A DNA stretch of 64,000 bases. Origin: Pseudosulfitobacter pseudonitzschiae. GTDB lineage: Bacteria; Pseudomonadota; Alphaproteobacteria; Rhodobacterales; Rhodobacteraceae. A model generated the notes under the pieces. It was given only the letters and a program-made list of their open reading frames with translations, was not told where the DNA came from and ran no database searches. The translations under genes were made by a program, and so were the position numbers. Positions 1 to 64,000 of the stretch are shown here, piece by piece (the first letter of the stretch is position 1; every line of letters begins with the position of its first letter). The stretch covers positions 1 through 64,000 of the forward strand of contig NZ_FQVP01000011.1 in the NCBI RefSeq assembly GCF_900129395.1. Direction: 5' to 3'.

Positions 1-9
1 AGCACCGCC

Positions 10-140
10 GGGCAGCGCCCGACCGCCCCATGGGCGGGCGCTTCTTCACCGTATTGCAATTCTGTATCCCCACGCCAAGGCGGATAGATAAAGTGGCACG
101 AGCAGGGGTATCAGCGCCCACCCGCGGTCGGGCGCTGCCC
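10..140. repeat. Palindromic-ended intergenic repeat, copy 1
   Basis: The element is bounded by a perfect 16-bp inverted repeat: GGGCAGCGCCCGACCG at 10-25 and its complement at 125-140. It lies 11 bp beyond the stop codon of the first LysR gene. The interior shares blocks with a second copy at 2457-2632 (gggcgggcgctt, tcaccgtattgc, ccccacgccaa, aaagtgg). There is no coding content. It looks like a REP/MITE-like non-autonomous element or a species-specific 3'-end palindrome. Confidence 0.8.
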
Positions 141-151
141 TTTGTGACCCC

Positions 152-1069
152 CTACAGCATCCCGCTGTCGCGTACGTCCTTGCTGATGCGGTCGATGACG
201 AAGTCCATGAACAGGCGCGTTTTCGGGTCCTGCCGTTTGCGGTGGGTGAACAGGCACGCCATCTGGATCGGTTCGGGCGGGGTGGCGGTGGCCACGGGCA
301 CCAGCCGTCCGGCGCGCAGGTGGTCGGCCACCTCGAAGATCGGTTTCAGCACGATCCCTTGCCCCGCCAGCGCCCAGTCGATCAGCACGTCGCCGTCGTC
401 GGATTCGTAGCGCCCCGTCACGGCAAAGCGTTTCGGCCCCTCGGGCGTCATCAGCCGCCACTGGAATTCGGGCGCGCCGGGAAAACGCAGGTTCAGGCAT
501 TCGTGGCGGTCGCTCACCAGCGCCTCGCCCGAGACCGGATTGCCGCGCGTGGCGATGTAGTCGGGGGCGGCGCACAGCACCCGTTCCACATCGGCGATCT
601 TGCGGATGCGCAGGTTGCTGTCCTCGGGCTGGCCGAGGAAAAACGCCAGATCCAGCCCTTCGGTGGTCAGGTCCACCTTGCGGTCGGTCAGGCGCAGGCG
701 CACCGACACCTCGGGGTAGGCTTTCAGAAACGCAGGCACCTGCGGCGCGATCAGCCGCCGGCCGACGCCCAAAGGGGCGGCCACGAACAGCGCGCCCTTG
801 GGGTTGTCGGTGATCGACACCACCTGCGCCTCGGCGTTGTCGACGGATTCCAGTATCTCGCAGGCGCCGCTGTAAAACGCCTTGCCCTGCTCGGTCGGGG
901 TCAGGCTGCGGGTGGTGCGCTGGAACAGGCGCACGCTCAGATGATCCTCAAGCTGGGAAATCCGCGACGACGTCACTGCCGGAGAAATACGCAAATCGCG
1001 CCCCGCTGCGGACATGCTGCCCAATTCGTAGACACGCACAAAGGTGCGGATATTATCAAGATAGGACAT
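152..1069 (-). CDS. LysR-family transcriptional regulator, divergent from puuD
   Basis: This is a 305-residue LysR-type regulator. The N-terminal winged helix-turn-helix covers about residues 1-60 and contains the usual FQRTTRSLTPTEQG segment. The rest is the periplasmic-binding-like effector domain. It is transcribed away from puuD across about 100 bp, the normal layout for a LysR regulator and its target, so control of urate oxidation is a reasonable inference. It is clearly paralogous to the LysR gene at 2668-3570; both begin MSY(L/I) and share the VRV-ELGS and GRDLR segments. The effector is unknown. Confidence 0.9.
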   Translation of the reverse strand: MSYLDNIRTFVRVYELGSMSAAGRDLRISPAVTSSRISQLEDHLSVRLFQRTTRSLTPTEQGKAFYSGACEILESVDNAEAQVVSITDNPKGALFVAAPLGVGRRLIAPQVPAFLKAYPEVSVRLRLTDRKVDLTTEGLDLAFFLGQPEDSNLRIRKIADVERVLCAAPDYIATRGNPVSGEALVSDRHECLNLRFPGAPEFQWRLMTPEGPKRFAVTGRYESDDGDVLIDWALAGQGIVLKPIFEVADHLRAGRLVPVATATPPEPIQMACLFTHRKRQDPKTRLFMDFVIDRISKDVRDSGML

Positions 1070-1169
1070 TGTTCTGAATTTTTTGATGCTGCTTGGTCTT
1101 TTGCGTTAATAGCAGAAGAATGTGCGAACGCCTAGAGTGGCGGGACATAGGAATCGAGGGAGAACTGCC

Positions 1170-2402
1170 ATGTATGATCTGGCTGTCTTGTGGGACTGGG
1201 CCGCGTTCGCTGTCCGTTGGTTGCATGTCGTCACCGCGATGGCATGGATCGGCGCGTCGTTCTTTTTCATCGCGCTGGATCTGGGCCTGAAAAAAGTGCC
1301 GAACATGCCCGTGGGTGCGCATGGCGAGGAATGGCAGGTGCACGGCGGTGGGTTTTACCACATCCAGAAATACCTGGTCGCGCCGGAAAACATGCCCGAG
1401 CACCTGATCTGGCACAAATGGCAAAGCTACATCACATGGGTGTCCGGGGCCGCACTTTTGATGATCGTCTATTGGGTCGGGGGCGAGCTGTTCCTGCTGG
1501 ACCCGACCAAGGCCGATCTGGCCTTGTGGCAGGGCATCCTGATCTCGGGCGGATCGCTGACGATCGGCTGGATTCTCTATGACCTGATGTGCAAATCCAG
1601 GCTGGGCGAGACGCCCACGTTCCTGATGCTGTTGCTTTTCGTGATCCTTGTGGTGATGTCCTGGGGCTATAACCAGATTTTCACCGGCCGCGCGGCGCTG
1701 CTGCATCTGGGGGCGTTCACGGCGACGATCATGACCGCCAACGTGTTTTTCATCATCATGCCGAACCAGCGCATCGTGGTCAAAGACCTGCAAGAGGGGC
1801 GCACGCCCGATCCCAAGTACGGCAAGATTGCCAAGCTGCGGTCGACCCACAACAACTATCTGACGCTGCCGGTGATCTTCCTGATGCTGTCGAACCACTA
1901 CCCGCTGGCCTTTGCCACCGAGTACAGCTGGATCATCGCCAGCCTCGTGTTCCTGACCGGCGTGACCATCCGGCATTATTTCAACACCATGCACGCCACC
2001 GGCAAGGGGCCGCACTGGACCTGGGGCGTGACGGTGATCCTGTTCATCCTGATCGCGTGGCTGTCCACGGCGTCGATGAATGACACCTATGAAGAGGCCG
2101 AAGCGCGGCCGCTGACCGCGACCGAACAGCGGTTTGCCTCGGCAGAGGGGTTTGATGCGGCCTATGATGCAGTGATTTCCAACTGTTCCATGTGCCACGC
2201 GCGCGAGCCGGTTTGGGAAGGGCTGCAATGGCCGCCCAAGGGCGTGCTGCTGGAAACCAAAAGCGACGTGGTACGCCATGCGCCGCAGATCTACATGCAG
2301 GCGGGGTTAAGCCACGCGATGCCACCGCCCAATGCGGTGCAGATGGACGATGACGCCCGCCGCCAGATCGTGGCGTGGGTGCGGGCGGCGTCGGGGGATT
2401 AG
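1170..2402 (+). CDS. puuD: Urate hydroxylase PuuD (membrane urate oxidase with C-terminal cytochrome c)
   Basis: PuuD oxidises urate to 5-hydroxyisourate at the inner membrane and passes electrons to the respiratory chain through a fused cytochrome c domain. The 410-residue protein has an N-terminal multi-helix membrane domain (about residues 1-300, starting YDLAVLWDWAAFAVRWLHV). A C-terminal haem motif, CSMCH, lies at about residues 339-343, with a later SHAMPPP segment that can supply the axial Met. The ATG at 1170 is chosen because GAGGGAGA lies just upstream; the frame stays open further 5'. It stands alone between two LysR genes, and the following steps (HIU hydrolase, OHCU decarboxylase, allantoinase) are not in this window. 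Confidence 0.93.
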   Translation: MYDLAVLWDWAAFAVRWLHVVTAMAWIGASFFFIALDLGLKKVPNMPVGAHGEEWQVHGGGFYHIQKYLVAPENMPEHLIWHKWQSYITWVSGAALLMIVYWVGGELFLLDPTKADLALWQGILISGGSLTIGWILYDLMCKSRLGETPTFLMLLLFVILVVMSWGYNQIFTGRAALLHLGAFTATIMTANVFFIIMPNQRIVVKDLQEGRTPDPKYGKIAKLRSTHNNYLTLPVIFLMLSNHYPLAFATEYSWIIASLVFLTGVTIRHYFNTMHATGKGPHWTWGVTVILFILIAWLSTASMNDTYEEAEARPLTATEQRFASAEGFDAAYDAVISNCSMCHAREPVWEGLQWPPKGVLLETKSDVVRHAPQIYMQAGLSHAMPPPNAVQMDDDARRQIVAWVRAASGD

Positions 2403-2456
2403 GGCGGGTTAAGCCGCCATCCACCAAAGCCCGGAGTCAAGGTGCGTAGCACCGCC

Positions 2457-2632
2457 GGGCAGCGCCCGACCGCCCGTCGCACCAAAGGTGCGCCATAGAA
2501 AGTCGGCACGCCTTCGGCGTGACGGGCGGGCGCTTTCTCACCGTATTGCGATTCATCTGCCCCACGCCAAAGACTAGAAATAAAGTGGTCGCCACTGACG
2601 GTGTGATGCCCACCCGCGGTCGGGCGCTGCCC
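2457..2632. repeat. Palindromic-ended intergenic repeat, copy 2
   Basis: This second copy has the same perfect 16-bp terminal inverted repeat (2457-2472 and 2617-2632) and the same interior blocks. It carries about 45 extra bases near its left end that fold into two small hairpins (CGCACCAAAGGTGCG and CACGCCTTCGGCGTG). It lies between the convergent 3' ends of puuD and the second LysR gene. The 265-bp gene-free stretch 2403-2667 holds essentially only this element. It could serve as a bidirectional terminator. Confidence 0.8.
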
Positions 2633-2667
2633 TGTGTGGCAAGGTCATTCTGGGTACTTTTTCGACC

Positions 2668-3570
2668 CTAACCCGCAGGCAACAGCCCCTCGCACTGCTT
2701 CACCACGAAATCGACAAACAGCCGCACCTTCGGGTCCTGCAACTTCTTGTGCGGATACAAACACCCAAAGATCGTGGGCACCGGCGGCGTATCAGGCAAC
2801 ACCTCGACCAGATCGCCGCGCGCCAGATGCGCCGCCACGTCAAAGCGTGGCTTGTTCACGATCCCGCGCCCGTCCAGCGCCCAATCGGTCAGCACATCGC
2901 CGTCATCGGCATCGTATTTCCCCGCCACCTCCAGCTTGCGCGGCCCTTGGGCGGTGTCCAGCGTCCAGAAATACTCGGGCGAGCGCGGATAGCGCAGCAA
3001 CAGGCAGTTGTGATCCATCAGGTCGTCGGGTCGCGCGGGCATTCCCCGTTGCGCCAGATAGCGCGGGGCGGCGCACAGCACGCGGGCGCAATCTGCGATC
3101 TTGCGCAGCTTCATGTTTGAATCCCCCGGCGTGCCGATGAAAAACGCGATGTCCAGACCGTCGGCCAATATGTCCACCTTGCGATCCGACAGGCGCATCC
3201 GCACCCGCGTCTCGGGAAAGGCATCGACGAATCGCGGCACCAGCGGCGCGATCAGACGGCGACCGGCCCCCAGCGGTGCGGTGATCTGGATGGTGCCGCG
3301 CGGTTGCGCCGAATAATTCGCCACCTTGGCCTCTGCCGTCTCTAACGCGCCCAGAACCGACTTTGCCTCGTCATAGAACACATGGCCGACCTCGGTGGGC
3401 GACAGGGACCGCGTGGTGCGGTTGAACAGGCGCACGCCCAGGTGTTTTTCCAGTTCCTTGATACGCTTGCTGGCCACAGCCGGTGTCAGCCGCAGGTCGC
3501 GCCCGCCGGACGTGATGCTGCCCAGTTCGACGACGCGCACGAACACTTTCAGGCTTTCGATATAGGACAT
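2668..3570 (-). CDS. LysR-family transcriptional regulator, divergent from xdhA
   Basis: This 300-residue LysR regulator starts at MSYIESLKVF; the frame is open upstream, but this is the family's normal start and matches the paralogue at 152-1069. The helix-turn-helix is in residues 1-60 (LTPAVASKRIKELEKHLGVRLF). It is divergent from xdhA across 176 bp, so it probably controls the xdhABC-permease-guaD series; a purine or ureide effector is plausible but not shown. The two LysR genes have similar length, orientation and 3'-flanking repeat, which suggests duplication. Confidence 0.9.
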   Translation of the reverse strand: MSYIESLKVFVRVVELGSITSGGRDLRLTPAVASKRIKELEKHLGVRLFNRTTRSLSPTEVGHVFYDEAKSVLGALETAEAKVANYSAQPRGTIQITAPLGAGRRLIAPLVPRFVDAFPETRVRMRLSDRKVDILADGLDIAFFIGTPGDSNMKLRKIADCARVLCAAPRYLAQRGMPARPDDLMDHNCLLLRYPRSPEYFWTLDTAQGPRKLEVAGKYDADDGDVLTDWALDGRGIVNKPRFDVAAHLARGDLVEVLPDTPPVPTIFGCLYPHKKLQDPKVRLFVDFVVKQCEGLLPAG

Positions 3571-3746
3571 GGGATGACTCGGGCTGTGGTTGGATGTGCC
3601 TTTATAGGCTCTTTTCACCCTATCATTATCAACGTTTTGTTTAAAGTCTTTGCCAAAAGGCGCTGTTTTTCGATGCAGTGGGTTGGCCTATCCTGCCTCG
3701 ACTGCCGCCCGGCCAGCCGCCGGCGGACGACCCTGAGGAGGCCCCC

Positions 3747-5210
3747 ATGACCCAACGCACGCACATCCGCTTTTTGCTGAATGGCCGCGAGGTGACCGCG
3801 CATGATACCGGCGCCAGCCGGACGCTGCTGGATTTCCTGCGGCTGGATCGGCGCATGACCGGCACCAAGGAAGGCTGCGCCGAGGGCGATTGCGGGGCGT
3901 GCACGGTTCTGGTCGGGCGGTTGGGGCCGGAGGGGCTGAGCTATGCGCCGGTCAATGCCTGCATCCGGTTTCTGGCCTCGGTCGATGGCTGTCATGTGGT
4001 GACCATCGAACATCTGTCCGGCCCCGACGGGCGGCTGCATCCGGTGCAACAGGCGATGGTGGACCATCACGGCAGCCAGTGCGGGTTTTGCACGCCGGGG
4101 TTCGTGATGTCGCTCTATGCGCTGTGGATGGCGGTGCCCGAGCCGACCGAGGCGCAGGTTGAAACCGCGCTGCAAGGCAACCTGTGCCGCTGCACCGGCT
4201 ATGCTCCGATCATCCGCGCCGCCGTGGCGGTCAGCCGCTATGGCGCCCCCGCTGCCGATCACCTGAACACGGAACGCGCCCGCGTGACCGCACAGCTGAC
4301 GGCGCTGCGGGACGGGCAGCGGGTGGTGACAGGGCCGGCGGATGATCTGGCGATCCTGCCTGCGGATGTGGACGATCTGGCGGCGGCTTTGCTGGAGTAT
4401 CCCGATGCCACGCTGATCGCCGGGGCCACCGATGTGGGCCTGTGGGTGACGAAATTCCTGCGGCCCATTGGCCCCGCGATTTTCCTGGGCCATCTGGACG
4501 CGCTGAAGACGGTGCAGGTGAAGGGCGACGCGCTGCACATCGGGGCAGGGGCCAGCTACAGCGAGTGTCAGGATGCCATCGCGGACCATTTCCCGCATCT
4601 TGCCCCCTATTGGGACCGCATCGCGGGCTGGCAGGTGCGCAATATGGGCACCGTGGGCGGCAACATCGCCAACGGCTCGCCCATCGGGGACACGCCGCCG
4701 GTGCTGATCGCACTGGGGGCCGAGATCACCCTGCGGCGTGGCGATGTGCGGCGGGTGCTGCCGCTGGACGCGTTCTTTATCGACTACGGCAAACAGGACC
4801 GCGCGGCGGGCGAGTTTGTGGAAAGCATCCGCGTGCCGCTGCCCGTGCAGGGGCAGATCGACGCCGCCTACAAGATCTCGAAACGGCGGGACGAGGATAT
4901 TTCATCGGTCGCTGCGGGGATCAGCGTGACGCGCGATGGGGATCGGATTGCAGACGTGCGCATCGCCTTTGGCGGCATGGCGGCCACGCCGAAACGGGCC
5001 GCGCAGGCCGAGGCGGCCTTGCGGGGTGCGGTGTGGTCGGAAGGTGCCTTTGAACAGGCAGCGCAGGCGCTGGCGCAGGATTTCGCCCCGCTGAGCGATT
5101 GGCGGGCCTCGGCGGACTACCGGATGCTGGCGGCCCAGAACCTGCTGCGCCGGTTCTTTCTGGAACAGGACGATGCGACGTCTGCGCCGGTGCAACTGGC
5201 CACGGCCTGA
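3747..5210 (+). CDS. xdhA: Xanthine dehydrogenase small subunit (2Fe-2S and FAD)
   Basis: This is the electron-transfer subunit of bacterial xanthine dehydrogenase, which with XdhB converts hypoxanthine and xanthine to urate using NAD. The 487-residue protein has a plant-type [2Fe-2S] domain (Cys44, Cys49, Cys52, Cys72), a second all-helical [2Fe-2S] domain (Cys112, Cys115, Cys147, Cys149), then an FAD domain (about 195-370, containing GNIANGSPIGD) and a CO-dehydrogenase flavoprotein C-terminal domain. The start at 3747 follows GAGGAG at 3735-3740. xdhB begins 13 bp downstream. Confidence 0.96.
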   Translation: MTQRTHIRFLLNGREVTAHDTGASRTLLDFLRLDRRMTGTKEGCAEGDCGACTVLVGRLGPEGLSYAPVNACIRFLASVDGCHVVTIEHLSGPDGRLHPVQQAMVDHHGSQCGFCTPGFVMSLYALWMAVPEPTEAQVETALQGNLCRCTGYAPIIRAAVAVSRYGAPAADHLNTERARVTAQLTALRDGQRVVTGPADDLAILPADVDDLAAALLEYPDATLIAGATDVGLWVTKFLRPIGPAIFLGHLDALKTVQVKGDALHIGAGASYSECQDAIADHFPHLAPYWDRIAGWQVRNMGTVGGNIANGSPIGDTPPVLIALGAEITLRRGDVRRVLPLDAFFIDYGKQDRAAGEFVESIRVPLPVQGQIDAAYKISKRRDEDISSVAAGISVTRDGDRIADVRIAFGGMAATPKRAAQAEAALRGAVWSEGAFEQAAQALAQDFAPLSDWRASADYRMLAAQNLLRRFFLEQDDATSAPVQLATA

Positions 5211-5223
5211 GGAGGAGAATGCG

Positions 5224-7542
5224 ATGAAAGACGATATTTCGATCCGTGGCGCGGTCCACACCGACCGCATCCACGACAGCGCCATCAAACATGTGACCGG
5301 CACGGCGGATTACACCGACGACATTCCCCAACCGCAGGGTACGCTGCACGCCTACCTGGGTGTCTCGAAGGTGGCGCACGCGACGCTGAACGCGATTGAC
5401 CTGACGGCGGTGCGCACAGCCCCCGGCGTGGTCGGCGTGCTGACCGCCGCCGATGTGCCGGGGTGCAATGACATCAGCCCCACGGGCCAGAACGACGAGC
5501 CGGTGTTTCCCACCGACAAGATCGAATTCCACGGCCAGCCGCTGTTTGCGGTGATCGCAGAGACCCGCGATGCCGCCCGCCGCGCGGCAGAGCTGGCGCA
5601 GGTGGATTGCACCGTTCTGCCCCATGCACTGGATGTGGGTGCCGCGCAGGAGGCCGGATACCCCCATGTCACAGCCCCCTTGAAACTGGAACGCGGCGCG
5701 GTCGAAGACGGCTTTGCCGCAGCGCCCAACCGCCTTCGGGGGCGGATCGCCATCGGCGGGCAGGATCATATGTACCTGGAAGGGCAGATCGCCTTTGCCA
5801 TTCCCGGCGAAGACGACGACGTGGTGGTGCATTGCAGCACCCAGCACCCTTCCGAGGCGCAGCATATGGTGGCGCATGTGCTGGGTGTGCCGTCCAATGC
5901 GGTTACCGTGAACGTGCGGCGCATGGGCGGTGGCTTTGGCGGCAAGGAAAGCCAGATGAACCTGTTCTGTGTGGTTGCCGCCATGGCCGCGAAGAAATGG
6001 AACCGTGCGGTGAAAATCCGCCCCGACCGCGATCAGGACATGACCGCCACCGGCAAGCGCCACGATTTCGTGGTGGATTACGACGTGGGCTTTGACAACG
6101 ACGGGCGCATTCAGGCGGTCGAAAGCTGCTTTGCCGCGCGCTGCGGGTATTCGTCGGACCTGTCCGGGCCGGTGACCGACCGTGCGTTGTTTCATGCCGA
6201 CAACGCCTATTTCTACCCGCATGTGCGGCTGACCAGCCGTCCGATGAAGACGAATACAGTCTCGAACACTGCCTTTCGCGGCTTTGGCGGGCCGCAGGGT
6301 GTGGTGGCTGCCGAGCGGATGATCGAAGAGATTGCCTATGCCACGGGGCGCGATCCGCTGGACGTGCGCAAGGTCAATTTCTATGGCGATGCGGGGCGGG
6401 ATCTGACGCCGTACCACCAGCAGGTGCAGGACAATATCATCGGCCGGCTGGTGGACGAGCTGGAAGAGACGGCTGCGTACCGCAAGCGGCGGGCGGAGAT
6501 TGTCGAGTTCAATGCAGGGTCTAAAATCCTGAAAAAGGGCATCGCTCTGACGCCTGTCAAATTCGGCATCTCGTTCACCGCCACCCACTACAATCAGGCC
6601 GGTGCGCTGGTGCATGTTTACTCGGACGGCTCTGTCGCGCTGAACCACGGCGGGACCGAGATGGGGCAGGGGCTGAACACCAAGGTGGCGCAGGTTGTGG
6701 CCGATGCGTTCCAGGTGGATTTCGACCGCATCAAGATCACCAGGACCACGACCGAAAAGGTGCCCAATACATCCGCCACGGCGGCGTCGTCGGGATCGGA
6801 CCTGAACGGGATGGCGGCGCTGAACGCGGTCGAGCAGATCAAGGGGCGGCTGGTTGCGTTCGCTTCGGACAAATGGGGCGTGGCCCCCGAAGATGTACGG
6901 TTTCTGCCCAATCTTGTACAAGTTGGCGGCGACACGCTGACCTTCGACAGTTTCATCAAACAGGCCTATATGGCGCGCGTCCAGCTTTCGGCGGCAGGTT
7001 TCTACAAAACGCCCGAGATTCATTGGGACCGTGCCAGCGGCAAGGGGCGTCCGTTCTATTACTATGCCTATGGTGCGGCCTGTTCCGAGGTGACGATTGA
7101 CACGCTGACCGGCGAATACCGCGTCACCCGCACCGACATCCTGCATGACGTGGGCCGGTCGTTGAATCCCATTCTGGACAAGGGACAGGTCGAAGGCGCG
7201 TTCATTCAAGGCATGGGCTGGCTGACCACCGAGGAATTGTGGTGGGACGACAAGGGCGCGCTGCGCACCCATGCGCCGTCGACCTATAAAATCCCGCTGG
7301 CCAGCGACCGGCCGCGCATTTTCAACGTGAATCTGGCCGATTGGTCCGAGAACCGTGAGTTGACGATCAAACGGTCCAAGGCCGTGGGCGAGCCGCCCTT
7401 TATGCTGGGCATTTCGGTATTCGAGGCGCTGTCGATGGCGGTGGCTTCGGTGGCGGATTACACCGTCTGCCCGCGTCTGGATGCCCCTGCCACGCCCGAG
7501 CGGGTGCTGATGGCGGTGGCGCGGTTGCGGGCGGGGGCGTGA
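5224..7542 (+). CDS. xdhB: Xanthine dehydrogenase molybdenum-binding subunit
   Basis: This is the catalytic molybdopterin subunit of xanthine dehydrogenase, 772 residues, the usual length. Visible landmarks are the GGGFGGKES segment, the FRGFGGPQG segment holding the substrate-binding Arg, and the C-terminal KAVGEPP motif with the catalytic Glu. The chosen start, MKDDISIRG, follows GAGGAG at 5211-5216. An earlier in-frame ATG at 5173 overlaps xdhA and lacks such a site. xdhC follows after 4 bp. Confidence 0.96.
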   Translation: MKDDISIRGAVHTDRIHDSAIKHVTGTADYTDDIPQPQGTLHAYLGVSKVAHATLNAIDLTAVRTAPGVVGVLTAADVPGCNDISPTGQNDEPVFPTDKIEFHGQPLFAVIAETRDAARRAAELAQVDCTVLPHALDVGAAQEAGYPHVTAPLKLERGAVEDGFAAAPNRLRGRIAIGGQDHMYLEGQIAFAIPGEDDDVVVHCSTQHPSEAQHMVAHVLGVPSNAVTVNVRRMGGGFGGKESQMNLFCVVAAMAAKKWNRAVKIRPDRDQDMTATGKRHDFVVDYDVGFDNDGRIQAVESCFAARCGYSSDLSGPVTDRALFHADNAYFYPHVRLTSRPMKTNTVSNTAFRGFGGPQGVVAAERMIEEIAYATGRDPLDVRKVNFYGDAGRDLTPYHQQVQDNIIGRLVDELEETAAYRKRRAEIVEFNAGSKILKKGIALTPVKFGISFTATHYNQAGALVHVYSDGSVALNHGGTEMGQGLNTKVAQVVADAFQVDFDRIKITRTTTEKVPNTSATAASSGSDLNGMAALNAVEQIKGRLVAFASDKWGVAPEDVRFLPNLVQVGGDTLTFDSFIKQAYMARVQLSAAGFYKTPEIHWDRASGKGRPFYYYAYGAACSEVTIDTLTGEYRVTRTDILHDVGRSLNPILDKGQVEGAFIQGMGWLTTEELWWDDKGALRTHAPSTYKIPLASDRPRIFNVNLADWSENRELTIKRSKAVGEPPFMLGISVFEALSMAVASVADYTVCPRLDAPATPERVLMAVARLRAGA

Positions 7543-7546
7543 CGCC

Positions 7547-8416
7547 ATGAGCGCGCTTGCTGATTTCCTGTCGGCCCATGCGTCGGTGATCTGCGTGACG
7601 CTGACCCGCGTGCGGGGGTCGTCGCCGCGCAACGAGGGCACGGATATGTTCGTGGCCCCGCACGCGCTGTGCGGCACTATCGGTGGCGGACAGCTTGAGC
7701 ATATGGCGATTGAACGCGCCCGCGCGATGTTGACCGACGGCGCGCTGAACGCAGTGATGGACGTGCCGTTGGGGCCGGAGATTGGCCAGTGCTGCGGCGG
7801 GCGGGTCGAGCTGTCGCTGGTGCGGATGCGGCAGGGGGACCGGCGCGCGGCGCTGAGACAGGCGCAACAGGCGCAGGCGGCCTTGCCGTCGGTTTACGTA
7901 ATGGGCGCGGGACATGTGGGCCGGGCGTTGGCCGATCTGTTCCAGCATCTGCCGGTGAACTGCGTGCTGGTCGACACCCGCCCCGAGGAGCTGGCGCAGT
8001 GCCGTGCGGCTGTGGACACAAGGGTAAGCGTGATCCCCGAGGTCGAGATTGCGACTGCCCCTGCCGGCAGCGCCTTTGTCGTGCTGACCCATGATCACGG
8101 GCTGGATTTCCTGCTGACGTCAGCGGCGCTGGAACGGGGCGACGCGGCCTATGTCGGCATGATCGGCTCGGCGACGAAACGGGTGAAATTCCGCAACTGG
8201 CTGCGCGACCATTGCGACGGCCAAAGCATCGAACAATTGAATTGCCCCATCGGGGCAAGCGGCAGCCGCGACAAGCGGCCCAGCGTCATTGCGGCCTTTG
8301 TGGTGGCCGAAGTGATGGCTGAATTGACCTCTGAAACTGCCGCGACTGCCCCCTTGGGGGAAACCGAAGCGCCCGGAGGGGGCGCACAAACAGACCGGAC
8401 AGGGAGGACCGCCTGA
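7547..8416 (+). CDS. xdhC: XdhC molybdenum-cofactor insertion factor
   Basis: This 289-residue XdhC/CoxI-family protein sulfurates and inserts molybdopterin into XdhB. Family hallmarks are the N-terminal RGSSPRNEGTDMFV segment, GGGQLEH, the GQCCGG motif, and a Rossmann-like C-terminal half containing VMGAGHVGRAL and MIGSATKR. The gene starts 4 bp after xdhB, so it is translationally linked. The last 35 residues, rich in Ala, Thr, Glu and Gly, extend past the conserved domain. Confidence 0.94.
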   Translation: MSALADFLSAHASVICVTLTRVRGSSPRNEGTDMFVAPHALCGTIGGGQLEHMAIERARAMLTDGALNAVMDVPLGPEIGQCCGGRVELSLVRMRQGDRRAALRQAQQAQAALPSVYVMGAGHVGRALADLFQHLPVNCVLVDTRPEELAQCRAAVDTRVSVIPEVEIATAPAGSAFVVLTHDHGLDFLLTSAALERGDAAYVGMIGSATKRVKFRNWLRDHCDGQSIEQLNCPIGASGSRDKRPSVIAAFVVAEVMAELTSETAATAPLGETEAPGGGAQTDRTGRTA

Positions 8417-8458
8417 CATCAGGCATGCGTGTCCGGTCGCAGTGGAGGAGTGCCCGTC

Positions 8459-10042
8459 ATGGACGGCAAAACATACAATTACAGACTGTTCGCGCGCAGT
8501 GATTTCAGCGCGTTCTGGGCGTTGTTCACCGACAACCTGATCAACCTGATCGTGCTGGCGGGGGTCTGCCAGTTCGTGTTCGACATGCCTGCGGCCATCG
8601 TGTTCGGGCGCATCCTGCCCGGGGCTGCGGTGGCGATCATGGCGGGGGTTGCTGTGTACACATGGTTGGCCAAACGCGCGGCCACGCGGGCGGGGCGGGA
8701 TTTCACCGCACTGCCTTACGGCATTTCGACGCCGGTGATGTTTGTGTATCTGTTTGGCGTAATAGGGCCGATTTACTGGGCCACGAACGACCCGCTGCTG
8801 GCGTGGCAGGTGGGCATCGGCGCGGGGTTCATGGGCGGCATTGTCGCCGCGATGGGCGCCATTGTCGGCCCGCTGCTGAAACGGGTGACACCGCGTGCGG
8901 GGATGCTGGGCACGCTGTGCGGCATCGCGCTGGTGTTCATCGGCACCGTACCGCTGGCCACGGTGTTCGAGGACCCATACGTCGGCTTTGCGTCGATGAT
9001 CATCATCCTGTGGGGGCTGGTCGGGCGGTTCCGGCTGCCGTTCAACATGCCCGCCGGCCTGCTGGCGCTGATCGTGGGCACCGTGGTGGCACTGGGCATG
9101 GGCAAGGCCAGCGTCAGCTTTGACGGCGTCGCGTTCTATCCGCCGCTGCCCTATTTCGGCGACCTGATCGTGGGCATCCAGCACCTGTTTGCCAACCCAG
9201 AGCTGTTCCTGGTCCTGGTGCCGGTGCAGATCTACAACTTCATCGAAACCATGAACAACGTCGAAAGCGCCGAGGCGGCGGGGGACACCTATCCTGTGGC
9301 GACCTGTCAGGTGACCGATGGGGTCGGCACCATGGTGGGCGCGCTGTTCGGTTCGCCGTTTCCGACGACGGCCTATATCGGGCATCCGGCCTACAAGAAG
9401 ATGGGGGCGCATTCGGGCTATATCATCGGGGTCGGGCTGGTCATTCCCTTTGCCGTGTTCTTTGGCCTGCTGGCGTTTCTGAACAACCTGATCCCGGTGG
9501 CCGCTGCCGCGCCCGTGCTGGTGTTCGTGGCGCTGAGCCTGATCACCAACACCGCCCATTCGGTCAAGACCGAGCATATGGCAGCCGTCACCATTGCGAT
9601 GATGCCGCATATCTCGTCATTCCTGATGATCAAATGGGGTGCGATGATGGGCGCGCTGGCTGCAGTGGGGGCGCAGGACCTGCCGCAGATGGGCGATCCG
9701 GCGCTGACCGCGGCATTGTTGCAGCAGGGTGCGCATTACACCGGGCATCTGGCGCTGAGCCAGGGGGCCATCCTGACCGGGCTGATCTGGGGTGCCATCG
9801 TGGCCAGCGTCATCGACGGCAATTTCCGCAACGCAGGCGGCTTTGCGCTGGCGGCGTTCGGGATGTCGTTGGTGGGGATCATCCATGCGGCCAGCCTGCA
9901 TTGGCCTGCGTTCAGCGGGGTCGCCGTGGGCTATCTGATCGCGGCGGCGTTCCTGTTCATCTATCCGATCTTTCACCGCGAGGATGAGATCCCCGAGATG
10001 CCCCTGCCCGAGAACGCCCCGGGCATAGCCCCCGGCGAATGA
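8459..10042 (+). CDS. NCS2-family purine permease
   Basis: This 527-residue polytopic membrane protein has about twelve hydrophobic segments and belongs to the nucleobase-cation-symport-2 / xanthine-uracil permease superfamily. The early FWALFTDNLINLIVL segment and the LPYGISTPVMFVY loop fit the family. Its place between xdhC and guanine deaminase makes purine-base uptake (xanthine, hypoxanthine, guanine or urate) likely; exact specificity cannot be read. ATG 8459 is preferred over an in-frame GTG at 8429 because GGAGGAG at 8444-8450 is well spaced. Confidence 0.88.
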   Translation: MDGKTYNYRLFARSDFSAFWALFTDNLINLIVLAGVCQFVFDMPAAIVFGRILPGAAVAIMAGVAVYTWLAKRAATRAGRDFTALPYGISTPVMFVYLFGVIGPIYWATNDPLLAWQVGIGAGFMGGIVAAMGAIVGPLLKRVTPRAGMLGTLCGIALVFIGTVPLATVFEDPYVGFASMIIILWGLVGRFRLPFNMPAGLLALIVGTVVALGMGKASVSFDGVAFYPPLPYFGDLIVGIQHLFANPELFLVLVPVQIYNFIETMNNVESAEAAGDTYPVATCQVTDGVGTMVGALFGSPFPTTAYIGHPAYKKMGAHSGYIIGVGLVIPFAVFFGLLAFLNNLIPVAAAAPVLVFVALSLITNTAHSVKTEHMAAVTIAMMPHISSFLMIKWGAMMGALAAVGAQDLPQMGDPALTAALLQQGAHYTGHLALSQGAILTGLIWGAIVASVIDGNFRNAGGFALAAFGMSLVGIIHAASLHWPAFSGVAVGYLIAAAFLFIYPIFHREDEIPEMPLPENAPGIAPGE

Positions 10043-10050
10043 CCAAACAG

Positions 10051-10077
10051 ACCCAAGGCGCGCACAGCGCCTTGGGT
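10051..10077 (+). terminator. Hairpin between the permease and guaD
   Basis: A perfect 11-bp stem (ACCCAAGGCGC at 10051-10061 with its complement at 10067-10077) encloses a 5-nt loop 8 bp after the permease stop. No proper T tract follows, so it may be an mRNA-stabilising or attenuating hairpin rather than a full terminator. Confidence 0.5.
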
Positions 10078-10100
10078 GCCTATTTCCAAGGACAGATGAC

Positions 10101-11423
10101 ATGACACCCAAGCAGACCCTGTTGCGTGGCCGCACGCTGAACTTTTCCGCCGAACCCACGGGGCCGGAGGACACCGCTGCCTATCAGTATTGCGAAGACG
10201 GCGCGGTGTTGATCGAGGGCGGCTTGATCGTCGCCTCGGGCGATTATACAGCCGTCGCCGCCCAAGCGGTGCAGCCGCAGGTGATCGACCACCGCCCGCA
10301 TCTGCTGATGGCGGGGTTCATCGACACGCATATTCATTTCCCGCAGGTGCAGGTGATTGCCTCGTGGGGGGCGCAGTTGCTGGACTGGCTAAACAGCTAT
10401 ACCTTCCCCGAGGAGACCCGATTTGCCAGCCCTGACCACAGCGCGGCAATGGCGGGTAAGTTTTACGACCTGCTGCTGGGGCACGGCACGACGACGGCGG
10501 TGGCCTATTGTTCGGTGCACAAGGCATCGGCGGACGCGTTTTTCGCCGAAGCCGCGCGGCGCGACATGCGGATGATCGGCGGCAAGGTGATGATGGACCG
10601 CAACGCGCCCGACGGGCTGATGGACACACCGCAGTCGGGCTATGACGATACACAGGCGTTGATCCGCGACTGGCATGGCAAGGGGCGTGCGTCCTATGCG
10701 ATCACGCCGCGCTTTGCCATCACCTCGACCCCTGCGCAGATGGAGATGGCGCAGGCGCTGGTGGCGGAAAACCCCGATTGCTATGTGCAGACGCATCTGT
10801 CGGAAAACCACGCCGAGATCGACTTTACCCGTGAACTCTATCCGCAGGCGCGGGACTATCTGGATGTGTACGAAACCTATGGTTTGCTTGGCCCCAAGGC
10901 GTTGCTGGGCCACGCCATCCACCTGACCCCGCGCGAGATCGACGCGCTGGCCGAGACGGGGGCGCATCCGGTGTTTTGCCCGACGTCGAACCTGTTCCTG
11001 GGCAGCGGGTTGTTCGACGGCGCGGGTCTGAGGGCGCGCGGGATTGGCAATGCGATTGCGACGGATGTGGGGGCGGGGACCAGCTATTCCATGCTGCAAA
11101 CGCTGAACGAAGGCTACAAGGTGTTGCAATTGCAGGGCCAGTCGCTGCACCCCTTGCGCGCGTTCCACTGGATCACGCGGGGCAATGCGGTGACGCTGGG
11201 GCTGGAAGGCAAGATCGGCACGCTGGACGCAGGGACCGAAGCCGATGTCGTGGTGCTGGACGCGCGCGCGACACCGGCGATGGACCTGCGGATGCAGCGG
11301 GCGGGCAGCCTGTCTGACGAATTGTTCATCCTGCAAATGCTGGGCGATGACCGCGCGGTGGCGCAGGTTTACGTGGCGGGGCGGGCCAGCAAGGGCGCGC
11401 CTGTGCTGGAAGCCGCGATTTAG
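10101..11423 (+). CDS. guaD: Guanine deaminase
   Basis: This 440-residue amidohydrolase-superfamily enzyme converts guanine to xanthine, the substrate of the XdhAB enzyme encoded upstream. The metal-binding DTHIHFPQ motif is at about residues 74-81. It is followed by the guanine-deaminase-type WLNSYTFPEE segment, the TQTHLSENH-type histidines, and VATDVGAGTS near the distal Asp. The start is preceded by CCAAGGAC. It probably shares the purine transcription unit, with the 10051-10077 hairpin adjusting its expression. Confidence 0.95.
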   Translation: MTPKQTLLRGRTLNFSAEPTGPEDTAAYQYCEDGAVLIEGGLIVASGDYTAVAAQAVQPQVIDHRPHLLMAGFIDTHIHFPQVQVIASWGAQLLDWLNSYTFPEETRFASPDHSAAMAGKFYDLLLGHGTTTAVAYCSVHKASADAFFAEAARRDMRMIGGKVMMDRNAPDGLMDTPQSGYDDTQALIRDWHGKGRASYAITPRFAITSTPAQMEMAQALVAENPDCYVQTHLSENHAEIDFTRELYPQARDYLDVYETYGLLGPKALLGHAIHLTPREIDALAETGAHPVFCPTSNLFLGSGLFDGAGLRARGIGNAIATDVGAGTSYSMLQTLNEGYKVLQLQGQSLHPLRAFHWITRGNAVTLGLEGKIGTLDAGTEADVVVLDARATPAMDLRMQRAGSLSDELFILQMLGDDRAVAQVYVAGRASKGAPVLEAAI

Positions 11424-11552
11424 TTGGAAAACCGATAACCCCCTGAGGATTGTCAAATCAAACCGAAAGGTGCTGTCGCCGTTTTCCAGATGGCGGCGGC
11501 GGGCGGTGTGGCCCATAGTGGCCTGAATTCGACAGCCTTACAGGAGACGCTG

Positions 11553-12380
11553 ATGTCAGCGAAATATTACGCCCCTACCGGCGGGCATCCGGGACAAGAG
11601 CAGCTTTTGACCGACCGCGCGGTGTTCACCGATGCCTATGCGGTGATCCCGAAGGGCACGATGCGCGACATCGTCACCAGCTTTTTGCCGTTCTGGGAGG
11701 GCACCCGCCTGTGGGTTCTGTCGCGCCCCCTCAGCGGTTTTGCCGAGACGTTTTCGCAATACATCATGGAGGTCGCGCCCGGTGGCGGTTCGGACAAGCC
11801 CGAGAATGACGACGGCGCCGAGGGCGTGTTGTTCATCGTCGAGGGCACCGCGACCCTGCGCGTGAATGGCGAAGTGCATGTGATGACGCCCGGCGGCTAT
11901 GCCTTCCTGCCGCCGCAGTGTGGCTGGACCCTGCACAACGAAAGCGACGAAATGCTGCGGTTTCATTGGGTGCGCAAGGCGTTCGAGCCGGTCGAGGGGC
12001 TGCCGATGCCCGAGGTGATCGTCACCAACGAGGCCGACATTGCGCCCACGGTGATGCCGGATACGGATGGCAAATGGGCGACCACTCGGTTTGTGGACCC
12101 CAGCGATTTGCGCCACGACATGCACGTGACCGTCGTGACGTTCGAGCCGGGGGCGGTGATCCCCTTTGCCGAGACGCATGTGATGGAACATGGGCTGTAT
12201 GTGCTTGAAGGGAAAGCGGTTTACCGACTGAACCAGGACTGGGTCGAGGTTGAGGCCGGCGATTACATGTGGCTGCGCGCGTTCTGCCCGCAGGCCTGTT
12301 ACGCGGGCGGGCCGGGGCGGTTCCGGTACCTGCTGTATAAGGACGTGAACCGGCATATGAGTTTGCGGCGGACGTTTTAG
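11553..12380 (+). CDS. allE: (S)-ureidoglycine aminohydrolase (bicupin)
   Basis: AllE releases ammonia from (S)-ureidoglycine to give (S)-ureidoglycolate, late in allantoin breakdown; ureidoglycolate then yields glyoxylate and urea. The 275-residue protein contains two cupin barrels, seen in the EGVLFIVEGTATLRVNG block and the later EHGLYVLEGKAVYRLN block. The ATG at 11553 follows CAGGAGA. About 130 bp separate it from guaD. Allantoinase, allantoicase and ureidoglycolate lyase are not in this window. Confidence 0.93.
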   Translation: MSAKYYAPTGGHPGQEQLLTDRAVFTDAYAVIPKGTMRDIVTSFLPFWEGTRLWVLSRPLSGFAETFSQYIMEVAPGGGSDKPENDDGAEGVLFIVEGTATLRVNGEVHVMTPGGYAFLPPQCGWTLHNESDEMLRFHWVRKAFEPVEGLPMPEVIVTNEADIAPTVMPDTDGKWATTRFVDPSDLRHDMHVTVVTFEPGAVIPFAETHVMEHGLYVLEGKAVYRLNQDWVEVEAGDYMWLRAFCPQACYAGGPGRFRYLLYKDVNRHMSLRRTF

Positions 12381-12489
12381 GGGGCTCGCGACATAAGGGC
12401 AGCGGCTGGCCGTCAGGGCAGAGGGGTGCCGACAGTACTAATGACACCTCTGTCGCTTTGTTTCTTCAGAATGGTGGTTTTGTTGGAAG

Positions 12490-12518
12490 TTGACAATCGA
12501 AGCCTGATCACCTAATTA
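12490..12518 (+). promoter_or_regulatory. Candidate sigma-70 promoter upstream of the DUF3800 gene
   Basis: A perfect TTGACA (12490-12495) is followed after 17 bp by TAATTA (12513-12518), a weak -10 match. It lies in the 220-bp gap after allE and would drive either the DUF3800 gene or a short RNA ending at the hairpin at 12559-12589. Confidence 0.4.
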
Positions 12519-12558
12519 GGTTCGTGAGGCGCAGTCGTGTATTGCCCTCATTCCGAGG

Positions 12559-12589
12559 CCCGCGCGTAAGCGCGGGTTTTCGTGTTTTT
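12559..12589 (+). terminator. Intrinsic-terminator-like hairpin just before the DUF3800 gene
   Basis: A 7-bp GC stem (CCCGCGC at 12559-12565, GTAA loop, GCGCGGG at 12570-12576) is followed by TTTTCGTGTTTTT. It ends directly before the GGAG ribosome site of the next gene. A terminator in a leader suggests either attenuation or a separate small RNA of about 70 nt starting near 12520. Confidence 0.6.
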
Positions 12590-12599
12590 GGAGAATGTT

Positions 12600-13340
12600 T
12601 TGACGTACATTGCCTATCTGGACGAGTTTGGCCACATCGGCCCTTACATTAGCCGCAATGATCCTCAGCACAACGACAGCCCGGTTTTTGGACTTGCTGG
12701 ACTTGTCCTCCCGATCGAGGAAGTGCGCAATTTTGGAACCTGGTTCTATCAACGAAAATGCGAGCTTTTGAAATTCGAGATTGACCGTTCGGATAAACAT
12801 CCGTCAGTTTGGGAAAAGAAAGGTGCGGCGCTTTATACAGTACGGAACGTCAAAAACTACCAAGAGCTGCGCAATTTCACAAACCGTCTTTTCAATAAGA
12901 TCACAAAGCTTGGTGGATTTGCCTTTTATGTCGGACAACGTAAGCATGATGCTCCAGGCATCCACGATGCGAACGCGCTTTATCGGCATATTTTGCGTGA
13001 GGCCATCAAGCGCATAGACCAGCACTGTGAGAAAGATTGCACACCGTGCGAGAAGTTTCTCCTTGCCCTCGATGAGCATGACCAGCGATCGGCCTTGGTT
13101 ACGCAGGCGGCAATCGCAATGTACGGAACCGATAACAGGCGCTGCCTTATTGAGCCGCCTTTTCAATTAGAAAGCCATCGCTATCAGACCATGCAGGCTG
13201 CGGATTGGATAGCTGGCCTTGTTGGTCGTCTAGGGTCGTATTGGAAAAACCCTGGTGAGTATGCGGAAAATGAGATCCTCGCGACCTATTTCGCAACACG
13301 GCTGCATCGTTGCGTCGTTAGAAGTGGGATCAGAGACTGA
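12600..13340 (+). CDS. DUF3800-domain protein
   Basis: This 246-residue protein has the DUF3800 pattern: an N-terminal IAYLDEFGHIG acidic motif, a mid-protein LDEHDQR, and a C-terminal QAADWIAGLVGR. DUF3800 proteins have an RNase-H-like fold and often lie near defence or mobile genes; no reaction is established for this one. The TTG at 12600 is chosen because GGAG (12590-12593) is correctly spaced; an in-frame GTG at 12582 lies inside the terminator-like T tract. The gene is visibly more A+T-rich than its neighbours and unrelated to the flanking pathways, so horizontal gain is likely. Confidence 0.75.
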   Translation: MTYIAYLDEFGHIGPYISRNDPQHNDSPVFGLAGLVLPIEEVRNFGTWFYQRKCELLKFEIDRSDKHPSVWEKKGAALYTVRNVKNYQELRNFTNRLFNKITKLGGFAFYVGQRKHDAPGIHDANALYRHILREAIKRIDQHCEKDCTPCEKFLLALDEHDQRSALVTQAAIAMYGTDNRRCLIEPPFQLESHRYQTMQAADWIAGLVGRLGSYWKNPGEYAENEILATYFATRLHRCVVRSGIRD

Positions 13341-13387
13341 ATAACGACGAGTCCGCGCCCGGGTCTGGCTGCGTGGCGTTGCCAACC

Positions 13388-14215
13388 CTAACCCCCCAAC
13401 GTCGCCGACAAATCCGCTGCCGCTGCGCGCACCGCGACACTCAACCGCTCAATATCCTCCAGACCCACGCGGCTGGTCGGCCCTGAAACCGAAATCCCCG
13501 CCACCGCCTCTTGGTGGATGTCGAACACGGGGGCCGCGATGCAGCGCATGCCGATGTTGCGTTCTTCGGCGTCCACCGCATAGCCACGCGCGCGGACCTG
13601 TGCCAGATCGGCGCGCAGGGCGTTCAGATCGGTGATGCTGTGCGGGGTGAAGGCGGTGAGCGTTTTGCCCGCCAAAGCGCGCTGCAACCGCGCGTCGTCC
13701 ATTTCCGCCAGCAGCGCCTTGCCGATGCCCGAGGCGTGCATGGGCGACAGGGTGCCGGGGGGGAAGAAGGCGCGGATGGTGGCCTCGGTCTCGACCTGGC
13801 TGACGAACAGAACCTGCCCGCCGCGTTCGATACCCAGATTTGCCGTCTCGCCCGTCTGCTCCATCAGCCGGCGCATCACCGGGCGGGCGCGTTCGACCAG
13901 GCTGGTGCGGCGCAGGAACCGCGCACCGATGACAAAGGCGCGCGGGCCGATGTGCCAAAGCTGTTCCACGGCGTCAAATTCCACCAGCCCGCGCCCTTCG
14001 AGGGTCACGAGGATGCGATAGACCGTGGCCGGGGACTGGTCGGTTTCGGTGGCAAGCGTGGTCAGCGCCTTGCCCTGGTGTTCGCTGAGGAATTCGAACA
14101 CCTCCATCGCGCGGTCCAGTGATTTGATGGTGTTCTGCGCGGTCTTGTCGGACCAGTCGCGGGGGCGGCCACGGGCGCGGCGGGGCTCGGAGGGGGGATT
14201 ATCTTGGGAAACCAT
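13388..14215 (-). CDS. bhcR: IclR-family regulator of the beta-hydroxyaspartate cycle
   Basis: This 275-residue IclR regulator has an N-terminal winged helix (about residues 25-90; SLDRAMEVFEFLSEHQGKALTTLA) and a C-terminal effector domain with the ASGIGKALLA and GMRCIAAPVFD segments. It is divergent from bhcA across 167 bp that contain two inverted repeats. In Paracoccus the same neighbour, BhcR, regulates bhcABCD and senses glyoxylate, so orthology is likely. The start MVSQDNPP was taken; a longer open frame runs into the intergenic operators. Confidence 0.9.
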   Translation of the reverse strand: MVSQDNPPSEPRRARGRPRDWSDKTAQNTIKSLDRAMEVFEFLSEHQGKALTTLATETDQSPATVYRILVTLEGRGLVEFDAVEQLWHIGPRAFVIGARFLRRTSLVERARPVMRRLMEQTGETANLGIERGGQVLFVSQVETEATIRAFFPPGTLSPMHASGIGKALLAEMDDARLQRALAGKTLTAFTPHSITDLNALRADLAQVRARGYAVDAEERNIGMRCIAAPVFDIHQEAVAGISVSGPTSRVGLEDIERLSVAVRAAAADLSATLGG

Positions 14216-14244
14216 ATAATGCCTTTGATTTAAAGCGAAAGCCG

Positions 14245-14261
14245 TTTTCACGATATGAAAA
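14245..14261. promoter_or_regulatory. Candidate BhcR operator 1
   Basis: The inverted repeat TTTTCA-CGATA-TGAAAA has 6-bp arms and a 5-nt spacer, centred 38 bp upstream of the bhcR start. It shares spacer length and a T-rich half-site with the repeat at 14304-14324. Confidence 0.5.
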
Positions 14262-14303
14262 ATGCAAGGCACTGACATGACGTGATTATTCCTTTTATAG
14301 CAC

Positions 14304-14324
14304 TTTTGAAAAACGATTTCAAAA
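14304..14324. promoter_or_regulatory. Candidate BhcR operator 2
   Basis: The perfect inverted repeat TTTTGAAA-AACGA-TTTCAAAA has 8-bp arms and a 5-nt spacer in the bhcR-bhcA intergenic region, about 60 bp upstream of the bhcA start. It is the strongest dyad in this region. Confidence 0.55.
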
Positions 14325-14382
14325 AAATTGGGTGCGCGCGATCACTGTCCTAAGGTGGGTGCAACACATCAAGGAGACGGAC

Positions 14383-15573
14383 ATGAGCTTTCAGAACCCA
14401 GTTTTCATTCCGGGGCCGACCAACATCCCCGAGAACCTGCGCAAGGCCTGCGACATGCCGACCATCGACCACCGGTCGCCGCTGTTCGGGCAGATCCTGC
14501 ACCCCGCCCGTGCGGGCGTTCAAAAGGTGCTGAAAAGCACCAGCGCCGAGGTGTTCATTTTCCCCTCGACCGGCACGGGGGGCTGGGAAACGGCGCTGAC
14601 CAACACGCTCAGCGCGGGCGACACCGTGCTGGCGGCGCGCAACGGGATGTTTTCGCAACGCTGGATCGATATGTGCCAGCGCCACGGGCTGAACGTGAAC
14701 GTGGTCGAAACCCCGTGGGGGCAGGGCGTGCCTGCGGACCGTTATGCCGAGATTCTGGCGGCTGACACGGGTCACCAGATCAAGGCGGTGTTGGCCACGC
14801 ACAACGAAACCGCGACCGGCGTGCGGTCGAACATTGCGGCGGTGCGTCAGGCGCTGGATGATGCGGGCCACCCTGCGATGTTGTTCGTGGACGGCGTGTC
14901 GTCGATCGGGTCGATGGAGTTCCGGTTTGACGACTGGGGCGTCGATGTGGCCGTGACCGGATCGCAAAAGGGGTTCATGCTGCCCGCCGGTCTGGGCATC
15001 GTCGGGTTCAGCGCCAAGGCGATGGAGGCCACGAAATCCGCCAAGCTGCCGCGCACCTTCTTTGACGTGCACGACATGGCCAAGGGCTATGCCAACAGCG
15101 CCTATCCCTACACGCCTGCGGTCGGCCTGCTGAACGGGTTGAACACCGCTTGCGGGATGCTGCTGGACGAGGGGCTGGCAAATGTCTTTGCCCGCCATCA
15201 CCGCATTGCCGAAGGCGTGCGGGCGGCGGTGGGCGCCTGGGGGCTGGATCTGTGTGCGGCAAGCCCGGATCTTTACTCCGACACGGTCAGTGCCATCCGC
15301 ACGCCCGAGGGGTTCAACGCGACCAGCATCGTGACCCACGCGGCAGAGGTTTACGGCGTCGCCTTTGGCGTCGGTCTGGGCGAGGTTGCGGGCAAGGTGT
15401 TCCGCATCGGCCATCTGGGCAGCCTGACGGATGTCATGATGCTGTCGGGGATTGCGACGGCGGAAATGTGCATGGCCGACCTGGGTCTGGATATTACGCT
15501 TGGCTCGGGCGTGGCGGCGGCGCAGGATTATTATCGCGCCAACCGCGCCGAGCGGCAGCAGGACGCCGCGTGA
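14383..15573 (+). CDS. bhcA: Aspartate-glyoxylate aminotransferase BhcA
   Basis: BhcA transfers the amino group of aspartate to glyoxylate, giving glycine and oxaloacetate and closing the beta-hydroxyaspartate cycle. The 396-residue protein is a class V PLP aminotransferase with the FIPGPTNIPE start typical of serine/alanine-glyoxylate aminotransferases. The PLP Lys196 lies in VTGSQKGFMLP. ATG 14383 follows AAGGAGA. Its stop overlaps the first possible start of bhcB. The order bhcR-bhcA-B-C-D matches the characterised cluster, which makes the call firm. Confidence 0.95.
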   Translation: MSFQNPVFIPGPTNIPENLRKACDMPTIDHRSPLFGQILHPARAGVQKVLKSTSAEVFIFPSTGTGGWETALTNTLSAGDTVLAARNGMFSQRWIDMCQRHGLNVNVVETPWGQGVPADRYAEILAADTGHQIKAVLATHNETATGVRSNIAAVRQALDDAGHPAMLFVDGVSSIGSMEFRFDDWGVDVAVTGSQKGFMLPAGLGIVGFSAKAMEATKSAKLPRTFFDVHDMAKGYANSAYPYTPAVGLLNGLNTACGMLLDEGLANVFARHHRIAEGVRAAVGAWGLDLCAASPDLYSDTVSAIRTPEGFNATSIVTHAAEVYGVAFGVGLGEVAGKVFRIGHLGSLTDVMMLSGIATAEMCMADLGLDITLGSGVAAAQDYYRANRAERQQDAA

Positions 15574-15587
15574 TGAAGGATACGGCC

Positions 15588-16538
15588 ATGTATATCCCGA
15601 CCTTTGACGACATGCTGGCGGCGCACGACCGGATTGCGCCCTATATCCACCGCACGCCGGTTTTGACGTCTTCGTTCCTGAACGAGCTGACCGGTGCGCA
15701 GTTGTTCTTTAAATGCGAGAATTTCCAGAAGGCGGGCGCATTCAAGGTGCGCGGCGCGTCGAACGCGGTGTTCGGCCTGTCCGATGCCGAGGCAAAGGCT
15801 GGTGTCTGCACCCATTCGTCGGGCAACCACGCGCTGTCGCTCAGCTACGCCGCCGGGCGGCGGGGAATCCCGTGCAACGTGGTCATGCCCCGCACCGCGC
15901 CACAGGCGAAAAAGGATGCAGTGCGCGGCTATGGCGGCATGATCACCGAATGCGAACCGTCGACCACATCGCGCGAGGCGGTCTTTGCCGAGGTGCAGGC
16001 GCGCACGGGGGGCGATTTTGTGCACCCCTACAACGATCCGCGTGTGATCGCGGGTCAAGGCACCTGTTCGCGCGAGCTGATGGAGCAGACCGACGGGCTG
16101 GATATGGTCGTGGCCCCTATCGGTGGCGGCGGCATGATTTCGGGCACCTGCCTGACCCTGTCACATCTGGCCCCCGAGGTGCAGATTATTGCCGCCGAGC
16201 CGGAACAGGCCGACGACGCCGCGCGCAGTTTCCGTGCGGGTCACATCATTGCGGACGATGCGCCGGACACGATTGCCGACGGGCTGAAGGTGCCGCTGAA
16301 AGATTTGACATGGCATTTCGTGTCAAACCACGTCAGCGATGTCCTGACAGCCTCGGAAGATCAGATCGTGGATGCGATGAAACTGACGTGGAAGCGTATG
16401 AAAATCGTGATGGAAGCCAGCAGCGCCGTGCCGCTGGCCACCATCCTTGCCAACAAGGACCGGTTCGCGGGCAAGCGGGTCGGGATCATCATCACCGGGG
16501 GCAACGTCGATCTTGACGCTCTGCCGTGGTCCAATTGA
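15588..16538 (+). CDS. bhcB: Erythro-beta-hydroxyaspartate dehydratase BhcB
   Basis: BhcB removes water from (2R,3S)-beta-hydroxyaspartate to form iminosuccinate. The 316-residue protein is a fold-type II PLP enzyme related to serine racemase and threonine dehydratase. The PLP Lys53 lies in AGAFKVRGA, SSGNHA contacts substrate, and GGGGMISG binds phosphate. The start at 15588 (MYIPTFDDM) follows AAGGA. An alternative ATG at 15573, overlapping the bhcA stop, would add five residues. Confidence 0.95.
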   Translation: MYIPTFDDMLAAHDRIAPYIHRTPVLTSSFLNELTGAQLFFKCENFQKAGAFKVRGASNAVFGLSDAEAKAGVCTHSSGNHALSLSYAAGRRGIPCNVVMPRTAPQAKKDAVRGYGGMITECEPSTTSREAVFAEVQARTGGDFVHPYNDPRVIAGQGTCSRELMEQTDGLDMVVAPIGGGGMISGTCLTLSHLAPEVQIIAAEPEQADDAARSFRAGHIIADDAPDTIADGLKVPLKDLTWHFVSNHVSDVLTASEDQIVDAMKLTWKRMKIVMEASSAVPLATILANKDRFAGKRVGIIITGGNVDLDALPWSN

Positions 16539-16551
16539 AGGAGCCAACACC

Positions 16552-17715
16552 ATGAATGCACCTGTTAAATTCGACGGCCTCGAAGTGGGCTATGACGTGC
16601 CGGCGCTGCCGGGCATGGATGCGGCGGACATCCAGACGCCGTGCCTTGTGCTGGATCTGGACGCGCTGGAGCGCAACATCGTCAAGATGGGCGATTACGC
16701 AAAAGCGCACGGGATGCGCCACCGCGTGCATGGCAAGATGCACAAGTCGGTGGACGTGGCCAAGTTGCAGGAACGTCTGGGCGGTGCTGTTGGCGTTTGC
16801 TGTCAGAAAGTGTCCGAGGCCGAGGTGTTCGCCCGTGGCGGGATCAAGGATATTCTGGTGTCGAACCAGGTCCGCGATGCGGCCAAGATCGACCGGCTGG
16901 CGCGGCTGCCCAAGTTCGGCGCGCGCACCATCGTCTGCGTGGATGACGTGGCCAACGTGGCCGAGCTGTCGGCGGCGGCGGTGAAACATGGCACCGAGAT
17001 CGAGGTGCTGGTCGAGATCGACTGTGGCGCGGGGCGGTGCGGTGTGACCACCACGGATGCGGTGATCGAGATTGCCAAGGCGGTGCAGGCGGCGGACGGT
17101 CTGACCTTTACCGGCATCCAGGCCTATCAGGGTGCTATGCAGCATCTGGACAGCTATGAGGCCCGCAAGGCCAAGCTGGACATTGCGATTGCACAGGTCA
17201 AGGACGCGGTTGACGGGTTGAAGGCCGAAGGCATCGAATGCGAGCTAGTCTCGGGCGGCGGCACGGGCAGCTATTACTTTGAGAGCAACTCGGGCGTTTA
17301 TAACGAACTGCAATGCGGGTCCTATGCGTTCATGGATGCCGATTACGGCCGCATTCTGGATGCCAGCGGACAGCGTATCGACCAAGGCGAATGGGAAAAT
17401 GCGTTCTTTATTCTCACGCAGGTGATGAGCCACGCCAAGCCCGGCCTTGCGGTTGTGGATGCGGGCCTGAAAGCGCAGTCGGTGGACAGCGGGTTGCCGG
17501 TGATCTTTGGCCGCACGGATATCGAATACACCAAATGTTCCGATGAGCACGGCGTGGTATCCGACCCTGACGGCGTGTTGAAAGTGGGCGACAAGCTGCG
17601 GCTGGTGCCGGGGCACTGTGACCCCACCGCCAACGTACACGACTGGTACGTGGGCGTGCGCGGCGACAAGGTCGAGGTCCTGTGGCCGGTGTCGGCGCGC
17701 GGCAAAGCCTATTGA
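16552..17715 (+). CDS. bhcC: Beta-hydroxyaspartate aldolase BhcC
   Basis: BhcC condenses glycine with glyoxylate to form beta-hydroxyaspartate, the carbon-carbon bond-forming step of the cycle. The 387-residue protein belongs to the D-threonine-aldolase / D-serine-dehydratase fold-type III PLP family. HGKMHKS contains the probable PLP lysine (about residue 62), and the C-terminal PGHCDPT-NVHDWY block supplies the divalent-metal His and Cys ligands. It starts 13 bp after bhcB behind AAGGAG. Confidence 0.95.
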   Translation: MNAPVKFDGLEVGYDVPALPGMDAADIQTPCLVLDLDALERNIVKMGDYAKAHGMRHRVHGKMHKSVDVAKLQERLGGAVGVCCQKVSEAEVFARGGIKDILVSNQVRDAAKIDRLARLPKFGARTIVCVDDVANVAELSAAAVKHGTEIEVLVEIDCGAGRCGVTTTDAVIEIAKAVQAADGLTFTGIQAYQGAMQHLDSYEARKAKLDIAIAQVKDAVDGLKAEGIECELVSGGGTGSYYFESNSGVYNELQCGSYAFMDADYGRILDASGQRIDQGEWENAFFILTQVMSHAKPGLAVVDAGLKAQSVDSGLPVIFGRTDIEYTKCSDEHGVVSDPDGVLKVGDKLRLVPGHCDPTANVHDWYVGVRGDKVEVLWPVSARGKAY

Positions 17716-17777
17716 TCCCCTTTGTGCAGGCGGCACGCGGTCGCCTGCACTGTCCCAAACTGACCGGAGCCACCCCC

Positions 17778-18743
17778 ATGCTGATCGTCCCCGAACGCGA
17801 GATTGCCAACCTGATGACCCGAGCCGCCGCCTTTGATGCGGTGGAACAGGTCTTTGCCGCCATGGCGGCGGGCGATGCCTATAACTTCCCCGTCGTGCGC
17901 GAGGCGATTGGTCACGAGGATGCGCTGTACGGGTTCAAGGGCGGGTTTGACCGCGCCGGGCTGACGCTGGGCCTGAAGGCGGGCGGGTATTGGCCGAACA
18001 ACCTGGAAAAGCGGAACCTGATCAACCACCAGTCCACGGTGTTCCTGTTCGATCCCGACACCGGCAGGGCGCGGGCGATGGTGGGGGGCAACCTGTTGAC
18101 CGCCCTGCGCACCGCCGCTGCGTCATCGGTGTCGATCAAACATCTGGCGCGCAAGGATGCACGCGTGATCGGTATGGTGGGTGCGGGCCATCAGGCGACA
18201 TTCCAGCTGCGTGCGGCGCTGGAGCAGCGGGATTTCGACAAGGTGATCGGCTGGAACTATCACCCCGAGATGCTGCCCAACATCGAGAAGATCGCGCGCG
18301 AGGCAGGCGTGCCGTTCCAGGCGGTCGATCTGCCCGGCATGGTCGAGGCGGATGTGATCATTTCCATCACGTCTGCGTTTTCCCCGTCGCTGATGGCGGA
18401 TCATGTGGCACCCGGTTGCCATCTGGCGTGCATGGGCACCGACACCAAGGGCAAGCAAGAGGTCGAGGCGGCGCTGCTGGCGCGGGCCACGGTCTTTACC
18501 GACGAGGTCGCGCAATCGGTGTCGATTGGCGAGGCACAGCACGCGGTGGCTGAGGGGCTGATTGCCGAAAGCGACGTGCACCAGTTGGGCGCGGTCATCA
18601 ACGGCACCCACGCGGGGCGGGTCAGCGACGACCAGATCACGCTGTTTGACGGCACCGGCGTGGGCCTGCAGGATCTGGCCGTGGCGGCGGCGGTTGTGGA
18701 TCTGGCGGTGGCGCAGGGGATTGCGATCGAGGTGGATTTTTAG
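17778..18743 (+). CDS. bhcD: Iminosuccinate reductase BhcD
   Basis: BhcD reduces iminosuccinate to L-aspartate, which BhcA uses as amino donor. The 321-residue protein is in the ornithine cyclodeaminase / mu-crystallin family, with a GMVGAGHQA nucleotide-binding turn near residue 133 and an upstream NLLTALRTAAAS segment. ATG 17778 (MLIVPEREI) is chosen; the frame extends upstream into bhcC without a better site. It is the last gene of the operon. Confidence 0.94.
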   Translation: MLIVPEREIANLMTRAAAFDAVEQVFAAMAAGDAYNFPVVREAIGHEDALYGFKGGFDRAGLTLGLKAGGYWPNNLEKRNLINHQSTVFLFDPDTGRARAMVGGNLLTALRTAAASSVSIKHLARKDARVIGMVGAGHQATFQLRAALEQRDFDKVIGWNYHPEMLPNIEKIAREAGVPFQAVDLPGMVEADVIISITSAFSPSLMADHVAPGCHLACMGTDTKGKQEVEAALLARATVFTDEVAQSVSIGEAQHAVAEGLIAESDVHQLGAVINGTHAGRVSDDQITLFDGTGVGLQDLAVAAAVVDLAVAQGIAIEVDF

Positions 18744-18785
18744 GAGAGCTAAACGTCGCAGTTTCGAAATGTGAGTGCGAATGGT

Positions 18786-19058
18786 TCACACATCTTCAAG
18801 GGGGTCTTTGGGATCACCTGTGCGCAACACATGCAAATGGTGTACGGGATTGGACCCGTTGAAAAGTTGAGTGACACTTAGATCTCCATTGCCCCAAGCA
18901 CTTGAAAAAAGATGCAGAGAAGATCCACTTCTCGATTTTTGCAGGCTCTGTAGGTCCACGATCAACTGATCGATTTCATCTGCGGTGATGATAAGGTTCA
19001 CAACCGGCGTTGGCCCGTATTCGGGATCATCATGATTTTCTACTTCAACTGAAATCAT
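18786..19058 (-). CDS. Small orphan protein, possibly immunity-like
   Basis: This is a 90-residue acidic protein with no recognised domain. The segments TADEIDQLIVDLQSLQ, HLFSSAWGNGDLS and HHLHVLR resemble small immunity-type proteins (Imm32-like), but that is a weak impression and no partner toxin is adjacent. It is more A+T-rich than its neighbours and lies between bhcD (convergent) and the fic gene (same strand, 35 bp upstream). Coding status is likely but not certain. Confidence 0.55.
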   Translation of the reverse strand: MISVEVENHDDPEYGPTPVVNLIITADEIDQLIVDLQSLQKSRSGSSLHLFSSAWGNGDLSVTQLFNGSNPVHHLHVLRTGDPKDPLEDV

Positions 19059-19093
19059 CTATCTGGCCACTTTCTTAACCTAGGCTTCGTTGT

Positions 19094-20293
19094 TTATAGC
19101 ACATCAGCCTCGGCAAAGAGGTTGGGAAAAAGCCGCTCGCGGTAATCCAGCGGAAAGGCCAGCCGTACGGGCGTTTTCGGCCCGCTTGAGGTCAGGAAAC
19201 CCGCGCTTGTCAGCAATTTCAGCGTGTTGCGTGCCGTGCGTTCGGATGTCTTCAGGACGATCTGCGCGTCGCCACGGTCCAGTGTGCCGTGGCGCAGGAC
19301 CGCCGACATCAGGTCCGGCGCGCGTTTGTCGTCGATGGTGTCGGCCACCAACCTGCGATAGCGTTTCTCCAGCCCGCCCAGATCGAACAATTTCGCCGAA
19401 AAAGTGACCTGATCCAGCGCCACCTGCAGAAACCATGTGCAGAATGTTTGCAGCGCCGCCTGGGACAGGTTGCCGCGTCCGTCGCGGTCGCCCCGGCGGG
19501 GGGTGTCGGCGTGGTCCATCATCTGTTTGTATTCGCCGCGATCCTCCAGCCCCCGCGCCAACCCGCGCGAGATCGACCACAGCCCGTTGCCCCCGATCCC
19601 CGCATTCAGCGCCATCGCGTGCGACATCAGCCGGCTGACGCGGCCGTTCCCGTCGGGAAAGGGATGGATGAAGTTCAGCCGGTGATGCGCCGAGGCAATG
19701 GCGATGATCCGCCCGCTGGCGGACCGTTCGGCGATGCGAAAGCGCTTGTCGAAATGCTCCATGAAGGCCGCCACGCGGTCGGACGACGGCGGCAGGTGCC
19801 GCCCCACGGCCACCTCGCGGTCGCCGGGCTGACGCATCCGGCCCGGCACGATGGGTTCCTGTGTGCCGTCGGGGTGGTCGACCACACGGAATTCGTCGGG
19901 CATTTCGTCGTAAAAGGCGCGGTGCACCCATGTCAGGAATTCAACTGAAGTGGGCGCAGGCAATGTCCCGTCGCGGTGCATCTGGTCGATGGCGCGCTGC
20001 ACGATGACATGGGCGCGCGCCTCAAGCGCGAGGGGGCGGGTTTCCGCCTCGAGTTCGGCACCGGCCAGTGCGCGGGCGATGTCGCGCGGGCGGGTGTTGT
20101 GACCTTCGATCAGGTTGGAGTAGTAACAGTTCATCATCCGCACCAGGTCGGCCAGCTCGGCGGCGCTGTCGGGGTGCAGGCCATGCCCCAGATCGCTGGC
20201 GGCGCGCTGGATTTCGACCGACAGGTCAGCCAGTGCGGCGGGGATGTGATCTTCGAAAAAGCAGGGTTCTATGCGGCCCGGTGTTTCCAACAT
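19094..20293 (-). CDS. Fic-domain protein (class II, N-terminal self-inhibitory motif)
   Basis: This 399-residue Fic protein has an intact catalytic loop HPFPDGNGR at 210-218, so it should transfer AMP or a similar nucleotide moiety from a nucleotide to a target hydroxyl. The N-terminal helix carries the class II inhibitory motif SNLIEG (Ser59 to Glu63-Gly64), which holds the enzyme inactive. The C-terminal 100 residues look like a winged helix (TSERTARNTLKLLTSAGFL), so it may also bind DNA. Three TTGCCGAT repeats lie immediately upstream. The target is unknown. Confidence 0.9.
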   Translation of the reverse strand: MLETPGRIEPCFFEDHIPAALADLSVEIQRAASDLGHGLHPDSAAELADLVRMMNCYYSNLIEGHNTRPRDIARALAGAELEAETRPLALEARAHVIVQRAIDQMHRDGTLPAPTSVEFLTWVHRAFYDEMPDEFRVVDHPDGTQEPIVPGRMRQPGDREVAVGRHLPPSSDRVAAFMEHFDKRFRIAERSASGRIIAIASAHHRLNFIHPFPDGNGRVSRLMSHAMALNAGIGGNGLWSISRGLARGLEDRGEYKQMMDHADTPRRGDRDGRGNLSQAALQTFCTWFLQVALDQVTFSAKLFDLGGLEKRYRRLVADTIDDKRAPDLMSAVLRHGTLDRGDAQIVLKTSERTARNTLKLLTSAGFLTSSGPKTPVRLAFPLDYRERLFPNLFAEADVL

Positions 20294-20296
20294 TTT

Positions 20297-20387
20297 TTGC
20301 CGATCTTGTGTTCGTCAAAAGTTGAATGTTTATAGGGCATAAATAGAGAAAATTGCAAGAGTTTGCCGATATCGGTTGCCGATCTTG
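20297..20387. promoter_or_regulatory. Three TTGCCGAT repeats upstream of fic
   Basis: TTGCCGATCTTG occurs at 20297-20308 and again at 20376-20387. A third TTGCCGAT at 20363-20370 is part of the palindrome CCGATATCGG (20366-20375). The first copy ends 4 bp from the fic start codon, where a bound protein would block translation or transcription. Autoregulation by the winged helix of Fic is a possible reading. Confidence 0.5.
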
Positions 20388-20447
20388 CATGCCGGTCTTT
20401 GACATGGGCCACTCTGACAGAGCGGCCCATGCGGGGCTGGGGAGGGA

Positions 20448-21467
20448 TCAGCCCTCTTTGTAATACGACGCGTAGCCGTTCAGCGCCGGTGCGCCGCCCA
20501 GGTGGGCGTAGAGCACTTTGGATCCTTCGGGGAAGAAGCCCTTGCGCGTCAGGTCGATCATGCCCTGCATGGATTTGCCTTCGTAAACCGGGTCGGTGAT
20601 CATCGCCTCGGTGCGGGCCGCCAGGCGGATCGCTTCGTTGGTTTCGTCCGACGGCACGCCATATGCGGGATAGGCGTAGTCATTGTTGATCACGATCTCG
20701 TCTTCGCGGACCTTGCGGCCAAGGCCGACCAGCTCGGCGGTGTCATCGACGATGCTGCGCACCTGGGCGCGGGTCTGTTCGGGTGTGCCCGAGGCATCGA
20801 TGCCGATCACGCTTTCGGCGCGGTCCTGCGCGGCAAAGCCCACGATCATCCCCGCCTGAGTCGAGCCGGTGACGACGCAAACGACGATATAGTCGAACTT
20901 GAAGCCCAGTTCCTTCTCTTGCTCGGCAACCTCTTCGGCAAAGCCGATATAGCCAAGTGCGCCGTATTTGTGCACCGAGGCACCGGCGGGAATGGCATAG
21001 GGCTTGCCGCCCTTGTCCTCGACCGATTTGATCGCGTCTTCCCAGCTTTTGCGGATGCCGATGTCAAAGCCTTCATCGACCAGACGCGAATCCGCGCCCA
21101 TCAGGCGGGTCATCATGATGTTGCCGACGCGGTCATAGACGGCATCGTGGTGCGGCACCCATTTTTCCTGGATCACAACGCAATCCATGCCGATCTTTGC
21201 GGCGGTGGCGGCGACCATACGGGTGTGGTTCGACTGGACCCCGCCGATGGACACCAGCGTGTCGGCACCGGAGGCGATGGCGTCGGGGACGATATATTCC
21301 AGCTTGCGCAGCTTGTTGCCGCCCATGGCCAGACCCGAGTTGCAGTCTTCGCGTTTGGCGTAGATTTCGACCTTGCCGCCCAGGGCTTCGCTCAGGCGGG
21401 GCAGGTGTTCGATGGCGGTGCGCCCGAATGTCAGCGGGTAGCGTTCGAATTTATCAAGCAGGGACAT
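20448..21467 (-). CDS. acdS: 1-Aminocyclopropane-1-carboxylate (ACC) deaminase
   Basis: AcdS opens the ring of the plant ethylene precursor ACC to give 2-oxobutyrate and ammonia. The 339-residue protein starts FERYPLTFG like characterised enzymes. The PLP lysine is Lys52 in [10 protein letters not shown]. Tyr295 and Glu296 (DPVYEGKS) and Leu323 (AHLGG) match the residues that separate true ACC deaminases from D-cysteine desulfhydrases (Tyr294, Glu295 and Leu322 in the Pseudomonas enzyme). It is divergent from an Lrp-family regulator, the standard acdR-acdS layout. The frame is open far upstream, but homology fixes the start at 21467. Confidence 0.95.
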
Positions 21468-21551
21468 GGTTTTCCTTCCGGTTTGGCTTTGGTGCATGTT
21501 AGGGGAAGAAGGATGAAATGTGCTTTCTAAGTTGGGGGCATGTTTTACATA

Positions 21552-21582
21552 TTTCTGATGAGAAACCGAAAATACTATTCGG
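21552..21582. promoter_or_regulatory. Candidate AcdR/Lrp binding region
   Basis: Two adjacent dyads lie in the 138-bp acdS-acdR intergenic region: TTTCT-gatg-AGAAA (21552-21565) and CCGAAAATACTATTCGG (21566-21582). Lrp-type regulators bind such A+T-centred palindromes, usually several in phase. Confidence 0.5.
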
Positions 21583-21605
21583 TGCGATAGATAGTCAGGT
21601 AAATT

Positions 21606-22082
21606 ATGGAAGAATCTTCCACAGAAGGCATCGACAGAATCGACCGCAGGATTCTGCGGCTGTTGCAGCAGGACGGGCGGTTGACCAATGCCGAGATCGC
21701 GCAGCGGGTGAACATCAGCCCGGCCACCTGTCACCGCCGGATACGACGCCTGTTCGCGGACCAGCATGTGCTGGACGTGCGCGGGCGGATCAATCCGGTG
21801 TCGGTGGGCCTGGGGTCGCTGGTGATGGTGGGCGTGGTGCTGGACCGGTCCACGCCCGACAGCTTTGCCGCCTTCGAGGACGCGGTGATTGCCATGCCCG
21901 AGGTGCTGGATTGCAACCTGGTGGCGGGGGATTTCGATTACCTGCTGAAAATCCGCGTGCGGGATATGGCGGATTTCAACGCGCTGCACAGCAAGATGCT
22001 GATCGCCCTGCCCGGCGTGCGGCAGATCCGCAGCTTTTTCGTGATGAAAGAGGTCAAGGACAACGCGCCACTGCCGTTTTAG
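21606..22082 (+). CDS. acdR: Lrp/AsnC-family regulator of ACC deaminase
   Basis: This 158-residue Lrp/AsnC protein has an N-terminal helix-turn-helix (about residues 10-60; [21 protein letters not shown]) and a C-terminal RAM effector domain. It is divergent from acdS, as in most acdS-bearing proteobacteria where AcdR activates acdS when ACC is present. Its 3' end overlaps the convergent FAD oxidoreductase gene by 4 bp. Confidence 0.9.
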
Positions 22083-23299
22083 GGGGCCAGCGCCCGCGTC
22101 AGCGCATCGTCCCGGCCATCCACAATGTCGGCCAGCAGCGCGCCGGTGGTCGGCCCAAGGGTCAGGCCCTGATGCCCGTGGCCAAAGTTGAACCACAGTT
22201 TGTCGTGGCGCGGCGCACGGCCCACCATGGGCAACATGCGCGGCAGGCAGGGGCGCACGCCTTGCCACTGGCTGTCAGGCACGGGGCCGTTCAACCCGAC
22301 CAATGCGCCCGCCGCGGCTGCTCCGTGGGTCAGTTGCGCCAGATTTTGCGGGGCTGTCGTGCGGGCCAGATGCGCACCCGTGGTGATGCGCAGGCCGCGC
22401 GCCATGGTCGACATGACCACGCCGTGATCGGCCAGCAGATAGGGGCGGGCAAGTTTCCCCTGCATATCGTAGTGCCCGTGATAGCCGCGTTTCATCACCA
22501 TCGGCACACGGTAGCCCAGGTGTTTCAACAGCGCAGGCGACCACGGTCCCAGCGCCACCACCAGATGTTCCGCGCTCAGATGGCCGCCATCGCGGTCCAC
22601 GCGCCAGCCGGTGACGGTCTCGGTGATCTGGTGCACGGCACTTTGCAGGATCGTGCCGCCGCGTGCCTCGAACAGTTTGGCATAGGCGCGGACCAGCGCG
22701 CCGGGGTCGGATGTGCTCCAGCTTTCGTCCCAGACGATGGCACCCGCCGGGCTGCGGGTCAGCGCCGGTTCTTCAGTGCGCAGGTCGGACCCGGCCACGC
22801 AGCGCAGCGCCAACCCGTGGGTTTCGGCAAAGTCGGTGGCGGTCTGCGCACGCGCGTCGAAATCCTGCGCGGTCTCGTAAATCTCGCCCAGTCCGGTGCG
22901 GCGGATCAGGGCGTCGGCGCCTGCGTCGGCCACCAGCGTGCCGTGGTCGGCGGTCGCGCGGGCGATCAGTGCGGCGTAATGCGGGATCACTTGGGCATAG
23001 CGGGCGGGGGCCGAGTGGCGGAAATAGTCCAGCAAGGCGCGTGCCGACCCCGGCAGAACCGCGGGGTCCAGCCGAAAGTCGTTGCTGCGCCCCAGCCCGT
23101 AACGCAACAGCGTCGCCAGATCGCGCGGCATGGCATAGGGCGCGCGGGCCTCGGCCTGAATGACGCCCGCGTTGCCGTGGCTGGTTTCCTCGCCCGGTCC
23201 ACGCTGGTCGATCACGCGCACCGCATGGCCTTGCGCCTGCAAGGCCAGTGCGGCGCTGATCCCGACCATGCCGGCACCCAGAACAAGGAAATCCGCCAT
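22079..23299 (-). CDS. FAD-dependent D-amino-acid dehydrogenase-like oxidoreductase
   Basis: This 406-residue DAO-superfamily flavoprotein resembles DadA. The ADP-binding GAGMVG lies at residues 8-13, with HGNAGVIQ following, and a C-terminal [14 protein letters not shown] completes the FAD fold. DadA enzymes oxidise D-amino acids to imino acids and pass electrons to the membrane. It is the last gene of the ten-gene minus-strand operon, directly after ridA, whose product deaminates such imines. The exact substrate is not readable. Confidence 0.85.
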
Positions 23300-23304
23300 T
23301 CCGG

Positions 23305-23637
23305 TCAGCCTTGTGCGATCACGGTGATTTCGACCTTGGCGTCGATCATCAGCGCGGCGGCAAGGGTTGTGCGCACGGGGTAGGGTTGCGGGAATGCGGC
23401 GGCATAGACCGCGTTAAAGGCGGCAAAATCCGCCGGATCGGTCAGGTAACAGGTGGCCGAGATTACGTGCGACAGGTCCAGCCCTTCGGTGGCCAGCGTC
23501 GCCTTGATGTTGGCGATGCAGTTTTCGGTTTGCGCGGTGATGCCCTCGGGGATCTTGCCGTTGGCGTCAAAGCCCAGCTCGCCGGACAGGTACAGGGTGT
23601 TGTCGATGCGGCGGGTTTTCGAGAGGGGGATGTTCAT
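23305..23637 (-). CDS. RidA-family imine/enamine deaminase
   Basis: This 110-residue RidA (YjgF/YER057c/UK114) protein hydrolyses reactive 2-imino or enamino acids to keto acids. It has the family's LYLSGELGFDANGKI start and the C-terminal VRTTLAAALMIDAKVEI block. The Arg near the end (PVRTT) matches the carboxylate-binding Arg of active RidA. It lies between amidase and DadA-like genes with 5-11 bp gaps, where it would clear imines made by the dehydrogenase and the PLP dehydratase. Confidence 0.92.
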   Translation of the reverse strand: MNIPLSKTRRIDNTLYLSGELGFDANGKIPEGITAQTENCIANIKATLATEGLDLSHVISATCYLTDPADFAAFNAVYAAAFPQPYPVRTTLAAALMIDAKVEITVIAQG

Positions 23638-23648
23638 GGTTAACGCTT

Positions 23649-25139
23649 TCAGTTGAATGTCAGGAATTCGTCCGCCTGCGACAGCGGTGGGGCGGTGCGC
23701 AGGGCGGCAAAGTCGGGGGCAGGCACGGCCAGATCGGTGCCTGCGATGATCGCCTCAAGTTCGGCGGCGACGGCCAGCACACCCAGATCGTCGTGACGCC
23801 GCCCGACGATTTGCAGGCCAAAGGGCATGCCGTTCGCGTCCATCCCGCAGGGGATCGTGATCGACGGATGCCCCGGAATGGTCGAGGCATAGGCCATCGC
23901 CAGCCAGTGATAATAGCTTTTGGTGGGCGTGCCGTCGATTTCGGTCGGGTAGAGTTCGCGCCACGGGCGCGGGCTGATGGTGACGGCGGGCGAGATGATA
24001 AAGTCGTGCAGCTCGAAAAACGCCTGCCAGTCGCGGTGATAGCGCCCTTGGGCAAAGATCGCCTGGGCCACGTCCTCGGCGGAATAGCTGCGGCCTTCGC
24101 GCACGTTGTCAGCGACGTTGGGGCCGACCTGATCGGGGGTTTCGTCGTAAAGTTTTGCGTGGACACCCAAGAACTGCACCCCGCGCAGGACGGAAAAGAT
24201 GCGGTCGGCGTCGGTGCAATCGGGGATGGCTTCGGTGACCTCGCCCAGGAACGGTGCCAGCTTGGGCAGGATCGCGCGGAAGTGGTCGCGGATCAGCGTT
24301 TCGGTGGGGGCAAAGCCGTAGTCCTCGGTGACTGCGATGCGCAGGGATGACAGGTCGCGGCGTGGCAGGTTGGCAAAGCTTGCCGCATCCCACGGCGTTT
24401 GCCCGTCGATCACGGTGGTGAACGGGTCGTTGCGGTCCGGGCGGGCCAGCACCGACAGCATCAACCCTGCATCCGCCACGCTGCGCGCCATCGGACCCGA
24501 GGTGGGCATGGGGATCAACCCTGCCGCGCGGGTGTTGCCCGGCACCACGCCGGGGCTGGGCCGGTAGCCCACGATGCCGCAATAGGCCGCCGGATTGCGC
24601 AGGCTGCCGCCGGTGTCCGATCCGGTGGCCAGCGGGGCATAGTCACAGGCCAGCGCCACCGCCGAGCCGCCCGACGATCCGGCACAGGTGCGCGTCAGGT
24701 CGTAGGGGTTTGCGGTCACCCCGTTGACGCGGTTGCGGGTGTTGCCGCCCGCGCTCCATTCCGGCGTGTTGGTCTTGCCCATCGGCAAACCGCCCGCCGC
24801 GCGCATGGCAGCAACGATGGCGTCGTCGCCGGTGGCGATGTTGTTCGCAAAAGCTTCAGACCCGAAGGTGGTGGGCAGGCCCGTCACATCAATCATGTCC
24901 TTCACCGCAAAGGGCAGGCCGTGCAGCGCCCCCAGGGGCGCGCCCGACATCACGGCGGTTTCGGCCTTTTTCGCGCCCTCCAGCATCCCGTCAAAGTCGC
25001 GCGCGATCAGGGCGTTTACCGCGTGATCCAGCGTTTCGACCTGCGCGATGCACGCCTGCGCCAGCTCGACCGGCGACAATTTTTTGCGCGCGATCAGGCG
25101 GCGGGCGTCGATGGCGCCAAGGCTGGCGGGGTTGGTCAT
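23649..25139 (-). CDS. Amidase-signature hydrolase
   Basis: This 496-residue amidase-signature enzyme has the full Ser-cisSer-Lys triad: the Lys in LPFAVKDMIDV (about residue 80) and the two serines in the GSSGGSA and GSDTGGSLRNP blocks. It cleaves an amide bond. Malonamidase E2 of Bradyrhizobium, which hydrolyses malonamate, belongs to this family, so a malonyl-amide substrate is reasonable beside the malonate genes. The start overlaps the D-serine dehydratase-like gene stop by 4 bp. Substrate unproven. Confidence 0.88.
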   Translation of the reverse strand: MTNPASLGAIDARRLIARKKLSPVELAQACIAQVETLDHAVNALIARDFDGMLEGAKKAETAVMSGAPLGALHGLPFAVKDMIDVTGLPTTFGSEAFANNIATGDDAIVAAMRAAGGLPMGKTNTPEWSAGGNTRNRVNGVTANPYDLTRTCAGSSGGSAVALACDYAPLATGSDTGGSLRNPAAYCGIVGYRPSPGVVPGNTRAAGLIPMPTSGPMARSVADAGLMLSVLARPDRNDPFTTVIDGQTPWDAASFANLPRRDLSSLRIAVTEDYGFAPTETLIRDHFRAILPKLAPFLGEVTEAIPDCTDADRIFSVLRGVQFLGVHAKLYDETPDQVGPNVADNVREGRSYSAEDVAQAIFAQGRYHRDWQAFFELHDFIISPAVTISPRPWRELYPTEIDGTPTKSYYHWLAMAYASTIPGHPSITIPCGMDANGMPFGLQIVGRRHDDLGVLAVAAELEAIIAGTDLAVPAPDFAALRTAPPLSQADEFLTFN

Positions 25140-26446
25140 GGGGTGATCTCCTGTGGCAGGTCAAGGGCGGCGGGCAGGGCTGCGGCGGCGTCCAGAAAGG
25201 CGCGGTGGGCAGCGTCGGGGACGAACAGGCCGCCGGTGGCCCAGACGACGTGCACGATGTTTTCGGGTTGCACGTGGGCCATGTGGGCCGTGCGAAACGC
25301 CTTGCCCGCCGCGCTGTGCATCAGGTGCTGTGGTCCTGCAAAGCCGGCAGTGGCCGAGGGTTCGAATTGCAACCCGTGGGCATGGCCCGCCGCGACCCAG
25401 CGCAGCATGTCCGCATCGCCCACCGTGCAGACCCCCGCCAGGCGGTCGTGCATGCGCGCGCGCACCAGCGGCGACAGGGTGGCAACGGCCATGCCGTCGG
25501 CTTCGGTCCGGTTGCTGAGGCCCAGATCGTGCACGGACGGCGCATCGAAGGCCATCTGGCACAGGGCCGAGGCGGATTGCTGCGGCTCGACGAAAAAGCT
25601 GTGGGCATGGGCTCCGAACATCGCCCGCGCGCCATAGGCGATGCCACCCGGCGCGCCGCCAATGCCGCAGGGCAGGTACAGGCACAGGGGACGGTCGGGG
25701 CCGATGGCAACGCCCATCGCGTCCAGTTGCGCGGCCAGCTCTGCCGCTGCCGCACTGTAGCCGCGAAACAGCAGTTCCGAGGATTCGTCATCGACAAAAT
25801 AGCTGTCGGGATCGTCCGCCGTGGCATCCCGCGCGGCGGCAACGGCGGTGGTGTAATCGGCGGTGTGCAGCACCACCTCGACCCCCAGCTTGCGCAGGCG
25901 GTCGACCTTCCACGGCTTGGCGTCGCTCGACATATGCACGACACAGGCATACCCCAGCGCGCGTGCGGCGATGCCGACGCTGAGACCCAGATTGCCGGTA
26001 GAACCGACCGCGATCGTGCGGGCCGCAAAGAAATCGCGCATATCAGCCAGATCGGTGAGGGGCGCGTTGGGGGCCAGCACCCCTGCCGCGCGGGCCTGGG
26101 TGACGGCGCACATGAACACTTCGAACAGACCGCCGCGCGCCTTGATCGACCCGGCCACCGGCAGGGCATGGTCGCCCTTGATCAGCAGGGTGCCCGCATG
26201 ATCGCCAAATGCCCCTGCGGGGGCTGGGATCAGGTCCGAGGCGATGCGCCCGCCCGACGCCTCCAATTCAGGGAACAGCCGCGCGAGCAGCGGGGCCAGC
26301 ATGGCCCAGTCATCGCAGGCCCGGTCCAGATCGACGCGCGCCACGGGGTCGTTGGCGGGCATATAGGCGGGATTGACCCACAGAGCCGATTGCCCCGCAC
26401 GCACGGTGTCACGCAGGGCGATCATGTCCTGAGGGGCAAGGGGCAC
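25136..26446 (-). CDS. dsdA: D-serine dehydratase-like PLP enzyme
   Basis: This 436-residue fold-type II PLP enzyme is close in length and pattern to DsdA (D-serine ammonia-lyase). The DHALPVAGSIKARGGLFEV segment contains the PLP lysine, STGNLGLSVGIAARALG the substrate loop, and PCGIGGAPGG the phosphate-binding turn. DsdA converts D-serine to pyruvate and ammonia and also acts on D-threonine. The gene is packed between M20 hydrolase and amidase genes in an operon rich in D-amino-acid functions. Confidence 0.87.
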   Translation of the reverse strand: MPLAPQDMIALRDTVRAGQSALWVNPAYMPANDPVARVDLDRACDDWAMLAPLLARLFPELEASGGRIASDLIPAPAGAFGDHAGTLLIKGDHALPVAGSIKARGGLFEVFMCAVTQARAAGVLAPNAPLTDLADMRDFFAARTIAVGSTGNLGLSVGIAARALGYACVVHMSSDAKPWKVDRLRKLGVEVVLHTADYTTAVAAARDATADDPDSYFVDDESSELLFRGYSAAAAELAAQLDAMGVAIGPDRPLCLYLPCGIGGAPGGIAYGARAMFGAHAHSFFVEPQQSASALCQMAFDAPSVHDLGLSNRTEADGMAVATLSPLVRARMHDRLAGVCTVGDADMLRWVAAGHAHGLQFEPSATAGFAGPQHLMHSAAGKAFRTAHMAHVQPENIVHVVWATGGLFVPDAAHRAFLDAAAALPAALDLPQEITP

Positions 26447-26450
26447 CGGA

Positions 26451-27839
26451 TCAATCCTTTGGCAGGCCCTGTTCGGCCAAATCGGCGAACAGCCCGGTCA
26501 TCGCCACCAGCGCCTGACGCGACAGGGATTTCAGGATATGTTCGTTGGGCGCGTGCTGCGAACAGCCTGCATAGGAATGCGGCACCCAGATCGTCGGCAG
26601 GTTCAGCACCTCGGCAAAGCAGTCGTTGGGCAGAGAGCCGCCAAGGTTTGGCAGGATGTCGGGTGCCACGCCCACGCTTTTTTCAATCGACGCGGTGGCA
26701 AAGCGGACCATCGGGTGGTCGGGGTCCAGCCGTGTGGCGGGAAAGCTGTTGCGCTCATGTTCGACGATCTTGACCTTGCCGAACCCTTCGCGGTCCAGAT
26801 GGCGGCGCAGGGCGGGCAGGATGTCGTCAACCTCGGTCCCGACCACGAACCGCAACTGGCAGGTGGCGCGGGCTGATCCGGCGATGGCATTCAGCGGGGC
26901 GGCGGGGACGCCTGCGGTCATCGCCAGAATGGCAAAGCTGTTCCAGCCGAACACACGTTCGGCGGGGGTCAGGTCAACCTCGCCCCAATCGGCGTCAAGG
27001 TCGATGCCGGTGTCGTGTGCGGGCAGGGCGGCCAGCACCTCGCGGATGCGGGGGGTCAGGCTGGTGGGGCGCCATTCCGGCACGCGGATCTGGCCGCGCG
27101 CATCGGTGATGCTGGCCAGGGCGTGCGACAGGATCATCGCGGGATCGGCCAGCAGACCGCCGAAGTTGCCCGAGTGGTTGGCGCCGGCGCGCAGGTTGAC
27201 CTCGAGATCAAAGCTGACGCCGCCGCGCGAGCCGGTAAAGATCGTGGGGGCGGCAGGGCGCAGGCGCGGGCCGTCGGACGCGATGAAAACATCCGCGCTG
27301 AGCAGGTCGGCATTGGCGGTGCAAAATTCCTTGAGACCCGGTGATCCGGCCTCTTCGCCCATTTCGATGATGACCTTGGCGTTAAAGCCCAGATGTCCCT
27401 GCGCCTTCAGCACCGCCTGCATCGCGCGCAGGTTGATCAGGTGCTGGACCTTGTTGTCGGCCGCGCCGCGTCCATAGAGGCGGTCGCCTTCCTCGATCAG
27501 CTCGAACGGCGTCAGCCCTTCGCGCCACTGGCCCTCTTGTGCGCGCACCACGTCGCCGTGGCCATAGGTCAGGACCGTGGGCAGGCTTGCATCCTCGATC
27601 CGTTCAGCGGTCAGGATCGGCGGGCCGTCGGGTGTGGGATTGTCGTGGAACTGGCAGACAAAGCCCATGGATTCCAGCATCGGGGCCATGTCGTCGTGCA
27701 GATAGGCGTGCAGGTGCGGCTTGCCGCGGGGGTCCTGGCTTTCTGTGGGACGGGACACAAGCGTGGCCAGATCGCGTTGGAACTCACCATCGTCGAAATA
27801 GGTTTCGATGTTGGCGCGGGCAGAGTCTTGCAGGGTCAT
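26451..27839 (-). CDS. M20-family metallohydrolase (acylase/dipeptidase type)
   Basis: This 462-residue M20 peptidase-family enzyme is predicted to use two zinc ions. Visible landmarks are the YGHGDVV histidine-aspartate motif (about 90-96), GRGAADNK with the bridging Asp, GEEAGSPG with the catalytic and metal-binding Glu pair, and a distal NLGGSLPNDCF block. M20 enzymes remove acyl groups or N-terminal residues from N-acyl-amino acids and dipeptides. With a peptide-type importer upstream it may cleave the imported conjugate. Confidence 0.9.
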   Translation of the reverse strand: MTLQDSARANIETYFDDGEFQRDLATLVSRPTESQDPRGKPHLHAYLHDDMAPMLESMGFVCQFHDNPTPDGPPILTAERIEDASLPTVLTYGHGDVVRAQEGQWREGLTPFELIEEGDRLYGRGAADNKVQHLINLRAMQAVLKAQGHLGFNAKVIIEMGEEAGSPGLKEFCTANADLLSADVFIASDGPRLRPAAPTIFTGSRGGVSFDLEVNLRAGANHSGNFGGLLADPAMILSHALASITDARGQIRVPEWRPTSLTPRIREVLAALPAHDTGIDLDADWGEVDLTPAERVFGWNSFAILAMTAGVPAAPLNAIAGSARATCQLRFVVGTEVDDILPALRRHLDREGFGKVKIVEHERNSFPATRLDPDHPMVRFATASIEKSVGVAPDILPNLGGSLPNDCFAEVLNLPTIWVPHSYAGCSQHAPNEHILKSLSRQALVAMTGLFADLAEQGLPKD

Positions 27840-29429
27840 TCAAGGGGCCTTTTTGTGTTCGGGTTCAGCCACGCCATCGCCCCAGGGGGACATGGTTTCC
27901 GTGGTGCCGGAGTTTGTGGTGCCCTCGCGCATCACCCCTGCGGGGCAGGCAAAGGCAAAGGGGAAGGGCAGCCGTTGCGCCAGCGCCAACGGAAAGCTGT
28001 CGGCCAGCGCGTCGGCCACGGGACCGGCAAGGCGTTCGTCCGCCACCACCTGCGCGCCGCCCGATGCGTCCAGACGAGGGGCCTCAATGGCGTCTTGCAT
28101 CGACATGCCCTGTTCGATCAGGTGGCCGCTGATCTGGGCCACGGCTGGCATGATTTTGCGTCCGCCGGACGCCCCCAGCGCAAAGCGGCGGGTGGGGGTT
28201 TCGCCCACGACGGGGCAGACGTTCATCAGACAGGCCTTGCCCGCCGCCAGCGAGTTCGGCTTGCCCGGCTCGGGGTCGAACCACATGATGCCGTTGTTCA
28301 GGTTCAGGCCGGTCGAGGGCGACACCACCTTGGAGCCGAAGATCGACAGCAGCGTTTGCGTCATCGACACCATGTTGCCGGCGCTGTCCACGATGGAAAA
28401 ATGCGTGGTACAGCCGGGGGCCTTGGCGCTGTCGTGGTCGCCCATGTTGGTCAGCCGGTCCGCATAGGCCGCGCGCAGCCCGTTGGCGCGGGCGACATGG
28501 GCGGCGGGGCTGTCGGCGTCGGCGGCGTCATAGCCATCCTGCCAGCGGGCCAGCGCGTCGGCCAGTGTCGGGCCGGCGGTCAGGCCGGGCATGGCGTAGA
28601 CGGTGCCATCGCGGAACGGGATCGACAGCGGGTCGGACCACGTGGCGCTATAATCGCGCATGTCGTCCATCGACAGAAAGCCGCCCTTGTCGGTGACATC
28701 ACGCACGAGGGCGGCAGCGATGTCGCCGCGATAGAACGCCGCTTCGCCCTCGCGGGCAAGCTGCTCCAGCGTTTCGGCCATCTTGCTTTGGTCCAGCCGC
28801 TGATCGGCCAGCGCGGTCCAGCCGGACCCTTTGGGCCATTGGCCATCGTCCAGATACAGCGCCGCCGCATCCGGGTCACGGGCCAGATCACGCGCGCTGG
28901 AGGCGATGACAAGGGCCGCGTACCAATCGACGTGCAACCCGCGTTTGGCAAGGTCCACAGCGGGGGCCAGCAGGGTGTCCCAGGGCATCCGGCCAAAGCG
29001 GCCGTGCGCGGCGGAAATGCCGGCCATCGTGCCAGGCACGGCCACCGATGTGGCACCGGTCACGTTGCGGTCCTCGACCACGGCTTCCCACGGGAACAGG
29101 TCCGAAGCCTTCCCGGCACCCGACAGCGGATAATGCCCCACGTCCAGCGTGGCCGACGACCGCATGCCATAGTTCAGCGCATGGGCGCGGCCTTCGTCTT
29201 CGCGCCACAGCATCATGGCGCCGCCGCCCATGGGGCCGGACATCCACGGTTCGACCACGCCAATGGCAAAGCTTACGGCGACGGCGGCATCGACCGCGTC
29301 ACCGCCTGCGGCGAGGACTTCGGCGCCAACCTCGGCGGCAACCACATGCTGGGCTGCGACAACACCGCCCGATGTGGCCGTGACACCCGGTTTGCGCGTT
29401 TGCTGGCTGCGCGAAAACGACCCGCTCAT
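27840..29429 (-). CDS. Gamma-glutamyltransferase-family protein
   Basis: This 529-residue Ntn hydrolase of the gamma-glutamyltransferase family is made as a precursor that self-cleaves before a Thr. The TTHFSIVD segment supplies the catalytic Thr, with the FGSKVV and NNGIMWFDP blocks following as in GGT. It hydrolyses gamma-glutamyl amides. No clear secretion signal was seen after MSGSFSRSQQTRK, so it may act in the cytoplasm. The start at 29429 overlaps the ABC ATPase stop; the open frame upstream is inside that gene. Confidence 0.88.
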   Translation of the reverse strand: MSGSFSRSQQTRKPGVTATSGGVVAAQHVVAAEVGAEVLAAGGDAVDAAVAVSFAIGVVEPWMSGPMGGGAMMLWREDEGRAHALNYGMRSSATLDVGHYPLSGAGKASDLFPWEAVVEDRNVTGATSVAVPGTMAGISAAHGRFGRMPWDTLLAPAVDLAKRGLHVDWYAALVIASSARDLARDPDAAALYLDDGQWPKGSGWTALADQRLDQSKMAETLEQLAREGEAAFYRGDIAAALVRDVTDKGGFLSMDDMRDYSATWSDPLSIPFRDGTVYAMPGLTAGPTLADALARWQDGYDAADADSPAAHVARANGLRAAYADRLTNMGDHDSAKAPGCTTHFSIVDSAGNMVSMTQTLLSIFGSKVVSPSTGLNLNNGIMWFDPEPGKPNSLAAGKACLMNVCPVVGETPTRRFALGASGGRKIMPAVAQISGHLIEQGMSMQDAIEAPRLDASGGAQVVADERLAGPVADALADSFPLALAQRLPFPFAFACPAGVMREGTTNSGTTETMSPWGDGVAEPEHKKAP

Positions 29430-31063
29430 GCGACGGCCGGGGGCAGGGTGGAGACGTCCGGCACATTCCAATGCTTGCCGGGCTGCGCGTCCAGCAGCAT
29501 CTTGGTGTAGGGGTGCGACGGCGCGCCAAAGACCTCTTCGACGGTGCCGCGTTCCACCACATCGCCCTGTTGCATGACGATCAGCGTGTCGCAAACCTGA
29601 GCGGCGACGCGCAGGTCGTGGGTGATGAACAGGACCGTCAGCCCCATCCGGTCACGGATTTCGTTCAGCAGCTTGAGCACCTCTTTTTGCACCGACACGT
29701 CCAGCGCTGAGACCGCCTCGTCCGCAATCAGGATTTTCGGCTCGACCATCAGGGCGCGCGCGATGCAGATCCGCTGGCGCTGACCGCCCGAGAACTGGTT
29801 GGGATAGCGGTTCAAAACTTCGGGATCGAGCCGCACGATCTTCATCAGTTCGCGGGCGCGTTCCATCGCCTTGGCACGGTTTTCGCCAAAGTTCACCGGT
29901 CCCTCGACCAGCTGGTCGCCGATGGTGCGGCGCGGGTTGAGCGAGCCATAGGGGTCCTGGAACACGATCTGGATGTGCTTGCGGTAGGGGTGCAGGGCGT
30001 GGCGCGACATCAGCGCGATGTCCTTGCCCTCGACCGACACGACGCCGCTTTCGGGGTCTTCCAGACGGATCAGGCATTTGACCAGCGTCGACTTGCCCGA
30101 GCCGCTTTCGCCCACGATGCCCAGCGTTTCGCCCTGATGCACGGTAAAGTTCACGTCCTTGCAGGCGTGGATCGTGCGCGCAGGGCGGAACATGCCACCG
30201 GCCATGTGGTAAGTCTTGTTCAGGTTCGACACCTTCAGCACTTCGCGGCTGGTAATCGGCTCGGGCACGTCACGGGTGCGGCGCGGCACGGCGTCGATCA
30301 GCAGGCGGGTATAGGGGTGTTGCGGGCGGTTCAGGACCTCTTCGGCGGTGCCCTGTTCGACGATCTTGCCATGCTGCATCACCACGACGCGGTCGGCAAT
30401 TTCGGCCACCACGTCAAAGTCGTGGGTCACGAACATGATGCCTGCGTCGTGCTTTTCGCGCAGTTCCTTGAACAGGTGCAGGATCTGCTGTTGCGTGGAC
30501 AGGTCCAGCGCGGTCGTCGGTTCGTCCGCAATCAGCAGCGCCGGGTCCAGCGCCAGGGCCATCGCGATCACGATACGCTGGCGTTGGCCACCCGAGAGCT
30601 GGTGCGGGTACGATCCATAAACACGGGGCGGATCGGGCAGGTGGACCTCTTCCAACAGCTTGATCGTGCGGGCCTTGCGCTCGGACGCGCCCAGATCGGT
30701 GTGTTGCTGGAACATCTCTTCGATCTGGTCACCCACGGTATAACAGGGGTTCAGCGCCGACATCGGCTCCTGAAAGATCATCGCCATGCGCCGCCCGCGC
30801 AGGTTGCTGTGCGCGCGCTTGGACAGTTTCAGCAGGTCGTGCCCGTCAAAGCGGATCTCGCCCTGCGACGGTTTCAGCGCCTGCGGCAGCAGCCCCATGG
30901 TGGTAAAGGCGGTGATCGACTTGCCCGAGCCGCTTTCGCCCACGATGCAGACGATTTCCTTTGGCATGACCTGCAGGGACAGGTTTTCGACGGCATGGGC
31001 GCGGTCGGCGGCCTTGGGCAGGTCAACGGTCAGGTTGTTGATGGACAGGATAGGATCGGTCAT
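29426..31063 (-). CDS. ABC transporter ATPase, fused DppD-DppF type
   Basis: This 545-residue protein carries two complete nucleotide-binding domains, each with a GESGSGKS Walker A and an SGGQRQRI signature (LSGGQ in the first, FSGGQ in the second), each followed by a Walker B ADE. Each domain ends in an oligopeptide-type C-terminal extension (HPYTRLLIDAVP and HPYTKMLLDAQP). It is a single-chain ATPase, as in GsiA, energising the two permeases upstream. Its start overlaps the permease stop by 1 bp. Confidence 0.94.
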   Translation of the reverse strand: MTDPILSINNLTVDLPKAADRAHAVENLSLQVMPKEIVCIVGESGSGKSITAFTTMGLLPQALKPSQGEIRFDGHDLLKLSKRAHSNLRGRRMAMIFQEPMSALNPCYTVGDQIEEMFQQHTDLGASERKARTIKLLEEVHLPDPPRVYGSYPHQLSGGQRQRIVIAMALALDPALLIADEPTTALDLSTQQQILHLFKELREKHDAGIMFVTHDFDVVAEIADRVVVMQHGKIVEQGTAEEVLNRPQHPYTRLLIDAVPRRTRDVPEPITSREVLKVSNLNKTYHMAGGMFRPARTIHACKDVNFTVHQGETLGIVGESGSGKSTLVKCLIRLEDPESGVVSVEGKDIALMSRHALHPYRKHIQIVFQDPYGSLNPRRTIGDQLVEGPVNFGENRAKAMERARELMKIVRLDPEVLNRYPNQFSGGQRQRICIARALMVEPKILIADEAVSALDVSVQKEVLKLLNEIRDRMGLTVLFITHDLRVAAQVCDTLIVMQQGDVVERGTVEEVFGAPSHPYTKMLLDAQPGKHWNVPDVSTLPPAVA

Positions 31064-31974
31064 CAGTTGCGGCCCTCCGGTGCGGTGACGTCACGCAGGC
31101 CGTCGCCCAGCATGTTGATGGCGAGAACAAGAAAGAACAGGGCGACGCCGGGAATGGTGATCAGCCAGGGCTCGAACAACAGCATGTCCTTGCCTTCGGA
31201 AATCATCAGGCCCCACGACGGGGTGGGCGGCTGTACGCCAAGGCCGAGGAAGGACAGCGCCGCCTCGAGGATAATGGCGTGGGCCATTTCCAGCGTGAAG
31301 ATCACGATCAGGTGGTTCATCACGTTGGGCAGCACGTCCTTGAACAGGACGCGCGGCAATGATGCGCCCAGCACTTCGGCGGCGGCGACATATTCCTGTT
31401 TGCGCACCTGCATCGTGGCCGACCGCAGAACCACGGCAAAGCGGTCCCACAGCAGCAGGCCCAGAACCGAGACAACGACGGTCAGCGATCCGCCGAACAG
31501 CGCCACGACAGCCAGCGCCACCAGAACGACGGGCATCGCCAGACGCACGTTGATCAGGAAGGTCACGACCATATCGACGCGGCCACCGAAATATCCGGCC
31601 AGAATGCCCAGCGTCGAGCCGATGATCCCCGAAATGACAGCGGCCAGAATGCCGATCATCAGCGAGATGCGCGCGCCGTAAGCCAGGCGCGCCCAGAAAT
31701 CCCGGCCCAGCCCGTCGGTGCCCAGCCAGTGTTCGGATGTGCCGCCCAGAAACACCGGGGGTTTCATCCGCGCCAGCAGGCTTTGCTGATAGGGATCATA
31801 TTGGGTCAGCAGCGGGGCAAAGATTGCGATGCCCACGACGATCAGCATGACGACGGCGCCGAACATCAGACCCTTGTGGCGCAGCGCGCGTCTGCGCATG
31901 GCCTGTCCGGGTGTCAGCGGTTTGTCGCGGGGGGCCTGCACGGGCAGGTCGGCGGGTGTGGTTGTATCGGTCAT
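31063..31974 (-). CDS. ABC transporter permease, DppC type
   Basis: This 303-residue inner-membrane permease of the dipeptide/oligopeptide family has an N-terminal OppC_N segment, about six membrane helices and the EAA loop near EYVAAAEVLGASLPRVLF. The start is taken at MTDTTT rather than an upstream ATG inside the previous gene. It pairs with the DppB-type permease encoded 8 bp upstream. Confidence 0.92.
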   Translation of the reverse strand: MTDTTTPADLPVQAPRDKPLTPGQAMRRRALRHKGLMFGAVVMLIVVGIAIFAPLLTQYDPYQQSLLARMKPPVFLGGTSEHWLGTDGLGRDFWARLAYGARISLMIGILAAVISGIIGSTLGILAGYFGGRVDMVVTFLINVRLAMPVVLVALAVVALFGGSLTVVVSVLGLLLWDRFAVVLRSATMQVRKQEYVAAAEVLGASLPRVLFKDVLPNVMNHLIVIFTLEMAHAIILEAALSFLGLGVQPPTPSWGLMISEGKDMLLFEPWLITIPGVALFFLVLAINMLGDGLRDVTAPEGRN

Positions 31975-31982
31975 ATCGGTCC

Positions 31983-32900
31983 TCAGCCCACGCGCAGCCG
32001 TGGGTCCAGCCATGCGTTCAATACGTCAGCCAGGAAGGTGAACAGAATGTAGAAAGTCGAGAAAATCAGGATCAGGGCCTGCATTGTCGGCAGGTCGTTG
32101 CGCGCGATGGATTCCCACGCCAGATAGCCCGCCCCATGCAGGGCAAAGACGGTTTCGACCACGATCGAGCCGCCCAGCATAAAGCCCATCTGGACCGCCG
32201 CCAGGCTGACCACGGGAATGATCGCGTTGCGCAGGGCGTGTTTGAACATCACCTTGCGCGTGCGCAGCCCCTTGGCGCGTGCGGTGCGGATATAGTCAGA
32301 GGACAGCACCTCCATCATGCCCGCCCGCGTCAGGCGCATGATCGCGGGGGTGGCGTAATAGCCCAGCACGACGGTGGGCAGGACAAAATGTTGCCATGTC
32401 TCGTTGCCCGAGGCGGGCAACAGGCGCATCTTGATCGAGAAGATGACAATCAGGATCAGGCCGAACCAGAAGGACGGGATGGCCTGGCCGACCACGGACA
32501 GAAACAGCGCAAAGCGGTCGATCATCGAATTCGGATTGGCCGCCGCCGCCACGCCCAGCGGGATCGCCACCGCCAGCGCCAGTGTGATGGCAAAGAGGCC
32601 CAGCTTCATGGTGACTGTCAGGCGGTCGGCAATCAGTTCGGTCACCGGCATGTCGAAATACCACGAATTGCCCAGGTCACCGGTCACAGCCGATCCCAGC
32701 CAGTCGCCGTATTGCACGATCATCGGCCGGTCAAAACCATAGCGTTCGTTGACCACCGCAATGTCTTCCGAGCTGGCGTTTTCACCCGCAATGGCCACGG
32801 CCGGATCGCCCGCCATGAACAACAGGCTGAAACTGATGAAAGAAACGGTCAGTGCCACCAACAGGGCAAGTCCGAGACGTTTAAGTATGAAGACGGCCAT
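31983..32900 (-). CDS. ABC transporter permease, DppB type
   Basis: This 305-residue permease has an N-terminal helix (LALLVALTVSFISFSLLF), six predicted helices, and the EAA loop near SDYIRTARAKGLRTRKV. It forms the heterodimeric channel with the DppC-type protein. It is separated from the binding-protein gene by 69 bp containing a strong terminator-like hairpin, which should leave the binding protein in excess. Confidence 0.92.
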   Translation of the reverse strand: MAVFILKRLGLALLVALTVSFISFSLLFMAGDPAVAIAGENASSEDIAVVNERYGFDRPMIVQYGDWLGSAVTGDLGNSWYFDMPVTELIADRLTVTMKLGLFAITLALAVAIPLGVAAAANPNSMIDRFALFLSVVGQAIPSFWFGLILIVIFSIKMRLLPASGNETWQHFVLPTVVLGYYATPAIMRLTRAGMMEVLSSDYIRTARAKGLRTRKVMFKHALRNAIIPVVSLAAVQMGFMLGGSIVVETVFALHGAGYLAWESIARNDLPTMQALILIFSTFYILFTFLADVLNAWLDPRLRVG

Positions 32901-32920
32901 CGTGCATCACCTTCCGGGCA

Positions 32921-32963
32921 AAGAAAAAGGCACGGGCCGCGCAACACCTGCCGCGCGGCCCGT
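32921..32963 (-). terminator. Attenuating terminator between binding-protein and permease genes
   Basis: Read on the minus strand, a perfect 11-bp stem (arms 32953-32963 and 32932-32942, ACGGGCCGCGC and complement) encloses a 10-nt loop and is followed by CCTTTTTCTTT. It should stop most transcripts after the binding-protein gene and let a fraction continue into the permeases. Confidence 0.8.
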
Positions 32964-32969
32964 CAAATG

Positions 32970-34484
32970 TTACTTCCAGGAGAAGTCGGCGAAACGGATG
33001 ACTTCGTCGTCCGTGGGGGTGAAGTCCAGTTCCTTGCTCATGACGTAGTTCACGTTGTACGTCCAAAGCGGCACCCAATAGGCCTCTTCGGCAATCTTGG
33101 CATGTGCTTTGGAATACAGCTCTTCCCGCTTGGCACGGTCGGTGATCGAACCGGCCTCGTTCACCCATTCGATGATCTCGGGGTCATTTGCATCGTCCAG
33201 ATCGCCGCCGGTAAAGAATTCACCGGTGATCGCCGACACGTCGGGCAGCGAATAAGAGCCCCATGTCTGGAAGGAAATCGCGACCTCGCCCTTAGTGCGC
33301 TTTTCACGCAGGGCAGAGTACTGCAGGTAGTTGAAGTTGGTCTTGATCCCGACCGCGTTCAAAAAGCCCATCAGCGCCTCGGCATAGGGACGGTCACGGT
33401 AGGCGTAAAAGTCGATCTCGAACCCGTCGGGATAACCGGCTTCGGCCAGCAGCGCCTTGGCTTTCTCGGGATCGTAGTCATAGGTTTTGACGGTCAGGTC
33501 ACAACCGAACTGGATCGGTGCGCAACCTGCGTTCACAACCTCGGACGAGCCTTTGACCAACGCATCGACAATCGCCTGGCGGTCGATGGCGTGATAGATC
33601 GCCTGGCGGACCAGTTTCTTGGTCATCGGGCCATCGGGATCAACGGCACCCTGCGCGTCCATCGTGATATAGCCGATGCGCATTGCCAGCGCGTTGACCA
33701 CGTCGAAACGGTCGTCCATCTGGGCCAGTTTCTCGGCCTGGTCTGCGGGCACGTTCCACAGGAAATCCAGCCCGCCGTTGAACAGCTCGGCCACCTGGGT
33801 GTTCATGTCGGGGATGGTTTTCACTTCGATCTTGCTGATCTTGCCCTTGCCTTTGGGGCTTTCGTGATAGTTTTCGTTCAGGCTCAGTTCGTAAAGCTTG
33901 CCTGCCTCGACCTTGTCGACCTTGTAGGGACCGGTGCCCACGGGGTTCGAGTTCATGCCGGCCGGGCCGACTTCGGCGTAATATTCGTCAGGGTACATGA
34001 CCACAACGCTTGCCAGGTATTCTTCGGCGGGCGGGAACGGTGCGTTCAGATTGATACGGACGGTATAATCGTCAACCTTTTCCGCGCTCTTCATCCAGCT
34101 GACGTTGGTCATGACCTTTACGCCGTTTTCGGGGTTCACAACGTAATTCACGGTGTGGACCACGTCGTCGGCGTTAAAGACTTCGCCGTTGTGAAAGGTC
34201 ACGCCCTCGCGCAGTTTGAATTCGACCGTGACGTCGTCGATCCAGGTCCATTCGGTGGCAAGGTTGCCCTTGATCTCGGCTGTTTGCGGATCACGGTACA
34301 GCAGGGCGTCCCAGACACCGCGCGTGAACAAGATGCCTTCGCGCGCCGAGTTGTAATAGGTGTCGACCGATTCGAGTTCCTTGGTAAAGGCAACGCGCAG
34401 GGTGTCGTCGGCCTTGTCGGCGAATACGGGTGCGGCAGTCACCAGGCTCATGGCGGTGCCGATCATCAGGTTCTTCAGTGTCAT
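32970..34484 (-). CDS. Periplasmic peptide-type substrate-binding protein
   Basis: This 504-residue family-5 extracellular solute-binding protein (DppA/OppA fold) has a Sec signal peptide (TLKNLMIGTAMSLVTAAPVFA) followed by the mature start DKADDTLRVAF. It recruits peptides or similar amphoteric conjugates to the DppBC-type channel. It is the first gene of the ten-gene operon, and a TTGTATACAA operator lies 50 bp before its start. The start at 34484 is the one that makes a proper signal sequence. The ligand is unknown; N-acyl or gamma-glutamyl amino acids are the inference from context. Confidence 0.93.
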   Translation of the reverse strand: MTLKNLMIGTAMSLVTAAPVFADKADDTLRVAFTKELESVDTYYNSAREGILFTRGVWDALLYRDPQTAEIKGNLATEWTWIDDVTVEFKLREGVTFHNGEVFNADDVVHTVNYVVNPENGVKVMTNVSWMKSAEKVDDYTVRINLNAPFPPAEEYLASVVVMYPDEYYAEVGPAGMNSNPVGTGPYKVDKVEAGKLYELSLNENYHESPKGKGKISKIEVKTIPDMNTQVAELFNGGLDFLWNVPADQAEKLAQMDDRFDVVNALAMRIGYITMDAQGAVDPDGPMTKKLVRQAIYHAIDRQAIVDALVKGSSEVVNAGCAPIQFGCDLTVKTYDYDPEKAKALLAEAGYPDGFEIDFYAYRDRPYAEALMGFLNAVGIKTNFNYLQYSALREKRTKGEVAISFQTWGSYSLPDVSAITGEFFTGGDLDDANDPEIIEWVNEAGSITDRAKREELYSKAHAKIAEEAYWVPLWTYNVNYVMSKELDFTPTDDEVIRFADFSWK

Positions 34485-34533
34485 GGTAGTCCTCACTGTT
34501 ATGGTTCGGGGTTCTGTATTTTTATTCTTGTTC

Positions 34534-34543
34534 TTGTATACAA
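34534..34543. promoter_or_regulatory. MatR-type operator before the importer operon
   Basis: The perfect palindrome TTGTATACAA lies 50 bp upstream of the binding-protein start. On the minus strand a TTGACC (34567 down to 34562) lies 18 nt ahead, so the palindrome overlaps where the -10 element would be, fitting repression. The site TCTTGTATACAA resembles the MatR operator reported for the Rhizobium mat operon (TCTTGTATACACGA, recalled from the literature). Confidence 0.75.
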
Positions 34544-34746
34544 CATCGATGAATTGTAATTGGTCAAGAGGAGATTGCAATTCTCTGCCCGAACATCAGG
34601 CAGATTTTGCGCTTTGATGCATATCTGGGCATCGGGTTTGGACATCGGCCAAGGGGCGAACCCGACATCGTCTTTGCAGGGACATCCCCGACCGGCGCAG
34701 GCTTGACGTCACATGCCCACAAACCGGGAGTTTTCGTGACAGGTGG

Positions 34747-35403
34747 CTAGGATGCGGCCGCCTTCAGGCCCGCCATCAGGCTTTGGAAACGCTCGCCTTG
34801 CACCGTCACATGGTCGCGCAGCGCATTGGCCGCGGCGTTGGAATCACCAGAGGTCAGCGCCGCGACAATCGCCTCGTGTTCGGTCAGCGATTGCGCCATC
34901 CGTCCGCGAAAACGCAGTTGCTGCCGGCGGAAGGGGCGCAGCCGTTTTTGCAGTTTCAGGCTTTCCTGCTCCAGAAAGCTGTTGCCCGATTCGCGGTAGA
35001 TCGTGGCATGAAAGCGTTCGTTCTCGGCATAGTACAAATCGCTGTCCTGTGCCTCCGATGCCATCTGACAGCGAATGTTTGCCTCACGCAGTTCTTCCAG
35101 CGCCTCGTTCGACATGCGCCGTGCGGCCAGACGGGCACAGACCGCTTCCAGTTCTGCCATCACTTCGAACATCTCAAGCAGTTCCAGCGGACCGGGCTGG
35201 CGCACGAAGGCGCCCCGTCGCGGGATCAGGGTGACCAGTCCCGAGCTTTCCAGCCGTTGCAACGCCTCGCGCAGCGGGGTGCGGGACACGCCGAACTGTT
35301 CAGCCAGCCGAACCTCGTCCAGCCGGTCTCCGTCGGCAAAGGTGCCGTCAAAGATCATGTGTTCCAGTGAATTGGCGATATTTACGGCGCTGCGTTGTTC
35401 CAT
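34747..35403 (-). CDS. matR: GntR-family (FadR subfamily) regulator, MatR-like
   Basis: This 218-residue GntR regulator has an N-terminal winged helix (VRLAEQFGVSRTPLREALQRLESSGLVTLI) and an all-helical FCD effector domain with a likely metal or carboxylate site (His in ERFHATIYR and TEHEAI). It is divergent from malonyl-CoA decarboxylase and synthetase, the layout of MatR and matAB in Rhizobium, where MatR senses malonate. Matching operators lie before its own gene and before the importer operon. The start MEQRSAVN was chosen. Confidence 0.85.
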   Translation of the reverse strand: MEQRSAVNIANSLEHMIFDGTFADGDRLDEVRLAEQFGVSRTPLREALQRLESSGLVTLIPRRGAFVRQPGPLELLEMFEVMAELEAVCARLAARRMSNEALEELREANIRCQMASEAQDSDLYYAENERFHATIYRESGNSFLEQESLKLQKRLRPFRRQQLRFRGRMAQSLTEHEAIVAALTSGDSNAAANALRDHVTVQGERFQSLMAGLKAAAS

Positions 35404-35450
35404 GCTGAAAAAGCTAGCTTGGCGATTTGAAGCACGCAATAACTATCTTC

Positions 35451-35460
35451 TTGTATACAA
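35451..35460. promoter_or_regulatory. MatR-type operator between matR and matA
   Basis: A second perfect TTGTATACAA, identical to that at 34534-34543, lies 48 bp upstream of the matR start and 5 bp before the -35 element of the matA promoter. It is placed to control both divergent genes. These are the only two exact copies noticed in the window. Confidence 0.78.
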
Positions 35461-35465
35461 AGTGA

Positions 35466-35495
35466 TTGACCTGAAAAACATCATACACCTATGAT
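35466..35495 (+). promoter_or_regulatory. Predicted matAB promoter
   Basis: TTGACC (35466-35471) and TATGAT (35490-35495) are separated by 18 bp, a good sigma-70 match directly downstream of the TTGTATACAA operator. It predicts a leader of about 125 nt before the matA start. Confidence 0.6.
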
Positions 35496-35626
35496 CAACC
35501 CGCCCATGCTTGGCGTTTGTGCCCTCTGACTCGGGACCTGTGCCCGAAAAACAGGCACTTATCCCGCCGCTCCGGCGCGCGGTTCCGGGTAGAGGAGCTG
35601 CGACATCACGCGAAAAGGACTGCAAC

Positions 35627-36880
35627 ATGACGATACTTGCCGACCTGCTTTCCACCATGTTCGAACGCCGGTATCGCACGCCGGGGCAGGGGCGCGCCTC
35701 GGGCCGTCCGGTCGAGGCGTTGATGGCCGACCTGCTGGGCAGCGCGGGCGAAACCTCCGAGCTGGCGCTGGCGCAAGACATACTGGGGCACTACGCCAGC
35801 CTTGACGATGCGGGCAAGCTGGCCTTCCTGCGGCACATGGCGCACGACATGAATATCGACCCGGAAACCGTGCGCTCGGCGCTGGACGCATATGAACAAG
35901 CGCCGTCAAAGCTGAGCTATCGCGCGTTCATGACCGCCGCCGAGCCGCAGCGACAAGAGTTGATTCGCCGTCTGAACCGCGTGCCCGGTGCCACCGGCGC
36001 GCTGGTGCGGATGCGCGCCGACCTGCTGCGGCTGGCGGGCGACGATCCCGAACTGGCCGCGCTGGACCTGGATTTCCGGCATCTCTTTGCCTCGTGGTTC
36101 AACCGGGGTTTCCTGGTGCTGCGCCCGATCAACTGGGAAAGCCCCGCGCATATCCTTGAGAAAATCATCGCCTACGAGGCCGTGCACGCCATTCACAGCT
36201 GGGACGACCTGCGCCGCCGCCTGCAACCGCAGGACCGCCGCTGCTTTGCCTTTTTCCACCCGGCAATGCCGGACGAGCCGCTGATTTTTGTCGAGGTTGC
36301 GCTGACCAAGGGCATCCCCGGCTCGATCCAGACATTGCTGGCCGAGGACCGCGCCGCCATCAATCCCGAGACATGCGACACCGCCGTGTTCTATTCGATC
36401 TCGAATTGCCAGGCCGGGCTGGCCAGCATTTCCTTTGGCAATTCGCTGATCAAACAGGTGGCGGCGGACCTGTCGGGCGAGTTGAAGGGGCTGAAATCCT
36501 TTGTCACCCTGTCGCCGATCCCGCTGCTGACGAAATGGGCCAAGGGCGAAGGCATCGAACTGCCGCAAGAGCCGGACGCGCGCCGCGCGCTGGCCGCGCA
36601 TTACCTGCTGAACGCCAAGGGACGGGGCGATGCGCCCTTTGATCCGGTGGCGCGGTTCCATCTGGGCAACGGTGCACTGGTGCACGCGGTCCATGCCGAT
36701 GCCGATGCCTCGGACAACGGTCAGGCACAATCGGGCGGTGTGATGGTGAATTATCTTTATGATCTCGCGCAAGTCGCGGTAAATCACGAAAACTTTGCGA
36801 CCAAACGTAAAATCGTTGCCAGTTCCGAGGTCACCTCGCTGGCAAAAACAGGCGCCAACGCGATGACTGCGGAAAGGTAA
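35627..36880 (+). CDS. matA: Malonyl-CoA decarboxylase
   Basis: This 417-residue malonyl-CoA decarboxylase (MLYCD family) converts malonyl-CoA to acetyl-CoA and CO2. The SISNCQAGLASISFGNSLIKQV segment and the FVTLSPIPLL block belong to the catalytic GNAT-like domain; the helical N-terminal domain covers roughly residues 1-130. ATG 35627 is preferred over an upstream in-frame ATG at 35510, which lies in the leader. matB begins 3 bp after it, so the two steps of malonate use are co-translated. Confidence 0.94.
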   Translation: MTILADLLSTMFERRYRTPGQGRASGRPVEALMADLLGSAGETSELALAQDILGHYASLDDAGKLAFLRHMAHDMNIDPETVRSALDAYEQAPSKLSYRAFMTAAEPQRQELIRRLNRVPGATGALVRMRADLLRLAGDDPELAALDLDFRHLFASWFNRGFLVLRPINWESPAHILEKIIAYEAVHAIHSWDDLRRRLQPQDRRCFAFFHPAMPDEPLIFVEVALTKGIPGSIQTLLAEDRAAINPETCDTAVFYSISNCQAGLASISFGNSLIKQVAADLSGELKGLKSFVTLSPIPLLTKWAKGEGIELPQEPDARRALAAHYLLNAKGRGDAPFDPVARFHLGNGALVHAVHADADASDNGQAQSGGVMVNYLYDLAQVAVNHENFATKRKIVASSEVTSLAKTGANAMTAER

Positions 36881-36883
36881 GAC

Positions 36884-38401
36884 ATGGCCAACCCTCTTTA
36901 CGACACCCTGTTCGGAGCCCATGCGGGGCGGGATGCACCATTCTTGCACCTGAGCGATGGCAGCACGGTGACCTATGCCGGTTTCCTGGCACAGGCGGCG
37001 CAGATCGCGCATGTGCTGACGGGGTTGGGGGTGCAGCCGGGCGACCGCGTCGCGGTGCAGGTGCACAAATCGCCGCAAGCGCTGGCGCTGTGCGCCGCCT
37101 GCGCGCAGGCCGGTCTGGTGTTCCTGCCGCTGAACACGGCCTATACCACGGACGAGCTGACCTATTTCATTGAAAACAGCGGTGCGGCGCTGGTGGTCTG
37201 CGACGCGGCCAAGACCGGATCGCTGGCGCCGGTGGCCGAAGGGTTGGGGGCCAGGGTGGAAACCCTGAACGCCGACGGCACCGGATCGCTGACCGACAAG
37301 GCGGCGCAGCAATCCGAGCAGTTTGACACGGTCGCCCGCGACGCGGACGACTTGGCGGCGTTTCTGTACACTTCGGGCACCACGGGACGGTCCAAGGGCG
37401 CGATGCTGACGCAGGCGAACCTGTTGTCGAACGCACAGACGCTGGTGAAAGAGTGGCAGTTCACGGCGGACGACGTATTGCTGCACGCGCTGCCGATTTT
37501 CCACACGCACGGGCTGTTCGTCGCCACCAATGTGACACTGGTCGCGGGCGGCAGCATGATCTTTATGCCCGGTTTCGATCTGGAGCAGATCCTGGCCCAG
37601 ATGCCCCGCGCCACGACGATGATGGGCGTGCCCACGTTCTACACCCGTCTGCTGGACGACCCGCGTTTCACCCGCGAGGCCGCAGCACACATGCGGCTGT
37701 TCATCTCGGGATCGGCCCCGCTGCTGGCAGAAACACATGTGCAGTTCGAAGAGCGCACCGGCCAGCGCATTCTGGAACGCTATGGCATGACCGAAACGAA
37801 CATGAACACGTCAAACCCCTATGACGGCGAACGCCGCGCGGGCACCGTGGGCTTTCCGCTGCCGGGGGTCGAACTGAAGATCACCGACCCCGACACCGGC
37901 GCGACCCTGCCGCAGGGCGAGGTCGGCGTGATCGAAGTGCGCGGGCCGAACGTGTTCAAAGGCTATTGGCAGATGCCCGAGAAAACCGCCGCCGAACTGC
38001 GCGACGACGGGTTTTTCATCACCGGCGACCTGGGGCAGATCGACGCCGACGGCTATGTCAGCATCGTGGGCCGCGGCAAGGATCTGATCATTTCGGGCGG
38101 CTACAATATCTATCCCAAAGAGGTCGAGCTGGTGCTGGACGAACAGCCCGGCGTGCTGGAAAGCGCGGTGATCGGCGTGCCGCACCCTGACTTTGGCGAA
38201 ACCGTGGTGGGCGTGCTGGTGCCGCAAAAGGGGCAGAGCCCCGACACCGACGCGATCATGGAGACCATCAAGGGGCCGCTGGCACGCTTCAAACACCCGC
38301 GCCGGTTGGTGGTGATCGACAGCCTGCCGCGCAACACGATGGGCAAGGTGCAAAAGAACGTCCTGCGCGACGCCTACAAGGATATGTTCGCCCCGACCTG
38401 A
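36884..38401 (+). CDS. matB: Malonyl-CoA synthetase
   Basis: MatB ligates malonate to CoA using ATP. The 505-residue ANL-superfamily protein has the P-loop-like TSGTTGRSKGAML motif (about 162-174), RYGMTETNMN, the GFFITGDLG hinge, and a C-terminal catalytic Lys in RNTMGKVQK. Directly downstream of malonyl-CoA decarboxylase, it makes a complete route from malonate to acetyl-CoA. No MatC-type malonate carrier is present, which suggests malonate arises inside the cell. Confidence 0.95.
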   Translation: MANPLYDTLFGAHAGRDAPFLHLSDGSTVTYAGFLAQAAQIAHVLTGLGVQPGDRVAVQVHKSPQALALCAACAQAGLVFLPLNTAYTTDELTYFIENSGAALVVCDAAKTGSLAPVAEGLGARVETLNADGTGSLTDKAAQQSEQFDTVARDADDLAAFLYTSGTTGRSKGAMLTQANLLSNAQTLVKEWQFTADDVLLHALPIFHTHGLFVATNVTLVAGGSMIFMPGFDLEQILAQMPRATTMMGVPTFYTRLLDDPRFTREAAAHMRLFISGSAPLLAETHVQFEERTGQRILERYGMTETNMNTSNPYDGERRAGTVGFPLPGVELKITDPDTGATLPQGEVGVIEVRGPNVFKGYWQMPEKTAAELRDDGFFITGDLGQIDADGYVSIVGRGKDLIISGGYNIYPKEVELVLDEQPGVLESAVIGVPHPDFGETVVGVLVPQKGQSPDTDAIMETIKGPLARFKHPRRLVVIDSLPRNTMGKVQKNVLRDAYKDMFAPT

Positions 38402-38483
38402 TGCAGCGGCAGATCTGTGTCGATCTGCGCGCCGAACTGGCGTAGCAATGGCGCAGCCGTGTTTGCAGCAAGGGACAGCCACC

Positions 38484-39416
38484 ATGACCACAGCCCAACC
38501 AACACCCAAGATTGCCATTCTGGGCGCGGGGCTGATCGGGGCCGCCTGGGCCGCGCTGTTCCAGCATCATGGCGCAGATGTGCGGGTGTGGGACCCGCAT
38601 CCCGATGCGCTGGCCGCCACGCCGAAACGCATGACAAAACCGCTGGCGCAACTGGCCGAAGCGGCCCCTGACGCGGGTCCGCTGGGCAGCGTGACCCTGT
38701 GCGAGACAGTGGCCGAGGCTGTAACCGGTGCCGATCTGGTGCAGGAAAACGCGCCCGAGAACATCCCCGTGAAACACGACCTTTATGCGCAGGTCGAACC
38801 GCTTTTGGCCGATCACGCGGTGCTGGCCTCGTCCACATCGGCGCTGACGTGGTCTGAACTCAGCCCCGGCTTGCAAGACCCCGCACGGCTGATCACGGCC
38901 CACCCGTTCAACCCACCGCATCTGGTGCCGCTGGTCGAAATCTACGGCACCGACGCGGACCGTATCGCACGGGCCGAGGCGCTTTATCGCGGCGCGGGTC
39001 GTGTGCCGGTGCGGCTGAACAAGGACGCAACCGGGCATATCGCCAACCGTCTGGCCTCGGCCCTGTGGCGCGAGGCGGTGTTCATGGTGCAGGACGGCAT
39101 CGCCGATGTCGAAGCGATTGACGCCGCATTGGTCAACGGGCCGGGGCTACGCTGGTCTGTGCTGGGCGCGCATATGGCCTATCACTTGGGCGGCGGGGCA
39201 GGCGGGATGCAAGGCTATCTGGCCCATCTCGGTCCCAGCCAGGAACGCCGCTGGGCTGCTTTGGGGTCGCCCACCCTCAGCCCCGAGGTTCAGGCCGAAC
39301 TGGTCGCCGGGGTCACCCGCGAGGCCGCAGGGCGCGACATTGCGGAACTGGAAGACACCCGCGACAAGGCGCTGATTGCCGCCCTGCGCGCGCGCAAGGA
39401 TGCCCCTCATGTCTGA
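38484..39416 (+). CDS. 3-Hydroxyacyl-CoA dehydrogenase-family oxidoreductase (carnitine dehydrogenase / lambda-crystallin type)
   Basis: This 310-residue NAD-dependent dehydrogenase has a Rossmann GAGLIGAAW at about residues 12-20, the catalytic His in TAHPFNPPHLVPLVE, and a C-terminal helical domain with GPGLRWSVLG and GGAGGM. That pattern fits L-carnitine dehydrogenase and L-gulonate dehydrogenase-like proteins rather than fatty-acid beta-oxidation enzymes. It follows matB by 82 bp and overlaps the next gene. Its hydroxy-acid substrate is unknown. Confidence 0.85.
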   Translation: MTTAQPTPKIAILGAGLIGAAWAALFQHHGADVRVWDPHPDALAATPKRMTKPLAQLAEAAPDAGPLGSVTLCETVAEAVTGADLVQENAPENIPVKHDLYAQVEPLLADHAVLASSTSALTWSELSPGLQDPARLITAHPFNPPHLVPLVEIYGTDADRIARAEALYRGAGRVPVRLNKDATGHIANRLASALWREAVFMVQDGIADVEAIDAALVNGPGLRWSVLGAHMAYHLGGGAGGMQGYLAHLGPSQERRWAALGSPTLSPEVQAELVAGVTREAAGRDIAELEDTRDKALIAALRARKDAPHV

Positions 39417-40098
39417 GACCACACCGCCCCGTATCGCGCTGATCCATGCGCTCGAGGAATCCGTGCTGCCGATCCGCGACGCCTTTGTCCGGCTCTGGCC
39501 GCAGGCGCTGCGGGCCGATCTGCTCGACGCGTCGCTGTCCGCCGATCTGGCCGCTGCGGGCGCGTTGGACGATGCGATGACACAGCGGTTTATCACGCTG
39601 GGCCGTTATGCCGCGCGCGGGACCGGCACCGACGACACCCGCGCCGTCCTGTTCACCTGTTCCGCCTTTGGCCCCGCGATCGACGCGGTGAAAGCGGACC
39701 TGTCGATCCCCGTGATGCGTCCCAACGAGGCCGCCTTTGACGCGGCGCTGGACATCGGATCACGCATCGCGCTGGTGGTCACCTTTGGCCCGTCGCTGCC
39801 CGCGCTCAGCTGCGAGCTTGAGCAGATGGCAGCCCGACGGGGGCAAACCGTCGAAATCACGCCGGTTCTGGCCGACGGCGCGCTGGCCGCGCTCAAGGCA
39901 GGCGACGGCGCAGGCCATGACGCGGCGGTGCGCGCAGCATGCAAGGCGCTGGGGCCGCAGGACGCGGTGGTGCTGGGCCAGTTCAGCCTGGCGCGGGCCG
40001 AAAAACAATTGACCCCGATGCTGGACTGCCCCGTCATCACCACCCCCGACAGCGCCGTGCGCGCCCTGCGCCAGATGTTGGAGGCCGGCCAGTCCTGA
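39409..40098 (+). CDS. Aspartate/glutamate racemase-superfamily protein with one cysteine site
   Basis: This 229-residue protein belongs to the Asp/Glu/hydantoin racemase and maleate isomerase / arylmalonate decarboxylase superfamily. The first active-site Cys is present (LFTCSAFGPAI). The usual second Cys, in an LGC segment, is replaced by Gln in VVLGQFSLARA. Two-base racemisation by the classic mechanism is therefore unlikely; isomerase, lyase or decarboxylase chemistry with one Cys is possible. The start overlaps the upstream gene by 8 bp. Confidence 0.75.
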   Translation: MSETTPPRIALIHALEESVLPIRDAFVRLWPQALRADLLDASLSADLAAAGALDDAMTQRFITLGRYAARGTGTDDTRAVLFTCSAFGPAIDAVKADLSIPVMRPNEAAFDAALDIGSRIALVVTFGPSLPALSCELEQMAARRGQTVEITPVLADGALAALKAGDGAGHDAAVRAACKALGPQDAVVLGQFSLARAEKQLTPMLDCPVITTPDSAVRALRQMLEAGQS

Positions 40099-40446
40099 GC
40101 CGTCACATGGTAAGACCCGCACCTGAAATGTGGCCACATTGCAACGGCTTGACCGGCATCCAAAGATGGCCGGATGTTGCGGCTTGTGGTTGCAGGGCCC
40201 GGCGCTGTTGCGGTCCGGGAACGGCCTGACGTGGCCCCGCAGCACCGCCAAGTGCATGTGTATTATATGTTGTTTCTTTCGCACGGCTTCGAAAGGAACG
40301 CTTTCGTCGGCGGCGATAGATTTAGACAGACACCGGGATCCAGGCTAACAACTCAAGATAGTGTAATTCGAAAAGCCACGCAAAAGTTGTGGCAACACTG
40401 TATCGAGCAAGTATTGTTAGTGATGTAACCGGGACAGGCTCTTTTA
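40099..40446. other. 348-bp gene-free stretch before the sensor kinase
   Basis: No convincing reading frame, RNA gene or repeat is visible. A small hairpin, CGAAAG-gaacg-CTTTCG, lies at 40290-40306, and A+T-rich runs (TATTATATG near 40261, GTAATTCGAAAAG near 40361) may belong to the promoter of the kinase gene. It marks the break between the malonate operon and the signalling island. Confidence 0.5.
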
Positions 40447-43400
40447 GTGCGCAAGCTTGATGTTTTTCTTATCGCTCTCTTCATACTGATCACGATCAGT
40501 ATGGCAATGCTGCGCTATCAAACATCGCAAACGGCGGCTCAACAAGAATTCGTGCGCCTGTCACTGGACGGGACCGAAGCACTGGACACACGGTTCGACA
40601 GCTATTTGCACAGCCTGACTGGCGTTGCCGCGTTTATCGTCGCCTCTGACAACGTCACGAGGCAAGAGTTCGATTCATACGTCAAATCCCTGAAAGTCGA
40701 AGACTATCTGCCCGGGGTTCTGGGCATGGGCCTGATCGAGGCTGTGCCCGCAACGGACATGGAAAGCTTTATGGCGCTGCATGCAGAGCCAGGGCTCGAG
40801 CCATTTGAAATACATCCGAAGGTCGATACCGATGAACATCTGATCATCAGTCACATCTCACCACTGGAACGCAACCGCGACGCCCTGGGGCTGGATTTGC
40901 GCTTTGAAGAGGCGCGGACCGAGGCGCTGGAAAATTCGCGCGCGACGGGCAAGCCGCAGATGACCCGCCGGATCACGCTGGTCCAGGACGAAATGGAGCA
41001 GGCGGGTTTCCTGCTGGTGCTGCCGGTTGCGATGCCCCAAAAGGCGGGCTGGTCGAAAGACCTGTGGGTCTATGTGCCTTTTGTCGGGCCGGATATCCTG
41101 GCTGATCTGACCCCCAGCCAGGGCAAAAGCTACGAAATCTCGGTCTATGACGGCGAGACGACCGATCCTGAAAACCTGATCTTTGACACCGACCCCGATC
41201 GTAAAAACGCGGGCGCGTTTTCCACCGTTCTCACCACCTCGAACCTGGGGCGGGCCTGGACCGTGGTCTACCGCAGCACTCCGGCCTATGACGCGCTGTT
41301 CAAGAAATACGCGCACATTCTGATCCTGATCGCGGGCACGCTGCTGACCTTCATGCTGTATGTCGCCTTGCGCAGCACGCGCATCCGCAGCGAAGCCATG
41401 GCCGAAGTGGCCGAAATGCGCGCCCGCAAGCTGAACGCGCAGGAGGCCGAGAAAAGCTCGATCCTTGAAAACGCCGTGTCAGCGGTGTTTGTCCTGGATG
41501 GCGACGGCAGGGTGCTGTCCGCGAACCAGGCCGCGCTTGACATGTTCGGCCACGATTCATCCGAACTGCCCGCGCGCGCGTTCGACACACTGGTGCAAAC
41601 GGTTGAGCAAGCCGAGCCCGGAGACCGTCACAACGCAATCGGCCAGACCAAGGACGGCAGACGCCTGTTGCTGGATGTGCAGCGCAACGACTGGCTGTCG
41701 TTCGACGATGAACTGCGCAGGACGATCATCATCCACGACCTGACCGAAGAAATCCGCACCCAGGACGAATTGAAAAACACCAAGACATTGTACGACCTTG
41801 CCCTGCAAGGTGCGCAGATCGGGGTGTTTGACGTGGATCTGACCACTGGCACCTCGGACGTGTCCGACACATGGTGCCGGATCATGGGCATCGAGCCAAA
41901 CACACAGTCCATGGATACCCAGACCATGGACACCCAAAGCCTGTTCATGGAACGGATTCACCCCGAAGACCGTCAGATTCTGATCAACGCCGATGTCGCC
42001 TGTATGCGTGGCGAGACCGAACGCTCGATCGCGGAATACCGTATCCGGTTCGACACCCCCGACGGCGTTGTCTGGCGCTGGATGAAATCCGACGCCATCG
42101 TGGTGGAGCGGGATGAAAACGGCAGGGCAACGCGGCTGATCGGCACCCAGACCGACGTCACCAATCTGCGCCATTCGCGCAACGCGCTGGAAGCCAGCGA
42201 GAAACGATTCCGCAAGGTGATCAGCGTTGCCCCCGTGAGTATGGTCATGATGGATGACCAGAGCAACATCACCGGCGTGAACAATGCCTTTTGCACGGTC
42301 AGCGGTTATTCCGAGGACGAACTGATGGCGCCGATGCGCATGGCGGACCTGATCCCGCCCGATGGGCGTGGTCCGATCTACAAGGCCGTGGCCGAAATGG
42401 TCGCCGCGGGCGCCGAACTGTACGAAGGCGAACATGAGGTCCTGCATTCAAGCGGCGAACTGCGCTGGTGTTATTTCCGCGTCAGCTGGGTCTATGACAA
42501 GAACGAAGGCCGCTATTTCTATGTGGCGCAGGTTCTGGACATCACCGACCAGAAGAAGGTCGAGCATATGAAAAACGAATTCGTGGCCACGGTCAGCCAC
42601 GAATTGCGCACGCCGCTGACCTCGATCAAGGGCGCGCTCGGGCTGATCCGTGCGACCGGCGGCGACGACATGCCCCCCGCCACGCAGCGGCTGATGGACA
42701 TCGCCACCACGAACGTCGACCGGCTGACCTCGATCGTCAACGACATCCTGGACCTTGAAAAGATCTCGTCGGGCGAGGTCACGTTCAACTTTGAAAATGT
42801 CGATATGGGCGGACTGATCCGCGACACCGTTGACGAATTGTCGCCTTATATCAGAACCCATCTCGCCACCGTTGAGATTGACCTGCCCGAGGTCCCGCTT
42901 GAGGTCTTTGCCGATCCCGGACGGACGAAACAGGTTCTGGTCAACCTGTTGTCGAACGCCTGCAAATACTCGCCCGACAACAGCGCCGTGCGGATCAAGG
43001 CCGAAAGGCTGGGCGGCGTGGGCATCGTCTATATCCAGAACGAAGGCCCCGGCATCCCCGAGCATTTCCGTGTGCGCATCTTCAAGGCGTTCTCGCAGGC
43101 CGACAGTTCGGACACGCGCGCCAAGGGCGGCACCGGTCTGGGCCTGAACATCACCCGCCAGATCGTAAAGCGTCATGGCGGCGAGATCGGATTTGAAAGC
43201 ATTCCCAATCGCGTGACCGTGTTCTGGTTCACCTGCCCGCTGGCGGAAACCAAAGCGCTTTTGCCGCCCCCGGATGCGATAAAACCATCGGAAAACCGCG
43301 AACGGCTGAAAGTGCTGCATCTCGAAGACGATCTGGATTTTGCCGAAGTCATCCACTCGGGCCTGACCCCGGTGGCCGATGTCTCTCATGCCAAGAATCT

Positions 43401-43653
43401 CGCAGAGGCCCGCAAACGTCTGAAACACAACGATTACGATGTGATCGTTCTGGACTGGACGCTTCCCGACGGGGACGCGTCAGAGTTGCTGGACGAAGTT
43501 TACGAGTCGGGCAAGAATATTCGAATCGTGGCATTGTCTGCGGATGGCAGCCGCCGCGCCGATCAACGGCTGTCTGCAAATCTTGTCAAATCGCGCACGG
43601 ATCTGGCCGGAATCTCGGCAAGTGTGCTGGGTCTCGAGGCTCAGGCGTCATAG
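40447..43653 (+). CDS. CHASE-PAS hybrid sensor histidine kinase
   Basis: This 1068-residue membrane kinase starts with GTG. An N-terminal membrane helix (about 5-22) and a second near 288-307 enclose a periplasmic CHASE sensor domain. Then come about three PAS domains (roughly 340-705), a HisKA domain with phospho-His718 (VSHELRTP), a HATPase domain (NACKYSPD; GTGLGLNI) and a C-terminal receiver with phospho-Asp1003 (VIVLDWTLP). A short MDTQ tandem repeat occurs in the second PAS. It heads a run of six phosphorelay genes. The ligand is unknown. Confidence 0.93.
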   Translation: MRKLDVFLIALFILITISMAMLRYQTSQTAAQQEFVRLSLDGTEALDTRFDSYLHSLTGVAAFIVASDNVTRQEFDSYVKSLKVEDYLPGVLGMGLIEAVPATDMESFMALHAEPGLEPFEIHPKVDTDEHLIISHISPLERNRDALGLDLRFEEARTEALENSRATGKPQMTRRITLVQDEMEQAGFLLVLPVAMPQKAGWSKDLWVYVPFVGPDILADLTPSQGKSYEISVYDGETTDPENLIFDTDPDRKNAGAFSTVLTTSNLGRAWTVVYRSTPAYDALFKKYAHILILIAGTLLTFMLYVALRSTRIRSEAMAEVAEMRARKLNAQEAEKSSILENAVSAVFVLDGDGRVLSANQAALDMFGHDSSELPARAFDTLVQTVEQAEPGDRHNAIGQTKDGRRLLLDVQRNDWLSFDDELRRTIIIHDLTEEIRTQDELKNTKTLYDLALQGAQIGVFDVDLTTGTSDVSDTWCRIMGIEPNTQSMDTQTMDTQSLFMERIHPEDRQILINADVACMRGETERSIAEYRIRFDTPDGVVWRWMKSDAIVVERDENGRATRLIGTQTDVTNLRHSRNALEASEKRFRKVISVAPVSMVMMDDQSNITGVNNAFCTVSGYSEDELMAPMRMADLIPPDGRGPIYKAVAEMVAAGAELYEGEHEVLHSSGELRWCYFRVSWVYDKNEGRYFYVAQVLDITDQKKVEHMKNEFVATVSHELRTPLTSIKGALGLIRATGGDDMPPATQRLMDIATTNVDRLTSIVNDILDLEKISSGEVTFNFENVDMGGLIRDTVDELSPYIRTHLATVEIDLPEVPLEVFADPGRTKQVLVNLLSNACKYSPDNSAVRIKAERLGGVGIVYIQNEGPGIPEHFRVRIFKAFSQADSSDTRAKGGTGLGLNITRQIVKRHGGEIGFESIPNRVTVFWFTCPLAETKALLPPPDAIKPSENRERLKVLHLEDDLDFAEVIHSGLTPVADVSHAKNLAEARKRLKHNDYDVIVLDWTLPDGDASELLDEVYESGKNIRIVALSADGSRRADQRLSANLVKSRTDLAGISASVLGLEAQAS

Positions 43654-43794
43654 CACAACCCAATCGGCGACACCCTGATAGACCAAGCTTGCCCTATTTT
43701 TGCCAATTTGGACTGTAATAAATGACACATCCGCAAAACGACCGGCGGGTTTGTAAGAACATGACGCGTTTATGCCGAGTGTTTCGGTTCAGGG

Positions 43795-45456
43795 ATGAGC
43801 AGTGTGTTAGTTAAGGGTTTTACCGATAAGACGGCGGTTGGGTTTGCATTTGGCAGTGCTTTGGCATTTGGCTGGTACGCATATAGTCCTAGCTTCCTAC
43901 CAGGCATCAGCGCAGAGGTGCTGCCGATCGCGGGCGCAATCACGCTTGCCGGGCTGACCCCTCTGGCGATTGTCAAATACAACATCCGCCGCATGACTTC
44001 GGGTCGGGCCTTGTCCATGGCCCAACGGCTGAGCGCGCTGGACCGGCACGCCATGGTCACCATCGTCAACGAAAAACACGAACTGTCAGAGGCGAATGAC
44101 CAGTTTCTGGAAATGACCGGCTATACCCGCAACGAGCTGATGGGCGAGCAGGTGCTCAAGGTCTATGACATCGCCCATCGCGGCCTGGCGCTTGAAATCC
44201 GCACCTGCCTGCAACGTGGCGAGCTGTGGCAGGGCGAAACACCGCTGCGGTGCAAGGACGGTTCGATCATTTACACGCACAGCACCATCATGCCGCTGTT
44301 CGACACCAAGGGTGTCTGGAAAGGGTCGATTTCCGTGCGCACCGACATCACGCGCACACGCCAGCTTCTGGCGGAACGCAACGTCGCAGAGTCCCTGCAC
44401 GAACTGCGCGATGACATCTGGATTGTCCGCGCCGATTCCGAGAAATTCGCCTATGTCAACGCCGCCGCGCGGCGCCGTCTGGGCTGGCAGGACAATGAGG
44501 TCGAACGCCATTCCCTGTCCGAACTGGCGATGCAGCCGGGCGCCAAGGCCATTCGCAGCGCGTGCCGGCGTATGATCGAACGCAACGAAACCTCGACCCA
44601 GTTCGAAGAGACCCTGTTTGATGTGCCCTTTCACATCAGCATCAAGTTTCTGCCCAGCCATCATAACGATGGCCGCTTCCTGATCGTGCTGAACGACATT
44701 TCCGCCCGGATCGAACAGGAACGGGCACAGTCCGATTTCATCTCGACCGTGAGCCACGAACTGCGCTCGCCGCTGACGTCGATCAAGGGTGCGATGGGGC
44801 TGATGCTGTCGAATGCCACCGGCGACCTGCCGGACAAGGCGGTCGACCTGTTGGGCATCGCCCATCGCAACGCCGACCGACTGGTGCTGATCCTGAACGA
44901 CATTCTGGACCTCGAGAAAATCTCGGCCGGTCGCATGGAATTCACGCTGGACGATGTGGACATGCGCGACCTGATCCGCGAAGCGCAGGTCGCCAACGCG
45001 AACATCGGCGAGCGTTTCGGCATTTCGCTCGAAGCGATTGGCCTGGACGATCCGCTGCCGCTGCGCACCGATCCCAACCGTGTGATCCAGGTGTTGAACA
45101 ACCTTGTCTCCAACGCCTGCAAGTTTTCCAAGGCAGGCGACACCGTCGCCATCCGCGTCCGCGACGAGGGCGACAGCCTGCGCATTTCGGTGCGTGACCA
45201 GGGGCAGGGGATTCCGCTGCAGGATCAACACAAGATTTTCGAAAAATTTGCCGACCTGGCCAACTCGTCCCGCACAACCAAGGGTGGAACAGGTTTGGGG
45301 CTGAGCATTTGCAAGGCCATCGTGCAAAGTCTTGGAGGTACGATCGGCTTTACCAGCGTCGAAGGTGTTGGAACGACATTTTTCTTTAATTTGCCCAAAC
45401 TCGAGGCTATATCCTCGGAAGCCAGCAACGAGCCGAAATTGCGCGTGGCCTCTTGA
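43795..45456 (+). CDS. PAS-domain sensor histidine kinase
   Basis: This 553-residue kinase has two N-terminal hydrophobic segments (about 13-60), two PAS domains (about 75-200 and 205-305), HisKA with phospho-His321 (VSHELRSP) and a HATPase domain (NACKFSKAGD; GGTGLGLSI). The catalytic core closely resembles that of the upstream hybrid kinase, suggesting duplication. It has no receiver of its own; the lone receiver encoded 11 bp downstream is the likely partner. Confidence 0.93.
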   Translation: MSSVLVKGFTDKTAVGFAFGSALAFGWYAYSPSFLPGISAEVLPIAGAITLAGLTPLAIVKYNIRRMTSGRALSMAQRLSALDRHAMVTIVNEKHELSEANDQFLEMTGYTRNELMGEQVLKVYDIAHRGLALEIRTCLQRGELWQGETPLRCKDGSIIYTHSTIMPLFDTKGVWKGSISVRTDITRTRQLLAERNVAESLHELRDDIWIVRADSEKFAYVNAAARRRLGWQDNEVERHSLSELAMQPGAKAIRSACRRMIERNETSTQFEETLFDVPFHISIKFLPSHHNDGRFLIVLNDISARIEQERAQSDFISTVSHELRSPLTSIKGAMGLMLSNATGDLPDKAVDLLGIAHRNADRLVLILNDILDLEKISAGRMEFTLDDVDMRDLIREAQVANANIGERFGISLEAIGLDDPLPLRTDPNRVIQVLNNLVSNACKFSKAGDTVAIRVRDEGDSLRISVRDQGQGIPLQDQHKIFEKFADLANSSRTTKGGTGLGLSICKAIVQSLGGTIGFTSVEGVGTTFFFNLPKLEAISSEASNEPKLRVAS

Positions 45457-45467
45457 TTGGAAATTAG

Positions 45468-45848
45468 ATGATAAAAATATTACACGTTGAAGATGATGCA
45501 GATATTCGCGAGATCGCCCAGCTTGCCCTCGGGCTCTCCGGCGATTTCGAGGTGGTCCAGAGCGCCTCTGGCGAAGAGGCGCTTTTGATGGTTCAGGCCT
45601 TTGTTCCCGATGTGCTCTTGCTGGACGTGATGATGCCCGGCATGACCGGTCGCCAAACACTGGAACGGATGCGCCAGATCCCCGCACTGGAAAAAACGCC
45701 TGCCATCTTCATGACCGCCCGCGCCCAGAATTCCGAAGTGGAAGAGCTGCGCGAACTTGGCGCGGCCGAGGTGATCAGCAAGCCGTTTGATCCGATGCTG
45801 CTGGGCGACCAGATCAAGGCCGCCTTGAAAGCCTACGTCGAAACCTGA
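45468..45848 (+). CDS. Single-domain response regulator (receiver only)
   Basis: This 126-residue receiver domain has phospho-Asp53 (LLLDVMMPG), acidic residues in LHVEDDAD, and Lys105 (ISKPFDP). Without an output domain it should act as a phosphate shuttle in the relay, passing phosphate from the kinases to the HPt protein on the opposite strand. A terminator follows. Confidence 0.93.
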   Translation: MIKILHVEDDADIREIAQLALGLSGDFEVVQSASGEEALLMVQAFVPDVLLLDVMMPGMTGRQTLERMRQIPALEKTPAIFMTARAQNSEVEELRELGAAEVISKPFDPMLLGDQIKAALKAYVET

Positions 45849-45878
45849 AGACGTCATTCCGATACGAAACGGCTCACA

Positions 45879-45904
45879 GGCATCCACAATCGTGGGTGCC
45901 TTTT
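45879..45904 (+). terminator. Intrinsic terminator after the receiver gene
   Basis: A 9-bp stem (GGCATCCAC / GTGGGTGCC with one T-G pair, loop AATC) is followed by TTTT, 30 bp after the stop codon. Confidence 0.8.
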
Positions 45905-45960
45905 GCATTCAGGGACCACTGGTCAAGGGACGGGGCAGGCAGGCGCGCACCGCACAAACG

Positions 45961-45990
45961 AAAAAACGCGCCGGGTTCAGCGCGTTTTTT
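45961..45990. terminator. Bidirectional terminator between the convergent relay genes
   Basis: A perfect 11-bp stem AAAAAACGCGC / GCGCGTTTTTT with an 8-nt loop gives a T tract on either strand. It serves the minus-strand HPt gene (stop at 46012) and backs up the terminator at 45879-45904. Confidence 0.85.
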
Positions 45991-46011
45991 CAGGGTCTTG
46001 CCGGTCCGTTG

Positions 46012-46362
46012 CTAATGCAACATCCCTTTGCACTGTTCGACAAAGTCGTCGATCTGGACCAGCAACGCATCGGGGCACAGCGCCAGGTCGTTGTCCGGGC
46101 CGTTCAGATGCGCGACAATCTCGTTTTCGCACGCCCGCGCCGCATTGCCCAGATCGTCAAAGCCCAGCGATCCCGCCGTGCCCGCGATCTGGTGCAGGAT
46201 GTCACGGGCCGCAGCCAGGTTGCCGTTCACCTCATCCAGCGTGTGACTTTCATAGGCCAGCACCGCATGGTGGGCGATGCTTTGTTGACGGGTGACCAGA
46301 AGATCCAGAAATCGTCCCCGGATCTTTTCCAGACCCGACATCATATCCAAGCCGCCGTCCAT
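46012..46362 (-). CDS. HPt phosphotransfer protein
   Basis: This 116-residue histidine phosphotransfer protein has phospho-His57 in LHQIAGTAGSLGF. It moves phosphate between receivers. Its ATG at 46362 overlaps the TAA of the upstream receiver gene, so they are translationally coupled; a start at 46386 would lie inside that gene. With two kinases, a lone receiver and two more receivers nearby, it is the natural middle step of one relay. Confidence 0.9.
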   Translation of the reverse strand: MDGGLDMMSGLEKIRGRFLDLLVTRQQSIAHHAVLAYESHTLDEVNGNLAAARDILHQIAGTAGSLGFDDLGNAARACENEIVAHLNGPDNDLALCPDALLVQIDDFVEQCKGMLH

Positions 46363-47333
46363 TATGCGCGTTGCTCGGTCAGCCAAAAGTCATGGCGGTT
46401 GCGTTCATACTTTTCCGCGGCCGCCTTGGCGCTGGAATGCGCCTCGCCCAGGGCGTTCATCACGGCATTGCCACTTTTCCAGATCATCCGCACGGCACTG
46501 CCTGCGCTGACACGTGGTTCAAGCGGTTCACCCTTGTTGTTGAACAGCTCCATCCGCGACAGCGCCAGGTTCACATCGTCCATCAACCGCTCTGTATCGG
46601 GGCGCCAGCCGCTTTCGGTGACGCACACAAAGGTGCCGTCGCCGCCATAGGACATCAGGAACTGATGGCCTGCCAACGTGTCCGAAATCACCTCGGCCAC
46701 ATCCGAGATCAGGCCGCTGAATTCAAAGGCGTTCAGCGCCTGGTGAAACGCTTCAATGTCGCGCACGGAAAAGCCAAAGGCGGTGGAACCGAACAGCGCG
46801 TTGCGCGACAGCTGGGCCACATAGTTTTCCATCGCGATAAAGTCGATCACGTTGTCCACATCATAGACCGACAGCGGTTCATGCAGCTCAAGCGTCTGCG
46901 GAACGGCGGCGGCGGACTTGGCGGCAAAGATTTTCTTTGTGCGCAACTGGCGGGTCTGGGTCATCTTTTCGACCATGCCCACGCGGACGCGCAACTCGTT
47001 CACTTCGAACGGCTTGGTCACATAGTCGGTGGCCCCCGCCTTGAACGCGGCATCGATATAACGTTTGTCGGACATGGCCGTGACCATCAGCACCGGCGTG
47101 TCCGCATAGCGGGCAATATCACGGATGCGGGTCAACAGTTCGACGCCGTCCATCTGCGGCATCTGGATGTCCAGCATGAAACACTCGAACGGCGCGCATC
47201 CGGGTGTCTTGAGAATGTCCAGCGCCTCGGCGCCGGATTCGGCGGTGGTCAGCTCGTGCTCGCCAATAGCCGCAACGAACTGTGTCAACAGTTCGAGAAT
47301 GATGGGATCATCGTCTACAGCCAAAATACGCAC
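46362..47333 (-). CDS. Response regulator with degenerate GGDEF-like output domain
   Basis: This 323-residue protein has an N-terminal receiver (Asp55 in CFMLDIQMP, Lys107 in YVTKPFE). The C-terminal half follows the GGDEF domain plan: a FGFSVRDIEAF helix, SYGGDGTFVCV in place of RYGGDEF (residues 229-235), RVSAGSAVRM, and a terminal SSAKAAAEKYERNR. The GGDGT change removes the catalytic Glu, so cyclic-di-GMP synthesis is not expected. The start is GTG at 47333, preceded by GGAG. Confidence 0.85.
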   Translation of the reverse strand: MRILAVDDDPIILELLTQFVAAIGEHELTTAESGAEALDILKTPGCAPFECFMLDIQMPQMDGVELLTRIRDIARYADTPVLMVTAMSDKRYIDAAFKAGATDYVTKPFEVNELRVRVGMVEKMTQTRQLRTKKIFAAKSAAAVPQTLELHEPLSVYDVDNVIDFIAMENYVAQLSRNALFGSTAFGFSVRDIEAFHQALNAFEFSGLISDVAEVISDTLAGHQFLMSYGGDGTFVCVTESGWRPDTERLMDDVNLALSRMELFNNKGEPLEPRVSAGSAVRMIWKSGNAVMNALGEAHSSAKAAAEKYERNRHDFWLTEQRA

Positions 47334-47534
47334 TGCTAGTCTCCATTTTTCGTTTCTGGCCCCAAACGCCTGTCTCGGGGCCATATGACAACTCTACGGG
47401 GAAAGATGGCATCAATTGGGCGATTGGAGAAACAATTGGAATTTTTCAAAAAAATTGTAGCTTTTACCCGGTTTAATCCGCACGCAATGCGTGCAGAACC
47501 GCACCGCAACACACGTGCGATTGGAAAATGGGCA

Positions 47535-47570
47535 AACGGCGGCTTCGGCGAAATGCCACAAGCCGCCGTT
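47535..47570 (-). terminator. Hairpin after the second receiver gene
   Basis: On the minus strand an 11-bp stem (AACGGCGGCTT and complement) with a 14-nt loop lies 30 bp past the stop at 47600, followed by a modest TGCCCATTTTCC tract. The rest of the 266-bp gap 47334-47599 shows no gene. Confidence 0.55.
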
Positions 47571-47599
47571 CGGATTGTACCAGGGCGCAGGCCCCGGGA

Positions 47600-48577
47600 T
47601 CAGTCGCGCGAGTCCACGTAGCTCTCGAATTTGGCGAAGAGGTTGCTTTCTTCCTCCTCGACGCTCTCGCTGAACGGCTCGGACTTGATGCTAGTCTCGC
47701 GCAGCTTTTCGCTTGCGGACATGCCGGACCAGTAACGTTGGTTCCCCACCGAGGCGACCCGCACCTTGGGTGGTGTGGCGATCTGGCTGGTTTCCTCGTC
47801 CCAGTTCCGCGCAAGATCCTGGGTCATGTCGCGGCGCAACTTGTTCAGGTCCAGACGACGACGACCGATGGTCAGCCCCAGGAACCGACCCGAGCCGACA
47901 TAGGCGACGTGGGCGGCAAATCCGTTCAGCGAATCCAGCGTGATCTCGGCCAGCTGTTCGATCGCGTTGCGGAAGGCAGGGGGCGACACGGTGGCGTGGG
48001 CGGCCTTCATGCCCTGTGCCTCGATGCTGAACAGGTTCATCGCATAGCAACCGGTTTGCAGCCGCAGCAGATGGTTTTCCATTTCAAGCAGGTTGGACAT
48101 GCCGGGCACGTCCAGCTTGAACGGCTCCTCAAAGCGCACTTTGACCAGCGCGGTCAGCTCGCCCAAAGTGTGCTGTGCCTCACGCTCGCGCAGCAGGCTT
48201 GCGTTCAACAGGCCGGCGGAATTGATCCGCGCGCCCAACTCGACACCTTCCAGGGGTTTCGAGATATAATCGGTCGCACCGGCAAAGAACGCGCGTTGCA
48301 TCAGCCCCGCTTCGCGGCTGGCGGTCATCATCAGGATCGGGGTGCTGCGGTAGGCCGCGCAGGCGCGGATCATTTCGCACATTTCAATCCCGTCCACGCC
48401 GGGCAGCATGATATCGACGAGGAAACAATCGAACAGACGTGGCGATTCACGAACGATGTCCAAAGCATCCTCGGCCGATGCAGCGCAGGTCAGTTTGTAG
48501 TTTTTCTCTTCAGTCAAACTGCCACGCAGCAAGTCCAGAATGACCGGATCGTCATCTACGGCAAGAATATGCATCAT
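47600..48577 (-). CDS. Response regulator with strongly degenerate GGDEF-like output domain
   Basis: This 325-residue paralogue of the receiver protein at 46362-47333 has receiver residues Asp55 (FLVDIMLPG) and Lys107 (YISKPLE). The output half keeps the spacing of that protein but has VGSGRFLGL (residues 228-232 GSGRF) where GGDEF would be, so it has no plausible cyclase activity. The C-terminal 60 residues are acidic and Ser-rich. The start MMHILAVDDD follows GGGGAA. Confidence 0.82.
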   Translation of the reverse strand: MMHILAVDDDPVILDLLRGSLTEEKNYKLTCAASAEDALDIVRESPRLFDCFLVDIMLPGVDGIEMCEMIRACAAYRSTPILMMTASREAGLMQRAFFAGATDYISKPLEGVELGARINSAGLLNASLLREREAQHTLGELTALVKVRFEEPFKLDVPGMSNLLEMENHLLRLQTGCYAMNLFSIEAQGMKAAHATVSPPAFRNAIEQLAEITLDSLNGFAAHVAYVGSGRFLGLTIGRRRLDLNKLRRDMTQDLARNWDEETSQIATPPKVRVASVGNQRYWSGMSASEKLRETSIKSEPFSESVEEEESNLFAKFESYVDSRD

Positions 48578-48778
48578 TGGTTTCGTTCCCCATATACGTT
48601 TCCACCTCAAGCAGCGGTTGATCTGCTTTAAGTTGTTAACAAAAGGTCAGTGAAACGGGGCAATTTTGAGACCAGTTGGCGGAAAAACAGTGTTAAATAT
48701 GGCTTTCCCTGCCTTGGACCGAACAGATTGAGCGGGTTCCCTCTCAACCATAGCCTGAAATGTGGCGGTTTTGTGATA

Positions 48779-49537
48779 CTATGCGTAAAGCACCTTGGTC
48801 CCGGAGGTTTCGCAAAAACTGGCGCAGGCAGGCGACAGGGGCAGGTCGGTCACGAACAAATCGACTTGCGCCATCGAGGCAATGCGGGCCGGAGCCTTGC
48901 GTTCGAACTTGGACCCGTCGGCAACCAGGAACACCTCTTCCGAATGGGCGATGATCGTTTTGCTGACGCCGACCTCCTGAATATCGAAATCCATCAGGTC
49001 GCCATTCTCGCGCAGCGCCGAACAGCTGATGACTGCATAGTCGAACTGGAACTGGCGGATGGTCTGCGTCGCCAGATCACCGATCAGCCCGCCATCGGAC
49101 CGGCGCAGGTTGCCGCCTGTCACCACGACCTCGATGCTGGGGTTTTGCGACAGGATCATGGCAATGTTGATGTTATTGGTCACAACCAGCAGCCCCTGAT
49201 GATGCAACAGCTCCCCGGCGACGGCTTCGGTGGTGGTGCCGATGTTCAGGAACACCGAACAGTCGTTCGGAATCTGCGCCGCACAGACGCGGGCAATGTC
49301 GACCTTGGCCGCCTGGTTCAACTCGCGGCGTTCGCTGTATCCGATGTTCGTGGTCGTCGAGGGCAGCACAGCCCCCCCGTGCACCCGCTCAAGCTTGCCT
49401 GAATCCGCAAGCTCGGTCAGGTCGCGGCGAATGGTCTGCGGGGCAACGCCGAAATGATCCACCAGCCCGTCCACCGTCACCCGGCCTTCGCGGCGGGCGA
49501 TCTTGATGATCTCGGGTTTGCGCAAAGATTGACTCAT
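48779..49537 (-). CDS. glpR: DeoR-family glycerol-3-phosphate regulon repressor
   Basis: This 252-residue DeoR-family repressor has an N-terminal winged helix (GRVTVDGLVDHFGVAPQTIRRDL) and a sugar-phosphate sensor domain (NIGTTTEAVA; VTGGNLRRSDGGLIG; FLVADGSKF). It is divergent from glpD and the glycerol importer across 219 bp with direct repeats of AAAAACGA(G/A)C, so repression relieved by glycerol-3-phosphate is the expected control. The start MSQSLRK follows GGGAGGGAG. Confidence 0.93.
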   Translation of the reverse strand: MSQSLRKPEIIKIARREGRVTVDGLVDHFGVAPQTIRRDLTELADSGKLERVHGGAVLPSTTTNIGYSERRELNQAAKVDIARVCAAQIPNDCSVFLNIGTTTEAVAGELLHHQGLLVVTNNINIAMILSQNPSIEVVVTGGNLRRSDGGLIGDLATQTIRQFQFDYAVISCSALRENGDLMDFDIQEVGVSKTIIAHSEEVFLVADGSKFERKAPARIASMAQVDLFVTDLPLSPACASFCETSGTKVLYA

Positions 49538-49660
49538 TCTCCCTCCCATACGGTCACGAATCGAAGCCTGTAACCTGCGCTATTGTGCGGTTCGCAGCGC
49601 GCACTTGTAAATTGACATCGATTTCTGCGCGAAATCCAGTGTAAATTCAGCCTCTTGGCT

Positions 49661-49680
49661 AAAAACGAGCAAAAACGAAC
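49661..49680. promoter_or_regulatory. Candidate GlpR operator
   Basis: Tandem direct repeats AAAAACGAGC and AAAAACGAAC lie about 80 bp before the glpD start. DeoR-family repressors commonly recognise repeated TTCGTTTTTG-type half-sites, which this matches on the other strand. Confidence 0.6.
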
Positions 49681-49756
49681 ATTTTTACCTTCCAAACGCG
49701 CGTGGATTTTGTACGCTGTGCCCCAAGCGGCGGTAACGTCGCAGGGGAGGCTTTTG

Positions 49757-51337
49757 ATGAAACCGGACTGTGACCTGCTGATTATCGGCGGCGGCATCAA
49801 TGGATGTGGCATTGCGCGTGACGCGGCGGGCCGTGGCCTGTCGGTCTGTCTGGCCGAGATGAACGACATCGGCTCGGCCACCTCTGCATCCTCGACCAAA
49901 CTGTTTCACGGCGGCCTGCGCTATCTGGAATATTTCGAACTGCGGCTGGTCCGCGAGGCGCTGATCGAACGCGAGGTCCTGTTGCGCGCGATGCCGCATA
50001 TCTCGTGGCCCATGCGGTTCGTGTTGCCCCATCACCGGTCGATGCGCTTTGACATGACAACGCCCACGTCAAAGCTGTTGAGCGTGGTGATGCCGTGGAT
50101 GCGCGGACGCAGGCCCGCGTGGCTGATCCGGCTGGGGCTGTTTCTTTACGACAATCTGGGCGGGCGCAAGATCCTGCCCGGCACCTCCAGGCTGGACCTG
50201 CGCAGCGCCCCCGAAGGGCGCGGCCTGAACCCGAAGTTCGAGAAGGCGTTCGAATATTCGGATTGCTGGGTCGAGGATTCGCGTCTGGTGGTGCTGAACG
50301 CCCGCGACGCCGAAGCACGCGGCGCACAGATCATGCCGCGCACCAAGGTGACAGGCGCCGAAGTGGTGGACGGCCTGTGGCACGTCACTTTGCAGGAGGG
50401 CGACCAAAGCCGCACCATGACCGCCAGAATGGTGGTGAATGCCGCAGGCCCGTGGGTCGGCGACGTGCTGCGCGGCACGCTGAAAAGCAATTCGCAAAGC
50501 GGCGTGCGTCTGGTGCGCGGCAGTCATATCGTGACCCGGCGGCTGTTCGACCACGACAAATGCTATTTCTTCCAGGGCACCGACGGACGCATCATCTTTG
50601 CGATCCCCTACGAGACCGACTTTACCCTGATCGGCACCACCGACATGGACCATACGGATGCGGATGTGAAACCGCAGATCACGCCAGAGGAACAGGCCTA
50701 CCTGATCGACTTTATCAACGGCTATCTGGCGAAACCGATTTCCGACGCAGATGTGGTGTGGACCTATTCCGGCGTGCGTCCGCTCTATGACGATGGCGCC
50801 AGCAGCGCCAGCGCGGCCACCCGTGATTACGTGATCAAGACCGACACCAGCCGCGGCGCCCCGGCGCTCAGCGTCTTTGGCGGCAAGATCACGACATATC
50901 GCCGGCTGGCCGAAACCGCGCTGGAACAGATCGCGCATCATTTCGACGGGATCGACAAGGTCTGGACCGCGGGCGTGCCGCTGCCCGGGGGCGATTTCCC
51001 GGTGGACGGGGTCGACGCATTGGTGGCCGGCCTGAAACGCGACTTTCCCTTCCTGACCGACCGCTGGGCGCTGCGGCTGGTGCGTGCCTACGGGACCGAA
51101 GCCGCGCAGATGCTGGACGGTGCCAGAACGCTGGCCGATCTTGGCACCGACTTTGGCGCGACATTGACCGCGCGCGAGGTCACGTGGCTGATGGACAAGG
51201 AATACGCACGCACGGCGCAGGACGTGGTCTGGCGGCGCAGCAAACTGGGCTTGCGGATGGATGCAGCGGAAATCGACCGCTTGCAGGGATGGATGAAAGA
51301 CCACGCACAGCAGTCGAATGCTGCGGCGGCGGAATAG
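49757..51337 (+). CDS. glpD: Aerobic glycerol-3-phosphate dehydrogenase
   Basis: GlpD oxidises glycerol-3-phosphate to dihydroxyacetone phosphate at the membrane using FAD. The 526-residue protein has the FAD-binding GGGINGCGIARDAAGRG near residue 11, STKLFHGGLRYLE, the GTTDMDH segment and a C-terminal helical domain. It opens the glp operon behind AGGGGAGG. The glpS gene starts 9 bp later. Confidence 0.95.
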   Translation: MKPDCDLLIIGGGINGCGIARDAAGRGLSVCLAEMNDIGSATSASSTKLFHGGLRYLEYFELRLVREALIEREVLLRAMPHISWPMRFVLPHHRSMRFDMTTPTSKLLSVVMPWMRGRRPAWLIRLGLFLYDNLGGRKILPGTSRLDLRSAPEGRGLNPKFEKAFEYSDCWVEDSRLVVLNARDAEARGAQIMPRTKVTGAEVVDGLWHVTLQEGDQSRTMTARMVVNAAGPWVGDVLRGTLKSNSQSGVRLVRGSHIVTRRLFDHDKCYFFQGTDGRIIFAIPYETDFTLIGTTDMDHTDADVKPQITPEEQAYLIDFINGYLAKPISDADVVWTYSGVRPLYDDGASSASAATRDYVIKTDTSRGAPALSVFGGKITTYRRLAETALEQIAHHFDGIDKVWTAGVPLPGGDFPVDGVDALVAGLKRDFPFLTDRWALRLVRAYGTEAAQMLDGARTLADLGTDFGATLTAREVTWLMDKEYARTAQDVVWRRSKLGLRMDAAEIDRLQGWMKDHAQQSNAAAAE

Positions 51338-51346
51338 GGGGGCGGC

Positions 51347-52435
51347 ATGACGCTTGAGTTCAAAAACGTGTCCAAGGTGGTGAACGGCGATGTGCACATT
51401 CATCCCACCGACCTGACGCTTGAGCGGGGCACGATGAACGTGCTGCTGGGACCGACGTCGTCGGGAAAAACATCGCTGATGCGGCTGATGGCAGGGCTGG
51501 ATGTGCCGACCGAGGGACGCCTGTTCTGGGAAGGTCAGGACGTGACCGGGATGCGCGTGCAGGACCGCAAGGTCGCGATGGTCTACCAACAGTTCATCAA
51601 CTACCCGTCGATGACCGTTTACGACAACATCGCCTCGCCCCTGCGGCTGATGGGCAAATCGAAGGCCGAGATTGACACAGCGGTGAAACAGGCCGCCGAC
51701 CTGATGCAGCTTGGCCCGTTCCTGAACCGCAAACCGCTGGAACTGTCGGGCGGGCAACAGCAGCGTTGCGCACTGGCGCGGGCGTTGGTCAAGAACGCAG
51801 GGCTGGTGTTGCTGGACGAGCCGTTGGCGAACCTCGATTACAAGCTGCGCGAGGAATTGCGCGTCGAGATCCCCAAGATCTTCGAGGAATCCGGCGCTGT
51901 CTTTGTCTATGCCACGACAGAACCCGAAGAGGCGCTGTTGCTGGGTGGCAATTGCGCGACCCTGTGGCAGGGCCGCGTGACCCAATTCGGCCCGACGCCG
52001 CAGGTCTATCGCCAGCCGGTCGATGCGACCACGGCGCGGGTGTTCAGCGATCCGCCGATGAACTTCATGACCATCAGCAAAACGGGCGGAACCCTGATGT
52101 TCGGCGAGGGCCAAAGCGCCAAGGCCACCGGCCCGCTGGCCGATCTGGCCGACGGGCGCTATCTGGCGGGCTTCCGGCCCAACCATCTGGAGATTGCCCG
52201 CCACAAGGACGGAGCACTGCAGTTCGACGCACGCGTGATCGTGACCGAGCTGACGGGGTCCGAAACCTTTGTTCACCTGAACCACCACGGCGACACATGG
52301 GTCGGTCTGGTTCACGGCGTGCACGACCTGAAACCGGGGACGGCGCAGCCGGTCTATCTGGACCCTGCGCATGTCTACATCTTCACCGAAGCGGGCGACC
52401 TGGTTGCGCCCGCCTCTTATGCATTGGCGGCTTGA
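51347..52435 (+). CDS. glpS: Glycerol ABC importer ATPase GlpS
   Basis: This 362-residue importer ATPase has Walker A GPTSSGKT (35-42), signature LSGGQ (133-137), Walker B LVLLDE (153-158) and a C-terminal TOBE-like regulatory domain. The switch-loop His normally in VTHD is Thr191 (YATTEPEEA), so its own half-site looks impaired. In Rhizobium the GlpSTPQV system imports glycerol, with GlpS and GlpT as a heterodimer; gene order here matches. Confidence 0.93.
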   Translation: MTLEFKNVSKVVNGDVHIHPTDLTLERGTMNVLLGPTSSGKTSLMRLMAGLDVPTEGRLFWEGQDVTGMRVQDRKVAMVYQQFINYPSMTVYDNIASPLRLMGKSKAEIDTAVKQAADLMQLGPFLNRKPLELSGGQQQRCALARALVKNAGLVLLDEPLANLDYKLREELRVEIPKIFEESGAVFVYATTEPEEALLLGGNCATLWQGRVTQFGPTPQVYRQPVDATTARVFSDPPMNFMTISKTGGTLMFGEGQSAKATGPLADLADGRYLAGFRPNHLEIARHKDGALQFDARVIVTELTGSETFVHLNHHGDTWVGLVHGVHDLKPGTAQPVYLDPAHVYIFTEAGDLVAPASYALAA

Positions 52436-52438
52436 GAC

Positions 52439-53514
52439 ATGGCAAAGATCACGCTCGACAATCTGGCACATTCCTACCTGCCAAACCCGAAATCCGAGGC
52501 CGACTTTGCGCTGAAGGAGTTGAACCACGACTGGGCCGATGGCGAGGCCTATGCCCTGCTGGGTGCTTCGGGCTGTGGGAAATCCACGCTGCTGAACATC
52601 ATTTCGGGCCTGCTGCATCCCAGCCAGGGGCGCATCCTGTTTGACGGCAAGGACGTGACCCAATCCAGCACCGCCGACCGCAACATCGCGCAGGTGTTCC
52701 AGTTTCCGGTCGTCTACGACACGATGACCGTGCACGACAACCTGGCCTTTCCACTGCGCAACCGGGGCGAACCTGCGTCTTACGTGGCCGAACGGGTGCA
52801 GAAAATCGCGCAGATGATCGGCATGGAGGACGTGCTGAACAAACGCGCCCGTGGCCTGACGGCGGATGCCAAGCAAAAGATTTCGCTGGGCCGTGGCATG
52901 GTCCGCGAGGACGTGAACGCATTGCTGTTCGACGAACCGCTGACGGTGATCGACCCGCATATGAAATGGGAACTGCGCACACAGTTGAAATCGCTGCACC
53001 ACGAATTCGGGCACACGATGATCTATGTGACCCACGACCAGACCGAGGCGCTGACCTTTGCCGACAAGGTGGTGGTGATGCACGACGGCCGCGTGGTCCA
53101 GATCGGGACGCCGCAGGAACTGTTCGAGCGGCCCGAACATACATTCGTGGGCTATTTCATCGGCTCGCCCGGCATGAACCTGATCCCGGCGTCGGTCGCG
53201 GGCACGCAGGCCACGGTCCACGGCGCGCAGGTCGCGTTGGGCCAGCGTTATGGCGCGCTGAGCGGTGACGTGAAACTGGGCGTGCGCCCCGAATTCGTGA
53301 CCCTGACCGATGGCGACGGGCTGCCTGTCAAAGTGCGCCGCGTCGAGGACGTCGGCCGTCACAAGATCATCCGCGCCGACCTGTTCGGAAACGAGATCAA
53401 CATCGTCGCCGCCGAAGGCACCGAAATCTCGCCGGACATGACCCGCGTGGCTTTCGATACCGCGCAGGTCAACGTCTATGTCGACGACTGGCGCCAACAG
53501 GGGGAGGCCGCCTG

Positions 53515-53515
<1 letters not shown>
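52439..53515 (+). CDS. glpT: Glycerol ABC importer ATPase GlpT
   Basis: This 358-residue partner of GlpS has Walker A GASGCGKST (42-50), Walker B ALLFDE (161-166) and an intact switch His199 (VTHDQTEA). The signature LSGGQ is replaced by LTADAKQ (140-146). Together with the Thr switch residue of GlpS this predicts a single consensus ATP site in the heterodimer. It overlaps glpP by one base. It is unrelated to the MFS antiporter also called GlpT in Escherichia coli. Confidence 0.93.
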
Positions 53516-54384
<869 letters not shown>

Positions 54385-54385
54385 G

Positions 54386-55249
54386 ATGACCGACACCGCA
54401 ACCATCCCCGCCGACATGACCGCGCGCACCCCGGCGAAACGCCGGGTGCGGATCAACGGCTCTGCCGTGGTGATGACCGTCTATTTGCTGTTCCTGATGC
54501 TGCCGATTTACTGGCTGCTGAACATGAGCCTGAAGACCAACACCGAGATCCTGAACAGCTTTACCCTGTGGCCGCGCGATCTGACCTTCGACAACTACGC
54601 GACGATCCTGACCGATCCCGCGTGGTACATGGGCTATGTCAACTCGCTGATCTACGTGGTGATGAACACCGTGATCAGCCTGACCGTGGCGCTGCCTGCA
54701 GCCTATGCCTTCAGCCGCTACAGCTTCATGGGCGACAAGCACCTGTTTTTCTGGCTGCTGACCAACCGCATGGCACCGCCTGCCGTTTTCGCGCTGCCGT
54801 TCTTTCAGCTCTATTCCTCCGTGGGCCTGTTCGACACCCACATCGCCGTGGCACTGGCGCATTGCCTGTTCAACGTGCCGCTGGCGGTCTGGATTTTGGA
54901 AGGTTTCATGCGCGGCGTGCCCAAGGAAATTGACGAAACCGCCTATATCGACGGCTACAGCTTTGGCCGGTTCTTCATCAAGATCTTCATGCCCCTGATC
55001 GCCAGCGGCATCGGCGTCGCGGCGTTCTTCTGCTTCATGTTCTCATGGGTCGAACTGTTGCTGAGCCGCACGCTGACCACGGTGGACGCAAAACCGATTG
55101 CCGCCATCATGACACGGACCCAAGGCGCCAGCGGCATCGACTGGGGCGTGCTGGCGGCGGCGGGCATCCTGACCGTCGTACCGGGGGCCTTGGTCATCTA
55201 TTTCGTGCGCAACTACATCGCCAAGGGCTTCGCCCTGGGCCGGGTTTAA
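54386..55249 (+). CDS. glpQ: Glycerol ABC importer permease GlpQ
   Basis: This 287-residue MalG-type permease starts with a cytoplasmic tail rich in Thr and Arg, then six helices, with the EAA loop in EIDETAYIDGYSFGRFF. ATG 54386 follows AAGGAGG and starts 1 bp after the glpP stop. It forms the channel with GlpP. A paralogue lies at 60857-61651. It is not the phosphodiesterase called GlpQ in Escherichia coli. Confidence 0.93.
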   Translation: MTDTATIPADMTARTPAKRRVRINGSAVVMTVYLLFLMLPIYWLLNMSLKTNTEILNSFTLWPRDLTFDNYATILTDPAWYMGYVNSLIYVVMNTVISLTVALPAAYAFSRYSFMGDKHLFFWLLTNRMAPPAVFALPFFQLYSSVGLFDTHIAVALAHCLFNVPLAVWILEGFMRGVPKEIDETAYIDGYSFGRFFIKIFMPLIASGIGVAAFFCFMFSWVELLLSRTLTTVDAKPIAAIMTRTQGASGIDWGVLAAAGILTVVPGALVIYFVRNYIAKGFALGRV

Positions 55250-55264
55250 GGAAAGGGCCGACAC

Positions 55265-55537
55265 ATGGACTGGATGGCATGGACATGGCCGACCGCGATC
55301 TTCTTCATGGTCATCGCGTCGCTGCTGGTCACCTTCACGGTGCTGGCGATCAAATTCCCCGAAACGCCGCGCCGTGGCGTGCTGGGGATGGAAACCACGC
55401 GCGGGGACCGTTTGTTTATCACGCTTCTGGGCAGCGCGTTCATCAACCTCGGCTGGCTGGGGTTGGTGGGCACGGCACAGCCCTATGCGATGATTGTCTG
55501 TCTGATCTACGCCGCAGCGGTGTTCCGCTGGGTGTAA
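55265..55537 (+). CDS. DUF2160 small membrane protein of the glycerol importer operon
   Basis: This 90-residue protein has two or three hydrophobic segments (residues 9-29, 52-70 and 73-90) and the FPETPRRGVLG loop typical of DUF2160. Such proteins occur almost only in glpSTPQV-type operons between glpQ and glpV; their role is unknown, but a small accessory subunit of the importer is likely. Confidence 0.88.
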   Translation: MDWMAWTWPTAIFFMVIASLLVTFTVLAIKFPETPRRGVLGMETTRGDRLFITLLGSAFINLGWLGLVGTAQPYAMIVCLIYAAAVFRWV

Positions 55538-55607
55538 GTGATGGGCGCAGGGGCATGTGGGGCCCTGCGGTCAGATAAATATCCACATTCATAAGGGAGG
55601 AAACATT

Positions 55608-57329
55608 ATGAATTTATCACTGAAATCCTCAACGGCGGTGGTCGTTGCGCTGGGACTGCTTGGCAGCCCGGCCTTTGCCGACATGGAGGCCGCCAAGGCC
55701 TTCCTCGATGCCGAGATCGGCGATGTCTCGACCCTGTCGCGCGCCGACCAGGAAGCCGAGATGCAGTTCTTTATCGACGCTGCCAAACCCTTTCAGGGCA
55801 TGGAGATCAAGGTCGTCTCGGAAACCATCACCACCCATGAATACGAAAGCCAGGTGTTGGCGCCTGCCTTCACCGCGATCACCGGCATCAAGGTCACCCA
55901 TGACCTGATCGGCGAAGGCGACGTTGTCGAAAAGCTGCAGACACAGATGCAGTCGGGCGAGAACATCTATGACGCCTATATCAACGACTCTGACCTGATC
56001 GGCACCCACTGGCGCTACAAGCAGGTGCGCAACCTGACCGACTGGATGGCGAACGAAGGCAAGGACGTAACCCTGCCCACGCTGGATCTGGACGATTTCA
56101 TCGGCACCTCCTTCACCACCGGCCCCGATGGCAAGCTGTACCAGCTTCCGACGCAGCAGTTCGCGAACCTCTATTGGTTCCGCTATGACTGGTTCAACGA
56201 CGAAAAGAACATGGCCGATTTCAAGGAGAAATACGGCTATGACCTGGGCGTTCCGGTCAACTGGTCGGCCTATGAGGACATCGCCGAATTCTTCACCGGG
56301 CGTGATCTGTCGCACATGGACGTGAACGGCGAAGTCTATGGCAACATGGACTACGGCAAGAAAGACCCCAGCCTGGGCTGGCGGTACACTGATGCGTGGA
56401 TGTCGATGGCGGGCATGGGCGACGTGGGTGAACCCAACGGCCTGCCGGTCGATGAATGGGGCATTCGCGTCAACGAACAGTCACAGCCGACAGGCTCGTG
56501 CGTGACACGCGGCGGTGCCACCAACTCGCCCGCTGCCGTCTATGCGGTGACCAAGGCGATCGAATGGCTGCAAAAATACTCGCCGCCCGCAGCGGCCGGT
56601 ATGACCTTCTCCGAAGCTGGCCCGATCCCCGCACAGGGCAACGTCGCGCAGCAGATGTTCTGGTACACGGCCTTTACCGCCGACACGGTCAAACCCGGTC
56701 TGCCCGTGATGAACGAAGACGGCACGCCCAAATGGCGCATGGCCCCTTCGCCCCACGGTGTCTATTGGAAAGAAGGCCAGAAGATCGGTTATCAGGACGC
56801 CGGCAGCTGGACGCTGATGGAATCGACCCCCGTGGACCGCGCACAGGCCGCCTGGCTCTATGCACAGTTTGTGGTTTCCAAAACGGTGGACGTGAAGAAA
56901 TCGGATGTGGGTCTGACCTTTATCCGTGAATCGACCATCGACAGCGATCATTTCTCTGAACGCGCACCGCGTCTGGGGGGTCTGGTGGAATTCTACCGCT
57001 CGCCCGCCCGCGTGGCATGGTCGCCCACCGGCACCAACGTCCCGGATTACCCCAAGCTGGCGCAACTGTGGTGGCAGAACATCGGCGACGCCATGTCCGG
57101 TGCGAAAACACCGCAAGAGGCTCTGGATGCCCTCTGCGCCGATCAGGAACGCGTGCTTGAGCGTCTGGAACGTGCCGGCGTGCAAGGCGACCTTGGTCCC
57201 AAGCTGAACCCCGAGGAAACCGCCGAATACTGGTTCGAACAGCCCGGTGCCCCCTATCCCAAGCTGGAGAACGAGGACGAAGATCCCAAAACCGTCGCTT
57301 ATGACGAGCTGATCAAGTCCTGGGAATAA
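55608..57329 (+). CDS. glpV: Periplasmic glycerol-binding protein GlpV
   Basis: This 573-residue extracellular solute-binding protein has a signal peptide (about residues 1-24, ending AFA). The mature part is longer than common sugar-binding proteins, as in other GlpV proteins. It delivers glycerol to GlpPQ. A strong ribosome site (AAGGGAGG) precedes ATG 55608, and a terminator-like hairpin follows the stop; both favour high expression of the binding protein. Confidence 0.93.
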   Translation: MNLSLKSSTAVVVALGLLGSPAFADMEAAKAFLDAEIGDVSTLSRADQEAEMQFFIDAAKPFQGMEIKVVSETITTHEYESQVLAPAFTAITGIKVTHDLIGEGDVVEKLQTQMQSGENIYDAYINDSDLIGTHWRYKQVRNLTDWMANEGKDVTLPTLDLDDFIGTSFTTGPDGKLYQLPTQQFANLYWFRYDWFNDEKNMADFKEKYGYDLGVPVNWSAYEDIAEFFTGRDLSHMDVNGEVYGNMDYGKKDPSLGWRYTDAWMSMAGMGDVGEPNGLPVDEWGIRVNEQSQPTGSCVTRGGATNSPAAVYAVTKAIEWLQKYSPPAAAGMTFSEAGPIPAQGNVAQQMFWYTAFTADTVKPGLPVMNEDGTPKWRMAPSPHGVYWKEGQKIGYQDAGSWTLMESTPVDRAQAAWLYAQFVVSKTVDVKKSDVGLTFIRESTIDSDHFSERAPRLGGLVEFYRSPARVAWSPTGTNVPDYPKLAQLWWQNIGDAMSGAKTPQEALDALCADQERVLERLERAGVQGDLGPKLNPEETAEYWFEQPGAPYPKLENEDEDPKTVAYDELIKSWE

Positions 57330-57352
57330 ACCCCGGTTTGCATGAAACTGCG

Positions 57353-57378
57353 GGGGGCCTTGAACGGCCCCCTGTTTT
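57353..57378 (+). terminator. Attenuating terminator between glpV and glpK
   Basis: A 7-bp all-GC stem (GGGGGCC / GGCCCCC, loop TTGAAC) is followed by TGTTTT, 23 bp after the glpV stop and 26 bp before glpK. Partial readthrough would feed glpK and the genes after it. Confidence 0.75.
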
Positions 57379-57404
57379 GCCCTTTGATCCAGAGCGTGCG
57401 CCCC

Positions 57405-58892
57405 ATGAAATACATCCTGTCGATCGACCAAGGCACCACGTCCAGCCGTGCCATCCTGTTTGACGAGACCCTGAACCTCAAAGCGACATCGCAAGAGGAG
57501 TTTCGCCAGATCTTCCCCAAATCCGGCTGGGTCGAACACGATCCCTCCGATCTGTGGAGCACCACGGCAGGCACCTGCCGCGCCGTGATCGAACGGGCAG
57601 GCATCGACGCCCGCGACATCATTTCCATCGGCATCACCAACCAGCGTGAAACCACCGTCGTGTGGGACAAGAAGACCGGCAAGCCGGTCTATAACGCCAT
57701 CGTCTGGCAGGACCGCCGCACCGCCGAGTTCTGCAAATCCCTGCGCGATGCGGGCCACGCGGATATGGTGGCCGACCGCACCGGCCTGCTGCTGGACCCG
57801 TATTTTTCCGCGACCAAGGTCAAATGGATCCTCGACAACGTCGACGGCGCGCGCGATGCGGCACAGGCGGGCGATCTGCTGTTCGGCACTGTCGATTGCT
57901 ACCTGATCTGGAAGCTGACCGGCGGCGAGGTGCACGCCACCGACGCCACCAATGCCGCGCGCACCATGCTCTATGACATTCGCAAGGGACGCTGGAGCCA
58001 GACCATCTGTGACCTGATGGGCGTGCCCATGTCCATGCTGCCGGACGTGCGCGACAGCGCCGCCGATTTCGGCACCACCCGCGCCGACCTCTTTGGCCGC
58101 CCGATCCCGATCCTGGGCGTGGCGGGCGACCAGCAGGCCGCCACCATCGGGCAGGCCTGCTTTGAACCCGGCATGATGAAATCGACCTATGGCACCGGCT
58201 GCTTTGCCCTGCTGAACACGGGCGACACGCCGGTGCGCTCGAACAACCGTCTGCTGACGACGATTGCCTATCAACTGGACGGCAAGCCGACCTATGCGCT
58301 GGAAGGGTCGATTTTCGTGGCCGGCGCCGTGGTGCAATGGCTGCGCGACGGGCTGAAGATCATCCGCGAGGCATCTCAGACGCAACCGCTGGCCGAAAAC
58401 GCCGACCCGGCGCAGGACGTGATCCTTGTGCCCGCCTTCACCGGCCTTGGCGCGCCCTACTGGAACCCCGATTGCCGTGGCGCGATTTTTGGCCTGTCGC
58501 GCAACTCGGGCCCCGAGGAACTGGCCAAGGCGGCGCTGGAAAGCGTCGGCTACCAGACCCGCGATCTGCTGGAGGCGATGTATGCCGACTGGACCGACGA
58601 TGCCGGGCGCGGCGTGCTGCGGGTCGATGGCGGGATGAGCGCATCGGATTGGGCGATGCAATTCCTGTCGGACATCATCGGTGCCCCCGTGGACCGGCCC
58701 AAGGTCCTGGAAACGACCGCCCTGGGGGCGGCGTGGCTGGCCGGAATGCAGGCCGACGCGCTGCCGGATCAAGAGGCCTTTGGCAAGCAATGGGCGCTGG
58801 ACCGGCAGTTCACCCCGACCCTGCCCGAAGAGGCCCGTGCCACCAAATACGCCAACTGGAAACGCGCCGTCGACAGCACGCTGCGGTATTGA
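57405..58892 (+). CDS. glpK: Glycerol kinase
   Basis: GlpK phosphorylates imported glycerol to glycerol-3-phosphate, the GlpD substrate and presumed GlpR inducer. The 495-residue FGGY-family protein starts [14 protein letters not shown], with the [13 protein letters not shown] and [12 protein letters not shown] segments and the C-terminal [11 protein letters not shown]. Its length is standard. ATG 57405 lies past the terminator hairpin; an earlier in-frame ATG at 57342 would put the hairpin inside the gene. Confidence 0.95.
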
Positions 58893-58896
58893 TCCG

Positions 58897-60006
58897 ATGA
58901 CACCCTTTGCCATCGACTGCCCCGTGCAGATTGCCTTTGGCGCGGGCACAGCGGCGCGGGTGCCGGATCTTGTACAAGATCCGGTGGTTTTTGTACAAGG
59001 TTCCAGCGGGGCGGCCTCTGATCCCGTGTTGCAGATGCTGGGCGATGTGGCCTGCGTGATCCGCTGCACGGGCGAGCCGTCGGTGGACAGCATCAACGCG
59101 GCGCTTGAGACGCTGGAGGGGATCGCCGTGGGCACCGTCGTCGCCTGTGGCGGCGGCTCGGTTCTGGACACGGGCAAGGTGCTGGCGGTGCTGGCGGGGT
59201 CCGGCACACGGCTGAGCGACGATTTCTCCCGCATCGACCCCGCGCTGCTGAACCGGCGCGCCGATGTGCGCCTGATCGCGCTGCCCACGACGGCGGGGAC
59301 AGGGGCCGAGGTCACGCGCAACGCGGTGCTGGACGTGCCGGCACTGGGGACCAAGCTGAGCATACGCGGCCGCGCCCTGTTCCCCGATCACGCGCTGGTG
59401 GACCCCGACCTGATGGCCGGAGCACCCCGCGCCATCGCCCTGCACGCAGGGCTGGACGCGGTCACGCAACTGATCGAGGCGCATACATCGGTCGCAGCCA
59501 CCCCCTTTACCCGCGCGCTGACGGCCCAGGCCTTGCCCGGTGCCCTGCGTGCCCTGCGCGACGTAGTCGCGGGCGACAGGGCAGGCTGGCCCGCCATGGC
59601 CTGGGCGTCACTGGCCAGCGGGATGGCGTTGGCCAACGGCGGGCTGGGGGCGGCGCATGGGCTGGCCGCGGTTCTGGGCGCGCGGCTGGGCGCTCCGCAC
59701 GGCGCGCTGTGCGGGCGGTTGCTGGTGCCGGTGATGCGCGCCAACGCCGCCGCCGGCGCCAGCAGCGTCGCCGATTGCGCCGCCGAAGTGGCCGATGTCT
59801 TTGCCCCCGCACAGGGGGGCGACGCGCTGTCGGGGCTGGCCGCGTGGATGACCGAACAGGGCCTGCCGCGACTGGCCGACTATGGCGCAGCCGATGCAAT
59901 GCTGCCCGACCTGGCCGCCCAAGGCCGCGCCGCCTCCTCCAGCCAGAAGAACGCAGTGCCGCTGCCGGTGGAAACCTATGTGACAATCCTGCAGGCCGCC
60001 CTGTGA
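58897..60006 (+). CDS. Iron-type (class III) alcohol dehydrogenase
   Basis: This 369-residue class III dehydrogenase has the GGGSVLDTGK nucleotide motif (85-94) and the PTTAGTGAEVT block. Metal ligands Asp187, His254 and His268 are visible; the fourth, normally His, is Gln191 (GLDAVTQLIEA), a variant seen in a subfamily of these enzymes. Lying between glpK and a second permease pair, it may oxidise glycerol or a related polyol to a keto or aldehyde form. Substrate uncertain. The 5' coding region holds two TTGTACAA palindromes. Confidence 0.88.
   Translation: MTPFAIDCPVQIAFGAGTAARVPDLVQDPVVFVQGSSGAASDPVLQMLGDVACVIRCTGEPSVDSINAALETLEGIAVGTVVACGGGSVLDTGKVLAVLAGSGTRLSDDFSRIDPALLNRRADVRLIALPTTAGTGAEVTRNAVLDVPALGTKLSIRGRALFPDHALVDPDLMAGAPRAIALHAGLDAVTQLIEAHTSVAATPFTRALTAQALPGALRALRDVVAGDRAGWPAMAWASLASGMALANGGLGAAHGLAAVLGARLGAPHGALCGRLLVPVMRANAAAGASSVADCAAEVADVFAPAQGGDALSGLAAWMTEQGLPRLADYGAADAMLPDLAAQGRAASSSQKNAVPLPVETYVTILQAAL
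58963..58998. promoter_or_regulatory. Paired TTGTACAA palindromes inside the alcohol dehydrogenase gene
   Basis: A perfect 22-bp palindrome (half-site CCGGATCTTGT, 58963-58984) is centred on TTGTACAA. A second TTGTACAA lies at 58991-58998. Centres are 21 bp apart, two helical turns. The region is coding (residues 23-34), so this may be chance or an operator for an internal promoter. Confidence 0.35.
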
Positions 60007-60860
60007 CCCAACGCGCCGACAACCGCGCGTGGCTGCTGATGTTGCCCGCGATGTCGGTGCTGGGGATCGTCGGGCTGGTGCCGCTGATCGCGGTGTTCAA
60101 CTATGCGTTCTTCGATATCTTCACCCTGCAAAGCCGGTTCTGGGTGGGCACCGAATGGTTTGCCGAACTGGTGGGCACCCCGGACCTCTATGCCGCCCTC
60201 GGCCGCAGCGTGTTGTTCTCGGCGCTGGTGGTGCTGGTGCAGTTCCCGCTGGGCATCGCCATCGCCCTGATGATCCCGCGCGGGCGGCTGGCAGGCAGCC
60301 TGGTGCTGATGCTGGTGGCGGTCCCGCTGGTGGTGCCATGGAACCTGATCCCGATGATCTGGCTGAACCTGCTGCACCCGACTTATGGGACCCTGGCGCA
60401 GCTCTTTGACGCCATCGGGTTTGATTTCGACTATAAGTTCAACGCCGTTCACACCTATGCGCTGCTGGTGACGGTGGACACATGGCACTGGATCGGGCTC
60501 GTGGTGATCCTGGCCTATTCCGGCCTGTCCGCGATCCCGCCGTCCTATTTCCAGGCCGCCCGCATCGACGGCGCGTCGCGGGCACAGGTGTTCTGGCACA
60601 TCCAGCTGCCCAAGATCCGGCCCGTCCTGCTGATGGCGCTTTTGTTGCGGGTGATCGACAGCCTGATGATCTATGTCGAGGCCTTTGGCATCAACGCAGG
60701 CGGACCGATGGGGGCGACCGCGTTCCTCTCGCTGGAACTGGGCGAGGAAATCAACGCCTTCAACTACGGCCCCGCCGCCGCGCGGTCGGTGCTGTATTTC
60801 CTGCTGGTGCTCAGCGTGGCGTGGCTGTTCCGCGTTGCCATGCAGCGCGAGACGCAATGA
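60003..60860 (+). CDS. Second GlpP-like ABC permease
   Basis: This 285-residue MalF-type permease parallels GlpP along its length (N-terminal WLLMLPAMSVLGIVGLVPLI; GTEWF; EAA-type AARIDGASRAQVFWHIQLP). It starts with GTG overlapping the dehydrogenase stop (GTGA). No second binding protein or ATPase follows, so it may borrow GlpS, GlpT and GlpV or their equivalents for another polyol. Confidence 0.88.
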   Translation: MTQRADNRAWLLMLPAMSVLGIVGLVPLIAVFNYAFFDIFTLQSRFWVGTEWFAELVGTPDLYAALGRSVLFSALVVLVQFPLGIAIALMIPRGRLAGSLVLMLVAVPLVVPWNLIPMIWLNLLHPTYGTLAQLFDAIGFDFDYKFNAVHTYALLVTVDTWHWIGLVVILAYSGLSAIPPSYFQAARIDGASRAQVFWHIQLPKIRPVLLMALLLRVIDSLMIYVEAFGINAGGPMGATAFLSLELGEEINAFNYGPAAARSVLYFLLVLSVAWLFRVAMQRETQ

Positions 60861-61651
60861 CCGTGCGGGGCCTCTTGCGCGCGCTGGCCTTTCTGGCGCT
60901 GGCGGTGTTCATCATCGGGCCGCTGGTTCAGGCGATCGTGCTCAGCCTGACCGTGACACTGCCGCATCCGGGGGTAAGCGTGGGTGACTGGTCGCTGGTG
61001 AATTACCGCAATATCTTTGCCAGCCCCGCATTGGTCGCATCCCTGGGCAATTCGCTGACCTATGTCACCGCCAATGTGATGCTGACACTGGTCGTGGCGC
61101 TGCCCGCCGCCTATGCCCTGTCACGCTACCGCTTTGTCGGGGACCGGCATGTGTTCCTGTTGCTGCTGGCCTTTCGCATCACGCCGCCGGTGGTGCTGTC
61201 GCTGCCGATTTTCCTGCTGTTCGCGCGGCTGGGGTTGCTGAATTCGCCCTTTGGCATCGCGCTGGTGCATTGCCTGTTCAACATTCCCATCGCCATCTGG
61301 ATATTGGAAAGCTTCATCTCGGCCGTGCCGCGCGCATTTGACGAAACCGCCTTTCTGGACGGGCATTCGCTGCCACGGTTCTTTGTCGGCCACCTGTTGC
61401 CGGTGATTGCGCCGGGTGTCGGGGTGGCCTGTTTCTTCTGTTTCATCTTCTCGTGGGTCGAGGTCGTCTTTGCCCGTATCCTGACATCGACAGGGGGCAA
61501 GCCGATCACCATGGCAATTGACGCATTGTTCACCTTCCAGACCGACATCGGGCTGGTGATGGCGATGATGGTGCTGTCACTGGTGCCGGGGGTGGCGCTG
61601 ATCTGGTTCGTGCGCAACCACATCGCGCGGGGGTTCCAGCTGCGGGCCTGA
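60857..61651 (+). CDS. Second GlpQ-like ABC permease
   Basis: This 264-residue MalG-type permease is shorter than GlpQ because it lacks the N-terminal tail. It shares the VALPAAYALSRYRFVGDRH, HCLFNIPIAIWILESF and DETAFLDGHSLPRFF segments with GlpQ. It overlaps the preceding permease gene by 4 bp and ends the operon, convergent with the RND gene 18 bp away. It should pair with the 60003-60860 product. Confidence 0.88.
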   Translation: MTVRGLLRALAFLALAVFIIGPLVQAIVLSLTVTLPHPGVSVGDWSLVNYRNIFASPALVASLGNSLTYVTANVMLTLVVALPAAYALSRYRFVGDRHVFLLLLAFRITPPVVLSLPIFLLFARLGLLNSPFGIALVHCLFNIPIAIWILESFISAVPRAFDETAFLDGHSLPRFFVGHLLPVIAPGVGVACFFCFIFSWVEVVFARILTSTGGKPITMAIDALFTFQTDIGLVMAMMVLSLVPGVALIWFVRNHIARGFQLRA

Positions 61652-61669
61652 CCCCGCAGCCGGTCTGGT

Positions 61670-64000
61670 TCATCCGGTTTCGGCGCGGCCCTTGCGGGTC
61701 AGGCGCGAGATGATGACGAAAAAGAACGGTACGAACAGCACACCAAAGACCGTGGCCGAAATCGTGCCCGCCAGCACGCCGCTGCCGATGGCCGTCCGCC
61801 CGCCGGACCCCGCGCCGGTGCTGAGCAACAGCGGCAGAACCCCCAGCGAAAAGGCCATCGAGGTCATGATGATCGGGCGGAACCGCTGTTTCGCGGCGTC
61901 CACTGCGGCCTCGATCACGGTCTCGCCCTCGGCGCGGCGGTCGCGGGCAAACTCGACGATCAGGATCGCGTTCTTCCCCGTCAGGCCGATGACCGTAAGC
62001 AGGCCCACCTGAAAGAACACACCATTCTCAAAACCGCCCAGATAGGCCCCAGTCAGCGCACCCAACACGCCGATGGGCATGGCCAGCATCACCGCGAACG
62101 GGATCGACCAGCTTTCATAAAGCGCAGCCAGCGCCAGGAAAATCGCGGCCAGCGACAGCCCGTACAACAGCGGCGCCTGGCTGCCCGATTCCTCTTCTTC
62201 CAGCGACAGGCCGGTGGGCGCAATCTGGAAACCCGGAGGCAGCTGTGCACCCAGACGGTACAGCTCGGCCAGGCCGTCACCGGTGCTGACACCGGGGGCG
62301 GGCGATCCCTGAAGCTGCATCGCGGGCACGCCGTTGTAGCGGGTCACGCCCTGTGGTGCGAAGGCCCAGCTTGCGTCGGCAAAGTTCGAGAAGGGCACCA
62401 ACCCGCCGCTGGAATTGCGCACGCGCCATTTGTCCAGGTCGGAAGGCACCGCACGGGCGTCCGCCTCGCCTTGGACATAGACACGCTTGATCCGTCCTTC
62501 GTCGATAAAGTCGTTCACGTAACGCCCCGCCCAGGCGATTGTCAGCAGGTTGCCCACGTCGGTCGCAGTCACCCCCATCGCCCCGGCCCGCCGCCAGTCG
62601 ATGTCCAGCTTGAACTGGGCCGCGTCTTCCAGACCGCTGGGGCGCAGCGATGCGATCAGCGGGCTTTGCGCGGCCATGCCCAGCAGCTGGTTGCGGGCGT
62701 CCAGCAGCTGTTCGTGGGTCTGCCCGCCACGGGCCTGCAAATAGAAGTCAAAGCCCGATACGTTGCCCAGTTCGATCACCGAAGGCGGCACAACGGGGAA
62801 CACCATCGCGTCCTGTATCTGGCTGAACGCGCCAAAGGCACGGCCCGCCAGCGCCTGCGCGCTTTGGTTCGCCGCCTCGCGGTCTTTCCAGTCCTTGAGG
62901 CGCACGAACATGATGCCGACGTTCTGGCCCTGACCGGCAAAGCTGAAACCGACGACACCGAACACGGAATCCACGATGTCGGATTCCTGCTCCAGATAGT
63001 AATCCTCGACCTGTTTCAGCACATCCAGCGTGCGTTCGGTCGTGGCCCCCGTCGGGGCCTGGATCAGGGTGAACAGGATGCCCTGATCCTCGTCGGGCAG
63101 GAACCCCTGCGGCGTGCGCAGGAACAGCAGGCCCATGGCAACAAAGATGCCGATATAGGCCAGACCCGTCAGGAACCGCCAGCGCACCAGCCTGCCCACG
63201 GTCTTGCCATAGCCTGTCATCAGCTTGTCAAAACCCCAGTTGAACACACCGAACAGCCCGCCGCGTTTCTCGTGGCCCTTGGCTTTGAGCAAGGTGGCGC
63301 ACAGCGCGGGCGTCAGGGTCAGCGCCACCAGAACCGACAGCGACATGGCCGAAATGATCGTCACCGCGAACTGTTTGTAGATCACGCCGGTCGATCCGGG
63401 AAAGAAGGCCATCGGCACGAACACCGCGGACAGAACCACGGCGATGCCGATCAGCGCGCCGGTGATCTGGTCCATCGACTTGCGCGTGGCCTCGACCGGG
63501 CCAAGCCCCTCCTGCTCCATGATCCGTTCGACGTTTTCGACCACGACAATCGCATCATCCACCAGCAGGCCGATGGCCAGCACCATGGCCAGCATGGTCA
63601 GCGTGTTGATGGAAAAGCCGAATGCCGCCAGCACCCCGAAGGTGCCCAGCAACACCACCGGCACCGCCAGCGTCGGCACCAGCGTGGCGCGGAAGTTCTG
63701 CAAGAACAGGTACATCACCAGGAACACCAGCACGATGGCCTCGACCAGCGTCTTGATCACTTCCTCGATCGAGATCTGCACAAAGGGCGTGGTGTCAAAG
63801 GGGATCACATAATCGACCCCCTCGGGGAAAAAGGCAGCCAGCTCTTCCAGCCGCTCCTCGACCAGCTTGGCCGTGTCCAGCGCGTTGGCCCCCGGCGCCA
63901 GCGAAATCGCAAGACCGGCAGAAGGGTTGCGGTTATAGCGCGACACGGTGGCATAGCTTTCGGCGCCAATCTCGACCCGTGCCACATCGTTGACCAGCAC
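61670..64000 (-). CDS. RND-family efflux pump inner-membrane transporter (HAE1), N-terminus outside window
   Basis: This is an AcrB/MexB-type proton-driven multidrug transporter, 776 residues in view and about 250-280 missing beyond the right edge. The proton-relay aspartates are in GLLVDDAIVVVENVER; the essential Lys is in TGKNAILIVEFARDRR; both large periplasmic loops and the C-terminal helix set are present. The protein ends normally at LTRKGRAETG. The adaptor and outer-membrane genes are presumably to the right. Confidence 0.95.
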   Translation of the reverse strand: MLVNDVARVEIGAESYATVSRYNRNPSAGLAISLAPGANALDTAKLVEERLEELAAFFPEGVDYVIPFDTTPFVQISIEEVIKTLVEAIVLVFLVMYLFLQNFRATLVPTLAVPVVLLGTFGVLAAFGFSINTLTMLAMVLAIGLLVDDAIVVVENVERIMEQEGLGPVEATRKSMDQITGALIGIAVVLSAVFVPMAFFPGSTGVIYKQFAVTIISAMSLSVLVALTLTPALCATLLKAKGHEKRGGLFGVFNWGFDKLMTGYGKTVGRLVRWRFLTGLAYIGIFVAMGLLFLRTPQGFLPDEDQGILFTLIQAPTGATTERTLDVLKQVEDYYLEQESDIVDSVFGVVGFSFAGQGQNVGIMFVRLKDWKDREAANQSAQALAGRAFGAFSQIQDAMVFPVVPPSVIELGNVSGFDFYLQARGGQTHEQLLDARNQLLGMAAQSPLIASLRPSGLEDAAQFKLDIDWRRAGAMGVTATDVGNLLTIAWAGRYVNDFIDEGRIKRVYVQGEADARAVPSDLDKWRVRNSSGGLVPFSNFADASWAFAPQGVTRYNGVPAMQLQGSPAPGVSTGDGLAELYRLGAQLPPGFQIAPTGLSLEEEESGSQAPLLYGLSLAAIFLALAALYESWSIPFAVMLAMPIGVLGALTGAYLGGFENGVFFQVGLLTVIGLTGKNAILIVEFARDRRAEGETVIEAAVDAAKQRFRPIIMTSMAFSLGVLPLLLSTGAGSGGRTAIGSGVLAGTISATVFGVLFVPFFFVIISRLTRKGRAETG

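Follow-up and report, generated by a model that had tools for sequence, protein, structure and literature searches.

The stretch of DNA analysed here, hereafter the window, comprises 64,000 nucleotides of a Pseudosulfitobacter pseudonitzschiae contig that matches a 108-kb plasmid of that species. Its block of interest recurs with an identical gene set and order on the annotated plasmid of strain H46, and the cluster is plasmid-borne in 45 Pseudosulfitobacter records. At the centre lies a run of ten minus-strand genes reaching from 34484 to 22079. Specifically, the run opens with a gene for a substrate-binding protein, SBP_bac_5 (32970-34484; PF00496, 260 bits), annotated as an ABC substrate-binding protein and bearing, as judged by eye, a signal-peptide-like start, and continues with the remaining parts of a PepT-type importer: permease B (31983-32900; PF00528 and annotation), permease C (31063-31974; PF00528/OppC_N) and a fused double ATPase (29426-31063) whose two domains match NCBIfam models of the oligopeptide/dipeptide type. 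Next come genes encoding a GGT-superfamily Ntn hydrolase (27840-29429; PF01019, 309 bits), an M20 metallo-hydrolase (26451-27839), a D-serine-dehydratase-like PLP enzyme (25136-26446), an amidase-signature hydrolase (23649-25139; PF01425), a RidA-family protein (23305-23637; PF01042) and, ending the run, an FAD oxidoreductase of the DAO/DadA type (22079-23299; PF01266, 168.8 bits).

Past the run lies acdS, encoding ACC deaminase (20448-21467, minus strand), with a divergent Lrp regulator of its own; upstream of the run are a GntR regulator gene (34747-35403, minus strand) and, on the plus strand, matA for malonyl-CoA decarboxylase (35627-36880; PF05292, 300 bits, and PF17408) and matB for malonyl-CoA synthetase (36884-38401; NF005702 (PRK07514), 845.8 bits against a cut-off of 558). 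An earlier note on this DNA had proposed a catabolic system for N-malonyl and gamma-glutamyl conjugates of ACC and D-amino acids, and every gene class it named is present where it was placed, with clear family matches. Two further plus-strand genes in the block, encoding a 3-hydroxyacyl-CoA-dehydrogenase-like protein (38484-39416; PF02737) and an Asp/Glu-racemase-family protein (39409-40098; PF01177), fall outside that scheme. The starts of these two genes and of the permease C, GGT-like, acdS and matA genes were taken from the annotated plasmid. A TauE/SafE gene, a possible hint at sulfonates, occurs in several relatives and is absent from the window's operon; like those two genes, it has no place in the proposed route.

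The window's AcdS passes the equivalog cut-off of TIGR01274 (550.5 bits against 392) and, aligned with 1rqx, keeps Lys51, Ser78, Tyr294, Glu295 and Leu322, in contrast to the Ser/Thr of D-cysteine desulfhydrase. By profile and residues, then, it matches true ACC deaminases and not D-cysteine desulfhydrases, in agreement with the earlier note. Missed there was an acdR-like Lrp/AsnC regulator gene (21606-22082, plus strand; PF01037, PF13404 and annotation) between the dadA-like gene and acdS, with which it forms an acdR-acdS type unit. Because this divergent gene intervenes, acdS lies outside the ten-gene run, and its membership of that run was rejected; in the related locus L208 acdS closes a same-strand run of the order SBP-perm-perm-ATP-ATP-GGT-M20-amidase-acdS. 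A comparable arrangement, with lrpL/acdR upstream of acdS, is described for R. leguminosarum 128C53K in the portion of PMC3557214 consulted. The window's unit shares with it the divergent Lrp/AsnC regulator and the residues of the characterised enzyme, but differs in that acdS is linked to an importer-amidohydrolase operon.

Two enzymes of the run could cleave an amide bond in an imported conjugate. The M20 enzyme belongs to the PRK07079 group (NF005478, 682.7 bits against a cut-off of 330); its metal ligands are invariant wherever the alignment extended, and the catalytic Glu is kept. It thus shares a profile match and these active-site positions with carnosinase, cytosolic dipeptidase and DapE, yet sits apart from them in the PRK07079 group, for which we know of no characterised member. 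It is the lead candidate for a malonyl-ACC hydrolase. The amidase carries the Lys-Ser-Ser triad (Lys80-Ser155/156-Ser179), present in 11 of 11 homologues. Malonamidase E2 and ureidomalonase are amidase-signature enzymes acting on small malonyl amides, and the window amidase resembles them in family and triad. However, three residues past the nucleophile, where malonamidase E2 carries its malonate-binding Arg, all 11 homologues have Asn (Asn182; Arg is at +2), on which ground likeness to malonamidase E2 was rejected; the best-scoring solved relatives are urethanases. What points to an N-malonyl-amino-acid hydrolase here is the linkage of the genes. The existence of amidase-signature enzymes for small malonyl amides, and the link between regulator and matAB, would also suit a locus devoted to a different malonyl amide (malonamate, ureidomalonate or another N-malonyl compound) with acdS as an unrelated neighbour, a reading to which we give little credence given Asn182 in place of Arg and an acdS-operon association that is strong and has arisen more than once.

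The enzymes for D-amino acids are assigned with differing precision. The DsdA-like protein scores 436.9 bits against the PRK02991 cut-off of 246 (NF002823) and falls just under that of TIGR02035 (356 against 368.25). The label DadA type given earlier holds for the domain, a DAO/DadA-like one, but not for the subfamily, whose cut-off of 383 bits is missed at 136. Their presence fits the idea, set out in the part of PMC6921899 consulted, that in plants a single transferase malonylates both ACC and D-amino acids. These two proteins, RidA and a peptide-type importer could instead be assembled for scavenging peptides that contain D-amino acids, such as fragments of peptidoglycan or nonribosomal products; acdS would then act on D-amino acids or be present through plasmid traffic. 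In Salipiger CCB-MM3 the operon stands without a nearby acdS, and D-hydantoinase-type genes follow at a distance of a few kb. We nevertheless regard this as unlikely: AcdS matches true ACC deaminases rather than D-cysteine desulfhydrases, acdS is the recurrent partner of the amidase-type locus, and the reading accounts for neither matAB nor the MatR-type operator that importer and matA share.

The gamma-glutamyl half of the earlier proposal fares differently. The GGT-like protein keeps the catalytic Thr and the Gly-Gly oxyanion hole in 39 of 39 homologues, but reaches 251.1 bits where the GGT equivalog cut-off is 357.85. In E. coli GGT the gamma-glutamyl-binding residues include N411, D433 and S462/S463; the places of N411, D433 and S463 are occupied by Leu, Trp and Asn, each in all 39 homologues, that of S462 by Met in 37, and that of R114 by Gly in 38, with an Arg two places on in 36. 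By eye the protein has no signal-peptide-like start. Moreover, the gene is missing from 8 of 11 rhizobial acdS-linked loci, and none is found in the rhizobial operons L090, L091, L095, L096 and L106. As the protein lacks three known gamma-glutamyl-binding residues, the gamma-glutamyl half is not supported. The earlier reading is borne out in part: the grouping of importer, M20 (with or without the amidase), acdS and matAB recurs beyond the species and in other arrangements. The combination of PepT importer, GGT-superfamily enzyme and M20 dipeptidase-like enzyme does recall GGT and glutathione importer (Gsi) systems, from which the window is set apart by the lost pocket residues, the missing signal-peptide-like start and the absence of the gene from many relatives. 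A module for gamma-glutamyl-ACC or gamma-glutamyl-D-amino acids, in which the GGT-like protein would free glutamate and the M20 enzyme act as a dipeptidase, as in glutathione breakdown, could draw on the adjacency of the two genes in the core cluster, on the solved M20 relatives (carnosinase, cytosolic dipeptidase and Cys-Gly dipeptidase among them), on the ambiguous Arg two positions off the R114 place, and on the presence of gamma-glutamyl-ACC in plants noted in the part of PMC4227472 consulted. Set against the three replaced residues, the missed cut-off, the operons that lack the gene, and a matAB pair and MatR-type regulator that it leaves without explanation, this module appears quite improbable.

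The regulator adjoining matA is a GntR protein with an FCD domain (PF07729, PF00392), placed in the MatR subfamily by a tree. In that quick tree, which has long branches and no bootstrap, it groups with importer-linked regulators (support 90) and not inside the mat-linked clade, although its near relatives include the mat-linked ones from BK602, R. sullae and G680. The palindrome TTGTATACAA lies ahead of both the importer, before the SBP gene (34534-34543), and matA, in the regulator-matA gap (35451-35460). Each copy falls within an identical 13-mer, TTCTTGTATACAA (34531-34543 and 35448-35460), which bears out the shared operator reported earlier. Allowing one mismatch, TTGTATACAA occurs twice in the window against 0.27 expected, as it also did in 2 of 100 shuffles, and TTCTTGTATACAA four times in the 4.95-Mb genome, where both exact copies are at the locus and a reversed control gave three. 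The operator before the SBP gene is kept in relatives: when zero or one mismatch is allowed, 10 of the 11 amidase-type loci having the importer show it between the regulator and SBP genes, as do all six further plasmid loci with the operon. Against its specificity, other FCD regulators may use sites like TTGTATACAA too.

As the earlier note had stated, the block has no malonate carrier gene, and the PF07158 profile, the one used for MatC, finds no match in the window's genome. MatC is likewise absent (PF07158) from the genomes of Sulfitobacter DFL-14 and EhC04, and is present in BK602 and R. sullae. Known malonate operons, cited in the section of PMC5237526 consulted, include matRABC of Rhizobium leguminosarum bv. 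trifolii and matPQMAB of Sinorhizobium meliloti. The window shares with these matA, matB, a GntR/FCD regulator and a TTGTATACAA-type palindrome; unlike them, its genome lacks MatC, its regulator groups with importer-linked relatives, and that regulator is predicted also to control the PepT importer-hydrolase operon.

Comparison with other genomes, which the earlier note had suggested as a check, ties acdS to the amidase-type locus. Among relatives drawn from the best 80 of 582, acdS is present in 11 of the 12 genomes with an amidase-type M20 locus, these being the window, 10 other amidase-cluster loci and L090, on a contig that stops short of the amidase; with L090 left out the count is 10 of 11. 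It occurs in 8 of 50 genomes with an M20 locus of other type (50 of 69 such genomes), as compared with 23 of 385 in a class sample that counts the window's own genome and 37 of 199 in a family sample around BK602, both of which score some first-look candidates per genome and may be lower bounds. In the family sample, tallied in this same way, the amidase homologue is found in four genomes, BK602 included, all with acdS. The gene lies beside orthologous importer and M20 genes in 17 loci, in several gene orders and in both Rhodobacterales and Rhizobiaceae. On a quick acdS tree, likewise without bootstrap, the linked label (12 rows) requires nine changes, at least four forced by starred branches. 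DFL-14 and EhC04 have importer proteins 91-97% identical to the window's; their acdS genes sit at the opposite end, beyond matB, and the window's acdS is placed apart from theirs (branch supports 83-94, not starred).

The surroundings of acdS were also compared with control regions. Of 69 acdS places, five of these 69 being linked loci, 14 have a PepT permease gene no more than 8 kb away; the 69 comprise 39 from the family sample (L192 for BK602), 22 from the class sample with the window's own genome left out and eight from the non-amidase-type genomes. The 40 controls, two each from 20 of the same genomes at positions picked by round numbers, include none with a PepT permease or M20 gene, one with matA and matB and one with a GGT-type gene. 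These counts, though inflated by related genomes, several rows being close relatives, indicate a link of importer, M20 and acdS that is more than chance. The plasmid location in Pseudosulfitobacter, and the many orders in which acdS and the operon are combined, so that parts recombine, might suggest that the genes met by chance on a plasmid with many catabolic functions; recurrence in differing orders across Rhodobacterales and Rhizobiaceae, the conserved operator and controls free of PepT permease and M20 genes make this extremely improbable.

The malonate genes take part in the same grouping. Six loci, namely the window, Sulfitobacter DFL-14, EhC04, Rhizobium BK602, R. lusitanum 629 and G680, combine matAB, acdS and the importer-M20 operon, so that the refuting outcome named in the earlier note, an operon with no tendency to adjoin matAB, did not come about; in 11 of the 17 linked loci matAB is not in the stretches viewed. 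At 4 of the 12 linked loci matA lies within 8 kb of acdS, as it does at none of the 64 places where acdS is unlinked; the window's matA, about 14 kb away, brings the count to 5 of 12 within 20 kb, a figure for which the Fisher p-value is too small because several rows are close relatives. In addition, matB accompanies this M20 gene in Sinorhizobium CCBAU 05631. On the opposing side, only 7 of the 12 amidase-type genomes yielded matB, and malonyl-CoA decarboxylase turned up in 7 of the 9 genomes, linked or related, in which it was sought. Other M20 groups adjoin acdS in L209, L222, L226, L227 and L229, some with other PepT importers, so that a theme of import and hydrolysis followed by AcdS extends more widely than matAB. 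These loci would suit another ACC conjugate or ACC peptide (jasmonyl-ACC, ACC dipeptides), the adjacency of matAB reflecting general malonate use in the niche; we give this very little weight, as it leaves without explanation both a MatR-subfamily regulator on the importer and the missing MatC.

The grouping has its exceptions and limits. The M20 reading frame of EhC04 breaks off prematurely, and this genome also lacks DsdA, RidA and DadA, which points to a broken assembly or else a broken pathway. In two Cohaesibacter genomes and one Rhodobiaceae MAG, acdS and the operon lie on different contigs, and Solirhodobacter (L108) has the M20 and amidase genes with no acdS and no importer shown. The wider core of importer, GGT-like and M20 genes with no amidase has acdS or matB in 0 of 26 loci, 20 kb being examined for each, and its role is therefore broader or different. 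The whole core was rejected as an ACC system on this ground and on the 8 of 50 non-amidase-type genomes with acdS; within 8 kb of acdS, those eight have no PepT permease or M20 gene, and one has a GGT-type gene.

Regulation, mat linkage and the D-amino-acid enzymes are in keeping with the N-malonyl half, and we put at roughly 0.5 the probability that the block serves to break down N-acyl conjugates of ACC and D-amino acids, most likely N-malonyl conjugates. In such a module the PepT-type importer would take up the intact conjugate, and an amidohydrolase in the cytoplasm would cut it into malonate and a free amino acid; this is most likely the M20 enzyme, which the amidase may replace or assist. 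Malonate would be converted to malonyl-CoA by MatB and on to acetyl-CoA by MatA, and ACC to 2-oxobutyrate and ammonia by AcdS; the DsdA-like and DadA-like enzymes would deaminate D-amino acids, and RidA, going by family chemistry, would clear imine or enamine intermediates. One MatR-subfamily regulator, presumably binding TTGTATACAA at both places, would govern importer and matAB jointly in response to a putative effector, and the Lrp regulator would control acdS separately. The more specific proposal of a dedicated N-malonyl-ACC/N-malonyl-D-amino-acid pathway, made up of the PepT importer, the M20 hydrolase, AcdS with the D-amino-acid enzymes, MatAB and one MatR-type regulator, and residing in rhizobia and, among roseobacters that live with algae, on plasmids, is tentative, its odds a little short of even.

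Bacteria with ACC deaminase lower plant ethylene. In models outlined in the part of PMC4227472 consulted, such bacteria feed on ACC in root exudates; the same text describes malonyl-ACC as the major ACC conjugate, with no other known conversion, and its reconversion as reported twice, the hydrolase being unknown. At the level of titles and abstract openings, no description was found of acdS with this importer, M20 or matAB, prior notice being possible in a supplement figure on acdS neighbourhoods in PMC4048297, and the literature consulted yielded no report of malonyl-ACC in diatoms. The cluster is a candidate new catabolic route, and its recurrence in root bacteria suggests that such microbes eat malonyl-tagged ACC, and perhaps malonyl-tagged D-amino acids. 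If so, the bacterial importer and hydrolase would offer a molecular candidate for the malonyl-ACC hydrolase that has been sought, the view of how ACC deaminase bacteria reach their substrate would change, the trait would extend from roots to diatom-associated bacteria, and roseobacters and rhizobia would reach a pool of ACC thought to be closed after malonylation.

The gene content that the earlier note had reported for the block (20448-40098) is confirmed by family matches and by the annotated plasmid of P. pseudonitzschiae strain H46, in which the same genes stand in the same order. Ten genes form a minus-strand run, 34484 to 22079, encoding successively the binding protein (SBP, 32970-34484), two permeases and a fused ATPase of the importer, a GGT-superfamily protein (27840-29429), an M20 hydrolase (26451-27839), a DsdA-like lyase, an amidase (23649-25139), RidA and a DAO/DadA-like oxidoreductase; a 69-base gap follows the SBP gene, and the H46 annotation, from which the start codons of the listed features were taken, otherwise shows neighboring genes slightly overlapping or separated by no more than 11 bases. 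After the DadA-like gene come an Lrp/AsnC regulator gene in the opposite direction and then acdS. Located 5' of the SBP gene is a GntR/FCD regulator gene, from which matA, matB and genes for 3-hydroxyacyl-CoA-dehydrogenase-like and Asp/Glu-racemase-like proteins diverge. This last pair (38484-40098) was not found at that place in Sulfitobacter DFL-14 and EhC04, where acdS stands instead; a second matB in DFL-14 adjoins a similar dehydrogenase gene (L197).

The contig carrying the window measures 108,257 bases in a genome of 4.95 Mb. For both the M20 and AcdS proteins of the window, P. pseudonitzschiae plasmids encode proteins of 99-100% identity, with 42 records at 99% identity or more for each and 45 Pseudosulfitobacter records overall; most matching records listed are plasmids of about 108 kb from strains with diatoms named in their source. 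The H46 plasmid matches the block genes at 100% from acdS through the racemase-like gene, and we regard the window as a copy of it. Just beyond the block lies bhcABCD (14332-18743), a complete beta-hydroxyaspartate cycle set whose four products all meet NCBIfam equivalog cut-offs; bhcD matches the H46 plasmid in two pieces, at 94% and 70%, near the start of the record.

AcdS clears the cut-off of the ACC deaminase equivalog (392 bits) with 550.5 bits and does not reach those of the models for D-cysteine desulfhydrase and D-cysteate sulfo-lyase. It also keeps the Pseudomonas enzyme's residues that distinguish ACC deaminase from D-cysteine desulfhydrase. Because an Lrp gene (lrpL/acdR) is described upstream of acdS in R. 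leguminosarum (PMC3557214), an arrangement resembling the Lrp/AsnC gene beside acdS in the window, acdS appears to form a separate unit, apart from the ten-gene run.

Comparison across genomes yielded 17 loci with acdS next to the orthologous importer and M20 genes: the window, DFL-14, EhC04, Rhizobium PDO1-076, BK602, R. sullae, a Rhizobiaceae MAG (L096), Shinella, G652, G680, G676, G441, Salipiger abyssi, Paroceanicella, Rhizobium NIBRBAC, R. lusitanum and R. etli 8C-3. The position of acdS varies. In the window and S. abyssi it is downstream, separated by acdR; in DFL-14 and EhC04 it stands past matB; in Rhizobium it is upstream, in most cases together with an AceE-like enzyme; in L096, Shinella, NIBRBAC and Paroceanicella it is downstream and points the other way; in G652 it is the last gene of the run, and in G680, G676 and G441 it stands about 1 kb before the SBP gene on the same strand. 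An acdS tree of 79 rows requires nine changes of the linked label, at least four of them forced by starred branches. Of 69 acdS places, those with a PepT permease gene no more than 8 kb away number 9 of 39 in the family sample, 5 of 22 in the class sample and none of 8 in genomes with non-amidase M20 loci, and those with an M20 gene at this distance 6/39, 1/22 and 0/8, respectively; neither occurs in any of 40 control regions, of which one holds matA with matB and one a GGT-type gene. Because several of the M20 genes near acdS fall in other M20 groups, the combination of import and hydrolysis with AcdS appears to be convergent.

Several further neighbors recur around these genes. A transketolase/AceE-like thiamine enzyme gene adjoins acdS in many genomes (for example L091:1619-4003, L096:9828-12239 and L297:20492-22870), including 8 of the 39 family-sample places, and would suit a role as 2-oxobutyrate dehydrogenase for the AcdS product. 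Genome G731 (L209:7155-20000) carries ridA-dadA-acdR-acdS in the window's order, followed by an AceE-like gene, an M20 gene of another group and another PepT importer. A TauE/SafE-family gene follows M20 in several operon relatives (L040:11405-12220, L095:11351-12172, L297:13357-14169, L298:13390-14205, L300:14398-15216, L305:13383-14195) and lies near acdS in L183 (16360-17097); none is present in the window.

The wider M20 family was sampled by scanning species genomes with the M20 alignment and taking the best 80 of 582 relatives as named loci. Within these 80, 26 hold a core of importer, GGT-like gene and M20 without the amidase; 22 of the 26 contain a member of one regulator cluster (the single member checked is IclR by Pfam), and neither acdS nor matB occurs in 20 kb of any of them. 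A further 37 of the 80 show no importer, GGT-like or amidase relatives in the stretch examined. Two contigs labelled Nocardioides marinus and Bacillus subtilis (L062, L063) carry a roseobacter-type core operon and are probably mislabelled or contaminated assemblies. The amidase-carrying type comprises ten of the 80 loci (DFL-14, EhC04, two Cohaesibacter, a Rhodobiaceae MAG, BK602, R. sullae, a Rhizobiaceae MAG, Shinella UYSO24 and Solirhodobacter, the last with no importer seen at the locus), plus the window; PDO1-076, whose contig stops early, was added as a twelfth genome.

Eleven of these 12 genomes have acdS, Solirhodobacter being the exception; the gene is found in 23 of 385 class-sample genomes (the window's own counted), 8 of 50 with other M20 types and 37 of the 199 family-sample genomes around BK602. 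Four of those 199, BK602 counted, have an amidase homologue, and all four have acdS: in G652 it follows the amidase on the same strand, and in G611 and G618, where the amidase is only 55-56% identical to that of BK602, it lies on a different contig. At the set threshold three of the 385 class-sample genomes, the window's among them, have the amidase; G518 carries acdS elsewhere in its genome, and G505 is absent from the sample's acdS genomes.

The shared operator noted earlier holds, in that an identical 13-mer lies 5' of both the SBP gene and matA in the window. With 0-1 mismatch, TTGTATACAA occurs between the regulator and SBP genes at 10 of the 11 amidase-type loci having the importer (in the exception, L083, no relative of the window's GntR regulator was found), and the site is also present in all six further operon-bearing plasmid loci (S. 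abyssi, Paroceanicella profunda, Rhizobium NIBRBAC000502774, R. lusitanum, Salipiger CCB-MM3 and R. etli 8C-3). Mat loci carrying it, again with 0-1 mismatch, are those of BK602, R. sullae, the Rhodobiaceae MAG, G680, R. lusitanum and R. leguminosarum UPM791. In a quick tree, importer-linked and mat-linked regulators lie near each other, the window's among the importer-linked. In our reading, the MatR-like regulator is the importer's own and has additionally taken over matAB in the window and the two Sulfitobacter. Other FCD regulators may have sites of the same form, so the operator by itself is no proof of a malonate effector.

The co-occurrence of acdS, matAB and the operon that had been expected in other genomes was found: matA and matB stand together with acdS and the operon in six loci (window, DFL-14, EhC04, BK602, R. 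lusitanum, G680). The mat clusters of BK602 and G680 retain carriers (MatC; TRAP genes), and MatC was not found in the genomes of the window, DFL-14 and EhC04. Seven of the 12 amidase-type genomes have matB somewhere; G441, G652, G676 and both Cohaesibacter genomes encode malonyl-CoA decarboxylase elsewhere, and a search of two other genomes did not find it. In Sinorhizobium CCBAU 05631 a malonyl-CoA synthase gene lies directly 5' of this M20, behind a different PepT importer, the three forming one plasmid run (L301:5559-14434) with no acdS in the stretch examined. In R. leguminosarum UPM791 a branched-chain-type importer precedes the M20, and genes for malonyl-CoA synthase, RidA and a D-amino acid dehydrogenase lie within 14 kb; the pRlvC group (L302:1-14380, L307:13761-16294) also includes GntR and glutathione S-transferase genes, and an operator-like site lies 5' of the GntR gene.

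Among the candidate cleaving enzymes, M20 is the constant one, being present in 17 of 17 linked loci, although broken in EhC04. Its metal-ligand positions, assigned from the M20 family, are invariant (83 of 83 aligned homologues, 80 of 80 near the end). No amidase gene was seen in G680, G676 and G441 (the G680 and G676 stretches end inside M20), nor on the short PDO1-076 contig, and the GGT-like gene was seen in seven of the 17 (window, DFL-14, EhC04, G652, G680, G676, S. abyssi). In EhC04 (L041:10001-12884) the M20 frame breaks off near residue 350, and DsdA, RidA and DadA are absent; in Shinella UYSO24 (L106:4095-12947) several operon genes are split between frames. Either genuine decay or faulty assembly could account for these broken frames.

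In the GGT-like protein the Thr nucleophile is conserved but three known gamma-glutamyl-binding residues are missing, a fourth such position, R114, being ambiguous; the gamma-glutamyl half of the proposed catabolic system is thus not supported. Together with 39 homologues, the protein forms a group in which Leu, Trp and Asn replace the three residues and the catalytic Thr is kept in 39 of 39. To our knowledge, this acylase group has no characterised member.

The catabolic-system interpretation is partly supported: genome comparison backs the functional unit with its ACC and malonate links, and does not back the gamma-glutamyl part. Salipiger CCB-MM3 (L305:4539-25330) has the operon, and a few kb beyond it stand genes for an N-carbamoyl-D-amino-acid hydrolase, a dihydropyrimidinase and a racemase-family protein, neighbors that suit a D-amino-acid context; no acdS appears in the stretch examined. 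Plants turn ACC into malonyl-ACC, termed its major conjugate in an account that gives the hydrolase of this conjugate as unknown (PMC4227472). ACC and D-amino acids have been thought to compete for one malonyl transferase, in a report that also found malonyl-ACC levels not explained by a simple model (PMC6921899). We infer that malonyl conjugates of ACC or D-amino acids may be the substrate: a conjugate hydrolase would release malonate together with ACC or a D-amino acid, and the block carries an enzyme for each product.
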